Source: Norana najaformis (taxonomy: Eukaryota > Annelida > Clitellata > Crassiclitellata > Hormogastridae). Taken from it: a stretch of DNA of 64,000 bases. Each line of letters begins with the position of its first letter. The first letter of the stretch is position 1. Where the stretch lies: the NCBI GenBank assembly GCA_964023275.1, contig OZ029914.1:47880530-47944529 (forward strand), read 5' to 3'. Made by a program: the position numbers and the translations under genes. The notes beneath the pieces were generated by a model, which made no database searches, was not told the DNA's origin, and saw only the letters and a program-made list of their open reading frames with translations. Shown piece after piece: positions 1 through 64,000 of this stretch.

Positions 1-498
1 CACTCCTCTCATTGTTCCCAGAGCTGCCCGGGGTGGGTCAGAATTGCTATTTTTCCGGACATCGGCTTCTGGGGTCTCAGTAGTTAATTTATTACACAGG
101 AACTTCTCCGGGACGAAGCCCCGTGAGGGCCGTTACTAAGATTTTATAGCTCAATAAGTTCCAACTTTTGTTTCAAATTTGACCATCATCGGGCGAGTAA
201 TCAATGCAAAATTCTTTTTCCACCAAAAATGGTTCACAAACGTCATTAATTGAATTGTAGATGCTATACATATTCAGGCAGTTAGATATGCTTAGATACG
301 ACACAAACGGCGTGATTCGGTCTAAGTATAGGTTAATGCACCTGCAATAGTCTGTAAGACTAAAATTGTAAGAGCAGAACATCAGGACATGGACTTAAGA
401 ACCTCCTTCTGGATTACTTCTTCTGTGTTTGTACTTAACATCGGTCTATGATCTATAGGTACTTCAAGAAGTTATTTAAAATATATTTCGTATTTCAG
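1..498. other. Left flank, presumed 5' intron of gene A
   Basis: No exon is recognised here. In gene B the signal-peptide exon lies about 1 kb before the first Ig exon, so the matching exon of gene A should lie left of the window. The segment ends in the splice acceptor (tatttcag) of the first Ig exon. Short reading frames on the minus strand have no recognisable family. Confidence 0.5.
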
Positions 499-831
499 CT
501 GTCTCGTCACACATTGCATCTGTCGTTTGGTTTTCCACTGCTCCAAGAAGCTCAGTGGTAGTAAACGGAGATAGAGTAGATTTGAATTGCAGTATTAATG
601 GAGACCGCTCGGTAGAATGGAAGTTCACTTCATGGAATACATCTAATGAAACACGCATTTATTTGGGCAGAGGTGTAGTTGAGTTTATGAGATCAAGATA
701 CACGATTTATGAGAATATCACCGGACAACGCAATCTCATCATCAATTCCGTTGATATGGCTCACGCTGGAAGATACCGATGCCATGATGCTATTGGTGTG
801 GTTGAAGCTGCAGCGCAGTTAACGGTTTTAG
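499..831 (+). CDS. Gene A exon: Ig domain 1 (V-like)
   Basis: Acceptor tatttcag, donor G|gtaact, phase 1-1. About 111 codons with the Ig landmarks: Cys in DLNCS, Trp in VEWKF, and SVDMAHAGRYRC, a variant of the D-x-G-x-Y-x-C signature, then the G strand AAAQLTVLG. Two N-glycosylation sequons (NTS, NIT). By eye 55-60% identical to the matching exon of gene B, with SVDMAHAGRY and QLTVLG invariant. Confidence 0.9.
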
Positions 832-1477
832 GTAACTTGAAATTAATAATTGTGGTAAATAAATATGTGTTACGTTTCCAATTTCAAATGGCAAATTCTA
901 AAACTGAAGGCTGTTCTGTTTCACTGGGACAAGACTGGAAGTGATTCTGATTAAATCCCTTATAGTGGTGCTACATGCTACATAAATTATGGGTCAGTAT
1001 TATGTTACATTATATTATGTGGATGTGAACACCGGACGTAGAAGTGAACGGTCAACTTGTTCAGCATGGTCCTCACTTTATATCTATACTAATAAGATTT
1101 CGAACCGTTAGTGTATGTGGTTACTGTTCATGACTGACATCTACAAGACTCAAATCTTTGACAGTTAGTTACATGTGCCTTTAAAACGTTACATTTCTTC
1201 CCTAGACATCATCTCACGATTGACTTCCTCACTATTCCAACAAACTAACCTATGAAGCTAAGGGACTAAGCCACATCCAGAATTTTGGCTCATGTCCTAA
1301 ACGTGTATGAAATGTTTAATGTATATTTGACTGAATATTACAAAAATAATCAACGAAATGCGACACTACAAAAATAATCTACGTTTACCTGATTATATTT
1401 TTATATGATGTTAGGTTGCCCTGTCTTTTGCGTTGTTAGTTCTGCTTGGTAAAATACCGTTTTATTCTATTAGTCCT

Positions 1478-1697
1478 GCGTGGGACGCGGTGGTTTAATG
1501 GTATGTCCGGTGCCTCGTAACCGGAGGGTCGCGGGTTCGAATCTGCCTCAAGCCACTGCGTAGCGATCTTGGACAAGTTGCTCACCCGCAATTGTCTGTG
1601 AGGAAGGCAACGGGAAACCACCTCACTCATCTTATCCCCGGGTGGCATAAAGCCAACGGACCTGCGTTCGGGTAGAGAACTCGTCATCATCATCTAT
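1478..1697 (+). repeat. tRNA-derived SINE, family S2
   Basis: A tRNA-like head (A-box-like tggtttaatggt, B box GGTTCGAATC at about 1532-1541) is followed by an unrelated body (ggcaacgggaaaccacctc) and a tail of TCATCATCATC. Another copy lies on the minus strand at about 10800-10920 with the same tail. Confidence 0.7.
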
Positions 1698-2407
1698 TAT
1701 TTTTATGCTTGCCTATAACACGCAGATATTTATGGACGCTTGTTCAGCAAAATGTACTTTCTTGGCAAATTCTTATTCCCGCTTTTATTAGTATTCCCGT
1801 TTCACCCTTTCGCTCTCTCCTCTCTTTGTCTCTCATTCGCAATTTCTCCCTCCCCTTTTCCATCTCCCCTCTTCAATCTCCCCTCATCATCCCTGGCCTC
1901 TCCCTCTCCAGCCGCCCTCATTTACATCTATAAAATCCCCTTTTCCTTCCGTTTATCTTTCCCTCTAGATCTTTATGTACTCATTCATTCTCCTCTGCCT
2001 AGCATAGGCCTATATTGGGATAAAAGCTTACATCTGCTGATCAATCAGCTAATTAGACCTAATATCATTTAATATGCAGGCTTTGTCGCAACCGGACCCA
2101 TTGCGTACCTAAAGCTTTTATTATATAGATTTGCGGGTAGACTGAGTGGAATATAAAACCTAGAAGAAATAGTAGCAACGGCCTGTATCACTCATGAGGC
2201 TATTTCACTTTATATTTTAGAACAGACAATTTTGTGTATAACCTAGTCTCAAAACTACTCGCCAGACTGCTTGATTTTCTCAAAGTATTTCTATTTTTAT
2301 TCAACATTTTCCGCGAGTGAACTCATACGCGTTTTATTAAAGCGCGCTGTTTAACGCCTGTTGAAATTTATTTATGAAATCCGAGCTAAGCAGTGTGATG
2401 AATTTTG

Positions 2408-2552
2408 AGCACGGCTGCTGATTGGCTATAGTGTTCGGCTTGTAAATCGGAGAGCACTTGTTCGAGCCTCCCTGAGACGGTTATTGTGTAGGAACCTTGA
2501 GCAATTCCTTCACTCACAATTGCTCAGCGCCTAATGCCATCGACTAATGCTT
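2408..2552 (+). repeat. tRNA-derived SINE, family S1
   Basis: Degraded tRNA head with B box GTTCGAGCCTC, then a body with ggaaccttgagcaa and ttcactcacaattgctcagcgcc. The body is shared with copies at 10026, 17600 (minus), 35045 (minus) and 59597. Confidence 0.7.
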
Positions 2553-2672
2553 TTTGTCAGTAAGAGTGATCAAATCCACAGAATTAATGTAGACTAAAGT
2601 GTTTGCCTATTGCCTACTCTTTTAGCCTTTAGTCCAATTGTTTATTTTCCTGGCCTAAAATGAAACTTTTAG

Positions 2673-2975
2673 ATTCTGATCCGGAGTGTGGTGCAAACGT
2701 CAGCAGTACAGATGGTACTCTGTTGATGTGGTGCCGTATCACATATACTGGAAATATGATTCCCATCTTCAGATGGACAAAGGACAACACACAGGACGCA
2801 AACTCAACTACTTCAGACAATGGCACAGTACCGTTCACCACAACTTCCTCAGTCATCCCGCAACTGAGCTCCAATGACAGTGGCGTTACGTTCAAATGCA
2901 ATATTACATTTCGGCTGCCAAATTACTCTAACGAAAGTGTTCCAGATTACGAATACTCGTGGAATTACACGCTGC
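2673..2975 (+). CDS. Gene A exon: Ig domain 2 (CD80-like C2 type)
   Basis: Acceptor aacttttag, donor C|gtaagc, phase 1-1. Landmarks are MWCRITYTG (first Cys), FRWTK (Trp) and SNDSGVTFKCNI (second Cys), ending in VPDYEYSWNYTL. This pattern resembles the CD80-like C2 domains of nectin and CADM-type receptors; family assignment is from pattern only. Several N-glycosylation sequons. The exon of gene B at 38570-38908 is clearly homologous. Confidence 0.88.
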
Positions 2976-3736
2976 GTAAGCAAGCCTCTTAACTATGTAC
3001 AATGGTCGTTTTGGCTCATATACATCACAAAGGTTTAACGTAGAATTAAGGTAACTGTGTAGACTCTTCTTAACAGACTGCTTTCGCGACTGAAAAACGA
3101 TTGCCCTAAAAACACAAACACAATTTCAGCTGTGTGAAAAAACAGCATACCTTTTCTATATGCAAAGTAATACTATTTATTTACTCTTACTGAAAGGATG
3201 AGGGTTGACTAAACCAATTAATACCGATCTGCTTAAGTACTCTGTGCTTTCCATTTTCATATTCATGGATCAAAACCTCCATATCAGTAGGTCAGTCAAT
3301 GACAAAGAACTGATGAAACCTTATACAGCAATCAGAGATATCTGTCTATTGGTCTTTTCTGTACTTATCTTGGCCAGTAAAGTAACTGACCAAGAACCCA
3401 TCTCTAGTTTTCTTCGCTGAACAGGTCATTTAGTTTTACGAAAATTTTCGTATAAATTTGTTTATTTATTTAGTGTTTGCACCCATTACGACTTCTTATT
3501 GTTATAACAATTTCTTTACTAGCATTCTTTCAAGATATAGTTTCGAATTTATTTGAAACCCAGTAGCCTATTTTAAGATGAATAACTCAGATGCCAATAT
3601 ACTCACAGTAGCTGCATTTCAAGACTTGCATACAACTATTTGATGCCCAGTGTAATGATCTAGGATGCAGCAATGCTGTCATCTACGGCATGTTGGCCTA
3701 TAGGAACCTCGAACTGTAATTAAGAGTTCATTTCAG

Positions 3737-3955
3737 ATGGTCCGAGGAACATTATCATCGTTAGAAATGAAGGTCGTCTCATATGTTCAGCTGATGGCAA
3801 TCCAATTCCAACCTACATATGGACGCATGTTGAGACAAACACTTCCACAGTGGGACCTGTCTTTGAACTGAATGCCAAATACGCCACAGAACGAACACTC
3901 CGGTGCACAGCTGTTAATGCAGTAGCCTCTGACAATACAAATATCACAGTTCCAG
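3737..3955 (+). CDS. Gene A exon: Ig domain 3 (I type)
   Basis: Acceptor tttcag, donor G|gttggc, phase 1-1. Contains RLICSADGNPIPTYIWTHVE and RTLRCTAVNAVA, the usual C-x-A-x-G-x-P-x-P ... W ... C-x-A-x-N layout of Ig_3/I-set domains. The unusual gttggc donor is the same in gene B. Short C and D receptors lack this domain. Confidence 0.88.
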
Positions 3956-4193
3956 GTTGGCATATTTTAATATGGCATTTCTATTTTTATAAGCTTTGTT
4001 TCATAACGGTACTTGCTTAATAGCGGTGCAACAGCGTCAGGAAGGTCTGTGCTGGAAATAGGGAAGAGAGAACGCAGGTCTTTGCCGTGAGCCGAACTGA
4101 TGAACCATCAAATTGCGCCATATAAATCATGACTTGCTAATTTTAATGACCTTGTCATCATACAGCGTTGCTGTAGGTAGACATTTAGTAGTA

Positions 4194-4862
4194 GACATTT
4201 GTTAACACGTCATGTGTCCATCGGCTGAGCGAGGAATCGTAGGCGATTCCTATAGGTGATTGTTGCTAAGTCCCAGTAGGTTCTATAAGAACATTTGCCC
4301 TATATGTTTTTTTGTTTGGTTGTAGGAACTGGTTTCTTATAGTTTAACAGGGTCTTCAAAATAGTTATGTCATCAGCCATTATTTTTAGCATCATGTGTA
4401 ATATGTTTTCAAATTTCTTGCACGAAGATTTTTTCGTGCTGCCACGCTTATTGATTTGGTTCTTGCTCCATTGTGAACTTCCATTTTGAGCTTGGCTGCC
4501 TGTCATCTCCAGAATCACTTACAATATAGCTTTCCTTACACGTGAGACTCTCTCAACCGATCAATTTGTTTATCTGTCATCGGCCTTACAGTACTATCAG
4601 CCATCCAGATCTCTGCGTTCGGCTACACACAACCATTTGCCTCTTTCTGACATTACAGATAATGGGTCCGAATTCTCCAGAAGCGGGTTCAGCAGTTCTA
4701 CAGCAATCATCTGGAGCCGTTTCCCTGTTTGCCACTCACAACAGTGTCTCGATAGACATATTCGTAAAGCGGCTTATGACCTATTTGTACCGTATTGCTT
4801 TTGTTGTCTGACTACGCCTACTATTCCTCGCTCAGCCGATACATAGCGTGTTAACAAATGTC
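4194..4862. mobile_element. Non-autonomous DNA element with about 50-bp inverted ends
   Basis: The left end (gacatttgttaacacg ... gctgagcgaggaatcg) is repeated inverted at 4815-4862 (cctcgctcagccgat ... gtgttaacaaatgtc). The 669-bp interior has no convincing protein. It sits in the intron between Ig3 and the membrane exon and is absent from the same intron of gene B. A related end occurs at about 63500-63557. Target duplication is unclear. Confidence 0.7.
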
Positions 4863-5140
4863 ATACTTACTTACTTCCAGAATGCTGTACAAGAATTTTG
4901 CTCTGGTTAGTCCGTCCCTCTGGATTGGGTTACTTAGTAGCTTAGTATAAAAGCGCTCCCTTCAGAGGTACAAATTAGTATTTGATGGTGAACTAGTACT
5001 GTTGGTCGGGAGCGCTACAAGTTTCCTTGAAATATCGCCATTTAAGTGTCGTTTACATTACATTAAGCCTACAGTTGGACGTCTGACAAAGCAACTGCAT
5101 TTTTTGCTTTTTATGTTAACTTGACATGTTGGTGTTTTAG

Positions 5141-5266
5141 GTGTTGTTACAACTTCTGGTCTCTCGGTTCAACTCCTCATTGTAGTTGCTGCGATTGCAG
5201 GATCGATCCTCTTTCTTCTCATAATAATTATTTTCTCATGTGTTGTTCACAGGAAGAAGCTGAAAG
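5141..5266 (+). CDS. Gene A exon: transmembrane segment
   Basis: Acceptor tgttttag, donor G|gttttt, phase 1-1. Encodes a stalk (GVVTTSG), a helix of about 24 residues (LLIVVAAIAGSILFLLIIII) and the basic stop-transfer HRKKLK. The exon of gene B at 42163 shares the IIIxxSCVVHRK end. No charged residue lies in the helix. Confidence 0.88.
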
Positions 5267-5748
5267 GTTTTTCTTTCATTGTAACTTTTTGACAGCTAGA
5301 AAAGTTCAGATTGAATTAAGGTTACTCTGCAGTCTTTAAGTTGACATGGTCAGAATTTCAAATTCTATTAGCCTACTTCTATTTATTTTGTAAAATTTCT
5401 AATAAAACATATACTAGAACTATACTTCTCACTGTCGTTACATCAATTATGTTTGGAAAATGGCAACAACTCTGTTTAGGCCTAAGGCTTATGCTACATC
5501 GAGCTTGAATTTTCCTAATTTCAATTTTGCCGTGATAAATAGGTAAAGGGAACCTGTACAATTTGCAAAGTAAAGTTTGCGAGCACTCCTTTGTTGAAAA
5601 GCAGCCAACCGTATAACCCATTTTAGCTTACATTTTTAACCATCGGTTGTGTCCTGTAAGTAAGTATATATGATTCAAAGCATTTGCATAGCGCCTTTTA
5701 AGAACCTCTCAAAAGCCCGTCAAAGTGATATTCTGTGTCTATTTTTAG

Positions 5749-5802
5749 GTAATACAAGCGATCGGCCTGACGTCGCTTTAGATACGGATATCTGTTCATA
5801 CG
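5749..5802 (+). CDS. Gene A exon: 54-nt cytoplasmic exon
   Basis: Acceptor tatttttag, donor G|gttcga, symmetric phase 1-1. Encodes NTSDRPDVALDTDICSY. The matching exon in gene B keeps TSDRPDVALDTD. The donor is weak; read-through would add a short tail and stop within about 15 codons, so alternative ends are possible. Confidence 0.7.
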
Positions 5803-6419
5803 GTTCGAGTCAATTCCTAACGAATTCATACATATTTTTGTTTCTTTAAGATATCTTTTTTTGTGTTTGTATGCTCGTGATGAGTTCACTTTCATAGTTG
5901 TTAAATAGTAATGCTTTCAACTTTTAGTTCTTTACCTTTATTTGGCTTATTTGTCTATCTAATTACCTAATGGTTATTAAAGCAAAACTACTTTCTATTT
6001 CTATAATTGCAATAGGTCAAGTGACCATTAGCAGGACACGAAAAACGATCTTGTCTTATGCCAAAACGTTGTTCTAACAGTGCAGCATTTCTATGGTGCA
6101 CAAATTTCAACAACCAGAATGTGAGCTGTTATTTTTAGAAATCGCCTGTCTCCAAACAAATGCTTTCCTGAATGCTACTTGTAGGCTAATTTAAAATCCA
6201 TTAGGCCCCTAATACAGCATTAAGCTCCTTTAGTGCAACTTTAAGCTCCTGTAGTGCAACTTTAAGCTCCTGTAATGCAACTCTGAGTTCCGGTAATGCA
6301 ACTCTACTCGTGCGGGACGGATGTGCACAGGTTGAGTCTGTTGGCACAGAACAGGGGACAGTGGAGATCTACAGTGAGGCATGCGATCGACACCAACGGG
6401 CGATGAGTCCATGGACTCA

Positions 6420-6775
6420 AAGAAGACGAAGTAGAAGAAGAATAAGGGGAAGAGGAAGCGGAAGAACAAGAACAAGAAGAACAAGATCAAGAAGAACAAG
6501 AAGAACAAGAACAAGAAGAACAAGAACAAGAAGAACAAGAAGAACAAGAACAAGAAGAACAAGAACAAGAAGAACAAGAACAAGAAGAACAAGAACAAAA
6601 AGAACAAGAACAAGAAGAACAAGAACAAGAAGAACAAGAACAAGAAGAACAAGAACAAGAACAAGAAGAACAAGAACAAGAAGAACAAGAACAAGAAGAG
6701 CAAGAACAAGAAGAACAAGAACAAGAAGAACTAGAAGAACATAAACAAGAAGAACAAAAACAAGAACAAGACTGT
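6420..6775. repeat. 15-bp minisatellite, purine-rich with regular C
   Basis: About 350 bp of units close to AAGAAGAACAAGAAC, with slippage variants, lie in the long intron of gene A. Open frames through it (Arg-Thr on +, Ser-Cys and Phe-Leu on -) are products of the repeat, not genes. The matching intron of gene B lacks it. Confidence 0.9.
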
Positions 6776-7074
6776 AAGATACGGTGTTGTAACATTAAGC
6801 TCCGATTATCCAAATTTACGCTCCAGTAAGTAAACTTTAAGCTTCAGGAATGCAATTAGGTTCAGAAAATGCAACACGTAACACGGGTAAGTTTCCGGAA
6901 ACTCAGCTTTAAGCCTCGGAAATGCAACATAAGTACTGGTAATACAATTTAAGCAATTGCGTAGTACCTAGTTCAATTCATAATGAAGTACGGAAAGACC
7001 CAATTGAGTAGTCTAGTTCTGGGGATGGAATGGACAGGGCCTATCAGAGGGGGCAGCAGGGCCATTTGGCTTAA

Positions 7075-7870
7075 TAATAAGAATAATAATAATACAATTT
7101 ATATAGCGCCGTAGCACAGCCGAGGCCGAAGAAAAGGGTGCAGTACATGGGTTCAAAAATCAACTACAGTAATAAGATATCCTAAAAAGATGTGTCTTGA
7201 GTCGTGACTTGAATGTGTCCAGGGATGGGGCATTCGTCACATTGTCAGGGAGACTCTTCCACGTAGTGGGTCCGGCGACAGTGAAGGAACGTTCGCCGAA
7301 CTTCGTGGAAGACCGCGGGACATGCAGTCGATTCCTCGATGAGGACCGTAGCCGATATGTGTTCTGGTTGTCGGCTGTTCGAATACATAAGTCGGATATA
7401 TAGTCTGGTAGAAGACCATTAGGAGCCTTATATGTAATTAGGCACAGTTTGTAGGTGATCCGCTGAGGAACGCGCAAGCAGTGCAGGTTGTCGCGCAGCA
7501 GATCAGTGACGTGATTGAATGGTGTTCGACCACAGATGAGGCGGGCAGCAGAGTTTAGCACTGACTGTATCCGCTCTAGCTGACAAGTCGGCTATTGCTG
7601 TAGTCAACCCTGGAGACTATGAAGCTGTTGACCAGAGTGACAGCGGTTGAGGTGGAAATGAATCTGCGGATCGATTTAATGCGATGCAGCTTATAGAAGC
7701 AACCTCGTACAAGTTGATTCACATGGGCCGACATGGTCATGCAGCTTTCAAAGTGGACCCCAAGGTTGCGAATGGTGTCAGCTGGTCGAACTTCGGCATC
7801 ACTGAGGGCGAAGGTACTATCGTCGAGTAGATGGCGACGTCGGAGGGTGGTGCACCATAGGAATTCAGAC
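7075..7870 (-). mobile_element. L2/CR1-like LINE, 3' part
   Basis: On the minus strand an open segment of 133 codons (7160-7561) matches the C-terminal part of an L2/CR1-like reverse-transcriptase protein: LNSAARLICG, PQRITYKLCLITYKA, FGERSFTVAGPTTWKSLP and FKSRLKTHLF. It ends in the tail GGCGCTATATAAATTG followed by ATT repeats near 7075-7105. The upstream part (7562-7870) is weaker and interrupted. The reverse-transcriptase core is missing, as usual for 5'-truncated copies. Confidence 0.8.
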
Positions 7871-8534
7871 TTGGACCTTACTAAGAGAATGGGCCTCAGA
7901 TTTTGAAAATATATGTATGCATTACATTAAAAACTATTTCTCTTTTTTGTATTATAATTTAGCACTGAAAATTAGTAGGCTCATGATGTGCATGCTTTGA
8001 GATTGAGGGCTTTTATTTGTAGTGGCATGGGCCACTTTGAATTTCTAAAAGGCCCTTGGTGTGGGCGATAAATGCGAAATTAAATTACTTTACACCACAT
8101 ATGGTTAAACTGGACTGACCGTCTCTGACAAATTTATTCATCAGCTTTACTTCAATACTGTATGCAATACTACGCCTAAAGTTTTAAGAATATATAACTG
8201 GCTGGATATATCACTGCCGAAAAGCCAGCAGTTCAAGCATTGAACATTTGAAACATAGTCACGAGTAGACGATTATTTTACAGATGATGTTCGTTTGAGC
8301 TCTCGACCGTCACCAAGTAACATCCTGGATGGAAACAGTTCAAGAGGAAGTAAGATAAGCGAGTAATCCTATCTGTTGTTTAATTATAACTGCTATTATC
8401 TTGGTTTACTGGTACCACCATAATTTAGATATCATGATGCTTGTTCATCACTGTTATTTTCTTCCTGTTTCTCATCATCATCAGCAGCATTGTCGTTGTG
8501 ATCATTTTCATAATTTGTTTTTTCTTGGTATCGT

Positions 8535-9060
8535 ATCGTATTTGAGAACTTATATAGCGCCACTTACAAAACAAACTACTCAGAAGCGCTTCCAGCTTGA
8601 GGACCCCGGGGAAATACGAACATCTTTAAACAACGAGCTGAATCAGTTTTGTCTCCAGCAGAGACCCTTGCACGAAGCGAAGGCAGAAGTCCATAGAGAT
8701 GAGCCAATAGCAGCAAAAGGTCTTTGCTGCACAATAGTAGACTTAACAGTAGGGACGAATAAATCCAGACGATCAAGAGATCGTAGAGGACAGGACACGG
8801 TAACCGAGTGTGGGAGCCGAATAAGATCGCAAAGATATTTTGGAGTCAGGCCTATGCGAGCTCTAAGTACCAGAGACAATACTTTAAACTGGATACGGGA
8901 TACGATTGGGAGCCAATGAAGTTGCTGAATCATGTAATCTGAGATATGACAAAAACGGGGAAGACGTGCTATCAATACCTGGCCGATGGTAGCCTCGAGC
9001 ACCGAAAGCAATGCAGAGTCGACTGATGTCTTGTATGTAGTAGAGGCGATAATGTGATAT
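8535..9060 (-). mobile_element. L2/CR1-like LINE, 3' part
   Basis: Minus-strand remnants read LHWLPIVSRIQFKVLSLV, RARIGLTPKYLCDLIRLP and LRSLDRLDLFVPTVK, ending near tail sequence gcgctatataagtt. Same subfamily as the copies at 33969-34315 and 53685-54065. The surrounding block of about 0.9 kb is missing from the matching intron of gene B, so it arrived after the duplication or was lost from B. Confidence 0.75.
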
Positions 9061-9240
9061 TGGATTAGATTAGACTGTGTTAAGTCTGGATGGGTCGGAT
9101 TGTAATGATTTACACTGTGTTTGCTGGGTGGATTGTATTGGACTGGGTTAGACTATGCTTGGTTGGATTAGACTGGATTGGACCGTGCTAGGTTAGGTTG
9201 GATTGAAGAGGGCTTGAATGAAGTTGATAGGACTTCATTA
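9050..9240. repeat. Degenerate GATTAGACTGG-type minisatellite
   Basis: Imperfect repetitions of ggattagactgg and ttgggttagact run for about 190 bp directly beside the LINE remnant. Confidence 0.6.
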
Positions 9241-9925
9241 GACTGAGGGAAGGACCTAATTTTAAAATGGATCCCAGTCTAATAATAGCTACTAAAATTT
9301 AAATCGTATGACTAATTCCCCTACACGTGTGTGTAAATTTTTGGTGGATATGGAATAGCGTAGGTCTAGTACTTTACGAAAGTCGAGATATAGGCCTATA
9401 CCTACAAAAGGCATTCGCTTGAGCCTAGAGTACTTGTTTGTATAAATAAACAGCCCACATTGTACACCAGGGTTGATACTTTTATGAGGTACCTGAAGGG
9501 TGCTACATTAAGTATGCCTATCTAAAGCCTTTATTGAGCACCAAATAGCAGTATTTGGTGATCAATAAAAGTATTTGGTGTTCAATTTTGTATTTGAACA
9601 CCAAAAATCAGTATTAGACCTAAAGTTCATTCAGAAAAATATTAATAGACATTCTAAAGTAAAACCAAAAGGAAAACAAGTCCCGCTAACAGTCACCTAA
9701 TTTCTTATGACAGATTTCAAAATGGCATTTTAGCAAATACACATTAGACCTACAAGAGTTTTCATTAACTCGCAATGGCAGCGTTATGTGAAATATTTTC
9801 TGTCCCCAAAAACATGTAGTCAAAAAGTAACACTTTGCACGAGTCTTAAGCTGATGCATTGTAAGTAAGTAAGCCAGGACTAGAAACTAACTACATTAAA
9901 TCTGTTAAATGTTTGACTTTAATAG

Positions 9926-9985
9926 AATCTAACGACCGTATGATTGATGAGAATGTGGTTTACGCCGAAGTCAAGAAGCCAAAGG
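9926..9985 (+). CDS. Gene A exon: ITIM-bearing 60-nt cytoplasmic exon
   Basis: Acceptor tttaatag, donor G|gttcgt, symmetric phase 1-1. Encodes ESNDRMIDENVVYAEVKKPK. VVYAEV fits the ITIM consensus (V/I/L/S-x-Y-x-x-V/I/L). Gene B has NLVYAEVKKPK in the same place. The weak donor would permit read-through to a nearby stop (KGSCVT). Confidence 0.85.
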
Positions 9986-10025
9986 GTTCGTGTGTTACAT
10001 GAATTGCATCGATAAGTTGAAGTAG

Positions 10026-10200
10026 TCGGGCACGGTAGCCAATTGGTTAGAGCGCTCAGCTTGTAACGCAGAGAGTACGGGTTCGAGCCTCCTCCTCTGA
10101 AGCGGTTATTGTATAAAGACTTGAGCAAGTCCTTCACTCACAATTGTTCAGCGCTATCAGTTGATGCTTAGTCATATTATAGTGGAGCTTAATAAATGCA
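10026..10200 (+). repeat. tRNA-derived SINE, family S1 (A-specific)
   Basis: Clear tRNA head: cacggtagccaattggttagagcgc, then B box GGGTTCGAGCCTC, followed by the S1 body and a tail with taataaatgcag. It begins about 40 bp after the ITIM exon donor. The homologous intron of gene B runs through this point without the SINE. Confidence 0.8.
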
Positions 10201-10316
10201 GAAATAACAATAGTTATAAAAGCAGTCTTCAGGATATAGTCACAAATGCTAACTCAAACAATATTGAATCAGAACTAAAGAAAACTACGTTTCATGTAAG
10301 AGTAAGTGCGTAAGTT

Positions 10317-10510
10317 AGTGTGTAAGTAAGTAAGACAGTAAGTTAGTACTTAAATAAGTGAGTAAAGTAAGTAAAGGAAGTAAGCGCGTAAGTTAGTGCA
10401 TTCACACATAAATACGTGCGAAAGTAATTCCGTAAGTAAGTAAGTAAGTAAGTAAGTGAGTAAGTAAGTAAAATAGTAAGTAAGTAAGTAAATATGTTAG
10501 TAAGTTCAGT
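10317..10510. repeat. GTAA tetranucleotide repeat
   Basis: Interrupted GTAA repeats over about 190 bp in the intron between the ITIM exon and the YSDV exon of gene A. Absent from gene B. Confidence 0.9.
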
Positions 10511-10799
10511 ATAGTGTACTTTTTTGAAAAACGTACCGGCATTTGATATGATGAATAATCTAACTTGAAACAATTAGTTCAAAATGTAGTGTAATGTAGC
10601 GTAATGTAAATACGACAGTTTATATAGCAATCTGGTTATTGAGCTACTTTCTAGGGTGCTTCACGATGTCAATTGCCGCTGGAAATGCTAAGTGTATGCT
10701 AAGCGTTAGATAGAATTAAATAACTGAAGTGTTGAGATCTAATGTTATTGATTACGATGATAATGATGATGATGAAGATGATGATGAAGATGATGATAA

Positions 10800-10920
10800 T
10801 GATGATGATGATGAGTTCTGTTTCCAAAGGCAGATCCATTGGCTTTATGCAACGCGAGGATAAGATGAATGAGGTGGTTTTCCGTTGCCTTCTTCACAGA
10901 CAATTTCGCTGGGTGTTATC
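10800..10920 (-). repeat. SINE family S2, partial, with GAT-rich tail
   Basis: Reverse complement of the S2 body (gaaggcaacggaaaaccacctcattc..., cataaagccaatgg) followed by a TCATCATCATC tail; on the + strand the tail extends left as GAT repeats from about 10757. The tRNA head is missing. Confidence 0.65.
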
Positions 10921-11351
10921 AAATGCAACCAATATAGATCTAATGCAACTGGACCTCTTCATTTAAATGAGCGATTCCCCTCTTTATTGTAACGGTATTA
11001 CCGTGAGATATAGCTGTGACTAAGAACATGTTGAGGCTGTTTAGTCTCTGAATGAAACCGCGAATGTGCTAAATAATTGCAGTATCGTTTGCCTCGGCGA
11101 TTGTTCCATACAGTAACAACATCATCGTAGGAAATGATTATAATTAGTCCCCTTAATGATGCCATTCAATTGATGCCGGTTAGAGCCGAGCAGTCTAACC
11201 ATTTAAACACGGAACTATTCACTTAATTACACGTACAGTAAATTTTGTCGGCCGTAAACGGGGATCGTTTGTCTTCGTTTCTGAGGGGAGTTCCTCTCCA
11301 GCCCAAGCTAACGTATGGGGGATGTCGGTTCGTATACAGATAGTGGCTTAT

Positions 11352-11530
11352 ATTAGAAATTTAAATCTCGCTAGTACAGTCCGTGCACGGGGACCTTTGG
11401 CACCCATTCAAACGGCAATTGTGGTGAAGGATCTCACCCGATAAATTCATTGCAAAATGAGCAGGATCAAGACCATACGGTCGCTCTATAAAACCGTATA
11501 GGCCTACATTTACATTTTACATTTATTATC
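11352..11530 (+). repeat. SINE-like repeat R1 (pre-duplication copy)
   Basis: Matches the R1 consensus read from about ten copies: aatctcg..agcacggtccgtacacggggacc, cattcaaacgggcagcggtggtgaagg, ctcacccgataaattcattg, then gccatacggtcgctatagaaaa and a tail of ACATTT repeats. A copy lies at the equivalent place in gene B (45168-45350), so this insertion predates the duplication. Confidence 0.7.
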
Positions 11531-11944
11531 GTTCTTCTTTGGATACAAAAGTTATCTGCTAGATTTCTATTTTAATGCAGTTTTGTATTTTCTACACGAA
11601 GTATTACTTATGTTTTCAGAGGGCGCTATGTAAATGTCGCTATGCAATCGTACATACAAGAGCTACATAGATAAATGTGTACAGTACATACTAGGAGGCA
11701 TGCATATATGGGTTGTACGTTAGACTCAGTTGATGCATACATGGGCCAATACAGCCATGTGTTTCGAGAGGAACTGATAAGGCGCTATGGGATAATTCAT
11801 TAATTCAGGCCTATCTCTAATGGTTCTGCCCACATTTACACCAAGTCCGGTTTCGAATCCCTACTAGATCGCACCTATAATTTGCTATTGGTAAAACAAA
11901 CCTCTGCTTCGGCCAGTGTCCGATTAGTGTTAGTTTAGCTACAG

Positions 11945-12022
11945 GAACAAAAGGAAAGAGAGCCACAAATGACCAACCATCTGCAAATTATTCAGATGTC
12001 AAGAAGAAAGTGAACGTCAATG
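11945..12022 (+). CDS. Gene A exon: YSDV cytoplasmic exon
   Basis: Acceptor gctacag, donor G|gtaatc, symmetric phase 1-1, 78 nt. Encodes TKGKRATNDQPSANYSDVKK and then KVNVN. YSDV is a Y-x-x-V motif but lacks a hydrophobic residue at -2, so it is not a strict ITIM. Gene B has AIYSDVKKKVNVN in an 81-nt exon. Confidence 0.85.
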
Positions 12023-12204
12023 GTAATCATCTCATTTAGTCAGTTACTCAAAATTACGTTAAACTGTAATTTATTGTCATGCATAATAAGCCACAACAAT
12101 ATTTAACTGGCAATAAATAAGTAAAAATAGCTATTATCCATAAAGATGTGCAACCGACTGACAGAGCAAAACGCAAGCACAATACATACACAAAGCCATT
12201 CGGG

Positions 12205-12385
12205 AATACGGACAGTGATAAATGTAAATGTACACATTTTCATTAGCACTTGTACGGCCTCGACCATGCTTATGATTCAATGAATTTGTTAGGTGAGATA
12301 CTTCAATACCGCTGCCTGTTTGAATGGGTACCACGCCATTTAAGATCCCCATGTACGGACCGAGTAATGACAAGGAAGTATTATA
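12205..12385 (-). repeat. SINE-like repeat R1 (pre-duplication copy)
   Basis: Minus-orientation R1 with the tail side at the left (tgtaaatgtacac) and the ggtccgtac head side at the right. The matching copy in gene B is at 46045-46215 in the same intron. Confidence 0.65.
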
Positions 12386-12618
12386 GGCAGATACAGTGAA
12401 ACAGTGAGATGAACATGGAGCCCTCACCGTCAGTGGGTATTTATGGCAGCCTCACATCCTTAAACAACACTGTGTGAAAGCAACCAGAACACACTTCAAT
12501 TCCGGTTTGACTTTATGGCCTGAGCGTGTGCCTAGGACATGTCGATAGAACACACACACGCGCGCGCACACATGCGCCCACACTTAACGTAGAACGTATG
12601 AATCTGCGACCTCTTGCC

Positions 12619-12619
<1 letters not shown>

Positions 12620-12652
<33 letters not shown>

Positions 12653-12663
12653 CGAGAGAGAGA

Positions 12664-12719
<56 letters not shown>

Positions 12720-12720
12720 C
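12620..12720. repeat. GA dinucleotide repeat ending in a G run
   Basis: About 95 bp of nearly pure purine GA repeat followed by nine G. Reading frames of Arg-Glu or Ser-Leu through it are artefacts. Confidence 0.95.
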
Positions 12721-13240
12721 ACTGAACTCCTTATTATACAATATAAGGCCAATTCCACCTGACATCCCCAGGCTCACATGGCAAAACTATAAGCCTATAC
12801 AAAGTTGCAAACAATTTAAGACTTATTTTCCCCAGCTCCCTGCGCTTTTGAGGTGAGCTTACAAATTAACGTGAATAAATATATGAATAATAATAAAAAT
12901 ATTAATAATAAATAAATTAAAATAATAAAAATGACACTATATAACTTTATAATAACTGTGATAAATAACACAGTATAACAGTATAACGCTGTATAATAAC
13001 AATAACAACAATAACAATACTGATAATCAATTTGCTCGACACTTTTCATTAGCATACTCCACCAACGATATCGGTGTTTGACTTTCAAATGTAACGAGCA
13101 GAAAAGAAGTAAATCTGTTTTGAACTCTCGCTGGATTCCTCAGTTAATGGAACCAAATGTATATCATTGGAAATGTTTCCGTTCGTTGTTGCAAGTATTC
13201 GGTTAAGTTCATTAAGTGTATTTTGTTTCAATCTTGCCAG

Positions 13241-13317
13241 GCTCTGCGAACGGCAGCTCCGGTGCTAAACTCGGCGAGAAATCACAACCTCTTCAGACTC
13301 CGAGTCAGGGCAACAAG
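13241..13317 (+). CDS. Gene A exon: Ser/Gly/Gln-rich cytoplasmic linker
   Basis: Acceptor cttgccag, donor AAG|gtcaga, phase 1-0, 77 nt. Encodes SANGSSGAKLGEKSQPLQTP and SQGNK, without tyrosine. Highly similar to the exon of gene B at 47471-47547. Confidence 0.82.
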
Positions 13318-13424
13318 GTCAGACAAAAGTTTCTGCTATAAAAACGATCTCAATGTGTAGGAAGGTTCAGCCTTTAAACCCAACGCACTGAAGTGAGACG
13401 CACAGTGCTTTAGAGATATTGGTA

Positions 13425-13530
13425 AGGTGAGATAAGATGAGGTAAGATAAGGTAAGATAAGGTAAGATTAGGTAAGACAAGGTAGGTTAAAGTAAGGCAA
13501 GGTAAGGTAAGAGGAGGCAAGACGAGTAAG
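13425..13530. repeat. GGTAAGATAA decamer repeat
   Basis: About 100 bp of a 10-bp unit near ggtaagataa. Gene B has a decayed counterpart at about 47660-47760 in the same intron, so the repeat was there before duplication. Confidence 0.85.
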
Positions 13531-14269
13531 GTAATTGTTTATTTATTACATAGCTCTGTCAACATTATTCCTCAGAGGAGTTGTCCTTGGTTGCTGGATA
13601 TTTCGATTGAAGTGCCAACATTACAACAGCAATACCACAACCTTCTCTTACGGCTTACACTGCTTGACAACGAGTTTTCAACTTGACAAGACGCACCGGG
13701 ATTCGAACCCAGTGCGTCTTGCTGTAGAATTCTCTTTACGGTTTGATTAATATACAAGACTTGACAATGGCAAGCTTTACGGAATAGTATACGCCCACGG
13801 GTAAAGTTACGATCCACGATAGATGTTTGACATCAGAAAAATTACTTAAAACAATAAGTTTTCTTAAATTGAGACAACATGAACAATTGATTATTGAAAA
13901 ATAAGTAGGGGCCATCGGAACAAAAAACAACATGTAGGCCTGCGCAGACCACGTGTATTAGGCCCACAGTCCAAAGTAAATGTAAATCTCGAACATATCT
14001 GAGCGCCGTACAAAAGCTGCATCAAAGAAACCAGCCTATATTTATATCGGCGCTGTACCAAATCAAGTCCGCCTGGGCCACGTTGGTTGGTCAATCTCGA
14101 TGCCAGACCAGAATCCGTCGGGCTGGGTAAAGCCAGAGGAAACAACGTGGTGCTACGGTGGAAATCTGGTAGAATTTTCCCACCGTTGCCTGGCTTCTGT
14201 TTTCTCTGACCCATCGGAATTCGACCTGGCTTCTCCAACGGTATATGACTTTTGACTGCGATTTTGACT

Positions 14270-14335
14270 TGAAGCGACCATCGACTGATGCCTTATCATT
14301 ATGATAACGGCGCTTTAGAAGACATTAGATTAGAT
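14270..14335 (+). repeat. L2-like LINE tail remnant
   Basis: The short segment gcgaccatcgactgatgcc...aacggcgctttagaag matches the shared LINE tail seen at 17380, 40225 and 55265. Confidence 0.55.
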
Positions 14336-14601
14336 TAGGAAATCGACAATGCTGGTGGTCAGAATAATTATCCTGCACTTTAAAGTTTAAACTCCAAGAA
14401 GGTAGCGTACTCGTATATGTATATACCAAAGTTTATAACGAATGTATGTGTATATTTATATACTTAATAGAGCACCTCTTTTGTTACTTCACAATTAGGA
14501 TATAATAAGCAATTTAAAGTTAAATACAGCATACGATGATCAGTAACTTGTAACTTCTTTCAAATTGAAACCATTGTGTGTATTCGATTCCGTTTCTTTA
14601 G

Positions 14602-14763
14602 AATCTCATTGGAGCCGACGGAACAGTGTATGCCGATTTCAGTGGAGCGAAACAGCCTGCCAACAAAGCGCAGACATCAAAGCCGCCTATGTTCAGTCAG
14701 GTGGAAGTCTACGCATCGATTGATCACAACGGAAGGGCTGTACCAATTCCGCCACAATTGTAG
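14602..14763 (+). CDS. Gene A terminal exon: two tyrosine motifs
   Basis: Acceptor ttctttag, phase 0, stop TAG at 14761-14763. Encodes NLIGADGTVYADFSGAKQ ... FSQVEVYASIDHNGRAVPIP and ends PPQL. TVYADF and EVYASI are Y-x-x-hydrophobic motifs 27 residues apart, too far for an ITAM. About 75% identical to the terminal exon of gene B. Candidate polyadenylation signal at 14785. Confidence 0.9.
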   Translation, partial: NLIGADGTVYADFSGAKQPANKAQTSKPPMFSQVEVYASIDHNGRAVPIPPQL

Positions 14764-14784
14764 CAGTGTCTACTAAGAAGACCA

Positions 14785-14790
14785 AATAAA
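14785..14790 (+). promoter_or_regulatory. Candidate polyadenylation signal AATAAA, gene A
   Basis: AATAAA lies 22 bases after the stop codon. It is close to the stop, so longer 3' UTRs are possible. The matching sequence in gene B (agaatcaaaaac) has lost the hexamer. Confidence 0.45.
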
Positions 14791-16429
14791 AAAGGCTACT
14801 TTTTATACAAGATCTGTATCATAGGCTTTCTGTCTCTATTTCCATAAACTCATACACCTTTCGTTCTCATCACAATTCTTGTCTTCACAGTTCTTAAGTA
14901 TACTCTTTACTGTAGGCCTACTTTATAAATGTATGTTACTCTTTTTTCTTTCTTTACCATCACAACAAGTAAAACCCGGTTTTGCAAGAGAGTGCATATA
15001 ATCGGAATCTAATATAATCCATTCTAATCAGATCTAAATAAAATGAATTATCTTGTGTCATTATCAAAATATCTAAGGCATCAAGACTAGTGAAATTGTA
15101 ATCAAAATCATAATCAATTGAAGCGGGTTGAATTATCTCCTCTTATCCTCTCGCAATAGCCCTCCGGTCGCTCACTCTAAAGGAAAAACAACACTATTAG
15201 CAAATTCGATCCAGACAGGTCCTCTAATTCTTATCTTTCTCACTGCTTCAAATCCAGGCATCCACCGTTGTCTTCCACCTGTCGAAATTCCTGACATTTG
15301 ACCCGGAACTTAACTTTACTTAGCCTGTTTCATCAAACCGTGTTTAGGATAATCGAGCAATCGTAAAATGAGATGTTTGTTTTGACTCAGCTGTTTTCGA
15401 TAATCAGGAAATGATATGGAGTTCGCGTTTACGAGTAGAACTTCAGTATTTTGCAGGTGTATGCTGTTCATGATTCTGCTCGATACAATGCAGTTGACGG
15501 AATAGCAGAACTCTTGTTAATCAAGAATTTGTGTAAGATATATGGTAAATGAACAATATTCATGTCGCTATTCAATTTCTCATATAATGGACTGTGCTGA
15601 GATTGGGTTGAGGAATGCCAACAATTATGGCACTATGTATAAGTCTAAACTATAGTAAATGACACCAGTTAAATACACAGCTAACAGAGATAAATGTATG
15701 TGGCATAGTGGTGCTTTCATTTCTAGACGACTATGATTATACTCAGGTAACTCTACTAAAACTTTGTCTATGGCTTTCATGACATTTTGATCAGAAAATT
15801 AACAGCAGGCCTATTATACGGTATCTGTGTGAACATTCTCCAATGGTGTGAAATGTGAATCTTGTCTTATAGTGCAATATGTGTCTCATAATGGCAATCC
15901 TAAGGTACTGGTGAAGACGTGTTTAGGCAAAGGGCTCCATTTTAGGTCCACTTTTATGTTTATGTATATTAATGATCTTCTTCATGTGTCTGATCTGTTT
16001 TGCTTCATTATATTTTCTTGATGACAAATTCTTTTGCTTCTGATTAGTCAACAGTTGCCTTAATTAATCAAAAATAAACTGTGATTGAAATAAAGTGTCT
16101 GAATCAGAGCTAACAAACTGTCACTAAACCACAGTGAGATTTATTTCATACTGTTTTGTTCAAATCGCGACGCATATCCTGTTTGTATTTGCATCAATAT
16201 TGGACCAGTAATGTTACTTGTAGCTAAGTTTCTAGCACTGTACATTGATGCTTACCTTACCTGGAAAGATCACAGTTTGACTATACAGATAGAAACATAT
16301 CTAAAATATTCGTTGTCCCAAATTTTTTGAATAAAAAGTATTACCTCGAAACGTACTTGCAAATTAATCCTTACCTATGGCATTTTAATATGATTTCCAA
16401 TCTCGCTTAGGCCCTAAATGTAATTATAC

Positions 16430-16650
16430 GTTTCTCTATAGTGACCGTATGACCTGGACTCTGCTCACTTTTCAATGAAAATATCGGGTGAGATCCTTCA
16501 CAACCGCTGCCCATTTGATTGGGACCACGCCGTTAAGGTCCTCGTGTACGGACCGTGCTAGCCCGAGATTCAAATCTATGAAAATAAGCCGTGATCGAGT
16601 TGCGAATTGGCACCTTCACAACCAGAGGCGCCTTGACATACGCTTCAATC
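16430..16650 (-). repeat. SINE-like repeat R1
   Basis: One of the longer copies: left side agtgaccgtatgacctgg, middle gggtgagatccttcacaac, right side acggaccgtgctagcccgag followed by the head region up to ggcgccttgacatacgc. The head contains a B-box-like ggtTCGcaactcg in reverse. Confidence 0.65.
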
Positions 16651-17379
16651 AATATAGTTAACCAGGCTATTCAGAAACCTGAACATTTTGCAGAAAGATG
16701 TCCTCCGAACTATCTGTGGTAGGCCTATACAAGTAGAGTCAAGTGCCAACCTATCTTTGTTATTCTCAATATGCTAAAATCCATTGCTAAACTTCAATTT
16801 TTTATATTTATGTAATCATTTATATTGCATTTGTCTGATTTATGATATATTTGATGGTTGTTTCCACCTTGCTTCAGTGCAGCATTGCAATTTCGGCAGA
16901 CTTTCAAAAAAATTGAACATGTTTCGCTTGTAAAAGAACAATAGGGGCCTACGATTCTCCATCTTGACCATTGACCGGCAGCATGGAATTATGTGTCTTG
17001 ATCACGGACCAACTGCAAGGAATTGTGTGCCTGAAAATATATCTAGCTTACCTAGGCCTACTCTGCACCATTCTAAAAATTAGGTCACTTGTTAGCCAAA
17101 TTTTGCCAGTGTATTTTGTTACTGTTGTTTGTTATTTGCTATTCACGGAAATCGGTTGTATGAAATTTAGGTTTCCGAACTTGTTCCTCTGGTTTCACTT
17201 TTAAATACTTGTTAATAATATTATGCTTGTTTGAACATGCTCTGAGATATTCAATAAAAGTCTTCAAACTCGAAACTTCATTATGTGATTTTCATTTTGG
17301 CTCGTATGAGTTTCATCTTGTGTTGTCTGCTTTTATTCCAACAGAAATTTTGGAGATTTAGCCTACATTTACATCAGTT

Positions 17380-17445
17380 GAGGCGACCATCGATTGATGC
17401 CTTGTGCATTATGATTATAACGGCGCTATAGAAATAATAAGATTA
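17380..17445 (+). repeat. L2-like LINE tail remnant
   Basis: gcgaccatcgattgatgcc...cattatgat...aacggcgctatagaaat, a short 3' tail copy. Confidence 0.6.
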
Positions 17446-17454
17446 TGCCGTTAC

Positions 17455-17560
17455 GGTATATATAATATATATATATAATACAACTGTATAATACAACTGT
17501 ATAATACAACTGTATATATATATATATACACATATATATATATATATAATACAACTGTAG
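17455..17560. repeat. AT dinucleotide repeat with ACAACTGTAT units
   Basis: ATATAT blocks alternate with three copies of aatacaactgtat over about 100 bp. Confidence 0.85.
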
Positions 17561-17599
17561 GCCTATTTGTTATTGTTATTTGTTATTGACTACTTCAAA

Positions 17600-17755
17600 A
17601 GTTCTGCGTAAGTGTACATACGATCATATCGAGTAACATCGACAGCGCTGAGCAACAGCGCATGAAGGATTTTCTCAAGGTCACAACACAATATTCGTCT
17701 CCTGGAAGGCTCGAATCCAAACTCTCCTCGTTAAAAGTTTAGCGCTATAGTCATT
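17600..17755 (-). repeat. tRNA-derived SINE, family S1
   Basis: In reverse: B-box-like gattcgagcc, body accttgagaaaatcc and cagcgctg. Decayed copy. Confidence 0.6.
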
Positions 17756-18234
17756 CGTATACCGTATCAAACACACACACACGCACACGTAGGGCCAATA
17801 CATATATATACACATACATATATACATACATCTACATAGACACGTGATAGGCCTATATATTGTAACCCTGAAATAAGGTTAGTTATTTTAATATTTTGGG
17901 GTTGCCACTTGATTTCATAAATATGATGACCCTGGTAGGAACAGTGAAGTTAAGACACACAAGCTGTGTTAGTACTCGGAAAGGTGATCGTCCGTAGAAA
18001 TAACACGCCATCTGGTGCTCCCTCGGCCCTCCATCTTTTATTGGTCGATAAATGTTTAAGCTACCAGCTCAAGTTGGAAGATTTAGACGAACGAGTGTTA
18101 TGTAATTGTTGTGGTCGGGTTTGCGCCTCTAGGTGAATTATCTTTCTACCTCAGTACCATAATTTTGAGGAGTTCTCACAGACGCATATGGGCCTAAATA
18201 AGTAGCTCAATACAATACATACAAACTCATCGAT

Positions 18235-18530
18235 GCTCCAACACTTGCAATTTCTGCTTCGGCCTTTCACTCAAAACTCAAAACATTCCTCTTTCACAGA
18301 TCTTACCCTGACACTCCTTCTTCCTCTTATCTCTCTCTCCTCTCCAACCCCAAACACCCCCCCCCCATAGCTGCCACGCTGTCTCTCCGTCTGACTTTTG
18401 GATCTTGACCTGGAACAGAACCCTTTTGCCTATCGATTTTGTTTTGACTGAGCGCCTGTGAATAAGCTGGTCCCTGTGTCGCGGCTTTCGTTGGGCGCTG
18501 TAGAAATCTCGGAATTACGATTACGATTAA
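18235..18530 (+). mobile_element. L2-like LINE 3' end, tail family R2
   Basis: Begins with remnants of SKLKTFLFHRSYP (ctcaaaacattcctctttcac), then cttgacctggaacagaaccc, tgactgagcgcctgtgaat, and the tail ggcgctgtagaaatc...attacgattacgatt. Other copies are at 21495, 24505 and 44930. Confidence 0.75.
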
Positions 18531-18925
18531 ATATAAATGTACACGGTTTTCTATAACGACCGTATGGCCTCGCCCCTGCACGGTTTGCAATGAATTAAAG
18601 GGAAAGGGGTCAGATCTATCACTTCCACTGCCCGTTTGCATTTTCGCCGATCCCACTTAAGTTCAGCAAATATTCATGATGCAGCGTGCTACGTTCAGCT
18701 ACGTGGAAGCCTAACGTCGAGCCCTAATTCGAGCCCAAATTACAGATATATCACATGCGGCATTGTGTTGTCAAAAACAATGTTTTTTTCTAACTAAATT
18801 AGTCTCACCTTAGCAGACATTGGTTTCCTCTATATATGAAGCAGACGTAAGTGGGATCGGCGAAAATGCTGCCCGTTTGAATAGGCGACCCGCCATTTAA
18901 GGTCCCCATATACGGACCGTGTATT
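18530..18925 (-). repeat. SINE-like repeat R1, split by a MITE
   Basis: R1 sequence (18530-18637 and 18870-18925) is interrupted by the element at 18638-18869. The first part carries accgtatggcctcgcccctg and cactgcccgttt; the second resumes with tgcccgtttgaatagg and ccgccatttaaggtcc. Confidence 0.75.
18638..18869. mobile_element. MITE with 22-bp perfect inverted ends and 9-bp target duplication
   Basis: 232 bp bounded by perfect 22-bp inverted repeats (left begins GCATTTTCGCCGATC). It is flanked by the direct 9-bp repeat TGCCCGTTT (18629-18637 and 18870-18878). Removing it restores a continuous R1 repeat, so the insertion site is certain. A 9-bp duplication is typical of Mutator-like transposons; family assignment rests on that alone. 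No coding capacity. Confidence 0.88.
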
Positions 18926-19734
18926 GGTGGACTGGTGTATTACAATCGTTGAGGACGATATAAGTAATAGGCCTATAATTCAGAGCGTCTAACGCTGGGG
19001 ATGACGTATGATCATATGCAGGCTTGTGCCTACAGTTTGCCTAGAAACAAAGGATCTTCAAAATAGGCCTATCACGTGTAGATTTCGGTTTGTTGGTAGA
19101 CGACAGCACGATAACGAACAGCGCAACAGCTGCCTGGAGCGCTAGTATTGCTCTCTAAATGTAGGTTAGTTTGCACAATATCGCTCGATTGTCGCTTTGG
19201 TAAGACGTCTGTATTGCGCGTAGAACATGTAGGAGGATGGCAGATAGGGTCCCTGATTATTACTAAATTTCATAGATTTGTATCCCTGGTTAGCACGGTT
19301 GCAATCGTGGACCTAAATTGAGCTAATGGGTCGATATAAACGAGCTCCATTTGATCGAAGAAAATCCATGATTGGCAGATGATGGAGTAAAGCTATAACC
19401 ATGAATCGCCATACTGTGTGGTTATTGCGAATGAGATGCTGAGCCAGTTTATCGTTTCCGTTTCACCAGTAGTTTATAGGCTGTAGTAGAAAAGTTACCA
19501 TGTTAATAATATGTATTGTTTTAAAGAACGAAACCGTTTCCAGTATTTTTGGACCGCCGAATATTTTTGCAAGAGGATCCCCGTGAACAGGGGCGTAATA
19601 ATTATAATACGCATCTGAGCTACAGAGAGTTTGGGGTCTTGCTCTCCGCAATAGCCTAGTTTATTTTTGTCCTGACCTTCGAGATTGTGACTCGATTTCT
19701 CCACGGGTTACGTGTACATAATTTCCTACAGCGG

Positions 19735-19960
19735 CCCAATCGCCCCGACCCTGCTAATTTTTTCGACGCCTTTATCGAGTGAGGCCCTTAACCACCGCTG
19801 CCCGGTTGAATGGGTGCCATGTCATTTAAGGTTTTTCCCGTGAATGGACCGTGATAGTCCGAGATTAAAGTCTCTGAAACAAGCCATGAACGGTATGCGA
19901 ACATATTAAGCACAGAGGTTCAAGGTTGGCTGAAGCGTACGTCAAAACGCCTCAGTGCAG
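19735..19960 (-). repeat. SINE-like repeat R1
   Basis: Contains gaccctgctaattttt, tgaggcccttaaccaccgct, cccggttgaatgggtgcc and the head region with tgaacctctgtgc. No insertion is seen in it. Confidence 0.6.
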
Positions 19961-21207
19961 TGGTTCTAACAGATTTTTTGTCTCTGAACCACGTAAAACC
20001 CTAGTTATGTTATGCTAAGTTTCGTTGGAAGATGAATTGAACACCAACGGCCCTTGCAACCATAAGCTATTGTTCAAAATGAACATCGTACTTTGTAAGT
20101 TATCCTTTCAAGGCAGCTGAAGCAGATTTGCATACATAGGGCCTATATTGTATTTAGCTCTTTATGATTTCTGACTGTTTTGTGTTTAAATAGGTTTTCC
20201 AAGGAAATGTCTGTTTTAAAGAAGAATCTGATATCTTTTCGAGATATACTGTGCATTTGTGCCATGTTACACTCCAATCCAAGCTTTAACAAATGTAAGT
20301 CATTAAGAAAGTTGTGAGGAACATTAGATTTTGAACTGCTCTTTAGGTTGTTATTAGTTTCACAATCATTGCCTCATTACTAAACAACTGTCTACTTGGA
20401 AACTATCTGCCGGGTTCATGCATAAAGGGAGTTCCCACACAAATTGAGATGCTGGACATGACATCATTTGTTCCTAAAATATTCATCTGAAATTAACTGA
20501 AAAACCTAAGACAATAAAGAAAGGGAGAGAAGAAGTCGGTTGAAAATGAAGGGCCAGAAGTGGCAGGTATGCAAGGGGATGAAGTAGGTTGTGGCAGGAA
20601 GTGTAAAATTTAACACTACTAAATAAAGAAGGCAGCAAAGTTACATACTTTATTGCTTATTTTCATGAAAATTTCTTTAACATTATTGCATATTTATTAT
20701 GCATCTCTTTCAGCTGTGGTATTCAGGTGCATGATCCTGGTGATATGTGGATGATATTAAAGCTGAGCCACAAAGCTGCACAGTGTAACAAATGGACACC
20801 CTTTCCTTTGGGGATGCATTATTCACAAATGTTCAAGCTTTCCATTGTATGTCAGAGTTGATGTAGACTTGGTGTTGCTTGTCATGACAGATAAATAAAA
20901 TAGGTTAATTGTAGGAAGGTCGACAACCTCTGATCTTTTTTCGTTGTTTACAGGATTTAGGATTTTGTTATTTACCGCTTCATGTGCATGTGTTTGTGTG
21001 CTTCGTATGCAACATTTCCTTGATTTGTTGCAAGTTTTTGGAATTTTGCTGGAGTACATACTTCCTTGTCATTCTCTGTTTACAGTCACTCCTCTTTTTC
21101 TCAATTCTGCAGATGAAAACTGAACCCTTGCAAGGTTCTGAACAGGAAGTTCCTGGTTGCTCTGTGCTTCGTGACAAAATGTAGAATTAGTCTTTGACCT
21201 TGGTGAT

Positions 21208-21312
21208 GATCTCTGTGATGAAAGAAGCTTGTTTTGATAGCTCGATGTACATTTCTGTGTCATAGATATGTAGATTGAGCTATCAAAACAAGCTTTTGTC
21301 TTCACAGAGATC
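21208..21312. other. Long near-perfect hairpin
   Basis: A left arm (21208-21251) and right arm (21269-21312) pair over 44 positions with about four mismatches and one wobble, leaving a 17-nt loop. The central 19 pairs, AAGCTTGTTTTGATAGCTC, are uninterrupted. It lies about 470 bp before the first visible exon of gene C. Could be a microRNA-like precursor or a small fold-back element. Confidence 0.7.
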
Positions 21313-21494
21313 TGTTTATGTTTTAGTTAATTGGTACTGATTTAGGTGCCTGCACTGGTTATTTATCATTTTGTGGCATCTTTCTGTCTATCTACATGTA
21401 TCTGTCTGTCTGTCTGTCCTTCTGTCTTTTTGTTTGTTTGCCTATTAGACAAATTTTCCTTGTATAACTGTTTATATTTAAACAGTAAATCTTT

Positions 21495-21740
21495 CACTCA
21501 AATCTGGAAACACTCCTCTTCCACAAACCCTATCCTGATTCTTTATCTTTCCTTAATCTCTCTTTCTGGTTCGATTCTAAACACCATCCACCATAACCTT
21601 CTGACTCTTGGATCGTGACCTGGAACTGAACCCTTCCAGCCCATCAATTTTGTTTTGACTGAGCGCCTGTGAATAAGCTGGTTCCCACAACTTAGCTTTC
21701 ATTGGACAGTGTAGAAATCTTCAGCTTACAATCACAATAT
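21495..21740 (+). mobile_element. L2-like LINE 3' end, tail family R2
   Basis: Remnant of the C-terminal motif (ctctggaaacactcctcttcc), then cgtgacctggaactgaaccc, tgactgagcgcctgtgaataag and a decayed tail gtgtagaaatctt. Ends about 40 bp before the gene C acceptor. Confidence 0.7.
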
Positions 21741-21782
21741 TTCACATGCAGTTTCTGTGTAATGGCTGTTAGTGTTTTGCAG

Positions 21783-22097
21783 GTGTTGAGTGTACACTGG
21801 TTGTAAAGCCACAGAATGTGGCTGCTGTGAGTGGAGAAAGAGTTACGTTAAAATGTGCTTCAGATGTCTCTAAAGGAAACGTAGCATGGAGTACTCTTAA
21901 CCCCGGATCGTCTGACAAAGACTATATTTATATTGGAGGTTCCTTGGGTCCGAGTGTTTCTTCATATATTTCAGTTTCTGAGAAAGATGATGGAAGCTGC
22001 AGTTTGCATGTCAATACTTCAACAACAGCTGCTAAAAGGTATATTTGTGCAGAACGTGACTCTGGAGTTGAGGCCAGTGCAGAATTAATCGTTCTGA
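21783..22097 (+). CDS. Gene C exon: Ig domain 1 (V-like)
   Basis: Acceptor gttttgcag, donor A|gtaaga, phase 1-1. Landmarks: VTLKCASD (Cys), VAWST (Trp), AAKRYICAE (second Cys), SAELIVL (G strand). An extra Cys in GSCSLHV. About 55% identical by eye to the first Ig exon of gene D. Confidence 0.88.
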
Positions 22098-22499
22098 GTA
22101 AGATTTCTTTCTTACTTTTCTTGTATTGTTTTAATTCAAACATTCTAATCAAATCTAATCTCATGTTATAACTTCTGTAATCACAAATGAATTGGAATGA
22201 TAGTACAATGTTAAATCCATTTGCAGATGTATATAAAGTTTTATTACAAGATGTCCCTGCTAGTTATCCATAAAACATCAGCAGAGGTCTATCTTTGACA
22301 GAGTGATATATGACTACATAGTGTATTTACACAAAACACTGTTACTCATATCCTGTTCAGCGTTCGGCTGGCCTATGCGTGCTCTAGGAGATTCATGCCA
22401 ATCAAATTACAACCATAAAAATTCCTGTTTTACATTAAACGATTATCATCAGATTCGCATAACCCAACTGACGACTTACTTAGTAGGATCAGTGGCGGC

Positions 22500-22613
22500 T
22501 CCAGGATTACTTGCATGGGGGCAAGAGCATTTCAAGAGGGGCGCCACATTCTGGCAGTCCACCAAGAGGGCGGGGTGAACTGTCCCCCACGCCTATAGCT
22601 AAATCCGCCACTG
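22500..22613. mobile_element. hAT-type MITE with 8-bp target duplication
   Basis: 114 bp with terminal inverted repeats starting CAGTGGCGG and ending CCGCCACTG, flanked by the direct 8-bp repeat AGTAGGAT (22492-22499 and 22614-22621). The 8-bp duplication and CAG...CTG ends fit the hAT superfamily. It lies in the first visible intron of gene C and has no coding capacity. Confidence 0.9.
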
Positions 22614-23074
22614 AGTAGGATAATCACAATTATAGTATATCAGTGCTCCTATTGCAAGACTTTGTGGTGACAAAGCATTAACAATATGTTGCAATTGGGT
22701 GTGACAACTTTGACCTGCACTGAGCCCTGTCTAACCCTATCTAATCCAAAGACTTCTACAGCACTGTGATCCACAAGGCATCAATCGATGGTCAATTCAA
22801 GTGAAATCATAATGAAAATTCATAATCCTTAGGTTGAAATCTGATAGATGAGAGATGTGTCAGCTGTGGTTGGTAAAAAGTTGAAACAGGTAGGGCTTAA
22901 GTTTAGTTCAGAATGACATTAGAAAACTGACAGAACGCATAGGAATGGGCTTTCTGTACACTTAAAGTTCCAATAATAAGTTGTTTGGTTGCAAAACGTT
23001 TGCTAACAATCAGTGCAAATTCTGTTAATTTCTTTTTTTTAACAAAAAATTACTCGATGTATTTGTCTTGACAG

Positions 23075-23380
23075 AGAACCATGCAGAGTGTAACTACGAC
23101 AATAAAACAGCCATTGTAACCTGTTTTGCAACATTTCTTGGAAACTGGGCTCCAAATCTGGAATGTGAACAATGGGATGATGCCAATAATTATTCAAAGA
23201 AGATTGTCTTAGAGGGAACTAAAACCAATGCAGTTAACAATAACTTGGTAACCAGTACCTGGACTTACACTGGTAAGAATGCAGAGTATGATATCTACTG
23301 TTCAATGGAGTTTGAGAAATCTGAAAGACCTACAGAGACAAGTGCAACAAATGCTCCAAACTACTATCACCCAATACTTG
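23075..23380 (+). CDS. Gene C exon: Ig domain 2 (C2-like)
   Basis: Acceptor cttgacag, donor G|gtcaga, phase 1-1. Contains AIVTCFATFLGNWAPNLECE, then TSTWTYTG and YDIYCSMEF, ending NAPNYYHPILG. The pattern C ... W ... C with GNWAPxxE is shared with gene D and recalls TGNMIPIFRW of gene A. Confidence 0.85.
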
Positions 23381-24209
23381 GTCAGATTTCAGTTTTCTCT
23401 TTTGTTTGGTTTCTTGCTTTCTTTTTTATTAACCAGATCAGTTTAAACTTACAATTCTGATTTTATTATGTTGATTTAAAGTTGCATTTACTCTACAGCA
23501 AGGTGTTATTGTGCACTATTCATAACAGCTAACACTTATCTGACTTTGGACTTTGTAAATATACTATTTGTGCCACAGTAATTGTAATTAGTAACTTCTA
23601 TTGCACCGGTTTCTAATGCACAAGGCTTCAGCTGACGGTTCACGAAAGCCAAGACGTAATCTGGTCAAAGTTGTGCCTGACTGCTCACCAGCTGATGTCT
23701 GTGGACACTCTGGTTAGTATCCAGGTATTTTTATGAATATTTCCCTCTATGGACTTCCCCAGATATTTTCTCTGTACATCTAATTCAGTTTCTCTCACTC
23801 TTTTCCCTTTTGAACATCTGACTGAGAATTGCTTAAACATTGTCTGAACTGTTGTTTGGTAATACTGATGTTAATTTCTGCAGTGGCTAAATGTAAATGA
23901 TAATTGTTGATCTTGTACAAAAAATGTTTTATTAATACTTATGTTAATTTCTGCAACACAGTGGTCTATTCAGTAGTGCACTGGGATTTGTATTGTAATC
24001 CAACGTTTTTGGGTTCAAGCCGACTGAGCAGACTCCCTGTAGCAAGACTGACGAGTATGTCTTGCACCACAGATTCAGATATACTGACATTTTGCTTAAT
24101 AAATGGCATAAATAAATGTATTTATAAAAAATATATACGTACGCCCTTATGGAAGTCATTTTCATTAAAAGTTGCTTCTGTTTTTTTGTCAAAGCATATC
24201 ATTATATAG

Positions 24210-24357
24210 CACCGACTCAACCTGCCAAGAGTGATGCTATGACTACTCCTGGAAGCTTCAGGCCTAATCCAGATGGTGTTATTGTATCGATCATCCTAAA
24301 TGTTCTGCTGCTCGTCGCTGCAGCGCTGATTCTTCTGTTTATTTTGAGAAAATTAAT
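24210..24357 (+). CDS. Gene C exon: stalk and transmembrane helix
   Basis: Acceptor atatag, phase 1-2, with donor gttagt. An alternative acceptor (tcaaag at about 24195) keeps the same frame. Encodes the stalk PTQPAKSDAMTTPGSFRPNP and the helix VIVSIILNVLLLVAAALILL followed by FILRKL. No basic residue in the helix, so no direct DAP12-type charge pairing is suggested. Confidence 0.8.
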
Positions 24358-24455
24358 GTTAGTATACAAATATATATATAATTGTATGTAAATATATATA
24401 AATATATATAAATTAATTTTTATATATATGTGTTTATATGTATATATATATATGA
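24355..24455. repeat. AT-rich TATA repeat
   Basis: Mostly ATATATAA units, starting at the donor of the gene C membrane exon. Confidence 0.85.
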
Positions 24456-24504
24456 GGGATTACTACAACACTCCTCACCCCTTGCAGTCTCTGTCCAGGT
24501 CTTT

Positions 24505-24725
24505 CACTCAAAACTGAAAACATTCCTCTTCCACAGATGCTATCTGGATTCCTCTTCTACCGCTTGTCTTTCCTGCTGATCCGATCCCAAACATAGCCAT
24601 CTGACTGTCTGCCTGCCTGACTCAAGGATATTGGCTTGGAACCAAACCCTTCCTGCTTATGCATTTTGTTTTTAAATCTGGTTCCCGCACTGTCGAAATC
24701 TTTAGTGTGCAATTATGATTACGAT
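24505..24725 (+). mobile_element. L2-like LINE 3' end, tail family R2
   Basis: Starts with ctcaaaactgaaaacattcc, continues with a diverged cttggaaccaaaccc block and ends ctgtcgaaatc...aattatgattacgat. It lies in an intron of gene C. Confidence 0.65.
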
Positions 24726-25446
24726 CTGTTGTGTAATTTTTATAAAACGTACTGTGATGGATTTATATTCTTTCAAATCATATAAGTTAAAGTGTGCATT
24801 GCCTGAGAAAAACTTCTGTTGCCCTTATCACAAGAAGTGGGGATTTGAACTCCAGTGTCACTATGTCGGTAGGCTAATTCCAGTTAGTCTTAGCAGATTA
24901 CGAGACTTTCTTGCTTCAAATAGAAATAACTTTACACTTCTGTCTTTAAGTTAAATTTATTTGAAAAGTGGAGAATGAAAATTAATGAACTGTAAAATTT
25001 GGTCTTCTGTTGTTAAAACAATTGAAAGCAATTATGGCATTCGTTTTTGTTTTAAGTCACATTTTCCAAAGAATCTGTGATCTATTGAGCTTGTGTGTGT
25101 GTGCGTGCGTGCGTGTGTTTGTGTGAGAAACTATGTTATCTCTTGGCTAGCAAGAGTAAGACAGGAAATGACATATATCCTGGGTCTAAGGGGAGATGCC
25201 TTTATTTGCCGACCACTTATGATTCTTGTGCAAGAAAATCTGCCTATTATAATGAGTAATATAAATTTTGAAGTCATTTGCTTTTGACATGACACTCTTG
25301 ACATTAGTCCCAAATAGGCACTATTTAAATAATACAGTAAATTCTAAAGAAATGGTTATGGAGTAGACTCAATTAGAAATAATGTTTTTTATTATGTTCC
25401 ATGTTACCATTTGTTTCTGTATGAGGTTGAATTGTTCATTTTGCAG

Positions 25447-25463
25447 GAAGAAACGTCGCAAGG
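25447..25463 (+). CDS. Gene C micro-exon: basic stop-transfer
   Basis: Only 17 nt, acceptor attttgcag and strong donor G|gtgagc, phase 2-1. Completes a Met codon and encodes KKRRK, the basic residues expected just inside the membrane (compare HRKRRK in gene B). Phases on both sides fit. Confidence 0.72.
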
Positions 25464-25934
25464 GTGAGCTTCTGAATGTACTTTACAATATTGCTTTGCA
25501 ATTACTTAAAGTGATTCTATTCAATGTTTTTGTTAGACATTCTGTATGGTACTGTTTGCCCTTGTGGTAGATGATTGCTTGTGACTTGGCTGTGAGTAAC
25601 ATATTTAGCAAGGATTTCTGACAAGTTGATAATTTTTCCAAATTGCCATCTTTGTGCAAAAACATGTTTTACTACCACACTAAAATAACAAGCTGCGATG
25701 TTGGATTAAATACGCATTAGTTCTAAAGATTGCAAGCGGAAATATAATTTCTCAAATCAGTCATATCCTCCATATCTGATAGTACATCTGAGAAGCACTT
25801 GTTACCTACTCGTAGGTCCCTGAGCAAACAAGGGATAAGTCTCAAAGTCCTGGACCTGATAGCATATTGTACACCTGTGATATCCTGCTAATGTATGAAC
25901 AGATTGCACAGGGTCATTACTAAATGTAACAATA

Positions 25935-26125
25935 CGCGGTTTTATATAGTGATCGTATGGCCTCGACCCTGCTCATTTTTCAATGAATTTGAAATCCTTC
26001 TGTTCGAATGGGCAGCATGTCATTTAAGATCCTGATATTCAGATATCTGAAAATATAGCCATTATCAATATGCTAACCGGCATCCTCATGCGCAGAGGCG
26101 CCTTGACCTATGCTTTTACCAATGA
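25935..26125 (-). repeat. SINE-like repeat R1
   Basis: Contains gatcgtatggcctcgaccctg, tttttcaatgaattt, cgaatgggcagcatg and the head region catcctcatgcgcagaggcgcc. It lies in the last intron of gene C. Confidence 0.6.
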
Positions 26126-26460
26126 AGAAGTTCCCTTGGCAGGTTTGAATCTGCAATTTATAGAATTACAAGCCAAGTCTTTTTTTCTATCATTTTATTT
26201 ATCACCAATAGTTAGGAAAATATATACTGACAGTCAAATTTACGTTAGCAATTGTCAAAGGGAGAACTCAAAAAGAACCAAATGGGTCTTGCTATGCAGA
26301 GTTGTCCAATTACAGCATGAGATTGTACAGGTACATTGTACATCAATGTTCAGTTTCCTCAATACAAGTGTTTATGTCAGTTAAGAGTTTTTATTTTAGC
26401 CTTAGCATGTTGTTGATTGATTTTGAGAATTTTTTCTCTTTGTCTACCACCTTTTCACAG

Positions 26461-26489
26461 GCACAGACAAGGATAGCACTCAAATCTAA
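26461..26489 (+). CDS. Gene C terminal exon: short tail
   Basis: Strong acceptor ccttttcacag, phase 1. Encodes TDKDSTQI and stops at 26487-26489. The C-terminal STQI fits a class I PDZ-ligand pattern (S/T-x-hydrophobic), which is only suggestive. No tyrosine. Confidence 0.65.
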
Positions 26490-26652
26490 ATGACTACTTG
26501 GATGTAAATGTTTGGAAAATGTTTGAGAGACCATGATTTATATCTGCTCCAAATTCAGTATTTGTTAAAATGCAGATTTTGATGCCGTATGCTAAGACGC
26601 CGGTACTGTATTTACATCTGGTTAAACAATGTGATACTTTGCTCTTGTTTAG

Positions 26653-26746
26653 AATATTAATGTTGACATGTGTAATAATTGTAGTAAAAAAGAAGCCTGA
26701 AGAAGAAACACAGATGCGTGGTGGCCAGTATGTCAATGAAGCTTAA
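26653..26746 (+). CDS. Gene C candidate alternative terminal exon with YVNE motif
   Basis: Acceptor tgctcttgtttag. Read in phase 2 it runs ILMLTCVIIVVKKKPEEET then QMRGGQYVNEA and a TAA stop at 26744-26746. A phase-2 exon could follow the membrane exon directly, skipping the two small exons. A weaker acceptor at 26684 in phase 1 would join the micro-exon instead. QYVNE fits the pY-x-N pattern bound by the GRB2 SH2 domain. Use is unproven. Confidence 0.4.
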
Positions 26747-29700
26747 GATATTCATTTCATCACTGTCTAATTCAGTAAGTCTAAAGTTAACTTTATTTTT
26801 GAAATATTACTCATCATCATCATCATCATCATCATTAAAATTGCAATATTTGACAATAAACGCTCCAGAATTTAAAATTTTTTGCACGTTTAAGAAGAAT
26901 TGCATGCATATTGTATATCAGGTATAGTTTTTCTATTAATACCAGGTAAAATTTTGCTTTTGAATCGGTTTACCTCTAGAATTAGTCCCTTATATCAGTC
27001 ATGATCATGTGTAGAATTACTGCTTAGTAGTAGTTGTTTGCCGCTTTCCAGTTGTGGCTGTTTATGCCTTAGAAATAGTAAGCAACAGTTACAGTTATTT
27101 TTGAAAGAGAAAGTAATTGCAAGATACAGTAACCTTGACACGGATAATAGTTGCTGGTGATTGGCAGTTAGTTACTTATAGACTTTTTTACTAAGCAGTG
27201 CATGTAAATCCTCACCAACTTCAGCAAAAATGTTTTCACGATGGATTCAGGAAAAATCACTTTGAGGTTACATGTACATAAGATTGAAAGAGAAAAGAAA
27301 ATTTATACATGACTACATTTTACCAGTATACTACGAGATGTGTATTGATATTTTAGACTGATGTTCCAGTACTTTCCACTAGGCATCAGGATGCATGCAG
27401 ATGAATTCTGCAGAAGGTCAAAGTGACAGAAAATGTTCCCGGTGTTTTTCAAGTACATCCACTATCTACACATGGAGATCTAGACCAGCATGAATTTGTC
27501 TTAACTAGTATAGTAATTTAAATTTAAGATTACACCCAGATGTTCCTTTTTATGTAAAATTTATTGATATGAGTTGCAAGGAAAGCTAAGTTTTAGTTAA
27601 AATGGTCATAGCACATTTGAGTTATATATTCTGGGGTATTCTATTTTTCACTTTTTTTGGCTTGGAATGTTAAGTGTGAAATTGAAGCGTTCAAAGGATG
27701 CAATGCCAATCAAAAACATTTTTTCCAAGCTCAAAGATAACTGTAAGACTTGTAGTCTTATAATTATATTGATGGTGCTGCCTTCCTTAAGGTAACTAGT
27801 CAAACATGATGTACTTCTTGAATTGTAAACATCACTGAATTGTAAACCTTAGTGATAGCTACTTAGCAAAAGTGAGGCATAATCTCTAGTTTCAGTCGAT
27901 AATTTGGATAGACTGTATGAGCATTTAGTGCCTATATTATTATTAATTAGTAACTTTTATAGCACTGTTGTCTAATGCACAAAGTATCAACCAATGAATG
28001 GTGCAGCAAAGGCAAACCACAATCAGGTCAATATTCAGAAGGTCAGTCCACAAGACAAGAGAGGCAACATATGGTGGATAAGCAATATTAATAATAATTA
28101 ATAAAGTTTCAGACTGTGTCCCTTGAGATGTCCAGTTGCTGCACCTTGGAAGAAGGTTTGTTTGCCTTTATTTTTAAGTTCATTTAAATTTTGTCTGTCT
28201 TCACAAGATCACCTCTGGTTTTTCTTCTTTCTAGGATGAGGCTTGACTTTTATGTTGCACCTGTTTTTATCAGTTTTATGATCATGTATTCAGTGTTTTG
28301 GAGATGTTCCTTAAACGTGCTGTATAAATATCGCTAAAACATCTGTTGTGTGTCGGTCGTCTGCTTCAGCCATCTGGATTGTTGTTGTATTATAATTTTT
28401 TTTTGTCTGAGGTAAGTGTAATCCCGCAGGAACTAAAAAATTACTGTAAGAGCTGTTGTTATTATAATTAGTCTATAAGTTTTACTTATGTTTCTGGAAG
28501 TCACTGTTATGACTCATTTTCAGTTTCATAAAGATCACATGATGGTGATCCACTTTCTTAGTTTCTTTTTGGTTAAGTTTTAGTTAAGACTTTCTTTATA
28601 GTTCAATTGTACCTAATACTGTGTCTGTTAAACATTTTTGGTGCCGTTTCCATCGTTTTGTAATAGGCGGCCCTAATTTAGCAGGACTTAGGTCCCATTT
28701 GGGTCTACCGTTTGTATCCCAACAGTCTATTTGTTATTATTATGGCTGTGTTTTGTTTAGAATATTCAGATGAAACAGACTAAAGCCTTAAAACTTGGGA
28801 TTTGTAATTATTGAAACAGCAGTGATTTGTGCATTTATTTGATTATGCAGAATGTGTGTTAATGGTTAGGCGCATTTTTGGCTCCACACGTGTTTTTATG
28901 TTTTGTATACTTATAAGTCAGTTGAAGGTGCTCCACGCTTGTGTGATTAAAAATATGGACTTTCTTCTTGTATTATGATTTAGAATTTTATGACTATTCC
29001 TCTGATGTTTTTAAGATTGCTTGAGCTATTCTAATCATAGTCATGCATTATCAGTATTACAACTGAAAGTGTTCATGTTAATTTAAATATTAAAAAAAAT
29101 AACTAAATAAATTATTTGTATGAAAAGACTTCTCACTTGAATCATTACATTATTACGTTAATGTAAATGAGAGAGTTAGTTAATGGCATTACAGAATGTA
29201 TTATTGTATCTTGACATTTTGATGTTGAAAGATGTGCAGACTTAGTATATGATTGTGCTGCCCATAACGCCATTCTGCCGTAGAATGCTTTATCTAGATA
29301 TTCTAGAGCACCTTTTGTGAACTCTATGCTGTGCTATTGAAAACCCTGCAACCCAGGAAATAAGCAGATCACCTCTGCCAGATGAAGGAAGAGAAACAAA
29401 AATCACACCTTCCAGATGAGTACGAAGAAAGAAAAGCTGACCAGAGAACGTTCTCGCTACTAGAGAAAGAACTTTAAACGGAATTCTGGACGAAATCGAC
29501 ATACAGCGAAGTTGATCTCTGATGTATTGGGAAATGTGGGAAAACCGCTGAGAAATATATGTCGGCCAAGCAGCAGAATGCAAAACTGTCGGCAGACCAA
29601 GATGGTGAACAGGACGATGTCGGCTTGCATATAACTTCTTCTGAGCGCCTCTGTTGAGTTTATCTTCTAAGAGGCGCTTTATAAATCTAAACTTACAATT

Positions 29701-30629
29701 ACAATTGAGTGTTCTATTTCAGTAATGTATGCATTTTTAGTAGACAACCTATCCAAGTGTTCTCATATGTAAAGTCTCAAAATGTTACCTGTCTCAACCG
29801 TTCGAGTGTAATAGTTGCTTGTTTGAATTTTTCATCTCTTTCTGTTTCTTAGTTTGTGCACTAAAAACGATTTGTCGTACGATATAATTAAGTTTAGTGT
29901 TAATTGTTCACCACTTTGGGTGTTTTTATTGTAAAAAAATTCTTTTTCATGTAACACTGTACTTACATGGCAAAAAACCGATGAAACGTGTAACATGTTA
30001 AATGTACTGTCTTGAAATGTGTCTAAGAAATTAGGTGACCCTCTTAGAGGGATTTATGTCCTTTTGGTCTCACCTTTGGGTGCCTATTAATTATTTTTCT
30101 CTTTTTGAGTGACTGTAATATCAATTGTTTCTCTTTTGTGGTGTTCAATAAAAGGTTCAAAAAAGTGTTTAAATAAAACAATTTATTTACTGAAATGTCA
30201 AAATATATAAAAGATTTCATTGTGCTTACCGTATTTTCTGTTTTAATATAGGCCCCACAAGCCGTCAGTTTGAATTTATTGCAGTGTCAGCAGCGAATGT
30301 TATGATTATTCGTAAAAGTAAAGCTAGTTGAACAGTTATATTTTGGTATCAGCCTCCTTCTCGACATCTTGGTGCGGCATAGCAAGTCACTTCGCTGGGT
30401 CTCTAATCCAACGACTGCAAGTTAAAGCCTGCTCAGCGGACTAGGCGTAATGACCCTGAATAAGTTAACTGCGCGTGCGCACTTTTCTTGTAATTATTGA
30501 AATAAATGAATGAATAAAGTAAAAATAAATATTAAGTTATGTCACAGATCCTGAGCCTTAAGTGTTAGCGACTTCATTTTCTTTGCCTCTGCATATGTGG
30601 CCAATGGATAAATTGATAAGGAGGCTCTG
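26747..30629. other. AT-rich intergenic region after gene C
   Basis: No gene recognised. A GCGCC-type LINE tail in reverse at about 27950-28030 and LINE remnants at 29300-29705 are visible. An AATAAA at 30147 could end a long 3' UTR of gene C, but nothing else supports that. Confidence 0.45.
29300..29705. mobile_element. L2/CR1-like LINE remnants, mixed orientation
   Basis: On the minus strand about 29310-29583 reads ISRIPFKVLSLVARTF, the motif seen in the copies at 8535 and 33969. At 29640-29705 a + strand tail (aggcgctttataaat...cttacaattacaatt) follows. Probably two fragments or an inverted insertion. Confidence 0.6.
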
Positions 30630-30972
30630 AGGGCCGGCTCCAGAGTATTTGGCTCCCTAGGCGAACCTGTCGCACTTACCGGCGGTAAGTGCGAAAACTA
30701 ATATTAAATTAATTAACTTAATATAACCCTCACACAGGAATGCAGCCGAATACTGCTTCTTTAATCTACAAATCATTATTACTTCTAAATAAAACAAACA
30801 TATGGTACTTAATAATTTTTACATTTTCGTATATATAATTCATTTATTAACAAATGGTGGTAAAACGGCGGAAATATTTTTAAAAATATTTCTTTATGTA
30901 GCTTTTCTGCCGACCCCAGAAATGTGCCACCCTAGGCGGCAGCCTAGTTCGCCTAGTGGCTAAACCAGCCCT
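30630..30972. mobile_element. Non-autonomous DNA element with imperfect inverted ends
   Basis: The left end (agggccggctccag...ggctccctaggcgaac) and the right end (gttcgcctagtgg...aaccagccct) are imperfect inverted copies. About 343 bp, non-coding, with a small perfect palindrome (gcacttacc/ggtaagtgc) inside. hAT-like MITEs with agggccggc ends are common in animals; no clean target duplication is seen. Confidence 0.6.
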
Positions 30973-31480
30973 GGAGTTAAACAGGTAAACAAGCCCTGGG
31001 CTTGTTTTGGGCTGCGAAGAAATTCTCATATTTGTTCGGGCGACATTTTCACGCTAGTCACCGACTATCAACCGCTGGTCTCAGTACTCCACCCTTGTAG
31101 ACCATTCCCAGCGATGACAGCCTGGAGAAATGCGCCATATTCCTCTCAGGCCTCGACTACACTATCGTATTTCGCAGTCACACGAACACAGCAACGCTGA
31201 TGCCCTCTCACATCTCCCCCTAACGACGAAGGAGAGAGGCGAACTGGACGCAGCCAACATTTTCGCTGTAACCCAAATCGAAACACTGCACACAGCCGAG
31301 CTACACAACGCGACCCACTCTTAGCGCGCGTGTATCAGCTAGCCAAATTCGGCTGGGGCACTTCATGGGCCCTTACTCAAAACCGCCAGAATTAGCACCC
31401 TTGTACAACCGACGCAGCGAACTAGCGTTACACCAAGGGTGCCTAATGTGGGGCGGGAGGGTGATCATTCCACAGAAACT

Positions 31481-32617
31481 CATCATCATCATCATCAAGA
31501 ACCATGGGCTCAGCGCCCGTAGGTGTCCGCCGCCGTCTTCACCAAGTTCTTCCATCGTTCCCTGTCCATCGCCGTGTGACTCAGCTCCTGAAGTGATGCT
31601 CCTCCCCACCCGGTGATGTCATCCAGCCATTCCCTGTGTGGCCTTCCTCTTCGATTTGTCCCCTCCATCCTGCCAAACATCAGTGTTTTTATTTTCCTAT
31701 CCTCCTTCATTCTGCAGATATGTCCAAAAAGTTTCAGCTTTCTCTTGATCAGATTCTGCATGATGGTTTCCTTAGGGCGTATTCGTTTGTATAGCTCTAT
31801 GTTAGTGACCTTTTGTGTCCAGCCTATTCCCAAAATCTTTCGATAGCATTTTCTTTCGAAAGACAGCATCCTTTGCTCTATATCCTTTGTTACCACCCAG
31901 GACTCGCACCCGTAGAGCACTCCGCTGAAGATGCACGTCTGTAGTACCTTCACCTTGGTTTCCAATTTTATCGCTTTACTTCTCCAGATTTTATCCATAG
32001 CCTTTAATGTTGCTGTAGCCCTTGCTATCCTTGTCCAAACTTCCTTTCTACTGTCTAGGTCATACGTCGTGTTGCTCCCGAGATATGTGAACTTTTCCAC
32101 ATTCTCCAGTTGGTTTCCATCAATTACTAGTTTCTTTCTGTGGTCCTTTTCTCCGAATACTAGAGTTTTGGTTTTCTCGAAGTTCATGGTTAATCCATAT
32201 CTCTTTCCTTCTTCATTCAGAGCTTGCGCTGTTGTTTCCAGTCGTTCTTCGTCTCTTTCGATCAAGTCAATGTCATCTGCAAAACATAGGTTGTTGATTC
32301 CTGTTCCGCTTATTACTACCCCATCTTCTTTACCTCTTATCTTATCCAAGACTCTTTCCAATAGTATGATGAAGGAGCTTGGGGATATTGGGTCCCCTTG
32401 TCTTGTGCCTCTGCTTGTTTTGAACCAATTTCCCTTCTCGTTCCCAATCCGTACTGCCGCTGTTGCGTTTCCATTTATTTCCTTTAGCAGGCGTGTCAGC
32501 TTCTTGTCCACCCCAAATGATGCAATAGCCGCCCATGTTATGTTCTGGGCGGCTATTGCATCATTTGGGGTGGACAAGAAGCTGACACGCCTGCTAAAGG
32601 AAATAAATGGAAACGCA
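31481..32617 (-). mobile_element. RTE-type LINE, 5'-truncated with inverted 5' end
   Basis: The minus strand encodes the C-terminal half of an RTE-like protein, open for about 345 codons: TRQGDPISP, NLCFADDIDLI, EKFTYLGSNTTYDLD, LYGCESW, and NRRGRPHREWLDDI, ending DTYGR at 31510. The tail is GAT repeats (31481-31498 on +). Flanking direct repeats ACAGAAACT lie at 31472-31480 and 32618-32626. At its 5' side the sequence turns back on itself as a 76-bp perfect inverted repeat. It is inserted in the gypsy fossil. Same subfamily as 33721-33962 and 40454-41909. Confidence 0.9.
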
Positions 32618-32621
32618 ACAG
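32460..32621. repeat. 76-bp perfect inverted repeat, 10-bp spacer
   Basis: Arms 32460-32535 and 32546-32621 are perfectly complementary around the spacer tgttatgttc. The left arm is LINE body; the right arm is the same LINE segment inverted, and its last four bases (acag) overlap the flanking target repeat. This is the expected scar of a 5' inversion (twin priming) or template switch at microhomology. Confidence 0.92.
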
Positions 32622-33720
32622 AAACTACGCGAGCGAATACTTGAGCAGCTGCATGAAGCACACAGCGGAATGGTGAAAATGAAAAGTCTGGCTCGTAGTT
32701 ATGTGTGGTGGCCCGGAATAGAGGCTCAAATAGAGAACATAACTAAAGCTTGCTCAGGATGTGCTTATACCCAAAAAGAACCAACGAAAGCGCCGTTACA
32801 CCCTTGCGAATATCCAAGCAAGCCATGGCGGAGAGTCCATATACACTACTGTGGGCCTTTATGGGGCTACATGTTCCTTGTGATAGCCGACGCACACTAG
32901 AAATGGCCAGAGGTAGTGTGTACAAAATCAACAACATCAGAAAGAACGATCGAAATCCTACGAGAGACTTTTAGTAGGACTGGTATATGTGAACAGTTCG
33001 TCAGCGACAACATCCCACAGTTCACTTCATTGGTCACCCAAAATGGAATCCTTCACATCAAATCAGCACCGTATCATGCGGCAGCGAACGGCTTGGCCGA
33101 ACGCTTCCTACTATCCCTAAAACACGCGCTAATGGCCGCACAAACAGACGCGTGGTCACTCCAGAAGAAATTGGCACAATTCTTATTAACATATAGAAAC
33201 ACACCCCACACGACGACAAATGAAACACCGGCAATATTGTTCATTGGGCGGGCTTTGAGAACAAAGATGGACTTACTGAAACCCAACCTGGACGATCGAG
33301 TACAGCGGAAACAGCTTCAGGCGATGTTGAACCACCCAACCGACAAACTACGGGAATTCGAAGAAGGGCAGGCGGTTATCGTACGAGATTACAGAGGTGG
33401 ACAGAAATGGACTCCCGCAATAGTAAGGAAACGCATGGGGCAGTTGACATATGAGGTCTCAACGACAAACACCACGACACCAATGACCTGGCGCCCACAT
33501 GCAGTCCACACAGGCAGGACAACCACACCGGACACAGCAACACCAACAACGGGCGACGAATACACCCCAGAGGCGACCTCTGGCGAAACACGAACGATTA
33601 CCTGGGACCAAAACATCGACCCGAGATAGGTTAACCACGCAACCAACACAGAAACACCGACAACGGCCAGCGAATGCACCTCAGAGGCGCCATCTAGCGA
33701 AGCGAGAAGATACACGGGCA

Positions 33721-33962
33721 CATCATCATCATCATCATCATCATCATCGTGATCCATGGGCCAAGAGCCCGTAGGTGTCCACTACATGCATTGTCACTTG
33801 TCTCCACAGTTCCCGATCTTGTGCTGTTCTTATCAAGGCGTGCAAGTCTTGCTTACACCAATCCCTTATATCATCTGTCCACTCCCTGTTAGGTCTTCCT
33901 CGTCTCCCATTTCCGTCCATAATTCCCATCATCACGCTTTTTATTTTTCTACTGTCAACTAC
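33721..33962 (-). mobile_element. RTE-type LINE, short 3' end
   Basis: Minus-strand remnant reads VVDSRKIKSVMMGIMDGNGR and RRGRPNREWTDDIRDW, ending DTYG, with an ATG-repeat tail at 33721-33749. It lies at the right side of the gypsy fossil and abuts an L2-like fragment. Confidence 0.8.
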
Positions 33963-33968
33963 GGACAC

Positions 33969-34315
33969 ACTGTATTGTATTTGATAACTTATATAGCGCT
34001 TCTTGCAGAACAAACTACTCAGATGCGCTTCCAGCATGAGAACCCTGGGGAAATAAGAACGTCTTTAAACAACGAGCTGACTGAGCTCTATCACAAACAG
34101 TGACCCTTGCACGAAACGATAGCAGAAGTCCATTCCATAGAGATGGGCCATCAACAGCGAAAGCCCTCTGTTGAGCAAGTGAGGACTTAACACGACGAAC
34201 AAATAGATCCAGACGACCTAGAGAACGTAGAGGACGGGATGAGGTACTGGAGTGTGGAGGCCGAATAAGATCACAAAGACATTTTGGAGCCTGGCCGACG
34301 CGAGCTCTAATTACC
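33969..34315 (-). mobile_element. L2/CR1-like LINE, 3' part
   Basis: Minus strand reads RARVGQAPKCLCDLIRPPHS, LRSLGRLDLFVRRVKSSLAQ and RCLKTFLFPQGSHAGSASE with the tail agcgctatataagttatcaaatac at the left edge. The copies at 8535 (minus) and 53685 (plus) belong to the same subfamily. Confidence 0.8.
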
Positions 34316-34680
34316 ATCAGAGTCACATCAGCTTCAGGCGAAGACGAGGCTGTGACAAACACATTTGGACACACACCAGGGGATCGGGGCGAGAGGATAC
34401 GATACCCGCAGAGACAGGAAAGCACCAGACAGACTAAACCTCTGAACCACTTCCGGATTAAACACTAATCGGACGGTTAGAAGTATTAGAGCTCACGCAG
34501 AACTTATACTCTTGTAGGAAGTAGGACGCTAACATGCACACACACACTCACGCTCACGCACTTGTAGAAAGTAAGCACTTAGTACACACACACACACGAA
34601 TGCAAACACATATAATTGCGCTGGTATTGCCAGGGGAACGCCAGATATAGAAGGGAGAAGTTGTAGTGTATACAGGGTCT
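34316..34680. other. Unassigned stretch after nested insertions
   Basis: Low-complexity CA-rich bases at 34535-34605. The part before 34470 may be a further remnant of the gypsy fossil, but no protein motif proves it. No LTR boundary could be fixed. Confidence 0.35.
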
Positions 34681-34704
34681 AGCAGAATGCTTGACATTCA
34701 TTGG

Positions 34705-34920
34705 CCAGCCAGGGTTGGCCCGCCAGCGTTTTTCCTTTTCCCACTCTAGTACGAGGATGTTCAGTATAAGGATGTCAGTGGTTAGGATTAGTCTTAGGGT
34801 TAGGATAGATACAGTAGGAATGGGAAATACACCACTAAACCCTATTCCTAACTCTCACGTTTACCACTGACATCCTCCTAAAAGCGTGGGAAAAGGAAAG
34901 ACGCGGCCCGCTAGAGTGCT
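34705..34920. repeat. Fold-back element with imperfect inverted arms
   Basis: ggcccgcca...ttccttttcccac...ggatgtcagtggt on the left is matched in reverse by accactgacatcc...gtgggaaaaggaaag...cggcccgct on the right. The centre holds gttagg/cctaac pairs. About 215 bp with no coding content; MITE-like. Confidence 0.65.
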
Positions 34921-35044
34921 CAAGTGACAAACATATATGGATAGCCAACGCCGTAGGTCAAGGAGTCAGGAATAAGCTATCGAATGCGTTGTATATGTAC
35001 CGTTGATAAATAAAGGGAAAATACGCAATACTTTTCCTATTATT

Positions 35045-35212
35045 ATTCTGCATTTATTATGCGCAAGGCCAATGACCCTGAATCTGAGGCGCGAAGCAGT
35101 TGTGAGTGAAAGACTTGCTCAAGGTTCCTACACAGTAACCGTCCAAAACCAGGCTCGAACCCGTACAAGCCCAGTGCTCTCCAATCGGCTACTGTCCCCA
35201 ATCATGTGATTT
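35045..35212 (-). repeat. tRNA-derived SINE, family S1
   Basis: In reverse: head ggggacagtagccgattgg, B box GGGTTCGAGCCTG, body aaccttgagcaagtctttc, tail with ataataaatgcag. Confidence 0.75.
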
Positions 35213-35254
35213 TTGACAATAATTCTCCCGCAAACAATGTCCTGCACTTCTAAG

Positions 35255-35590
35255 GTACAAAAAAGGTACATCTCTCGTCACCCCGTGCTCCTCCCTTCAG
35301 CCTAGACGAAGACTGCGTTCATCTACTCCGGCTCTTGCTACCACCCGCTCAACCAGAGAGTTTGGAAACCGTGCATTCGCTCCCGGCGGATCAACAGAAT
35401 GGAATAAGCTACCAATCGCCATCCGAACCTCACCTACGATAACTGCATTCAAAGTTGCGTTTAAAACTCATCTATTTAGACTGTATTATGATTAACTTAT
35501 ATATAGTTCATGTTACGCGCTCTCGTGCAAGACTAGTTTTGTTTAAGCGCGCTATAAATGCTAGCTTACTTACTTACTTACTTACTAAAA
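35255..35590 (+). mobile_element. L2-like LINE 3' end with CTTA tail
   Basis: Plus-strand remnant reads RRRLRSSTPALATTRSTREF, GNRAFAPGGSTEWNKLPIAI and FKVAFKTHLFRLYYD, then aagcgcgctataaatgc and a (CTTA)n tail at 35564-35585. A separate subfamily from the copies at 8535 and 53685. Confidence 0.8.
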
Positions 35591-36304
35591 AAGAAATTCG
35601 GTTGAGATTAAACTGATGCATCTGGAACCGATCGCTTATAAAATTCTGGTTAGGCCTAATATTTATTATTTGTGCATATTTAACACAGCAAAATTCCTTG
35701 ACTGTGATTAAAATTTGATGTAGGCCTATATGTGCTCTCAAAATAAAACCGAATCCCTTTCAATATAACTTTCTCGGATCTTTCCATAATATACATCAAA
35801 TCACTAGCTTAAGTTCCTCGTATTTGCCCTTAAAATATTGGAAAAGAGTCGAAAAACTTAAGGCGCTTCGCGCCTTGTCCCTCATGTCCGTTTCGTATTA
35901 CCTATGTGATTTGAATCTGAAATTTTGACCCTTCGGCTAAATTTCACAAATTTACGCTGCTTGCGTTTTTAATGCACCTAACAGTGAGCATTCCTTCCGA
36001 AAAAGGACAGGGCTGCGAAATCAAGAGGAAACTGTCACTGGCCCTGGAGGATATGAAGTCTTAATTAGTTAGTGGTCGATTGACGTGAATCTTTAACCTA
36101 TCGGAGCTGCCTAAGCCTGTGTAGATGATATTTAGGATATACTTGCAGTGACATCCGGGTGAAAGCTGAATGACTTTGGAACAAGCTATAAGTGGCACGC
36201 TCATGCATTTGCTACACGATGCATGGATATTGATTTTCGATTTGAGTAGGAAAAAGAATGTGTTTTAACAATCTTTTGCCTTACAGCAAATACTCTAGTT
36301 CAAC
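35591..36304. other. Upstream region of gene B
   Basis: No repeat or reading frame stands out. A splice-acceptor-like ttgccttacag ends at 36286, 18 bases before the gene B start codon, so transcription probably begins in an unseen non-coding exon further left. Confidence 0.4.
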
Positions 36305-36350
36305 ATGTCACTCGTTTATGTCTTATGCTTGGCAATCGCTTTTTTCATTG
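36305..36350 (+). CDS. Gene B exon 1: signal peptide
   Basis: ATG at 36305 begins MSLVYVLCLAIAFFI, then a split Val codon with donor G|gtgagt, phase 1. A hydrophobic core without charges is right for a secretion signal. The phase fits the next exon. Confidence 0.8.
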
Positions 36351-37375
36351 GTGAGTCTTTAGTTTTTTATGATTTTAAGTAAGAGAATCATTACGACTCT
36401 CTGTGCATCGCATAAAATTATGTCAGAGGTTCAAAAGGCTGAAATTGGCCTTCGTTGAAGGACGCACACGGGTATAACTGAAACCAGCTACAGGGCTAAG
36501 GGCTACAGCCCCCCCCCCGAAATTTCGTCTTAGCCGCCCAAACGAAGCATCCATTGTGTTAAACTTTTATTGTACACGTGAATGAATCTTGCAAAATGAA
36601 TATTAGAAGTTGTGTTTTCTTTGCTCTAAATCGCTTTAATTTGCGTCTAAAATACCTCAGCTCGTTGACCACCGGATACTCCCTCTTAACTAAGCTTCTC
36701 TAAATTATGTATGAATCGCTACTGCATTGTTGGCATAGTGTATAACTTGAAAAGGTGAAGATTAGACCTACATATGTGTTTACTTTAGTCTATAGAACCT
36801 CCTCAGAGCTTGGTTCCAAGGTCGAAGGAACTTACACCTCTGGCTGAAATGCGACCACAATAATCCAAGGACAGGATGCGTTTTTAACCTCCAAAACTGC
36901 GTCGTTACTGATCAGGAAAAGATGGAAGGATGAATGCATGGGCGCCGGTTGATGTGATATTCCTTGGACGGTCACCCATTGATGCACATCACTACGTTGC
37001 TTAATTTTTCTGCATCTACCAATGACGTAACCACAGCACAGACTTGCCAAACTTTTTATCCTGCAGTACCTCTATAGTACTTATAAAAGAGGCGGTCTAT
37101 GGACAAGGGTTTTATCCCTGACGAAACCTTTTGGGATAGTTCAGTCCCATAAGTTTTCCCCATGTCCACAATCTAGAGTGAATAATGCACAGCTATTAAG
37201 CCAAGTCGCAAGCGTCTGATGGGGGACTATCATAGAAGTTAGTAAGATTTGTGATTCATTTAATCGAGTTGATTTTACCCCACACCAATTGTTGTAATCA
37301 ATGTCCAGTTATGTCTGAAAACTCCACGTTTCGTTGTCTATAGACAATAGTTGGCTGCATAGTTTCGTGTTTCAG

Positions 37376-37693
37376 TTGTCTCATCAAGCATTTCGTCTGT
37401 CGTATCATTGTTGACTGTTCCGGAAAGTTCAGTCATAGTTATCGAAAAAGGAGTAGAATTGAAATGCAGTGCATCTGAAAACGAGTCGGTGATATGGTCG
37501 TTTACTTCATGGAATTCGTCATTAGAAACAAACATTTATTGGGATAGGAACATAACTACGTCGATGAGAACAAGGTACAAGATTGGCCAGCATAATCTCA
37601 TCATCGATTCCGTTGATATGGCTCACGCCGGAAGATACCAATGTATTACAGTTATCCCTTCAGTAAAAGCTACAGCTCAATTAACAGTTTTAG
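37376..37693 (+). CDS. Gene B exon: Ig domain 1 (V-like)
   Basis: Acceptor gtgtttcag, donor G|gtaaat, phase 1-1. Landmarks VELKCSAS, VIWSFTSWN, SVDMAHAGRYQC and TAQLTVLG. Four residues shorter than gene A around the E-F turn. Confidence 0.9.
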
Positions 37694-37906
37694 GTAAATA
37701 TAAATCATTTGTAATAAGTATTATGTTGCACTGTTGATGATAGATGATATATGCATTATTTCCCTAAAATTGAAGATTGCTTTTCGCCGCCTAGCTGGGT
37801 TTGATCTGGGAGCACTTCTGAGTAGCCTAGACTCTTTGAAAAAGTGCTTATTCAGTTAAATATTATTTCACAATACACTATATTGACATGAACGCCTGAC
37901 GCAAAG

Positions 37907-37992
37907 TATATGACTGGACAACTTCAATTACAATTTAATGGTCTACGTATATGACTGGACAATTACTAATGGTCGACGTATATGACTGGAAG
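37907..37992. repeat. Three spaced copies of TATATGACTGGA
   Basis: gtatatgactgga occurs three times at about 30-40 bp spacing in the intron after Ig1 of gene B. Confidence 0.75.
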
Positions 37993-38569
37993 TGTTTCAA
38001 GAACTCAACAGACCAGCTGAATGTGACCAGAAAGTCTTCCTTAGCCTACTTTTGTACTTTGTCAGTAACATACTATGCAGGAAAAGCAGGAAATACAGGC
38101 AACAGTAAACTGAGTAATGTATATATACATATAAATTTTATACAATGAATTGAAGAGATGGCAAACGGGGTATATTTTAACTAGATAACGAACAACTGTC
38201 TCTAACACCTCTCAGTCTAGACCACTTATTGGAACTAACCTATATTTGTTGTCATGCTATAGTAATGTAATGTAATGTCATGTTGTACTATGTTAAATTG
38301 TTATGCTTCTCACTGTATTGTTTCATCTTGAAATGGAAATTGAGAAAAATAAATAGAACAGACATTTATCAACTATTAAGCTATTTTATTTTTGAAAGGA
38401 CACGTTTTATTGATAAAATACCACATCTCAATATTGCTTGCTGGACTTGCTTTTAAACTTATTTTCGGGGATTTTTCTCAAAGTACTTAAAGATGACCTC
38501 GGCCTAGATAAGCATACATTTCTCTAATTTAACTTAAATTACATCCCTGTCCTAAACTAAAACTTTTAG

Positions 38570-38908
38570 CTTCTGATCCGGTTTGCGACGCCAATGCCAG
38601 CAAAGAACATAACGACAAAATGGAGCTACTTTGGATTTGGTGTCGCATCAGCTATACGGGATACATGAATCCCATCTTTAATTGGACCAAAAGCAATTCC
38701 TCGAAAAGCTATACACAGTACGACATCGCTGCAAACGTAACCACTTCTGGCAACCGTGCAGTACCGTTGACTACAACTTCCTCATTCATCACGCAACTGC
38801 ACTCTGATGACAAAGGAGTTATGTTCAAATGCAAGATTACATTTCAGTTGCCAAACAACACTGTAGGAAATGTTCCCGATTACGAGTACACGTGGAATTA
38901 TACTCTGT
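38570..38908 (+). CDS. Gene B exon: Ig domain 2 (CD80-like C2 type)
   Basis: Acceptor aacttttag, donor T|gtaagc, phase 1-1. Landmarks WIWCRISYTGYMNPIFNWTK, DDKGVMFKCKI and VPDYEYTWNYTL. Twelve codons longer than in gene A, mostly between the C and E strands. Several N-glycosylation sequons. Confidence 0.88.
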
Positions 38909-39652
38909 GTAAGCATGCCTTTTAATTATGTCAAAAAGTTGCTTTGGTACATAAGCCTATACTTGAACAGGTAAGCGTAAGGGCGCCTCTGCAGACGCTC
39001 TCTGAAAGACTAGTCTCGGGGTTGAAATATCTTTGGGCTGAATCGCAAAAACAAATAAGAAATATAAAATCAAGAGACCATTTAACTTCCAGATTAATAT
39101 CACTACACCGTTTACCATCTTCCAAAGGATGTATACGGGCTGACTTATCCAATATAATCTGATGCAGTGCAACAAAATATTCATATAGCGTCTTTAAAGC
39201 GTCTCAAAATCGCTGCTTTCTAACTGTTCTAAACAGGTACGACGTATGAAAAATGGGGAGTGTATGTTGAGCTGTATCACTTGCAACACTACGTGTTATA
39301 TTTAATGGAAGATAGTTCTAATAGGAAAGTCCAATGCATGAGAAAGCCCGATGAGCTCATTATGAAGTGCGGAAGCGAGGAATACAAGTGATACTGCGCT
39401 TTAAATATTAAGTTCTGCACACCTGGCGATTCATTATTTCTTCACTGAAATTCCTTTAAAGTATTGTTTTCCATGTTGTTAAAACCCATTAGCCTAGTTT
39501 TGATATGTTATGCTTAATTATCGAAACGATTGCCATTACTTCATTCAGTTTCTGATGCACACTACTGTATGTTATTGTACCATGCAGAAATGATTGCATC
39601 AACTGCGTGCACATTTATGGAACATTGAACTGTAGATATGAGTTCATTTCAG

Positions 39653-39877
39653 ATGGTACGAGAAATTTAACCATCGTTAGGTATGAAGATCGTCTTGAAT
39701 GTTTGGCGGATGGCAATCCAACTCCAACCTACAGGTGGACACATGTTGAGACAAACACATCCATAGTGGGACCTGTTTTTATGCTGAATGCTACAGTTAC
39801 ATACGACAGAGAACACATTTTTCAGTGCACAGCTACTAATATATTTGCCGATGAGAATAAAAATACCACAGTCCAAG
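39653..39877 (+). CDS. Gene B exon: Ig domain 3 (I type)
   Basis: Acceptor tttcag, donor G|gttggc, phase 1-1. Contains RLECLADGNPTPTYRWTHVE and IFQCTATNIFA. THVETNTS and VGPVF are invariant relative to gene A. Confidence 0.88.
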
Positions 39878-40059
39878 GTTGGCACATTTTAATAAAGGCT
39901 TTAATATTGTATTACTTAGTTTCACAAAGGTACATGCTTAACTATTGTCTGTAAAATAGACAGACAGACATACTGACACACAAACTGTGACAAACAGACC
40001 GACAGCAAGATGAACTTAGACGTGTGGGCAAATAGAAGACCTTACTTACAAAGATACAT

Positions 40060-40290
40060 GGAGCATAGCGTGGACCTAAATTTTAGAATTCCCTTCCTGT
40101 GTCTGTTCATTCTGCTTGGTCGCTTGTGTCATTTCGTTCTCAGCTTAAGACTTACCTTTTTCAAATTGCTTATCGACCATAGGTTGTCTCTCTTATGGAT
40201 GTTGACCTGATTGCGGGTTGGTTTTGTTGCGCCATCGGTTGATGCCTTGTGCATTAGACATCGGCACATTAGACGTTACTAATTACAAAA
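40060..40290 (+). mobile_element. L2-like LINE 3' end
   Basis: Remnant of LKTYLFQIAY (cttaagacttacctttttc), then gttgacctgattgcgggttgg and the tail gcgccatcggttgatgcc...cattagac. Same subfamily as 55080-55320. Confidence 0.65.
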
Positions 40291-40453
40291 TAGTGGCTAA
40301 AGAAAAATTGCTTGTGCTAAAGACTGACATATGTCTGAAATATAGTCGGGTAGCCTTTACCCTAAATTTTACTAGATGGCTGTTTTCCAGTTTTGAACTT
40401 CCATAATGCTGCATGCGAACCTTGCTCTGGTTAGCCCGCCATTTGGGATGAAT

Positions 40454-41909
40454 CATCATCATCATCATGCACCGTGGGCTCAGCGCCCGTAGGTGTCCGA
40501 TGCCATTTTCACCATGTTCTTCCACTGTTGTCTGTTCAGTGCGGCGTGACTCAGCTCTTGGAGCGTTGTTCCACACCATTCAGTTATGTCGTCCGCCCAT
40601 TCCCTGTGCGGTCGTCCTCTTATGTTACTCCCATCCATCATTCCAAACAATAGTGTTTTGATTTTCCTATCATTGTTCGTTCTGCATATATGGCCAAATA
40701 GTCCTAATTTCCTTCGAATTAGTTTTTGCATTAAGTTTTCTTTATGATGTATCCGTCTGTACAGTTCTTCAGGCCAATATTCTTCTTTCAACATCTTTAG
40801 TGATCACCCAAGCTTTGCACCCGTATAACATGCTGCTAAAGATACATGTGCCCAGGACGCTCAGTTTTGTTTCCAGCTTTATGGCTTTGCTTTTCCATAA
40901 CTTATCCATGGCTTTTAATGATGCTGCTGCTTTTGCAATTCTAATGACGACCTCCTTCCTGTTGTCTAGGTCGTATGTCGTATTGCATCCAAGGTATGTA
41001 AACTTCTCAACATTTTCCAGCTGGAATCCATCTAGAGTTATTTTTCTTATTAGGTTCTTTTTGCCAAATACCATTGTCTTTGTTTTGTCCAGGTTCATGG
41101 TAAGGCCGTATCTTCTTCCTTCATCGCTCAACATTTGCAGTATGTACTCCAATCGCTGTTTGTCTTCATCAATCATATCAATGTCATCAGCAAAGCAGAG
41201 GTCCATGATTCTCATTCCACTGACCAGTACTCCAGCATCAGTTTCTTTTATCTTGTCCAGTATTCTTTCGAGGTGTGTGATGAAGACATTTGGTGAGACT
41301 GGGTCACCTTGTCTTGTGCCTCTTGGCAAACCAGTTTCCAGTAACAACGCACACCCGGACCGCGGCTTTAGCATTGCTGTTAATTTCCTTCAGTAAGCAT
41401 GTTAATTTGTTGTCTACACCATATGAGTCCAGGACCGCCCACGTGATACTCTGATCAATGCTATCAAAAGCCTTTTTAAAGTCTACGAAGCAGTTGTATA
41501 TTGTCTTGTTTTTCCTGCGAGCTTTTTCTCCTATCAGTCTCAGTGCTAGTATCTGTTGCACCGTGCTTCTGTCTTTTCTAAACCCGGCTTGCTCATCTCC
41601 AAGTTGTTCTTCCATCTGGCTTCTGAGTCTATCTGCGAGTATCATCATCAATATCTTACTAAAATGACTGATCAGTGCGATGGTGCTGTAGTTACTGCAC
41701 TCCAGGGCATTCCCTTTCTTGTGTAAAACGACCAGAATTGATTTCTTCCATTCTTCCGGTGTATGTCCTTCTTTCCATATTGCGTTGCAGAGTTTGTGAA
41801 TCTCCTGTATCAAGATGTCACCTCCATGTTTTATCATCTCGCCTGTTATACCATCATTGCCTGGACTTTTGTTATTTTTTAATCATTGTACCGCTCTTAT
41901 TACCTCGCT
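40454..41909 (-). mobile_element. RTE-type LINE, 5'-truncated
   Basis: Inserted in the Ig3-to-membrane intron of gene B between direct repeats GGGATGAAT (40445-40453 and 41910-41918). The minus strand encodes NKSPGNDGITGEMIKHGG, DEQAGFRKDRSTVQQILALR, FVDFKKAFDSIDQS, TRQGDPVSPN, DLCFADDIDMI, EKFTYLGCNTTYDLD, LYGCKAW and RGRPHREWADDI. Three successive open segments (41837-41304, 41374-40769, 40794-40480) in different frames show at least two frameshifts, near 41340 and 40790. GAT-repeat tail. The intron of gene A lacks it. Confidence 0.9.
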
Positions 41910-42162
41910 GGGATGAATGAACTGTTGTAACTGAATATAGAAGCTATGCCTTTAAAGGCAAAAACTGTTATGTTTGATGACTATTGTTAGTGTTGGTGCT
42001 ACTTGTATTAATAAAGTTCCCATCCCCCATGAGGTACTATATGAATGTCGTTTCCATTACATTACATTTGGAAGTATCACAAAGCAAAACGATGAAAGCG
42101 CTTGTTTTCTGTGTTTCTTCTTTGCGTTTCATAGTTAACTTGATTTGTTGGTTTTGTTGCAG

Positions 42163-42279
42163 ATTCTGGTAGAATCTTAGATCACTTCCATATTCCAGCT
42201 TCTGTGATTGGAGGATCTCTTCTCTTGCTTTTGATAATAATTATTGTTTCATGTGTTGTTCACAGGAAGAGGCGGAAAG
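42163..42279 (+). CDS. Gene B exon: transmembrane segment
   Basis: Acceptor ttgttgcag, donor G|gtttct, phase 1-1. Helix IPASVIGGSLLLLLIIIIVS followed by CVVHRKRRK. The stalk differs from gene A but the inner end is nearly identical. Confidence 0.88.
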
Positions 42280-42790
42280 GTTTCTCTTTAATATTTTGTT
42301 GATAGCTCTAGACATATAATGTTCTGTTCATACTGAACTAACGCTGCTCTGCAGTGTCGAAGTTGGCATGTTCAGGATTTCCGACTCAAATTCTAAATGC
42401 TCCTATTTATTTTGTGAATTCCAATTGGAAAGGGTTTCTTACCGTTATAATTTTCACTGGCATTAAAACAATAATGTTTCAAAATGTTAACAATCTCTTG
42501 AACTCTATTTCGGTGTAAAATCTGTAATACATCTAACTTTTATTTGTCTGAATTCAGTTTTGGAATGATGAATTTAGTAAATGGAATCTGTGACATTTGT
42601 AATCGAATTAAACCTGCAAGCACTCCATTGTTGATAAGAAACCAACCATGTAACTCATTTCAGCTTAAATTTTTAACCATCAGCGGTGACATGTAATGTA
42701 GGTTATATATATCAAAGCATTTATATAGCGCCTTTTAGGGACATCTCAGATGTGCTGTCAAAGTGATTGAATAAGTGTGTCTATTTTCAG

Positions 42791-42844
42791 ATGGTACAAG
42801 CGATCGACCTGATGTTGCTTTAGATACGGATCTTAATACATACG
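42791..42844 (+). CDS. Gene B exon: 54-nt cytoplasmic exon
   Basis: Acceptor ctattttcag, donor G|gttgga, symmetric phase 1-1. Encodes GTSDRPDVALDTDLNTY. Same length and core as in gene A, which supports it as a real exon despite the weak donor. Confidence 0.78.
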
Positions 42845-44282
42845 GTTGGAGTCAATTTCCTATCTATTTCAAACACTTGTATTCATTGAAATAATTGTTA
42901 ATGCCTGGGTGTGTATGTTAGGTTCACTTTCACCCGTGTCGAATAGTAGCCTTTTGATCATTTATTAGTTTATCTTTATTTGGCTTTATTTCTATCTAAC
43001 AGCTAATTAGGCAAATCTACTTTTTATTTCCATAATTGCAAAAGGACACCAGAAACGATCTTGCTATAGACTACAACACTTTGTTTAACACTGCAGCATT
43101 TCTGTGGCGGCACAAGTTTCAACTACCAACACATGGGCTCCGATTGTGTGTGTAAGCCTAATCGTTCATTCCCAACATAATTGCTTTCTCTGAATTTCTC
43201 GTGGGTAAAATATTACGTGGCAATGTAACTCCTGTAGCATAAGTTTAATTTCTGGTAATGAAACTTTAAGTACTTCCTGAGAACAGGGTCCGAATTTGGA
43301 AAGGAAGGACTTCGTCAGAACTTGAAGAAGTGCGGAAAACCCATTTAAGTAGTCTACTCATGATAGGTCAGGTTACAACACATTATGGCTAGTGAAGCTG
43401 GGTTGACCTAGTGATTTAATTACTAATCTGTTTTATTACAATACTGTATACAATCCTACGCTTCAGATTACCAAAATCATAGCAATATGGAAATGTCACT
43501 ATAGAAAGAGCCAGTTTAAAGACAGCCTAAGCGTTAAACATTTAAACGTAGTCACGAATAGACGATTATTTTACAGATGACATTGATTTAAGCTCTGGAG
43601 GGTCGCCGAATTACATCCTGGATGGAAACAGCGCAAGTAGAAGTAAGATGAGCGAACAATCCTAGCTGTTATTTAATTATAACTGTTATGATTTTGATTT
43701 AGTGGAACCACCATAATTTAGACTTCGTGATGCGTGGTCATCTCTGTCATTCTCTTCCTATATCTCATCATCATCATCATCGTCATTAGCAGCAGCAGCA
43801 GCTAGAGTACTTGTTTGTCTAATCAACAGCCTCCCTTGTAGGTTAGCGTTGGCACTTTTTTGTAAGGTTGCGCTACATTAAGTATCTAGAGCCTTTATTG
43901 AACACCAAATAGCAGTATTTGATGTTCAATAGAAGTACTTGGTGTTCAGCTTGGTATTTGGACACTAAAATCAATATTAAGCTTACAGTTCATTCATATA
44001 AAATACCACGTAGGCATTCTAAAGTGAGGTCAAAAGGAAAACAAGGCCCGGCCACAGAGCCAATTAATTTCTTATAATAGATTTCAAACGGAATTTTAAC
44101 AAATACATATTAGGCCCACATCAGTTTTCGTTAGCTGAGCAAATGCATTGTTATATGAAATATTCCACTTCGCCCAAAACATGTGGCCATCAAATAACAT
44201 TTTGCATGAGTCTTAAACAGGTAAGTTATTTAGCTCTAGGTAACTAACTACGATAAATCTGTTCAATTTTTAACTTTAACAG

Positions 44283-44342
44283 GATCCGACGACTGTATGA
44301 TTGCGGAGAATCTGGTTTATGCCGAAGTTAAGAAGCCAAAGG
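44283..44342 (+). CDS. Gene B exon: ITIM-bearing 60-nt cytoplasmic exon
   Basis: Acceptor ctttaacag, donor G|gttcgt, symmetric phase 1-1. Encodes SDDCMIAENLVYAEVKKPK. LVYAEV fits the ITIM consensus. Same length as in gene A. Read-through would add GSYATGNASIC and stop. Confidence 0.87.
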
Positions 44343-44929
44343 GTTCGTATGCTACAGGAAATGCATCGATATGTTGAAGTAGTTCATACAGCATCGAAGG
44401 GTGCTTTACGATGTCAGCTGTCAATCTAATACAGGAATATTAATGAAGGGGAAAGTTAAGTTAGAAAGACTTAAGTAGCTGAAGTGCTATGATCTGATGT
44501 GGTCCAATGCAACCTATAATGTAACAAACGTATGTCTAATGCAATTGGATATCATGATTAAAATGAGCGATTGCCCTCTTCACAGTAACCACATTACCGT
44601 GAGTTATTGCTATAGCTAATGACGTGTCATGACTGTTTAGTCTGTAAATGGAAGTGAGCGTATGCTATAATTGCGTTATCGTTTGCCTGGGTGATTGTGT
44701 TGACGGTAGTAACGTTGTTGTGAGAATTGGTTAAAATTAGTCTCCGTAATGATGCCATTTAACTGATCCCGGTTAGAGCCGAGAGCTCTGACCTTTAAAC
44801 ACGGGAACTATTCACATGATTAGGCCCTACGCATGCAGTAAATTTTGTCTCTCGCAAACGGGGGTTCGTTTGTCTTTGTCTCTGAGGGGAGTTTCCTTCC
44901 AGTGCAAACTAACATGCGAGGATGTTTTC

Positions 44930-45145
44930 TTCCTCTTCCCCTTATCTCTCTTCTCGCTTCCATTTCAAACATCATCCACCGTAGCCGTCCGACTGTCTGA
45001 CTGCCTGACTCCTGGATCTTGACCTGGAACCGAACCCTTTTGCCTATCGATTTTGTTTTGACTGAGCGCCTGTGAATAGGCTGGTTCCCGCGACTTAGCT
45101 TTCGTTGGGCGCTGTAGAAATCTCGAGATTACGATTACGATTCGT
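44930..45145 (+). mobile_element. L2-like LINE 3' end, tail family R2 (B-specific)
   Basis: ccgactgtctgactgcctg, cttgacctggaaccgaaccc, tgactgagcgcctgtgaat and the tail ggcgctgtagaaatctcg...attacgattacgatt. Gene A runs straight from ggatgt to cggttcgtatac at the matching point (about 11315-11335), so this is an insertion specific to gene B. Confidence 0.8.
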
Positions 45146-45167
45146 ATACTGATAGGGGTTTATATAA

Positions 45168-45350
45168 GAGAGTTAAATCTTGGGCTAGCACTGTCGGTAC
45201 TCGGGGACTTAAATGACGTGGAGCCAATAAATCAGGTAGCGGCGGTGAAGGATCTCACTCGTTCAATTCATTGCAACATGAGCAGGGTCGAGGCCATACG
45301 GTCGCTATAGAAAATCGCGTACATTTGCATTTACATTTACCATCGTTCAA
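45168..45350 (+). repeat. SINE-like repeat R1 (pre-duplication copy)
   Basis: Counterpart of 11352-11530 in the same intron and orientation, ending gccatacggtcgctatagaaaa...acatttgcatttacattt. Confidence 0.7.
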
Positions 45351-45764
45351 CTTTGGACAAATACGAGCAGTGTTATTTACTAGAATGCTATTTTTATGTA
45401 GTTTCTATAGTAAAGTATTACTTATGTTTTAAAAGAGCACCATATAAATGTCGCTATTCTAATATAGATACAAGGGCTACATACACAAATATTTTCATAG
45501 TAGCAGACACACATGCATCCGTTGTACGCTAGACGAAGTTAATGCACGCGCCTTACATACATGAGCCAATGCAGCCATGTGTTTTGAGATGTGCTTATCA
45601 GATGCTTTGGGGTCGCTCATTAATTCAGGTCTAACTCTAAGGGTTCTGCCCTACATCTACACAAGTCCGGTTTCGAATCCCTACTCGACTGTAACTATAA
45701 TTCGCTGCTGGTAAAACAAACATCTGCTTCGGCCAGTGTTCTAGTAGTGTTTGCCTTTCTACAG

Positions 45765-45845
45765 GAACAAGAGAAGGAAAGAGAGCCATAAATGACGAAC
45801 CAACTGCAATTTATTCTGATGTCAAGAAGAAAGTGAACGTCAATG
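45765..45845 (+). CDS. Gene B exon: YSDV cytoplasmic exon
   Basis: Acceptor tttctacag, donor G|gtaatc, symmetric phase 1-1, 81 nt. Encodes TREGKRAINDEPTAIYSDVK then KKVNVN. One codon longer than in gene A. Confidence 0.86.
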
Positions 45846-46044
45846 GTAATCATCCCACTTAGTCAATTACTCAAAATTACGTTAAATTGTAATTTATTGT
45901 CATGCATAATACGTCGCAACAGTATTTGACTGTCAGTTATAAGTAAACATAGCTGTTATCCGTAAAGATAGTACGAAGGACAGACAGAGCAAAACGCAAG
46001 CACAATACATAACCTACACAAAGACATTCGGAGAACGGACAGTG

Positions 46045-46215
46045 ATGAATGTAAATGTACACGTTCTCATTAGCCAATGTGTGACCTCGACCGATGCTCA
46101 TTTTTCAATAAATTTATCAGATAAGGTCCCTCAGCACCGCTGTCTGTTTGAATGGGAACCACGCCAATTAAGGCCCCCGTGTACGGACCGAGTCATGGCA
46201 AGCAAGTACTAAGGG
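46045..46215 (-). repeat. SINE-like repeat R1 (pre-duplication copy)
   Basis: Counterpart of 12205-12385 in gene A, same intron and orientation: gaatgtaaatgtacacg at the left, cccgtgtacggaccgag at the right. Confidence 0.65.
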
Positions 46216-46856
46216 CAGATGCAGAGAAGCAGTGAGACAAACACAGAGCCCGCATCGTCAGTGGGTTTTTCTCGAAGCCTCACATCATTAAACAACACTG
46301 AAAATAATTGGAGCTCATCTTAACTCCGGTTTAACTCAATATCCTTAGTTGGTGCTTATAGTGCGTGGTTAGTACATGCAGACTATTTTGCTTTCAAGTA
46401 CATGCACACGGAACACATATAGCCTATAGCAAGTAATAATGAGAAATGGCACTTTTAGATAGAAAGTTTCCTTTTGAAAGTAAAATATCGTACTAATAGG
46501 TAGAAGTCTGCGTTATTCATTCGAAATAGCGCAAAATTTTACTGTTCAAACTGTTCATGCGTTCCAATTGTCTGCGACTCATTGTTCATTCACCCACGTA
46601 GAGCGATGGTCACGAAGAATGCATTGGCTCTGCTTCCGTAGTTTACATAATATGTAATGTAATGAAACGTAATATATATACATACATACATATATATATG
46701 TATATGGATATTGTTATTGCAATGGATCAATTCCATCTGACATCTCACATGGTAAACAAATTTACAAAAATTGAAAAAATGAAGACTTATTTTTACCTAA
46801 GTAACCTGCGCTTTTGAGGTTAACTTACAAATTAGCATGATAGAAATGCATGAGTA

Positions 46857-46881
46857 ATAATAAAAATAATAATAATGGGCC

Positions 46882-46969
<88 letters not shown>

Positions 46970-46995
46970 GGCCCAAAAATTATAATATTAGGCCC

Positions 46996-47031
<36 letters not shown>

Positions 47032-47035
47032 TAAA
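46857..47035. repeat. AAT trinucleotide repeat
   Basis: Two blocks of AAT repeat (about 46885-46968 and 46995-47030) separated by gggccc-containing spacers. An all-isoleucine frame through it is an artefact. Gene A has only short AAT tracts at 12885-12925. Confidence 0.95.
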
Positions 47036-47470
47036 TTATAAAACTAAATATAGAAAAAATATAATATAATATTTATAATACTAATTCAATAGTAATAAAA
47101 ATAAATAAATAAATAAAATATAAAAATAATATCAGTTTAAGTGTATAGTAACTATGATAGATAACACGGCATAACAGTATAACACTGTGTAATAACAATA
47201 ACAAGAATAGCAATACTAAATATCAATTTGTTCAACACTTTCATTAAATGATTCCACCATGATATCGTTGTTTGAATTGTTAATTTGAATTGTTACGGTG
47301 TAACTGTTAAACAGCTTTCAAATCTGACGAGCAGAAAAGAAGTATAACCGGTTTGAAGTTTCGATGGATTCTTCAGTTAATAGAACCAAATGTATGCCAT
47401 CGGAAATGTTTCCGATCGTTGTTACAAGTATTCAGTTAATTTAATTGTATTTCGTTCTCTATCGTGTCAG

Positions 47471-47547
47471 GTTCATCGAACGGCAGCTCCGGTGCTAACC
47501 TCGGCGAAAACTCACAACCTCTTCAGACTCCTAGTCGGGGCAACAAG
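47471..47547 (+). CDS. Gene B exon: Ser/Gly/Gln-rich cytoplasmic linker
   Basis: Acceptor cgtgtcag, donor AAG|gtcaga, phase 1-0, 77 nt. Encodes SSNGSSGANLGENSQPLQTP then SRGNK. No tyrosine. Confidence 0.82.
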
Positions 47548-47659
47548 GTCAGACAAAAAAAGTTGCTGTTACGAAAACGATCTCAATGTGTAGTAAGGTT
47601 CAGCTTTTAAAACCCAGCACATTGAAGTGAGACACATATTTTAAAAAGCTCTTTTGAGA

Positions 47660-47760
47660 TATTAGTAAGGTAAGGCAAGACAAGCCAAGATTAGGTAAGA
47701 TAAAGTTAGGTAAGAAGGTAATACAAGGTAAGGTGAAGTAAAGTAAGTTAAGGTAATATG
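47660..47760. repeat. Decayed GGTAAGATAA repeat
   Basis: Counterpart of 13425-13530 in gene A with more substitutions. Confidence 0.7.
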
Positions 47761-48034
47761 AGATGTGCTACTATGCGTGAGAATGCCGGATCGCATATCG
47801 ATGTGACTCTGTTTTATAAATTAGTATCTTGAGCTAATGCATTGAATCCTACCTAGAAACACGAAGTGCATTTGTTTCCATTAAAACGGGCAGCGTGGTG
47901 AAGAATCTCTTCCGATATAATGCGCGATAAATTTTAATTAAATGTATGAAAAATGAATAGGGGACGTCTCAACAGGAAACAACGTGTACATAGGCCTACA
48001 TGCATAGGCCTACTGACCAAAGTAAAATGTAAAT

Positions 48035-48169
48035 GTACACGTTTTTCTTTGGCGACTGCATGGCCTCGACCCTGCTCATTAAAAAAATGAACTGATCAGA
48101 TGAGGTCCTTCACAAACGCCGCCTGTTTAAATGGACGCCGCGACATTAAGGTCCATGGGTACGGAGCGT
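48035..48169 (-). repeat. SINE-like repeat R1, with target duplication (B-specific)
   Basis: Flanked by AAATGTAAAT at 48025-48034 and 48170-48179. The matching place in gene A (13978-13987) has the ten bases once and no R1, an intact empty site. The copy is 5'-truncated at its right side, as expected for a retroposed SINE. Its tail side carries ggcgactgcatggcctcgacc. Confidence 0.85.
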
Positions 48170-48664
48170 AAATGTAAATTTCCAACATTTCCCAGCCCGT
48201 TACAAAGAAAACAGTCAATTTATCGGCACTACTGCATATCATATCGGACTTGTCCACAAAAATAACCACGTTGGTTGATAAATCTCGGTGTTAGATCAGG
48301 GTCCAGGTTGGGACTGATGAAGTCATTCAGCGAATATACAAGCAAAGTTTAATTATTTTCTTTAACAAATAATCAAAATCAGGACTGTCCCTCCTTCGGC
48401 CATAGTCAAACACAAGCCATATATCACTGTAGAATACACCCCTCTGCCCTCTAACGAACATACTAAGAAGTTCATTACTGCTACTGCCATCTATTGAATA
48501 ACAGTGCATTGATAGTCTTTATAATGTTTAACAGGGAAGATAGTATGATGCAGCTGGTCAGTGGTCAGTTTCGTTATCTTGCACTTTGAAGTTTAAACTC
48601 CAAGAAGATAGAAAGGATGATTTCAATTTTAAATCACTGTTTGTATTCGATTCCGTTTTTTTAG

Positions 48665-48826
48665 AATCGCATTGGAGCGGACGGAACAGTGTATGCCGAT
48701 CTGAGTGGAGTGAGACAGCCTGCTAATACAGCACAGTCTGCATCACCGCCTGTCTTCAGTCGGGTGGAGGTCTATGCGTCCATTGATCACAACGGAAGAG
48801 CTCCACCACCCCCGCCAAAATTGTAG
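48665..48826 (+). CDS. Gene B terminal exon: two tyrosine motifs and proline run
   Basis: Acceptor tttttttag, phase 0, stop TAG at 48824-48826. Encodes NRIGADGTVYADLSGVRQ ... FSRVEVYASIDHNGRAP and ends PPPPKL. TVYADL resembles an ITSM; EVYASI is a plain Y-x-x-I. The proline run might bind SH3 or EVH1 domains. Confidence 0.9.
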   Translation, partial: NRIGADGTVYADLSGVRQPANTAQSASPPVFSRVEVYASIDHNGRAPPPPPKL

Positions 48827-49689
48827 CATTTTCTACTCAAGAGACAGAATCAAAAACGGCTTCTTATAAAAGATCTGCACCCAATACCCTCTCTGTCTCT
48901 ATTTCCCTAAACTCATGCATCCTTTCACTCTCATCACCATTCTTGTCTTAATAGTTCTTAACTATCCTCTATACTCAATTTTATGAATGTGTATTACTCT
49001 TTTGTTTTTCTTTCTGTACCATGACAACAAGTAAAAACTTGGTTCTGCATAATAGTTTTAACGCCCATCTATTTGGTATCTAATCTAATTCAATCTAAAC
49101 AAATCTAATATAATTTAATCTCATGACTTCCCTTGCGTCGTTATCAAAATGCCCAAGGCATCAATCGATGGTCGCTTCAAGTGAAATTGTAAAAAAAACA
49201 TAGTCCACTGAAAAAGCCAAATCGAATGATCTCCCATAGTGCTCTCGCATTTTGTCCACATTTCACTCCAAAGGGTAAATAACACTTTAAGTAACTCCTA
49301 TCCAGACAGGTCCTTTTCTTATCTTTCTCATTGCTTCACTTCCAAACACCATCCACCGTTGTCGTCTGCCTGTCGGAATTCTTGACATTTGACTCGGAAC
49401 TTAACGCAACTTATTTCACCAACTGTGTTTAGACTAATCTAACAATTGTAAAATAAACTGTTGTTCTGACTCGGCAGTTTCGACGATAAGGAATTAATTA
49501 CTAATTCGCGATTAAGAGTAAAACTTCAGTATGTTGTTCACGATCCTGCTCAACACAATGGAGGTGACAGAATAATAGAACTCTTGCTATTCAAGAATAT
49601 GTTATATTGGACTTTAAGATGTATAGGAAATTAACAGTATGTATATCGCTGTTCAAATTTGCATTTACTGTACTAATGTATCTTATCGC

Positions 49690-49980
49690 ATAACGCTGTA
49701 TCATAGAAAGAAGAACACTGCGTTGACCTTTATGAGACCTACAGAATTTTTAATGGGCTCGAGAATAAAGACGAGCAACCCTCCTGCCAGAGGCAGCATT
49801 TGTCTGTAACTTTATCGTAAGAGGCTGAGATTGGGCATTGGAAAATTCTTCTTCAATAGAGGATTGTAGAGTACTGGAACCGACTACTAGAAGAAGTAAT
49901 ATCTGCACCAAGTTTGAACAGTTTCAAAGAAACTTGACAGTTGGATGGAGAGCTGTAAAGCCAATACTACACTAACTGTA
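49690..49980 (+). mobile_element. LINE 3' fragment (reverse-transcriptase C-terminus)
   Basis: Plus-strand remnant reads DLYETYRIFNGLENKDEQ and RIVEYWNRLLEEVISAPSLN then SFKETWT, the typical R-V-x-x-W-N-x-L-P-x-x-V-V-x-A-x-S-x-x-x-F-K C-terminal signature of non-LTR reverse-transcriptase proteins. It carries in-frame stops and is strongly truncated. Confidence 0.75.
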
Positions 49981-50405
49981 GCTAAAAAATATTAGTGTCT
50001 TTTAAATGAAAACCACTCAGTTACTCTTCTTGTATGAGAAAATCACGAAAACAACCGAATTTTAAACAGAGAGCTGCACCACATCTGCATCTGTTCCCTA
50101 CAATTACCTTAGCACGAATTGCAAATGCTAAATTGTTTCACAGTAACGAACCAACCATCAGAAATGTGCTTGGGTCCTTTAAATCCAATCCAGGTGTAGA
50201 GAAAAGTGACATCTGAGAGCAGAAAAAAGGGACTTTACAAGAGGACAAATCACATGAGATCAGATCACATATCTATAGGCCTACCTATGAAGGTTTTCTC
50301 TGATCTGCTTTGGTGGACTATAGGCAGCCATCAATAACAGAACTAACATAGGACTGAATTCAGTAGGAGGAGGGAACCAATGCAATTGGTGAGACATGTA
50401 ACTGG

Positions 50406-50467
50406 ATATCCGACAGACCAAACAGACCACTTACGAATATCCGACAGACCAAACAGACCACTTACCA
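50406..50467. repeat. Tandem duplication of a 31-bp unit
   Basis: atatccgacagacc...ccacttac occurs twice back to back with one or two changes. Confidence 0.85.
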
Positions 50468-50984
50468 AATTTAAATGCGGGTTGGCTGTCCAAATATATC
50501 TGCTATGAAATTATACTGTATTGTTCACGTATTATCATAATGTATTATGCATGAATCAAGTCATTTGATATAGCGCCTTTCAGTACCTCACACTCGCCTA
50601 CTGGCATCCATATTTTCTCAATATGATTGCATTTAAAAGCTCTTTCATTAAGTTGGCGTTACAGAAATGTTAATTTACATACATACATGAAACCAAGTAC
50701 TTGGATGCAAGCATGCATGCATTTCATAGGCCTACATTAAAATATTGCACACAGAGTTGACAGAGATTGACGGAGATTACTTCCGAATATCAAGCAGAAA
50801 GATACAGAGTTGCAACATCTGTGGACAGAGCCACAGGAAGTTCGAGCTACTTTAAGATAGACAATGGCAGCCGAGCAACAGAGTACAGACTCCGAGAATA
50901 TTACTCAGGCGGATGAAGCCTTTTGTTCTTCAAGTTTTTGACCCCCGGGCATGTTCGAACGTCCAATGGCGCCATTCCTGACGT

Positions 50985-51490
50985 TGTTGGGCCTCCTTCA
51001 GTTCACAGTATCAGTAGCCCATCATCCAGTCTAGTAGTATTTGTCTAGGTCTTCCTCTTCTTTTCTTTCCTTCCATTCTTCCCTCTATGATCTTTCTGAG
51101 AAGGGAATCACCTCTCAGTGTGTGTCCAATCCATTCCTCTGTCTCGTTCTTATTGTAGCCATCAGAGATCTTTTCTTTTGCACCTGTTGAAGTACCTCTT
51201 TTGTTTTGTTTTGTGTTCTGTCCAACTAAACTTCTTCACCCTCCCCCTTACCCATAACTCAAAAGCCGCCAATCTTCTGGTGTCTTCTTTTCTGATGGTC
51301 CATGTTTCCGATCCATACAAGACCACGCTCCATATCAATGTTTTGACCATTCTCTTCTCTAGGTTCCTGTTCAGTCCTCCTCTCATTAATTCTTTCCTCT
51401 TCATGAAAGTATCTTTTCCCATCGATATCCTTTTTATTTCATTATGACATTTTGCATCTGTTGTAATCGTACTTCCTAAGTAGCAGAACT
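50985..51490 (-). mobile_element. RTE-like LINE fragment, different subfamily
   Basis: The minus strand encodes MQFCYLGSTITTDAKCHNEI, KRMVKTLIWSVVLYGSETWT and LAAFELWVRGRVKKFSWTEH, continuing after a frame change to RKIIEGRMEGKKRRGRPRQI. This is the 3' quarter of an RTE-type protein, not close to the copies at 31481 or 59745. Confidence 0.75.
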
Positions 51491-51779
51491 GCATGAAGCT
51501 TCATATAAGAAGCCTGTGATAAAAATTCCCGATGAGTGTGAAGCTTCAATGATGATAAAATAAAGACACAGATGAGCGAGAAACTTTCAAAGATTTCTTC
51601 TATCACATCTTCTAGCATCGTCGAGAGGTTCCTATAGATATCTAAACGTTCCGCTAATTATCAATGTTAATGTACATATTCCGCGCCTCATATTCAGATG
51701 TACTGACTTGTTCTCTTTATAAATGCTTTTAAAAACTAATAAATAAAATAAATAAATAACTAGCAAGCTGCGTTGTCAT

Positions 51780-52040
51780 TAAACCTACACTTCTTCTTCG
51801 TCTTCTTCTTCTTCAACTTCTTTCTCCTTCTCTTCTTCTTCCTCTTCTTGTTCTTTTTCTTCATCTATTTCTTCCTCCTCCTCTTATCCTCCTTCTCTTC
51901 TTCTGTTTCTTCTTCTTCCTCCTTCTGCTCCTCCTGCTCCTCCTCTGCCTCCTCCTTCTCCTCTTCTGTTTCTTCTTCCTCCTTCTCTTGCTCCTCCTCT
52001 TCTTCTTCCTCCTCCTCTTCTTCTTCTTCATCAGTGTTCT
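51780..52040. repeat. CTT/CTC pyrimidine-rich tract
   Basis: About 250 bp almost purely C and T on the + strand (cttcttcttcctcctcttc...), with a few G-containing interruptions. Glu/Lys or Ser/Phe frames through it are artefacts. Long polypurine:polypyrimidine DNA can adopt triplex structure. Confidence 0.92.
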
Positions 52041-52589
52041 TGCCCTCTGGCAGGTCCAGGAATCCATCGACACCAGTCCAACAGCATTGTTCTTTTCCTC
52101 TATTCTTTCTTTCAGCACTATCTTCAGTAGAGAATTCCCATGAAATATGTGACCGATTCAATTCACTTGTCTCCTCTGTATTGTATTCAGCAGTGTGCCC
52201 TCTTCTTACACCAAGCACAGCACCTCCTCGCTTTTCTTATGATCCTCCCAGCTGATTTTAGCTAATTCCTTCTTATCCTCATTAAAAACGCCTCAAGTGT
52301 AATTTAGTTTGTCTATTTACATGTAGGTAGTATTTTAGCATGAAACTCTTTTACTTTTGAGACACCGGATTTAAAGTTAGGCTTGCAGCGTATTTCTATC
52401 TATATAGCGAAAGTGATCAAGATATTTCTAGGTTTTAAAGAAGAAAATGTTCTTTTTCAAAAAGATTAGGCCGTTTTTACGTTGCGTGTCATATATTTTT
52501 ATCTTTTTGAACTTCAATTCTGACTTATACCAATGTGAGTTTTTCGTTTTGCTTAGGAAGTTCTAATAATAGAACTGTCGCTACACTGG

Positions 52590-52800
52590 TTAAAGTGTAA
52601 GTCAAGGCATCTCTGAGCTTGAAGGCGCTATATTTCAGAGATTTGAATCTCGGACTAGGACGGTCCATACACGGGGACCTTAAATGGCGTGGCGCCCACT
52701 CAAACGGGCAGCGGTGGAGAAGGCACTCACCCGATTAATTCATGAAAGATGAGCAAGGTCGAGGCCATACGGTCGCTCTAGAAAAAACATTAACATTTAT
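52590..52800 (+). repeat. SINE-like repeat R1, plus orientation, with head
   Basis: Begins near aaggcatctctgagcttg, then cagagatttgaatctcgg, actaggacggtccatacac, cactcaaacgggcagcggtgg and gccatacggtcgctctagaaa with the tail aacatttat. Confidence 0.7.
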
Positions 52801-53684
52801 AAAAATTTTCGGCTAATGTACTCAAGGCGTTGCTGAGTTTTCAAATGCTATTCAATATTAGTGATATGTTTCTAAAATAGGCTACGAAGGTAGTGTAGTC
52901 GTGTGTTAATGGACTTGCTTAAGTATAAGAAACGGAGTAGGCCTATCTTGACCCAATATAAACTCAAAATCAAAGCATCATTGCTTTCTCAAACTTTACT
53001 ACTAAGGTTGATGACCAGCAATAGAGTTCCGACATTATTGGCTCTTATTTTTGCTGCTTTTTGAATGTGCTGTCATTTCAACAACCACTGACATTCATTC
53101 TGTAAATGGGACCCAGTTGAACCATATAGAGTCCCATATGGAAGTATGGATTCCATAAGGACCCTATTTGGGCACGCTTGCAGGAGATTTTGCATTTATA
53201 AAAATATATATTATATATATGTAATGAAACGTTTATTTTCTTGGTGTTTCATTCTGGTTATTGAATTCAATTAAATACGAAAATAAGGAGGGCATGCCAT
53301 GTGCAGTAAGATATTATAAAGGACGACATATAGGTATTGGGTGCTTTTACGAATAGCCAACAAAGAAAACAGTCCAGTGGCTGAATAAAATGGCAGCTAG
53401 AGCTTGCCCTAGTTTTAAGTAGGATGCTGGTTTCAGTCCAAGCTAGTCATAAGGGCTTGACAAAGATCCGGGTAATATTGTCACGAGTCAGGCAGCTAAG
53501 TAGTTGCTTTTCATTTTATGCCAATATGAGTATCACAGATTAATTGCCTTGTTGTGTTATAACCTAAGTACAGTAAGAATAATCGTATTCCCGCCGAGGG
53601 CATCTTTGGAAACTATGTTGTTCTTTGTTCACAGTAACTGGATCCACTACCCAGAATTCTTTAGCTTGACATGTTATAAATTTA

Positions 53685-54065
53685 CCGAGCCTATGTTGTT
53701 TGGATATAAACTGAAAACTAAACCTCTTCCGCTCTGCCGAAATATCTTTGTGATCTTATTCGGCCTCAATACTCCAGTACCTCATCTCGTCCTCTACGTT
53801 CTTTAGATCGTCTGGACCTATTTGTTCCTCGTGTTAAGTCCTGACTTGCTGAGCAGAGGGTTTTTGCTGTTGTTGACTCTTCTCTGTGAAATGAACTTCC
53901 GCTATCGTTTCGTGCAAGGGTCACTGTTTGTGATAGAGCTCAGTCAGCTCGTTGTTTAAAGACGTTCTTATTTCCCAGGGGTTCTCATGCTGGAAGCTCC
54001 TCTGAGTAGTTTGTTCTGTAAGAAGCGCTATATAAGTTATCAAATCCAATACAATACAATAAAGT
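53685..54065 (+). mobile_element. L2/CR1-like LINE, 3' part
   Basis: Plus strand has ctttgtgatcttattcggcc (LCDLIRP), tttagatcgtctggaccta (LDRLDLF), then aaagacgttcttatttccc (LKTFLFP) and the tail aagcgctatataagttatc followed by aatac repeats to about 54062. Same subfamily as 8535 and 33969. Confidence 0.8.
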
Positions 54066-54656
54066 TTCCTGCAGAGGCACATCTAATCTAACATAAGGGC
54101 AACATCGGATTTCAGTTGCATTTGCACTATACTGCATTAAGTATGTAGGAAAATTCTGTTGATTTGGTATCATCCTTATTATTAAAATTATTAAGACTTA
54201 TAATTCAAATTCCCTGCAACATGGCATAAAGCAAGCAAATGAACAGTAAGTGTTGATAAGAATAACTACTTCTGACGTCTAAGCAGCACCTCAGCCTGTC
54301 AGCCATTATTAGTATTTAGGGTTATATACAATATAATTCTCTACTCACTCAAATATTTCTTCTTCTATATGCTTGTACAAAATGCTTTAAATTTTAATCA
54401 AGTAAGTAAGTAAATAATCTTTAATAAGGCAAGACAAGTGCCCACACTTTGCAACAACAACGAAACAGCAGAAAGTATCACAATGTCAGTAACATGATGG
54501 AGTATTATAAACAGCTGAAAAGTCTAACTTAATATACAGTTCGAGAAAAAACTAACAGCATTCATACAGCAGTCATCAAAATTAGTGCATTAACCATTTT
54601 ATGTGTACACGAACGTTGTTATATAGACAACTACATATGTTCAATGTTCGTAACAG

Positions 54657-54968
54657 GTGTTCATTGTGCACTGATTGTTAAACCCGAAAATGTTGCCGCT
54701 ATGAATGGTGAAGCTGTATCTCTAAGCTGCGCCTCAGATTCAGAAGAAAGTGTGGCTTGGGTTGCCTACAGTCCTGGATCACCGGAAAGAGAATATATAT
54801 TTAGTGGACGAGTCTTATCTCCCAGCTTTTCTTCATACATTTCATTTTCTCAGGAACAAAGAGGGCACTGCAGTTTACAAATCAATGTTACAAGAAAAGC
54901 TGCCAAGCGGTACTTGTGTGTAGAACAAGGATCTGCGACAGACGCTAGTGCTGATCTGATAGTTTTGG
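54657..54968 (+). CDS. Gene D exon: Ig domain 1 (V-like)
   Basis: Acceptor cgtaacag, donor G|gtaact, phase 1-1. Landmarks VSLSCASD, VAWVAY, AAKRYLCVE, SADLIVLG, with an extra Cys in GHCSLQI as in gene C. Confidence 0.88.
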
Positions 54969-55079
54969 GTAACTCAGTTCATTATTAATCAATTTTATTG
55001 TAAATGTTCCTGTTGTTTCAGTGTTCATCAAATGTTTCATCGATGATTGCGGAAATCCAAATTCAGTTTAGTCCAACTA

Positions 55080-55320
55080 TTATGTGCTACTTCGATAATG
55101 GGACTAATAAATTCGCGACATTGAATTGTATTAACTTTTTTGCTTCTACTTCGAGCCTCAAGACTTACCTATTTCAAATTGTTTATACACTATAAGCTGC
55201 CTTTCATGCAATCTTAATGGTCTGATCTTCTGGACATTGACCTGATTTCGGTTTGGTTTTGATGCGCAATCGGTTGATGCCTTGTGCATTATAAAACGGC
55301 GCTATAGAAGTTGTTAATTA
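55080..55320 (+). mobile_element. L2-like LINE 3' end
   Basis: Remnant SLKTYLFQIVYTL (agcctcaagacttacctattt), then cattgacctgatttcggtttgg and the tail gcgcaatcggttgatgccttg...aaacggcgctatagaag. It lies in the first visible intron of gene D. Confidence 0.7.
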
Positions 55321-55500
55321 ATAAGTAGTATTAGTGGCAAGAATAACACTATTTTACATTCACATTGTAAATACACTGAATAACATTTTGACACATAAGT
55401 ATTTGTTGGAAGAATTCACTAAATTAATGCCTTTATTACCTTTCATTTATTTTAACTCTTACCGGTAATTGGTGGCCTTGCTGAATATTTATGTTAACAG

Positions 55501-55812
55501 AAAAGAGTCCAGAGTGCTTTTCGAAACTCACAGATACATCCGTTAATATAACGTGTTCTGTGAAGTTCGCTGGAAACTGGGCTCCCATCATGGAATGGAA
55601 AACACATCAAAACCAAAAACTGGAAGTGGAACTGTTTTCTTCTCACAGTGATTTAGTAACGAGTCACCTATTTCTACCACTGAATTTGACAAGAAACGAC
55701 ACAGCATATAAAATAAACGTTATCACAAAGTTTAGTGATTCCGGAAGGCCTCAACAGACAAGTGCAATCAATATTCCGGAATACAACCACACCATTTCAC
55801 CATATGTGTCTG
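55501..55812 (+). CDS. Gene D exon: Ig domain 2, second cysteine absent
   Basis: Acceptor atgttaacag, donor G|gttaga, phase 1-1. Contains NITCSVKFAGNWAPIMEWKT and NDTAYKINVITKF. The position of the F-strand Cys (YCSM in gene C) is Val here, so the canonical disulfide cannot form. The frame is open and splice sites are present, so this does not look like a dead exon. Confidence 0.83.
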
Positions 55813-56696
55813 GTTAGAGTTATGCTGATACTTCATGCATTTGCTAATTGCCTGTCTGACAAGAATGCTCACTTCTAATTCTGGATATTGAATGATTAGT
55901 TTTGTGATACATTATGGCGTCTAATCCTGCTGAATGGCCCGACAAACTATGCTACATACACTTATCTAACTTTTCTCAGTTCAGCCAGGCCCACCCAGGT
56001 TGCTTGCATTTCTAGGCTTGTGTTAATTAATAACTAATCTTTCTTATCTTATGGTATAATTCAGCTTGTAGCGGATCATCCTCGTATTTAATGATGATTA
56101 ATATTAAAATAATGTAAACGCAACACAATACAAATAACATATGCAAAACAGTAAAGATTAAACATCAACAGTCCTACTTGAAAAAACTTCATTGTGTCCT
56201 GGCAATAAGGTTTAAACAGAACTGATATTTTGTATCTGCAGTTTTATGTGGCATTTATAGTGTGTTGCCGCTAACAGTCCTATTAATAACACTGGATCAC
56301 AGGAAAAATGTTTTCGCCTGCTACTAGGCATATGTTATGTGTACTAATCTGCTGATTCCAAATCTGAAGACAGATTTTGTGTAGCACGTCAGGATCTTAA
56401 GATATGCAGCATACATGCTAATAATTATGCAAACTCTTTACAGAACTAGTATTTCCTTATAACTGTGTAATTATGCAAACTCAGAGTATTCATAACAAGA
56501 AACAAAATGTTATTCTTTTATAACTTGAAATTAAAATATGTTTTAAAATGTAATATAAATATATGTATGTTACTCAGATGAAAGCATACATTTCGAAATT
56601 TTGTCTCTAGCTTAACTCTATACGAGTTCAAAAGTGCTTTAGACACTTGCTATTGCGCTTGTGAGTGGCCGCTGTTGCCCGCTGCAGAAACCAGCA

Positions 56697-58319
56697 CTAA
56701 TCGCCCATCATGTTGGAATTGCAGTGGCCCTGATATCTTGCTTCAAAGGTGGAGATGTCTTGATGGAATCTCTGTCCATGCTCATCGCTTACATCACCCA
56801 AGTTTGGTGGGAAAAAATCCAGATGGGAATGTAAGAAATGTATTTTTAGTGACACCCGGCAGCCGAGTTGCTTATATGCTGTTAGCATGTTGCTAACGAG
56901 TTCAGCATAGTTGTCAGCTCGGTGATTCCCAAGGAAGTTTTGCACCACCAACGTACATGCATCCCTAGCGGCAAATTCCAGTGGGTTGAGCTTGGTTCTA
57001 AATACAGTATCACGCATTAGTTCGCGGATTTCTGGCCCAATAAAAATTCCAGCCTTCAGCTTAGCATCAGTTTTGACGGCTCCAAATTTATCTCTCAGAT
57101 ACTGGAAGCCTTGTCCAGTACGATCCATTGCCACTACGAAATTCCTCATGAGGCCCAGTTTAATGTGAAGTGGTGGTAAGTACACTTTCAATGGATCAAC
57201 CAATGGTTCGCGTTGCACGTTGTGCCGACCAACAATGTGCTCAGATCTAGGAGGCCACAGTTTCAGTTTGTAATGGTTGCTGTCATCACGACTGTTCCAC
57301 AAGCACAAAAAGCACATATGTTTTGTGTACCCCAGCTGTAGGCCTAGAATAAGTGCTACCACTTTGAGGTCCGCACAGATGTTCCATTTGTGGTCTGAGT
57401 AGTTGATCACTTTCAAAATGAGTTTCATTGAATCATATGTCTCTTTGAGGCCTACAGCGTGGGCTATAGGAACAGACGGCTTTTCGTTACCATTGTGCAC
57501 CAACACAGCTTTCAAGCTCGCTTGGCTGGAATCTATGAACAGTCTCCACTGATCAGGAACGTATTCGCAACCTAAATTCAGCATGAGACCGTTCACGTCA
57601 GTACAGAAGCAGATATCATTTTCCAGTTTGTAATATGTAGCTAACTGTTTGTGACGATAACGGAAGTGTGATGTTGTGGTACCTTTTTGAAGCAAGTTCC
57701 ACTCCCCTAGTCTGGAGGCTAACAGTTCAGATTTCTCCTTTGACAAAGATAGGTTCCTCACCAGATCATCTAACTCACCTTTCCTTATCAAATGCGGCCT
57801 ACCCTCTTCCAAATCTTGATCACTGGATTCATAAACAGTAACGTCATCTTCTGTATTACCATCAGAACTGTCCGTTTCATCAGCACCCGCAGCAGGCGGA
57901 AATGGTACTGGATTCTCTTCATCATGCGGCACTGGCTTTAGAGCGGATTTGCAATCAGGACAAACGATTTTAGACTTATTTTTCTTTGAGAATCCAGCAA
58001 CTTTAGTAATGCAGAAATAACAGTCTGCATGATGATTTCTTGGCTCGCGCCACACCATAGGCACAGCAAACGGCATTGAATTCCTTTCGCCAGTCAGCCA
58101 CTGTGTAAGCCCAGAGTAGCACACGGTGCAGCAGACATGAGGTGCCCAACTTTTATCCTCGTCTCCGATTTGACATCCAAAATAATACTTGTAAGCAATC
58201 ACCACTCTCTTAGTTAACTCCTTGCGCTGGTCACAAAGAGTATATTTACCACAAACATAGCAAAAATTGTCTGGACGGTTAACACAACCTCGCCTATTCA
58301 TTTCAAAATTAAATCTCAC
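56697..58319 (-). CDS. Putative transposase-like protein, uncharacterised family
   Basis: 540 codons, intronless. N-terminal cysteine clusters (CYVCGKYTLC near 20-29; CCTVC near 65-69; CYFC and CPDC near 100-125) suggest zinc binding. An acidic linker (about 140-175) follows. The conserved core has LKAVLVHNGNEKPSVPIAHA, ICADLKVVALILGLQLGYTK, HMCFLCLW, PLHIKLGLMRNFV, KIHFLHSHLDFFP and SDEHGQRFHQDI. I recall similar unnamed, often multi-copy proteins in aphids, hydra and other invertebrates, with no known function. The acidic residues in CADLK, HSHLD and SDEHG are candidate catalytic positions (inference). It ends GD-TAG at 56697-56699; the frame continues CWFLQRATAATHKRN... to TGA at 56628, and in relatives I remember Tyr-Cys-Trp here, so the last 23 codons look cut off by a nonsense change. 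Confidence 0.72.
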   Translation of the reverse strand: MRFNFEMNRRGCVNRPDNFCYVCGKYTLCDQRKELTKRVVIAYKYYFGCQIGDEDKSWAPHVCCTVCYSGLTQWLTGERNSMPFAVPMVWREPRNHHADCYFCITKVAGFSKKNKSKIVCPDCKSALKPVPHDEENPVPFPPAAGADETDSSDGNTEDDVTVYESSDQDLEEGRPHLIRKGELDDLVRNLSLSKEKSELLASRLGEWNLLQKGTTTSHFRYRHKQLATYYKLENDICFCTDVNGLMLNLGCEYVPDQWRLFIDSSQASLKAVLVHNGNEKPSVPIAHAVGLKETYDSMKLILKVINYSDHKWNICADLKVVALILGLQLGYTKHMCFLCLWNSRDDSNHYKLKLWPPRSEHIVGRHNVQREPLVDPLKVYLPPLHIKLGLMRNFVVAMDRTGQGFQYLRDKFGAVKTDAKLKAGIFIGPEIRELMRDTVFRTKLNPLEFAARDACTLVVQNFLGNHRADNYAELVSNMLTAYKQLGCRVSLKIHFLHSHLDFFPPNLGDVSDEHGQRFHQDISTFEARYQGHCNSNMMGD

Positions 58320-58380
58320 ACACTAGCTACAGCTATATAAGAAAACTTCACCTTCGTTCTACGCAATCTCGCCTTATATA
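58320..58380 (-). promoter_or_regulatory. Candidate TATA-type promoter of the transposon gene
   Basis: On the minus strand ttatatagc lies about 20 bases before the start codon region of the 540-codon gene. Weak evidence from sequence alone. Confidence 0.3.
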
Positions 58381-58880
58381 CTGGTATTGATGCTGACGTC
58401 AGCTCGCTGACATGCCGAATCATGTCTAGCGGCTGCTGCAGGCTTGCTGTTATGAATATTTCAGGCGACACTTGCAGGCATGCACGTATCACTGGCAGCA
58501 ATCGTGGAGACACATACAACAGAATGTACAGACATAACCGAAAACGAGTCCTTACGTCATTATTTGAATGCATGCATAACTTAAAATCTAGACGTGCTGG
58601 GCAGATTCTGACTTCATATTTGGAATCAGCACATTTGAATCAATATAAGGCACATGCACTGCTTTCAGTAGCAAAATCGTTGTGATCCAGTGTAATGGGT
58701 CCTGTTTCTGTTCATAGTTTAAAATGATACACTGTCTCTGATTCGCACCACTTTGTGATCATGTGCAGGTGGCACATTTCTAAAAACAATACCAATGTTA
58801 TTATTGGCATTTAAAGCATGATAAAACGTTATTGGTATTATGATTTAAAGGAAATGAATACATGAAAATGCAAATTACAG

Positions 58881-58983
58881 AGCACAGCGGTATATGCCAC
58901 GCTGACCACGCTGTAATTGTCCTGAGTGTTGTGGTTGTCATCCTCATCATTGGAATTGCTGTTTTAAGTTTTATTGTACTAAA
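58881..58983 (+). CDS. Gene D exon: transmembrane helix
   Basis: Acceptor caaattacag, strong donor gtaagt, phase 1-2. Encodes EHSGICHADH then the helix AVIVLSVVVVILIIGIAVLS and FIVLK. The phase 1-2 pattern is the same as the membrane exon of gene C, which supports common descent. Confidence 0.83.
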
Positions 58984-59596
58984 GTAAGTATAAAGTCTTT
59001 TCATATCGTATGACCGTAATCATACATTTATATAGCGAATTTCCAAGACGTTACATCGCAAAACGAAGACCAAACCAAATTGTTTTTCAATACATGAGAA
59101 AATAGAATCAAAGAAAGACCACGCTGCTTGGCAAAACCTTCCAGAATGATCAGCCGGGCCCTGCAACACCTTCTATTTTGCGTTATGGGAGTTCGAGCCA
59201 AAGGAACAGCTACTGTATACTGAAGAGAGAAGATATATGCGACCTAGGCATGATTGCCGCATGAATGATAAAAAATGTATACTCACAATAAATTGCATTA
59301 CATTACATTACATCACATTGCAGGTGTCTCATGTTAGCCCTCAGCACGAAAAAATGGCCGAAATTTTTAAATGGCAAAATATAGTTATTGGTAATATTTC
59401 AAGCTGTGACTTGACTGCCTCAATGTTTTCATCCGAGGTTTTACTCAGTGATCGTTGTTAGAAGTCTTGCACATAATCATCAAGGAAATTCAATAATTAG
59501 ATTAGAATTGAACTCCCTTTAAAAAATAACGCTTTTCAAACTCTCTTTAAAACGTTCAGAACTCCTTTAAAAATAATGCACGGTAGCCTCTGACTG

Positions 59597-59745
59597 AGGC
59601 GCGGTAGGTTATTGGATAGAGCGCTAGGCTTGTAACGCCTAAAATACGGGTTCGAGTCTCCTCTGAGACAGTTACTGTGTAGTAGTGACCTTGAGCAAGT
59701 CGTTCACTCACAACTGCTCGGCGCCATCGATTGACGCAAAATCAT
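59597..59745 (+). repeat. tRNA-derived SINE, family S1
   Basis: Well preserved head: gaggcgcggtaggttattgg, atagagcgctaggcttgtaacg, B box GGGTTCGAGTCTC; body gtgaccttgagcaagtcgttc; then cggcgccatcgattgacgc. It faces the 3' end of the adjacent LINE. Confidence 0.8.
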
Positions 59746-59760
59746 TAGATAGTCACCTTG

Positions 59761-60140
59761 TCACCTTGTGCTGTCAGCTCTTTGAGCTCTAGCGACCGTC
59801 ATGATCAATCTTCTCCATTTCTTTCTTTCCAGTGTCGCGTCCCTTAGTTGTGCCAAGTTCATTCCAGTTGCTTCGTGTATCTTGTCCATCCATTTTTTCC
59901 TTGGTCTCCCTTGTTTTCTTTTTCCCTCTCCACAAGCCAGCATCATTTCTTTTTCCAATCCATCTGATCTCATAACATGTCCAAAGAACCTCAGCTTTGA
60001 TTTTAGCACTGTTTGTTGTAGCGTCTCATCTTGCTCAATTCCAATCGCCCTGCGTACCCATTCATTAGTCCTTTTCTCCGTCCATGATGTTCTCAGCATC
60101 TTCCTCCATATCCACATTTCACAAGCATTGATTTTTTCGC
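59761..60140 (-). pseudogene. LINE reverse-transcriptase C-terminal region
   Basis: Continues in another frame with INACEMWIWRKMLRTSWTEK, KLRFFGHVMRSDGLEKEMML and GRPRKKWMDKIHEATGMNLA, ending ADSTR. Same motif order as other RTE elements. Confidence 0.88.
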
Positions 60141-60980
60141 TATTTTCTTGGTCATTGTCCACGTCTCACTGCCGTATGTTACTGTTGGTATAATCAAGGC
60201 CCTCACCAATCTTTTTTTCGTGTCTGTGCTCACATGTTTGTCTTTCCATATTTTGTCTAGTCCATTCATTGCGGCTGTTCCAATCGCCACCCTTCGGTTT
60301 ATTTCCATATCGCACTTTCCTTCTCTTTCTACTACTGATCCCAAGAATGTAAAGCTTGTTACCGTCTCTAATTCCTCTCCATCCACCACAAAACTGCCCT
60401 CCTCAGCTGTTGTCATGATCTTCGTTTTCTTTATATTGAAGTATAGTCCTGCTTTCTCGCTCTCTCTCTTCAGCCTTCTTATCAGTTCTACCAGATCTGT
60501 TTTTTTACCTGCTAATAGTGTTGTGTCATCTGCGTATCTCAGATTATTCAGTGTTCTTCCCGCTATCTTTACTCCCTCTTTTGCTCCATCCATTTCCGCC
60601 ATCCTCATTATCCTTTCTGCATATAGGTTAAATAGGAATGGGGACAGAATGCATCCCTGCCTCACTCCTTTCTTTATTTTGATTCTTTCAGTATCTCCAA
60701 ATTCAGTTCTTATTACCGCAATCTGTTCTTCGTACAATCCCTTAAGAAGTTGTATCAAGTGCCTTGGTATTCCCATTTCTATTAAGGTTTTCCACATCAA
60801 CTCATGATCAATGCAATCGAATGCCTTACTATAGTCAATGAAGCATATGTATAATTTTTGTCCATACTCCTTTTGTCTCTCCATTATCCACCGCATATTG
60901 GCGATATGATCACGAGTTCCGCGGGATTTCCTAAATCCTGCTTGGTTATCTGGAAGCTCCCTCTCTATTATGTTCTCCAT
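60093..60980 (-). pseudogene. LINE reverse-transcriptase core
   Basis: 295 codons directly after the in-frame stop and in the same frame. Carries AFDCIDHE, RQGCILSP and the YADD active site. The frame is lost near 60135, beside a run of A. Confidence 0.9.
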
Positions 60981-60983
60981 TCT

Positions 60984-62612
60984 TTAATGTATTATTTTAA
61001 GTAGTATTTTACTTATGTGCGATATCATTGCTATGGTCCTGTAGTTTTCACACTCTCTCGCATCTCCTTTTTTGAATATAGGGATAAAGATTGAGCTCTT
61101 CCAATCCTCTGGCCATTTTCCGGTTGTCCATATGATATTGCACATTTTTGTTATTGTATTTGTCATTGCGCCATCTCCTGCTTTTACCATTTCTATGGGT
61201 ATCCCATCCGAACCCGGTGCTTTATTGTCCTTCAGTTGTCTAATTGCCCATTCCACCTCTGCTTCCAAAACGTCCGGTTCCTTTTCATGTTCTGATGTAT
61301 CGATTCGTTCTTTCATTACTCTCCTATCTTCACTGTACAGCTCCTCTGTGTATTCTTTCCATCTGTTCTTCATTTCCTCTTCGTCTGCGATTATGTGTCC
61401 ATCCCTTGACCTCATTGATCCCATTCTTGGTGTGAATTTTCTCGTTATTTCCCTCACTTTTGAAAACATTTCTTTAGTTCTTCCTTTCTTTCCCTCTTCC
61501 TCCATTTCCTTGCACATTGCATTTAGATGTTTTTCCTTGTCTATACATGCTTGCTTTTGGAATGCTCTATTCATTTCTCGTACCTTGTTTTTGTCTCCTT
61601 CTTTTTTTGCCTCCTTTCTTTCTACAGCTATGTTGATAGCGTCCTTCGAGAGCCACGGAGTTGTTGTGACTTTCTTTTTCTTCGGAATGTGTTTCTCAGC
61701 AGTTTCTAGTATTATTCCCTTCACCTTCTCCCACAGGTGGTTCGTGTCCTCATCTATCATCGTCTCGTCCCTCTCTAATATTTCAAACCTATTCCTTATT
61801 TCCGTTCTGTATTCCGGTGTAATTCCTTTGCAGTCATACGTGTTCAGTCTTTCTCCTTTTTTCAATTTCTTCAATTTCGTTTGCACTGTTGCCACTAATA
61901 ATTCATGATCAGTTCCACAATCCGCGCCTGGTCTCGTTCTTACATCCCTTATCGTGCTTTTCCATCTTTTGTTTATCAGTATGTAATCTATCTGATTCCG
62001 ATGTTTCCCATCTGGTGACGTCCAAGTGTACAGTCTTCTTTTTGGCTGTTCAAACCATGTATTCATTATTCCCAAGTTGTTCCCATCGCAAAACTCTACT
62101 AATCTTTCTCCTGCCTCATTTTGTTCTCCTAGTCCATGACCTCCAATCGTGTCCCCTGCTCCTCCGACGTTCTTTCCCACCTTCGCATTGAAGTCACCAA
62201 TGACCATTATTACATCTCCCTTAGGGATTCTATCTATTGTACTTTGCAGCTCAATGTAGAACTTTTCATGCTCTTCTTCTTTTGCTATCGATGTTGGTGC
62301 GTACACCTGTACAATTGTTATGTTAACTTTCCTTCCCCGAAATCTTACGCTCAGTATTCTGTCACTCACCGTGTCATATCCCATTATTGCATTTGCACTT
62401 GTCTGATCACACATGACTGCCACCCCATTTCTTCCTTTTTCCTCCTGCCCTGACATTATTATCTTATAACCATTCCAATTAAAATGTCCTTGTCCTTTCC
62501 ACCTTGTCTCGCTTAATCCCATGACTGATATTTCGAGTCGCTTCATCTCTCTCTGTATGACATCCATCTTTCCGCTCTGCATACTACGCACATTCCACGT
62601 GCCTATCTTCAT
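60984..62612 (-). CDS. LINE endonuclease and N-terminal reverse-transcriptase part
   Basis: 542 codons from the presumed natural start. Apurinic-type endonuclease in about residues 1-235 (catalytic E in SETRW, D in GDFNAK, H in TDHELL), then the linker and the first reverse-transcriptase blocks DNKAPGSDGIPIEMVKAG and CENYRTIAMISHISKILLKI. It stops at a TAA that interrupts the frame; the following codons stay in the same frame. Confidence 0.9.
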   Translation of the reverse strand: MKIGTWNVRSMQSGKMDVIQREMKRLEISVMGLSETRWKGQGHFNWNGYKIIMSGQEEKGRNGVAVMCDQTSANAIMGYDTVSDRILSVRFRGRKVNITIVQVYAPTSIAKEEEHEKFYIELQSTIDRIPKGDVIMVIGDFNAKVGKNVGGAGDTIGGHGLGEQNEAGERLVEFCDGNNLGIMNTWFEQPKRRLYTWTSPDGKHRNQIDYILINKRWKSTIRDVRTRPGADCGTDHELLVATVQTKLKKLKKGERLNTYDCKGITPEYRTEIRNRFEILERDETMIDEDTNHLWEKVKGIILETAEKHIPKKKKVTTTPWLSKDAINIAVERKEAKKEGDKNKVREMNRAFQKQACIDKEKHLNAMCKEMEEEGKKGRTKEMFSKVREITRKFTPRMGSMRSRDGHIIADEEEMKNRWKEYTEELYSEDRRVMKERIDTSEHEKEPDVLEAEVEWAIRQLKDNKAPGSDGIPIEMVKAGDGAMTNTITKMCNIIWTTGKWPEDWKSSIFIPIFKKGDARECENYRTIAMISHISKILLKIIH

Positions 62613-63222
62613 CTTCTTCTTGCAGCTCAGGTTGAGTCTTTGCTTTCTGGTGCTTAAATAACAATAATATCAATAACTTTCTTCTAATGGTGAAGGATCA
62701 GATTTGATACAATTATCATCATCCGACTAACACATATAGGCTGGCGCAGTAGGTTGAGACGCGGTGTACGCTGAGACACGCAGACTTGCCTCCTGAAACA
62801 AGCATCAGGCTGAGACTCGCTGTCTTTGACAGTAAGTAAGCAAGTCGACGCCTTGACTGAAGACAGAAGTGCAGAAGACGAGACCGAGGCAGAATCACAC
62901 AGTCGAGAAGGAGATAACGGCGCAGAAGATTTGATACGAGAAGAAGGCTGCGATGGAGACGGAGTGGTCGAATCAAGAAGGTGGTCTGACGGTGAGGAGA
63001 ACTAATGCTGCTGTAGCGAGACTGGCGTCCTTCTAAGTAAAGAAATTAAACTGTGACATCGCCCGAGCGTGCCATTCTCTTAAGTCTCCATGCAGACAGA
63101 TCGCTGAAGCCTTATCCACGTCTAGGGAGAGTTAGCAGTTTATTGGCTTTCTTTCAATTTCTTTTAGTGTTTCAGTTTTATTATTGGAATTTTTAATTTT
63201 GTTCTTTGTTTTTATTTGACAG

Positions 63223-63352
63223 ACGCCAGTCGCTTTCACGTCATTCAGAAAATGGTAATAACACGAAAGACTCTTTATCAACCAATCAACCAGCTTACAA
63301 GTCATCTTCCCCTAACTGTTGTGCTCCCCCTTCAGCCTTAGAACTGACGTGA
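63223..63352 (+). CDS. Gene D terminal exon: cytoplasmic tail
   Basis: Acceptor tttatttgacag, phase 2, stop TGA at 63350-63352. Encodes KRQSLSRHSENGNNTKDSLS, TNQPAYKSSS and PNCCAPPSALELT (first Lys split). RxxS sites could be kinase targets; a CC pair could be lipidated. An internal donor-like site (AATG|gtaata) would allow a shorter version, recalling the micro-exon of gene C. Confidence 0.78.
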
Positions 63353-63499
63353 CCCCGCCCTGGATGCAATGATTTGATTTTTTATAAGACAGTGTCTCTT
63401 TTTTATAAGGCTATGTATTCATTTTTATACGACAGTGTATTTAACGGCTTAAGATCTATCTGTGCCTTCTTGATTTTGTTCTCTGACCGCTGTGGCCAA

Positions 63500-63557
63500 C
63501 CACGCCTACGATTCCTGGTTCACTTAAAAGAATTTTTGGCGTTTTAACAAATGTGCT
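63500..63557. repeat. Solo end related to the 4194-4862 element
   Basis: cacgcctacgattcctgg...gttttaacaaatg matches the right inverted end of the element in gene A (cgccta.gattcct...gttaacaaatg). No partner end was found nearby. Confidence 0.55.
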
Positions 63558-63739
63558 ATTTGCATATTTACATAGGCAGCAGAATCAGCTCATTGCAGGG
63601 AGTAACATTTAAAAAATTCGGTCTCAGGAAAAGACAATGATGAACTAAGTGGCATAGAATTACTGCCTTTTGATTTACTAACTAGTTACAAATAGGTTTA
63701 CTTATGTTTAAAATTTTAAAAATAATCAGTTGCCTGTAG

Positions 63740-64000
63740 ACTTCTACCATTATTTTTGTATGAACTCGGATGTGCATGGTCATTATACGTGCTCATCTCA
63801 TATGTATCATAAACATCCTGTTTGCACTACTAGTAGCCAGTTTAGTATTATAATTTGTGGGCCGTCATTCTGGAATTCTCTGCCAGCTGTTCTTACAATA
63901 TTGCCAACTTTATACCAGTTCAAAACAAGTCTAAAATCTTATCTACACGATGCACTTTGTTATGTTTTTGTTTGATGCTTAGTTAAGTTTTTTGATTGTG
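63740..64000 (+). mobile_element. L2/CR1-like LINE 3' part, cut by window end
   Basis: An 81-codon frame (63730-63975) reads SSQFSIIICGPSFWNSLPAV and QFKTSLKSYLHDALCYVFV, the usual C-terminal G-P-x-x-W-N-x-L-P ... F-K-x-x-L-K signature. The tail lies beyond or at the window edge. Confidence 0.7.

Follow-up and report, generated by a model that had tools for sequence, protein, structure and literature searches.

Tandem short and long immunoglobulin receptor genes with conserved tyrosine-motif tails, mostly on chromosome C2

The window, the whole 64,000-nucleotide stretch of DNA that was analysed, carries four immunoglobulin (Ig) receptor genes placed head to tail along the + strand: A (long), C (short), B (long) and D (short), the order given by the first-pass annotation. 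Each long gene (L) is an open chain of three Ig exons, one transmembrane (TM) exon and four tail exons (t1 to t4) in a single frame. The earlier description, three Ig domains and a tail of four tyrosine motifs including a strict ITIM, hence holds. Gene A begins at 499, as proposed, with the acceptor ttcgtatttcag. Its V/I-type Ig1 (499..831) is recognized by Pfam Ig_3 (34.1 bits, cut-off 30) and its Ig2 (2673..2975) by Pfam ig (22.6 bits, cut-off 21.8), both with splice sites. Ig3 (3737..3955) matches Ig_3 below the cut-off (E 1.7e-4) and is 65% identical to Ig3 of B. The TM exon (5141..5266), an open spliced model ending in HRKKLK, is 67% identical to B over 30 residues. The tail consists of t1 (5749..5802), conserved in B and followed by a GTTCG donor as in the neighbouring gene E; t2 (9926..9985), with the strict ITIM VVYAEV; t3 (11945..12009), a spliced model with ANYSDV and a provisional 3' end; and the last exon, t4 (14602..14763), with TVYADF, EVYASI, a proline-rich end and the stop.

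Gene B has the same plan, preceded by a signal-peptide exon (36305..36350; MSLVYVLCLAIAFFI). Ig1 (37376..37693) exceeds the Pfam cut-offs for ig and I-set; Ig2 (38570..38908; Ig_2, E 9e-4) and Ig3 (39653..39877; Ig_3, 27.6 bits, cut-off 30) remain below theirs. Open spliced models give the TM exon (42163..42279), t1 (42791..42844) and t2 (44283..44342), the last with the strict ITIM LVYAEV and also found by genome search. They are followed by t3 (45765..45832; spliced model, AIYSDV, 3' end provisional) and t4 (48665..48826), a spliced model recovered by the t4 genome search, with TVYADL, EVYASI, PPPPPK and the stop. A and B can be aligned across introns and exons, their main collinear blocks being 68-78% identical. 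At the t3-t4 junction, both have a phase-0 donor; E has a phase-1 donor only. An additional exon between t3 and t4 was sought and not found.

The short genes (S), C and D, each consist of two Ig exons and a TM helix. Gene C starts with a signal-peptide exon (20207..20294) resembling that of the upstream short gene S1 (MSV.KKN). Its Ig1 (21783..22097) matches Ig_3 and V-set below the cut-offs and is 55% identical to Ig1 of D; its Ig2 (23075..23380), with no Ig match of its own in Pfam, is homologous to D and other short-gene Ig2 exons. The TM exon (24210..24357), similar to that of S1 (E 5.5e-5), ends at a gttagt donor. In gene D, Ig1 (54657..54968), identified by Pfam and homology, and Ig2 (55501..55812; Pfam ig, E 0.0019, below cut-off) have boundaries read by hand. 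The probable TM exon (58881..58983) comes from a hydrophobic scan and splice sites, without homology support, and ends at a gtaagt donor. This is the last supportable exon of D, which had been drawn as far as 63352. The two Ig domains reported for C and D stand, as does the lack of Lys and Arg in their helices; the 'small tails' do not: since both TM exons end at donors, the tails continue into further exons. Such exons were not found by tblastx among short units or in the 10 kb behind one short paralogue, and a search for t4-type exons turned up nothing convincing in the C-B interval or in the part of the window beyond D. A signal-peptide exon was sought for A and D, and none was found. An Rfam scan of the window gave no match.

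What the window contains is an internal section of a tandem Ig receptor family of very large size, most of it on chromosome C2. Scanning the flanks for more units, as the first reading had advised, uncovered many. The genome counts are lower bounds, and the lists for the two Ig1 queries overlap: short Ig1 has at least 139 matches (135 on C2), long Ig1 at least 150 scored of 517 candidates (136 on C2), short Ig2 at least 150 scored of 428 (130 on C2) and long Ig3 at least 143 (125 on C2). The t4 query returned at least 44 matches, including the exon of A itself, with 42 on C2 and E < 0.003 in 22 of the 44. For generic Ig_3 domains, 150 of 2359 candidates were scored, none of those scored lying within this cluster. 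Only one weak C1-set match (31.5 bits, of 19 candidates) exists in the whole genome; the host genome is therefore probably unlike that of a jawed vertebrate. Two other lineage markers gave no match, molluscan haemocyanin (PF14830) and, for tunicates, GH6 (PF01341); as their controls were silent too, these zeros carry no weight as evidence of absence. The best hit of an FMRFamide-repeat query (E 0.0026) does not decide the matter either.

Around the window, the repeated module is a short gene, a long gene and a tail exon on one strand. This arrangement, S-L just upstream of the tail exon, was found for 16 of the 21 tail exons and broken by five; label shuffling gave a mean of 4.6, and none of 5000 shuffles reached the observed number. 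The result persists when only tail-bearing stretches are shuffled (16/20, mean 4.8, 0/5000) or when three weak tails (E > 0.01) are left out (15/18, 0/5000). The short genes are themselves regular: 37 of 41 short Ig1 exons are followed by a short Ig2, against a mean of 3.2 and a maximum of 12 in 2000 random draws. An Ig3 was detected within 9 kb for all but 15 of the 61 long Ig1 exons, and a tail exon within 25 kb for only 19; many of these loci may be fragments or carry other tails. Tandem pairs, as first proposed, are borne out. The units A+C and B+D, on the contrary, were rejected: because the module runs short, long, tail exon, also in two inverted units, C pairs naturally with B, and D with E, the long gene that follows it. 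Tree congruence between short and long genes appears to fit both pairings, so it does not discriminate.

A bare ITIM pattern alone is worth little, as a raw scan of the window matched it well over a hundred times. Support for the four Y-x-x-hydrophobic motifs of each tail, of which only those in t2 are strict ITIMs, appears to come from conservation and not from the pattern match. Between A and B, dN/dS is 0.43 for t1, 0.29 for t2 (19 codons) and 0.35 for t4; it is higher in the TM exon (0.90) and t3 (1.52, 21 codons), and between A and E it reaches 3.1 at t2, all of these being point estimates from short exons. In the genome search with t2, A and B were strong and the third match had an E-value of 8.7. 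The t4 exon is more widely shared: among the best 30 of the 44, with a median identity of 43%, the second tyrosine is kept in all 30 and the first in 29, with Cys in the remaining one. Their spacing in this set is 25-30 residues (27 in 18 of the 30), and TxYxx[VI] occurs in 20. A strict ITIM at the second site is present in eight of these 30, the other 22 having Glu, Asp or Met at -2. For PD-1 and BTLA, the spacing of the tyrosine motifs is given as 25 in the available part of one account (PMC8631942). Two near-invariant tyrosines at such a distance suggest a fit to tandem-SH2 (SHP-type) docking. A search of the TM and tail of B against PDB sequences returned nothing meaningful.

Starting from the observed gene parts, family size, module order and tail conservation, we consider it fairly probable that this is a two-type tandem family with L as inhibitory signalling chain and S as recognition partner, in an immune or self/non-self role. 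Two related germline-encoded gene types would have been multiplied as modules, each S preceding its L by 10-30 kb in the same orientation. The S product would have two Ig domains between a signal peptide and a TM helix; the L product would have three in that position and continue into a tail that is encoded by several exons and carries multiple Y-x-x-hydrophobic motifs. L is most likely the signalling chain. Once phosphorylated, its t4 pair (an ITSM-like TxYxx[VIL] and a YxxI, 25-30 residues apart) would recruit an SHP-type tandem-SH2 phosphatase, to which the strict ITIMs of A, B and some others could add, and the recruited phosphatase would dampen cell activation. The proline-rich end may offer an SH3 site. 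No t4-type exon belonging to the short gene turned up in the stretch read, and S most likely serves the neighbouring L as a co-encoded partner in recognition rather than as an activating twin. A diversified receptor set of this kind would most likely serve immune or self/non-self recognition.

A different gene structure, one long five-Ig gene spanning S and L plus an S-derived short form, seems very improbable. It would agree with the same-strand position of S upstream of L in the 16 of 21 tail-bearing units, with the phase 1-1 Ig exons, which could be spliced together, and with the five Ig domains of the oyster receptor CgIgIT2, according to the accessible part of a review (PMC11999971). However, each type has its own signal-peptide exons, and S and L are therefore separate genes, as first annotated; as main reading, the five-Ig gene was rejected on this ground. 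Six of the seven + strand candidates in 184 kb, obtained with cut-offs chosen after the exons of B and E had already been found, precede the Ig1 exons of B, E, F, C and S1, those of the long genes B, E and F by 0.4-1.0 kb; a candidate is absent from five of ten Ig1 checked (M46, M41, A, D and S4). Moreover, S has TM exons ahead of L, and those of C, D and S4 end in phase 2 against the phase 1 start of long Ig1, although S1 is not uniform with them: on the present reading, its TM exon finishes either in phase 1 or with a stop.

Nor are S and L likely to be classic paired receptors of the KIR, SIRP or CEACAM kind, in which an inhibitory L and an activating S would bind shared or similar ligands and signal in opposite directions; this we judge improbable, despite the adjacency of long and short genes, their shared Ig1 ancestry and an ITIM found on long genes only. 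The common ancestry of S and L, which had been put up for refutation, withstood the Ig1 tree: Ig1 exons of both types group in a single clade, apart from eight generic Ig domains taken from this genome (99/99). The sample was not random: the long rows are the 184-kb units minus the one with stops, and the short rows are the 184-kb units plus the next-best short Ig1 matches, L060 left out. In the same tree, short Ig1 is a clade of its own (97/96), and the Ig1 of C and D are only 28-30% identical to that of A; the Ig2 tree, without outgroup, has a weak long/short split (75/79). Partners in paired receptors have very similar ligand-binding regions, as stated in the part of PMC3533184 available. 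At roughly 30% identity, same-ligand pairs of the KIR type are disfavoured, and the earlier analogy to KIR, SIRP and PIR is not supported in its strict sense. The uncharged helices of C and D point the same way, even if an activating motif may lie in the S tail exons beyond the TM donor. A cell-adhesion or neural recognition family, an identity code whose motifs dock endocytic adaptors or SH2 adaptors of another kind without inhibition, is unlikely too. Y-x-x-hydrophobic sequences double as general sorting signals, and a strict ITIM in only eight of the best 30 t4 exons would suit this. Against it stand the TxYxx[VI] in 20 of those 30 and the two near-invariant tyrosines, the strict ITIMs of A and B, and the large tandem expansion, probably of the kind known from immune families.

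Beyond the proposed inhibitory L and its partner S, a larger view is put forward only tentatively: a chromosome-scale Ig complex on C2, dense near both ends, in an animal outside the jawed vertebrates, with obligate S-L pairs as heterodimeric units and an ITSM/ITIM-spaced inhibitory L tail. If true, the animal would possess a combinatorial system for innate recognition or allorecognition, separately evolved and at least the size of the vertebrate leukocyte receptor complex. In vertebrates, innate lymphocyte recognition is marked by dozens of receptor pairs with inhibitory tails, and Botryllus offers a close parallel. Another large case would show that co-encoded Ig pairs with SHP-type tails are a solution that recurs for the recognition of variable targets. 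With the module defined as short gene, long gene and tail exon, partnership, ligand and signalling become directly testable.

In vertebrates, LILR/KIR and SIRP, Siglec and CEACAM are tandem Ig receptors with ITIM/ITSM tails. The long member here likewise has an ITIM tail, and the best phmmer matches of A Ig1 in PDB are LILRA6, LILRB3 and LILRB1, weak (E 1e-4 to 4e-4) and over only 21-24 residues. Unlike in those pairs, the partners are ~30% identical in Ig1 and the TM helices of C and D are uncharged. Among invertebrates, the Hydractinia Alr allorecognition family belongs to the Ig superfamily and has ITIM/ITAM motifs, compared here by description; the available text mentions no short/long modules (PMC12065747). 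The oyster CgIgIT and CgIgIT2 are also Ig superfamily receptors with tyrosine-motif tails, but CgIgIT2 has five Ig domains, and no paired tandem cluster is mentioned in the accessible part of the review. The primary titles cited there speak of inhibition of antimicrobial or cytokine responses, the motif of CgIgIT2 being an ITAM according to the review and inhibitory according to the cited title (PMC11999971). The closest precedent, and a better model than the KIR type, is a two-gene co-receptor pair like FF/FcoR at the fuhc locus of the colonial sea squirt Botryllus schlosseri. In the part of that account available (PMC12065747), FF and FcoR are two related multigene families forming adjacent, co-expressed pairs, with over 37 new FF and 53 FcoR loci; fester and uncle fester have no known signalling domain, and FcoR combines one V-type with two C2-type Ig domains and ends in a long tail bearing ITIM, hemITAM or core Yxx[ILV] motifs. 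FcoR differs in the sushi domain between its V-type and C2-type Ig domains; the long gene here has three Ig domains, and Pfam scans of ten exons from the window and of the assembled genes B and C gave no sushi match. By description, the two systems agree in their arrangement: as in Botryllus, a short-type gene adjoins its long, ITIM-type partner.

The first-pass annotation read the four Ig receptors of the window, ordered long, short, long, short (A, C, B, D), as long/short tandem pairs. The alternation is real, but the repeating module is short-long: a short gene, then a long gene, then its tail exon. This reading rests on the order counts and label shuffles in C2:47.68-51.1 Mb (C2 is contig OZ029914.1), where 61 long Ig1, 41 short Ig1 and 21 tail exons were inventoried, three of the tails being weak (E above 0.01). 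A long Ig1 lies just upstream, on the same strand, of 18 of the 21 tails, a count reached in 2/5000 shuffles (mean 11.3). The complete order, short then long upstream on the same strand, is found for 16/21 tails; here, the shuffle mean is 4.6, and the count was reached in 0/5000. When the shuffle is confined to tail-bearing stretches, the order holds in 16/20 (mean 4.8, highest 14, 0/5000), and with the 18 stronger tails, in 15/18 (0/5000).

In the 16 ordered units, the spacing is 9.9-29.7 kb from short to long and 7.3-14.1 kb from long to tail exon, and the order is preserved in two inverted units. A short Ig2 is located 0.7-6.1 kb downstream of 37/41 short Ig1; for 10/47 short Ig2, no short Ig1 was seen upstream. 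A long Ig3 is present within 9 kb of 46/61 long Ig1, and a tail exon within 25 kb of 19/61; seen from the tails, the preceding 20 kb contain a long Ig3 in 17/21 cases. Runs of long-type Ig1 in which short genes are scarce or absent and no tail exon was detected occur at C2:48.59-48.69 Mb (nine, minus strand) and C2:47.68-47.84 Mb. Such runs may correspond to decoy, secreted or decayed forms.

Within the window, gene A consists of Ig1 (499-831), Ig2 (2673-2975) and Ig3 (3737-3955), a TM exon (5141-5266) and four tail exons, t1 to t4 (5749-5802, 9926-9985, 11945-12009 and 14602-14763, the last with the stop). The second long gene, B, has the same layout: Ig1 37376-37693, Ig2 38570-38908, Ig3 39653-39877, TM 42163-42279 and tail exons 42791-42844, 44283-44342, 45765-45832 and 48665-48826 (stop in the last), preceded by a signal peptide at 36305-36350. 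The spliced models of both A and B give a single open frame across the exon chain. The t4 acceptor is in phase 0 in the 28 t4 exons viewed by eye, out of 30, versus a phase-1 donor of the third tail exon in the long downstream neighbor E, which makes the t3-t4 junction of the models provisional. The short gene C comprises a signal peptide (20207-20294), Ig1 (21783-22097), Ig2 (23075-23380) and TM (24210-24357), and the short gene D, Ig1 (54657-54968), Ig2 (55501-55812) and a probable TM exon (58881-58983). For C Ig2 and all D exons, the boundaries were placed by hand from the DNA. Phase-2 donors terminate the TM exons of C, D and the downstream short neighbor S4; in the upstream short neighbor S1, the TM exon as read closes in phase 1 or on a stop codon. 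The tails of the short genes extend past the TM exons found so far.

Pfam detects Ig domains in B taken whole, and A Ig1 and A Ig2 score above the cut-off. The C and D domains fall below it; C Ig2 is a putative Ig domain, assigned through homology. A genome-wide C1-set search (608 Mb, 17 contigs) gave one weak match of 31.5 bits, a result that speaks against a jawed vertebrate. That short and long genes are separate is indicated chiefly by signal-peptide-like exons upstream of Ig1 of both types. Such exons are rare: a scan of 184 kb, with cut-offs chosen after earlier inspection of candidates, found seven on the plus strand and one on the minus strand. Six of the seven precede, by 0.1-3.7 kb, the Ig1 exons of B, E, F (a second long downstream neighbor), C and S1 (which has two); the remaining one is the TM exon of F. 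At 5/10 Ig1 exons checked, there was no candidate.

Between the Ig2 and TM exons of D, at 56697-58322 (minus), is a 541-aa frame that matches nothing in Pfam; it is probably a mobile element, and a related element is found downstream of S1. LINE-type frames occupy 60093-62669 (minus); the frame at 60984-62669 matches Exo_endo_phos (E 2e-13), and the adjoining one reads like a reverse transcriptase. Long simple-sequence arrays, readable as charged or hydrophobic frames, are present at 6230-6840 and 46797-47043.

Across 184 kb, tblastn located further long units beyond the window, upstream at about -55 kb, -46.6 kb and -41.9 kb and downstream at 67.4 kb (E) and 94 kb (F). Short units lie upstream at -23.3 kb (S1) and downstream at 83.5 kb (S4) and 119.9 kb (inverted). 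The unit at about -55 kb carries in-frame stops in its Ig exons and is apparently a pseudogene. Genome-wide, all counts are lower bounds, and the short-Ig1 and long-Ig1 lists overlap: at least 139 matches for short Ig1 (135 on C2), 150 for long Ig1 (150 scored of 517 candidates; 136 on C2), 150 for short Ig2 (150 scored of 428; 130 on C2), and 143 for long Ig3 (125 on C2). The last tail exon has at least 44 matches (42 on C2; 22 with E below 0.003). None of the 150 scored genome matches to the generic Ig_3 lies in the C2 47.7-51 Mb cluster. The C2 matches lie near both ends of the 51.8-Mb sequence (0.05-5.9 and 46.8-51.1 Mb), with further blocks inside, mainly at 10-17 and 37-44 Mb. A smaller second cluster, with the same Ig1, Ig2 and Ig3 types and one weak tail-exon match (E 1.6), is found at C4:28.6-29.1 Mb.

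With eight generic Ig domains as the outgroup, long and short Ig1 form one clade (99/99), in which the short Ig1 are nested as a clade (97/96); five of six long Ig1 group more weakly (86/86), F being basal. The Ig2 tree, without an outgroup, has a modest long/short split (75/79). A and B are duplicates, and their alignment runs through introns. Their identity is 57% in Ig1, 57% in Ig2 and 65% in Ig3, whereas between A and the unit at -41.9 kb it falls from 84% in Ig1 (499-831) to about 61% in Ig2 and then to 52% in Ig3. This difference by domain suggests domain exchange or gene conversion between units. Point estimates of dN/dS between A and B are 0.56, 0.39 and 0.65 for Ig1 to Ig3, 0.90 for the TM exon and, in the tail, 0.43 (t1), 0.29 (t2, the strict-ITIM exon), 1.52 (t3, 21 codons) and 0.35 (t4). 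Between A and E, t2 gives 3.1 (13 codons).

Among the 30 best of 44 t4 exons (median pairwise identity 43%), the second tyrosine is present in 30/30 and the first in 29/30, 25-30 residues apart (27 in 18/30). T.Y..[VILM] occurs in 28/30 and PxxP near the end in 26/30, and the second site is a strict ITIM in 8/30. In PD-1 and BTLA, the ITIM-ITSM distance is 25 residues, which, according to the authors, may let one SHP molecule bind both motifs (PMC8631942, in excerpt). Because of this resemblance in spacing, the long genes can be read as putative phosphatase-recruiting receptors.

No description of this cluster turned up in the literature search, which covered a minority of subscription papers and no bioRxiv preprints. 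Other invertebrate Ig receptors with tyrosine motifs, compared by description only, are the oyster CgIgIT (PMC11999971, in excerpt) and Hydractinia Alr (PMC12065747, in excerpt). The sushi domain found in Botryllus FcoR, as described in an excerpt of PMC12065747, had no match in Pfam scans of the window exons or of assembled B and C; hence, the window is not filed under that family. The best parallel is the Botryllus FF/FcoR system. The same paper reports over 37 new FF loci alongside 53 FcoR loci; no known signaling domain is present in fester or uncle fester. The FF genes adjoin the FcoR genes and are expressed together with them, and the tyrosine motifs of FcoR are of the ITIM, hemITAM or core type.
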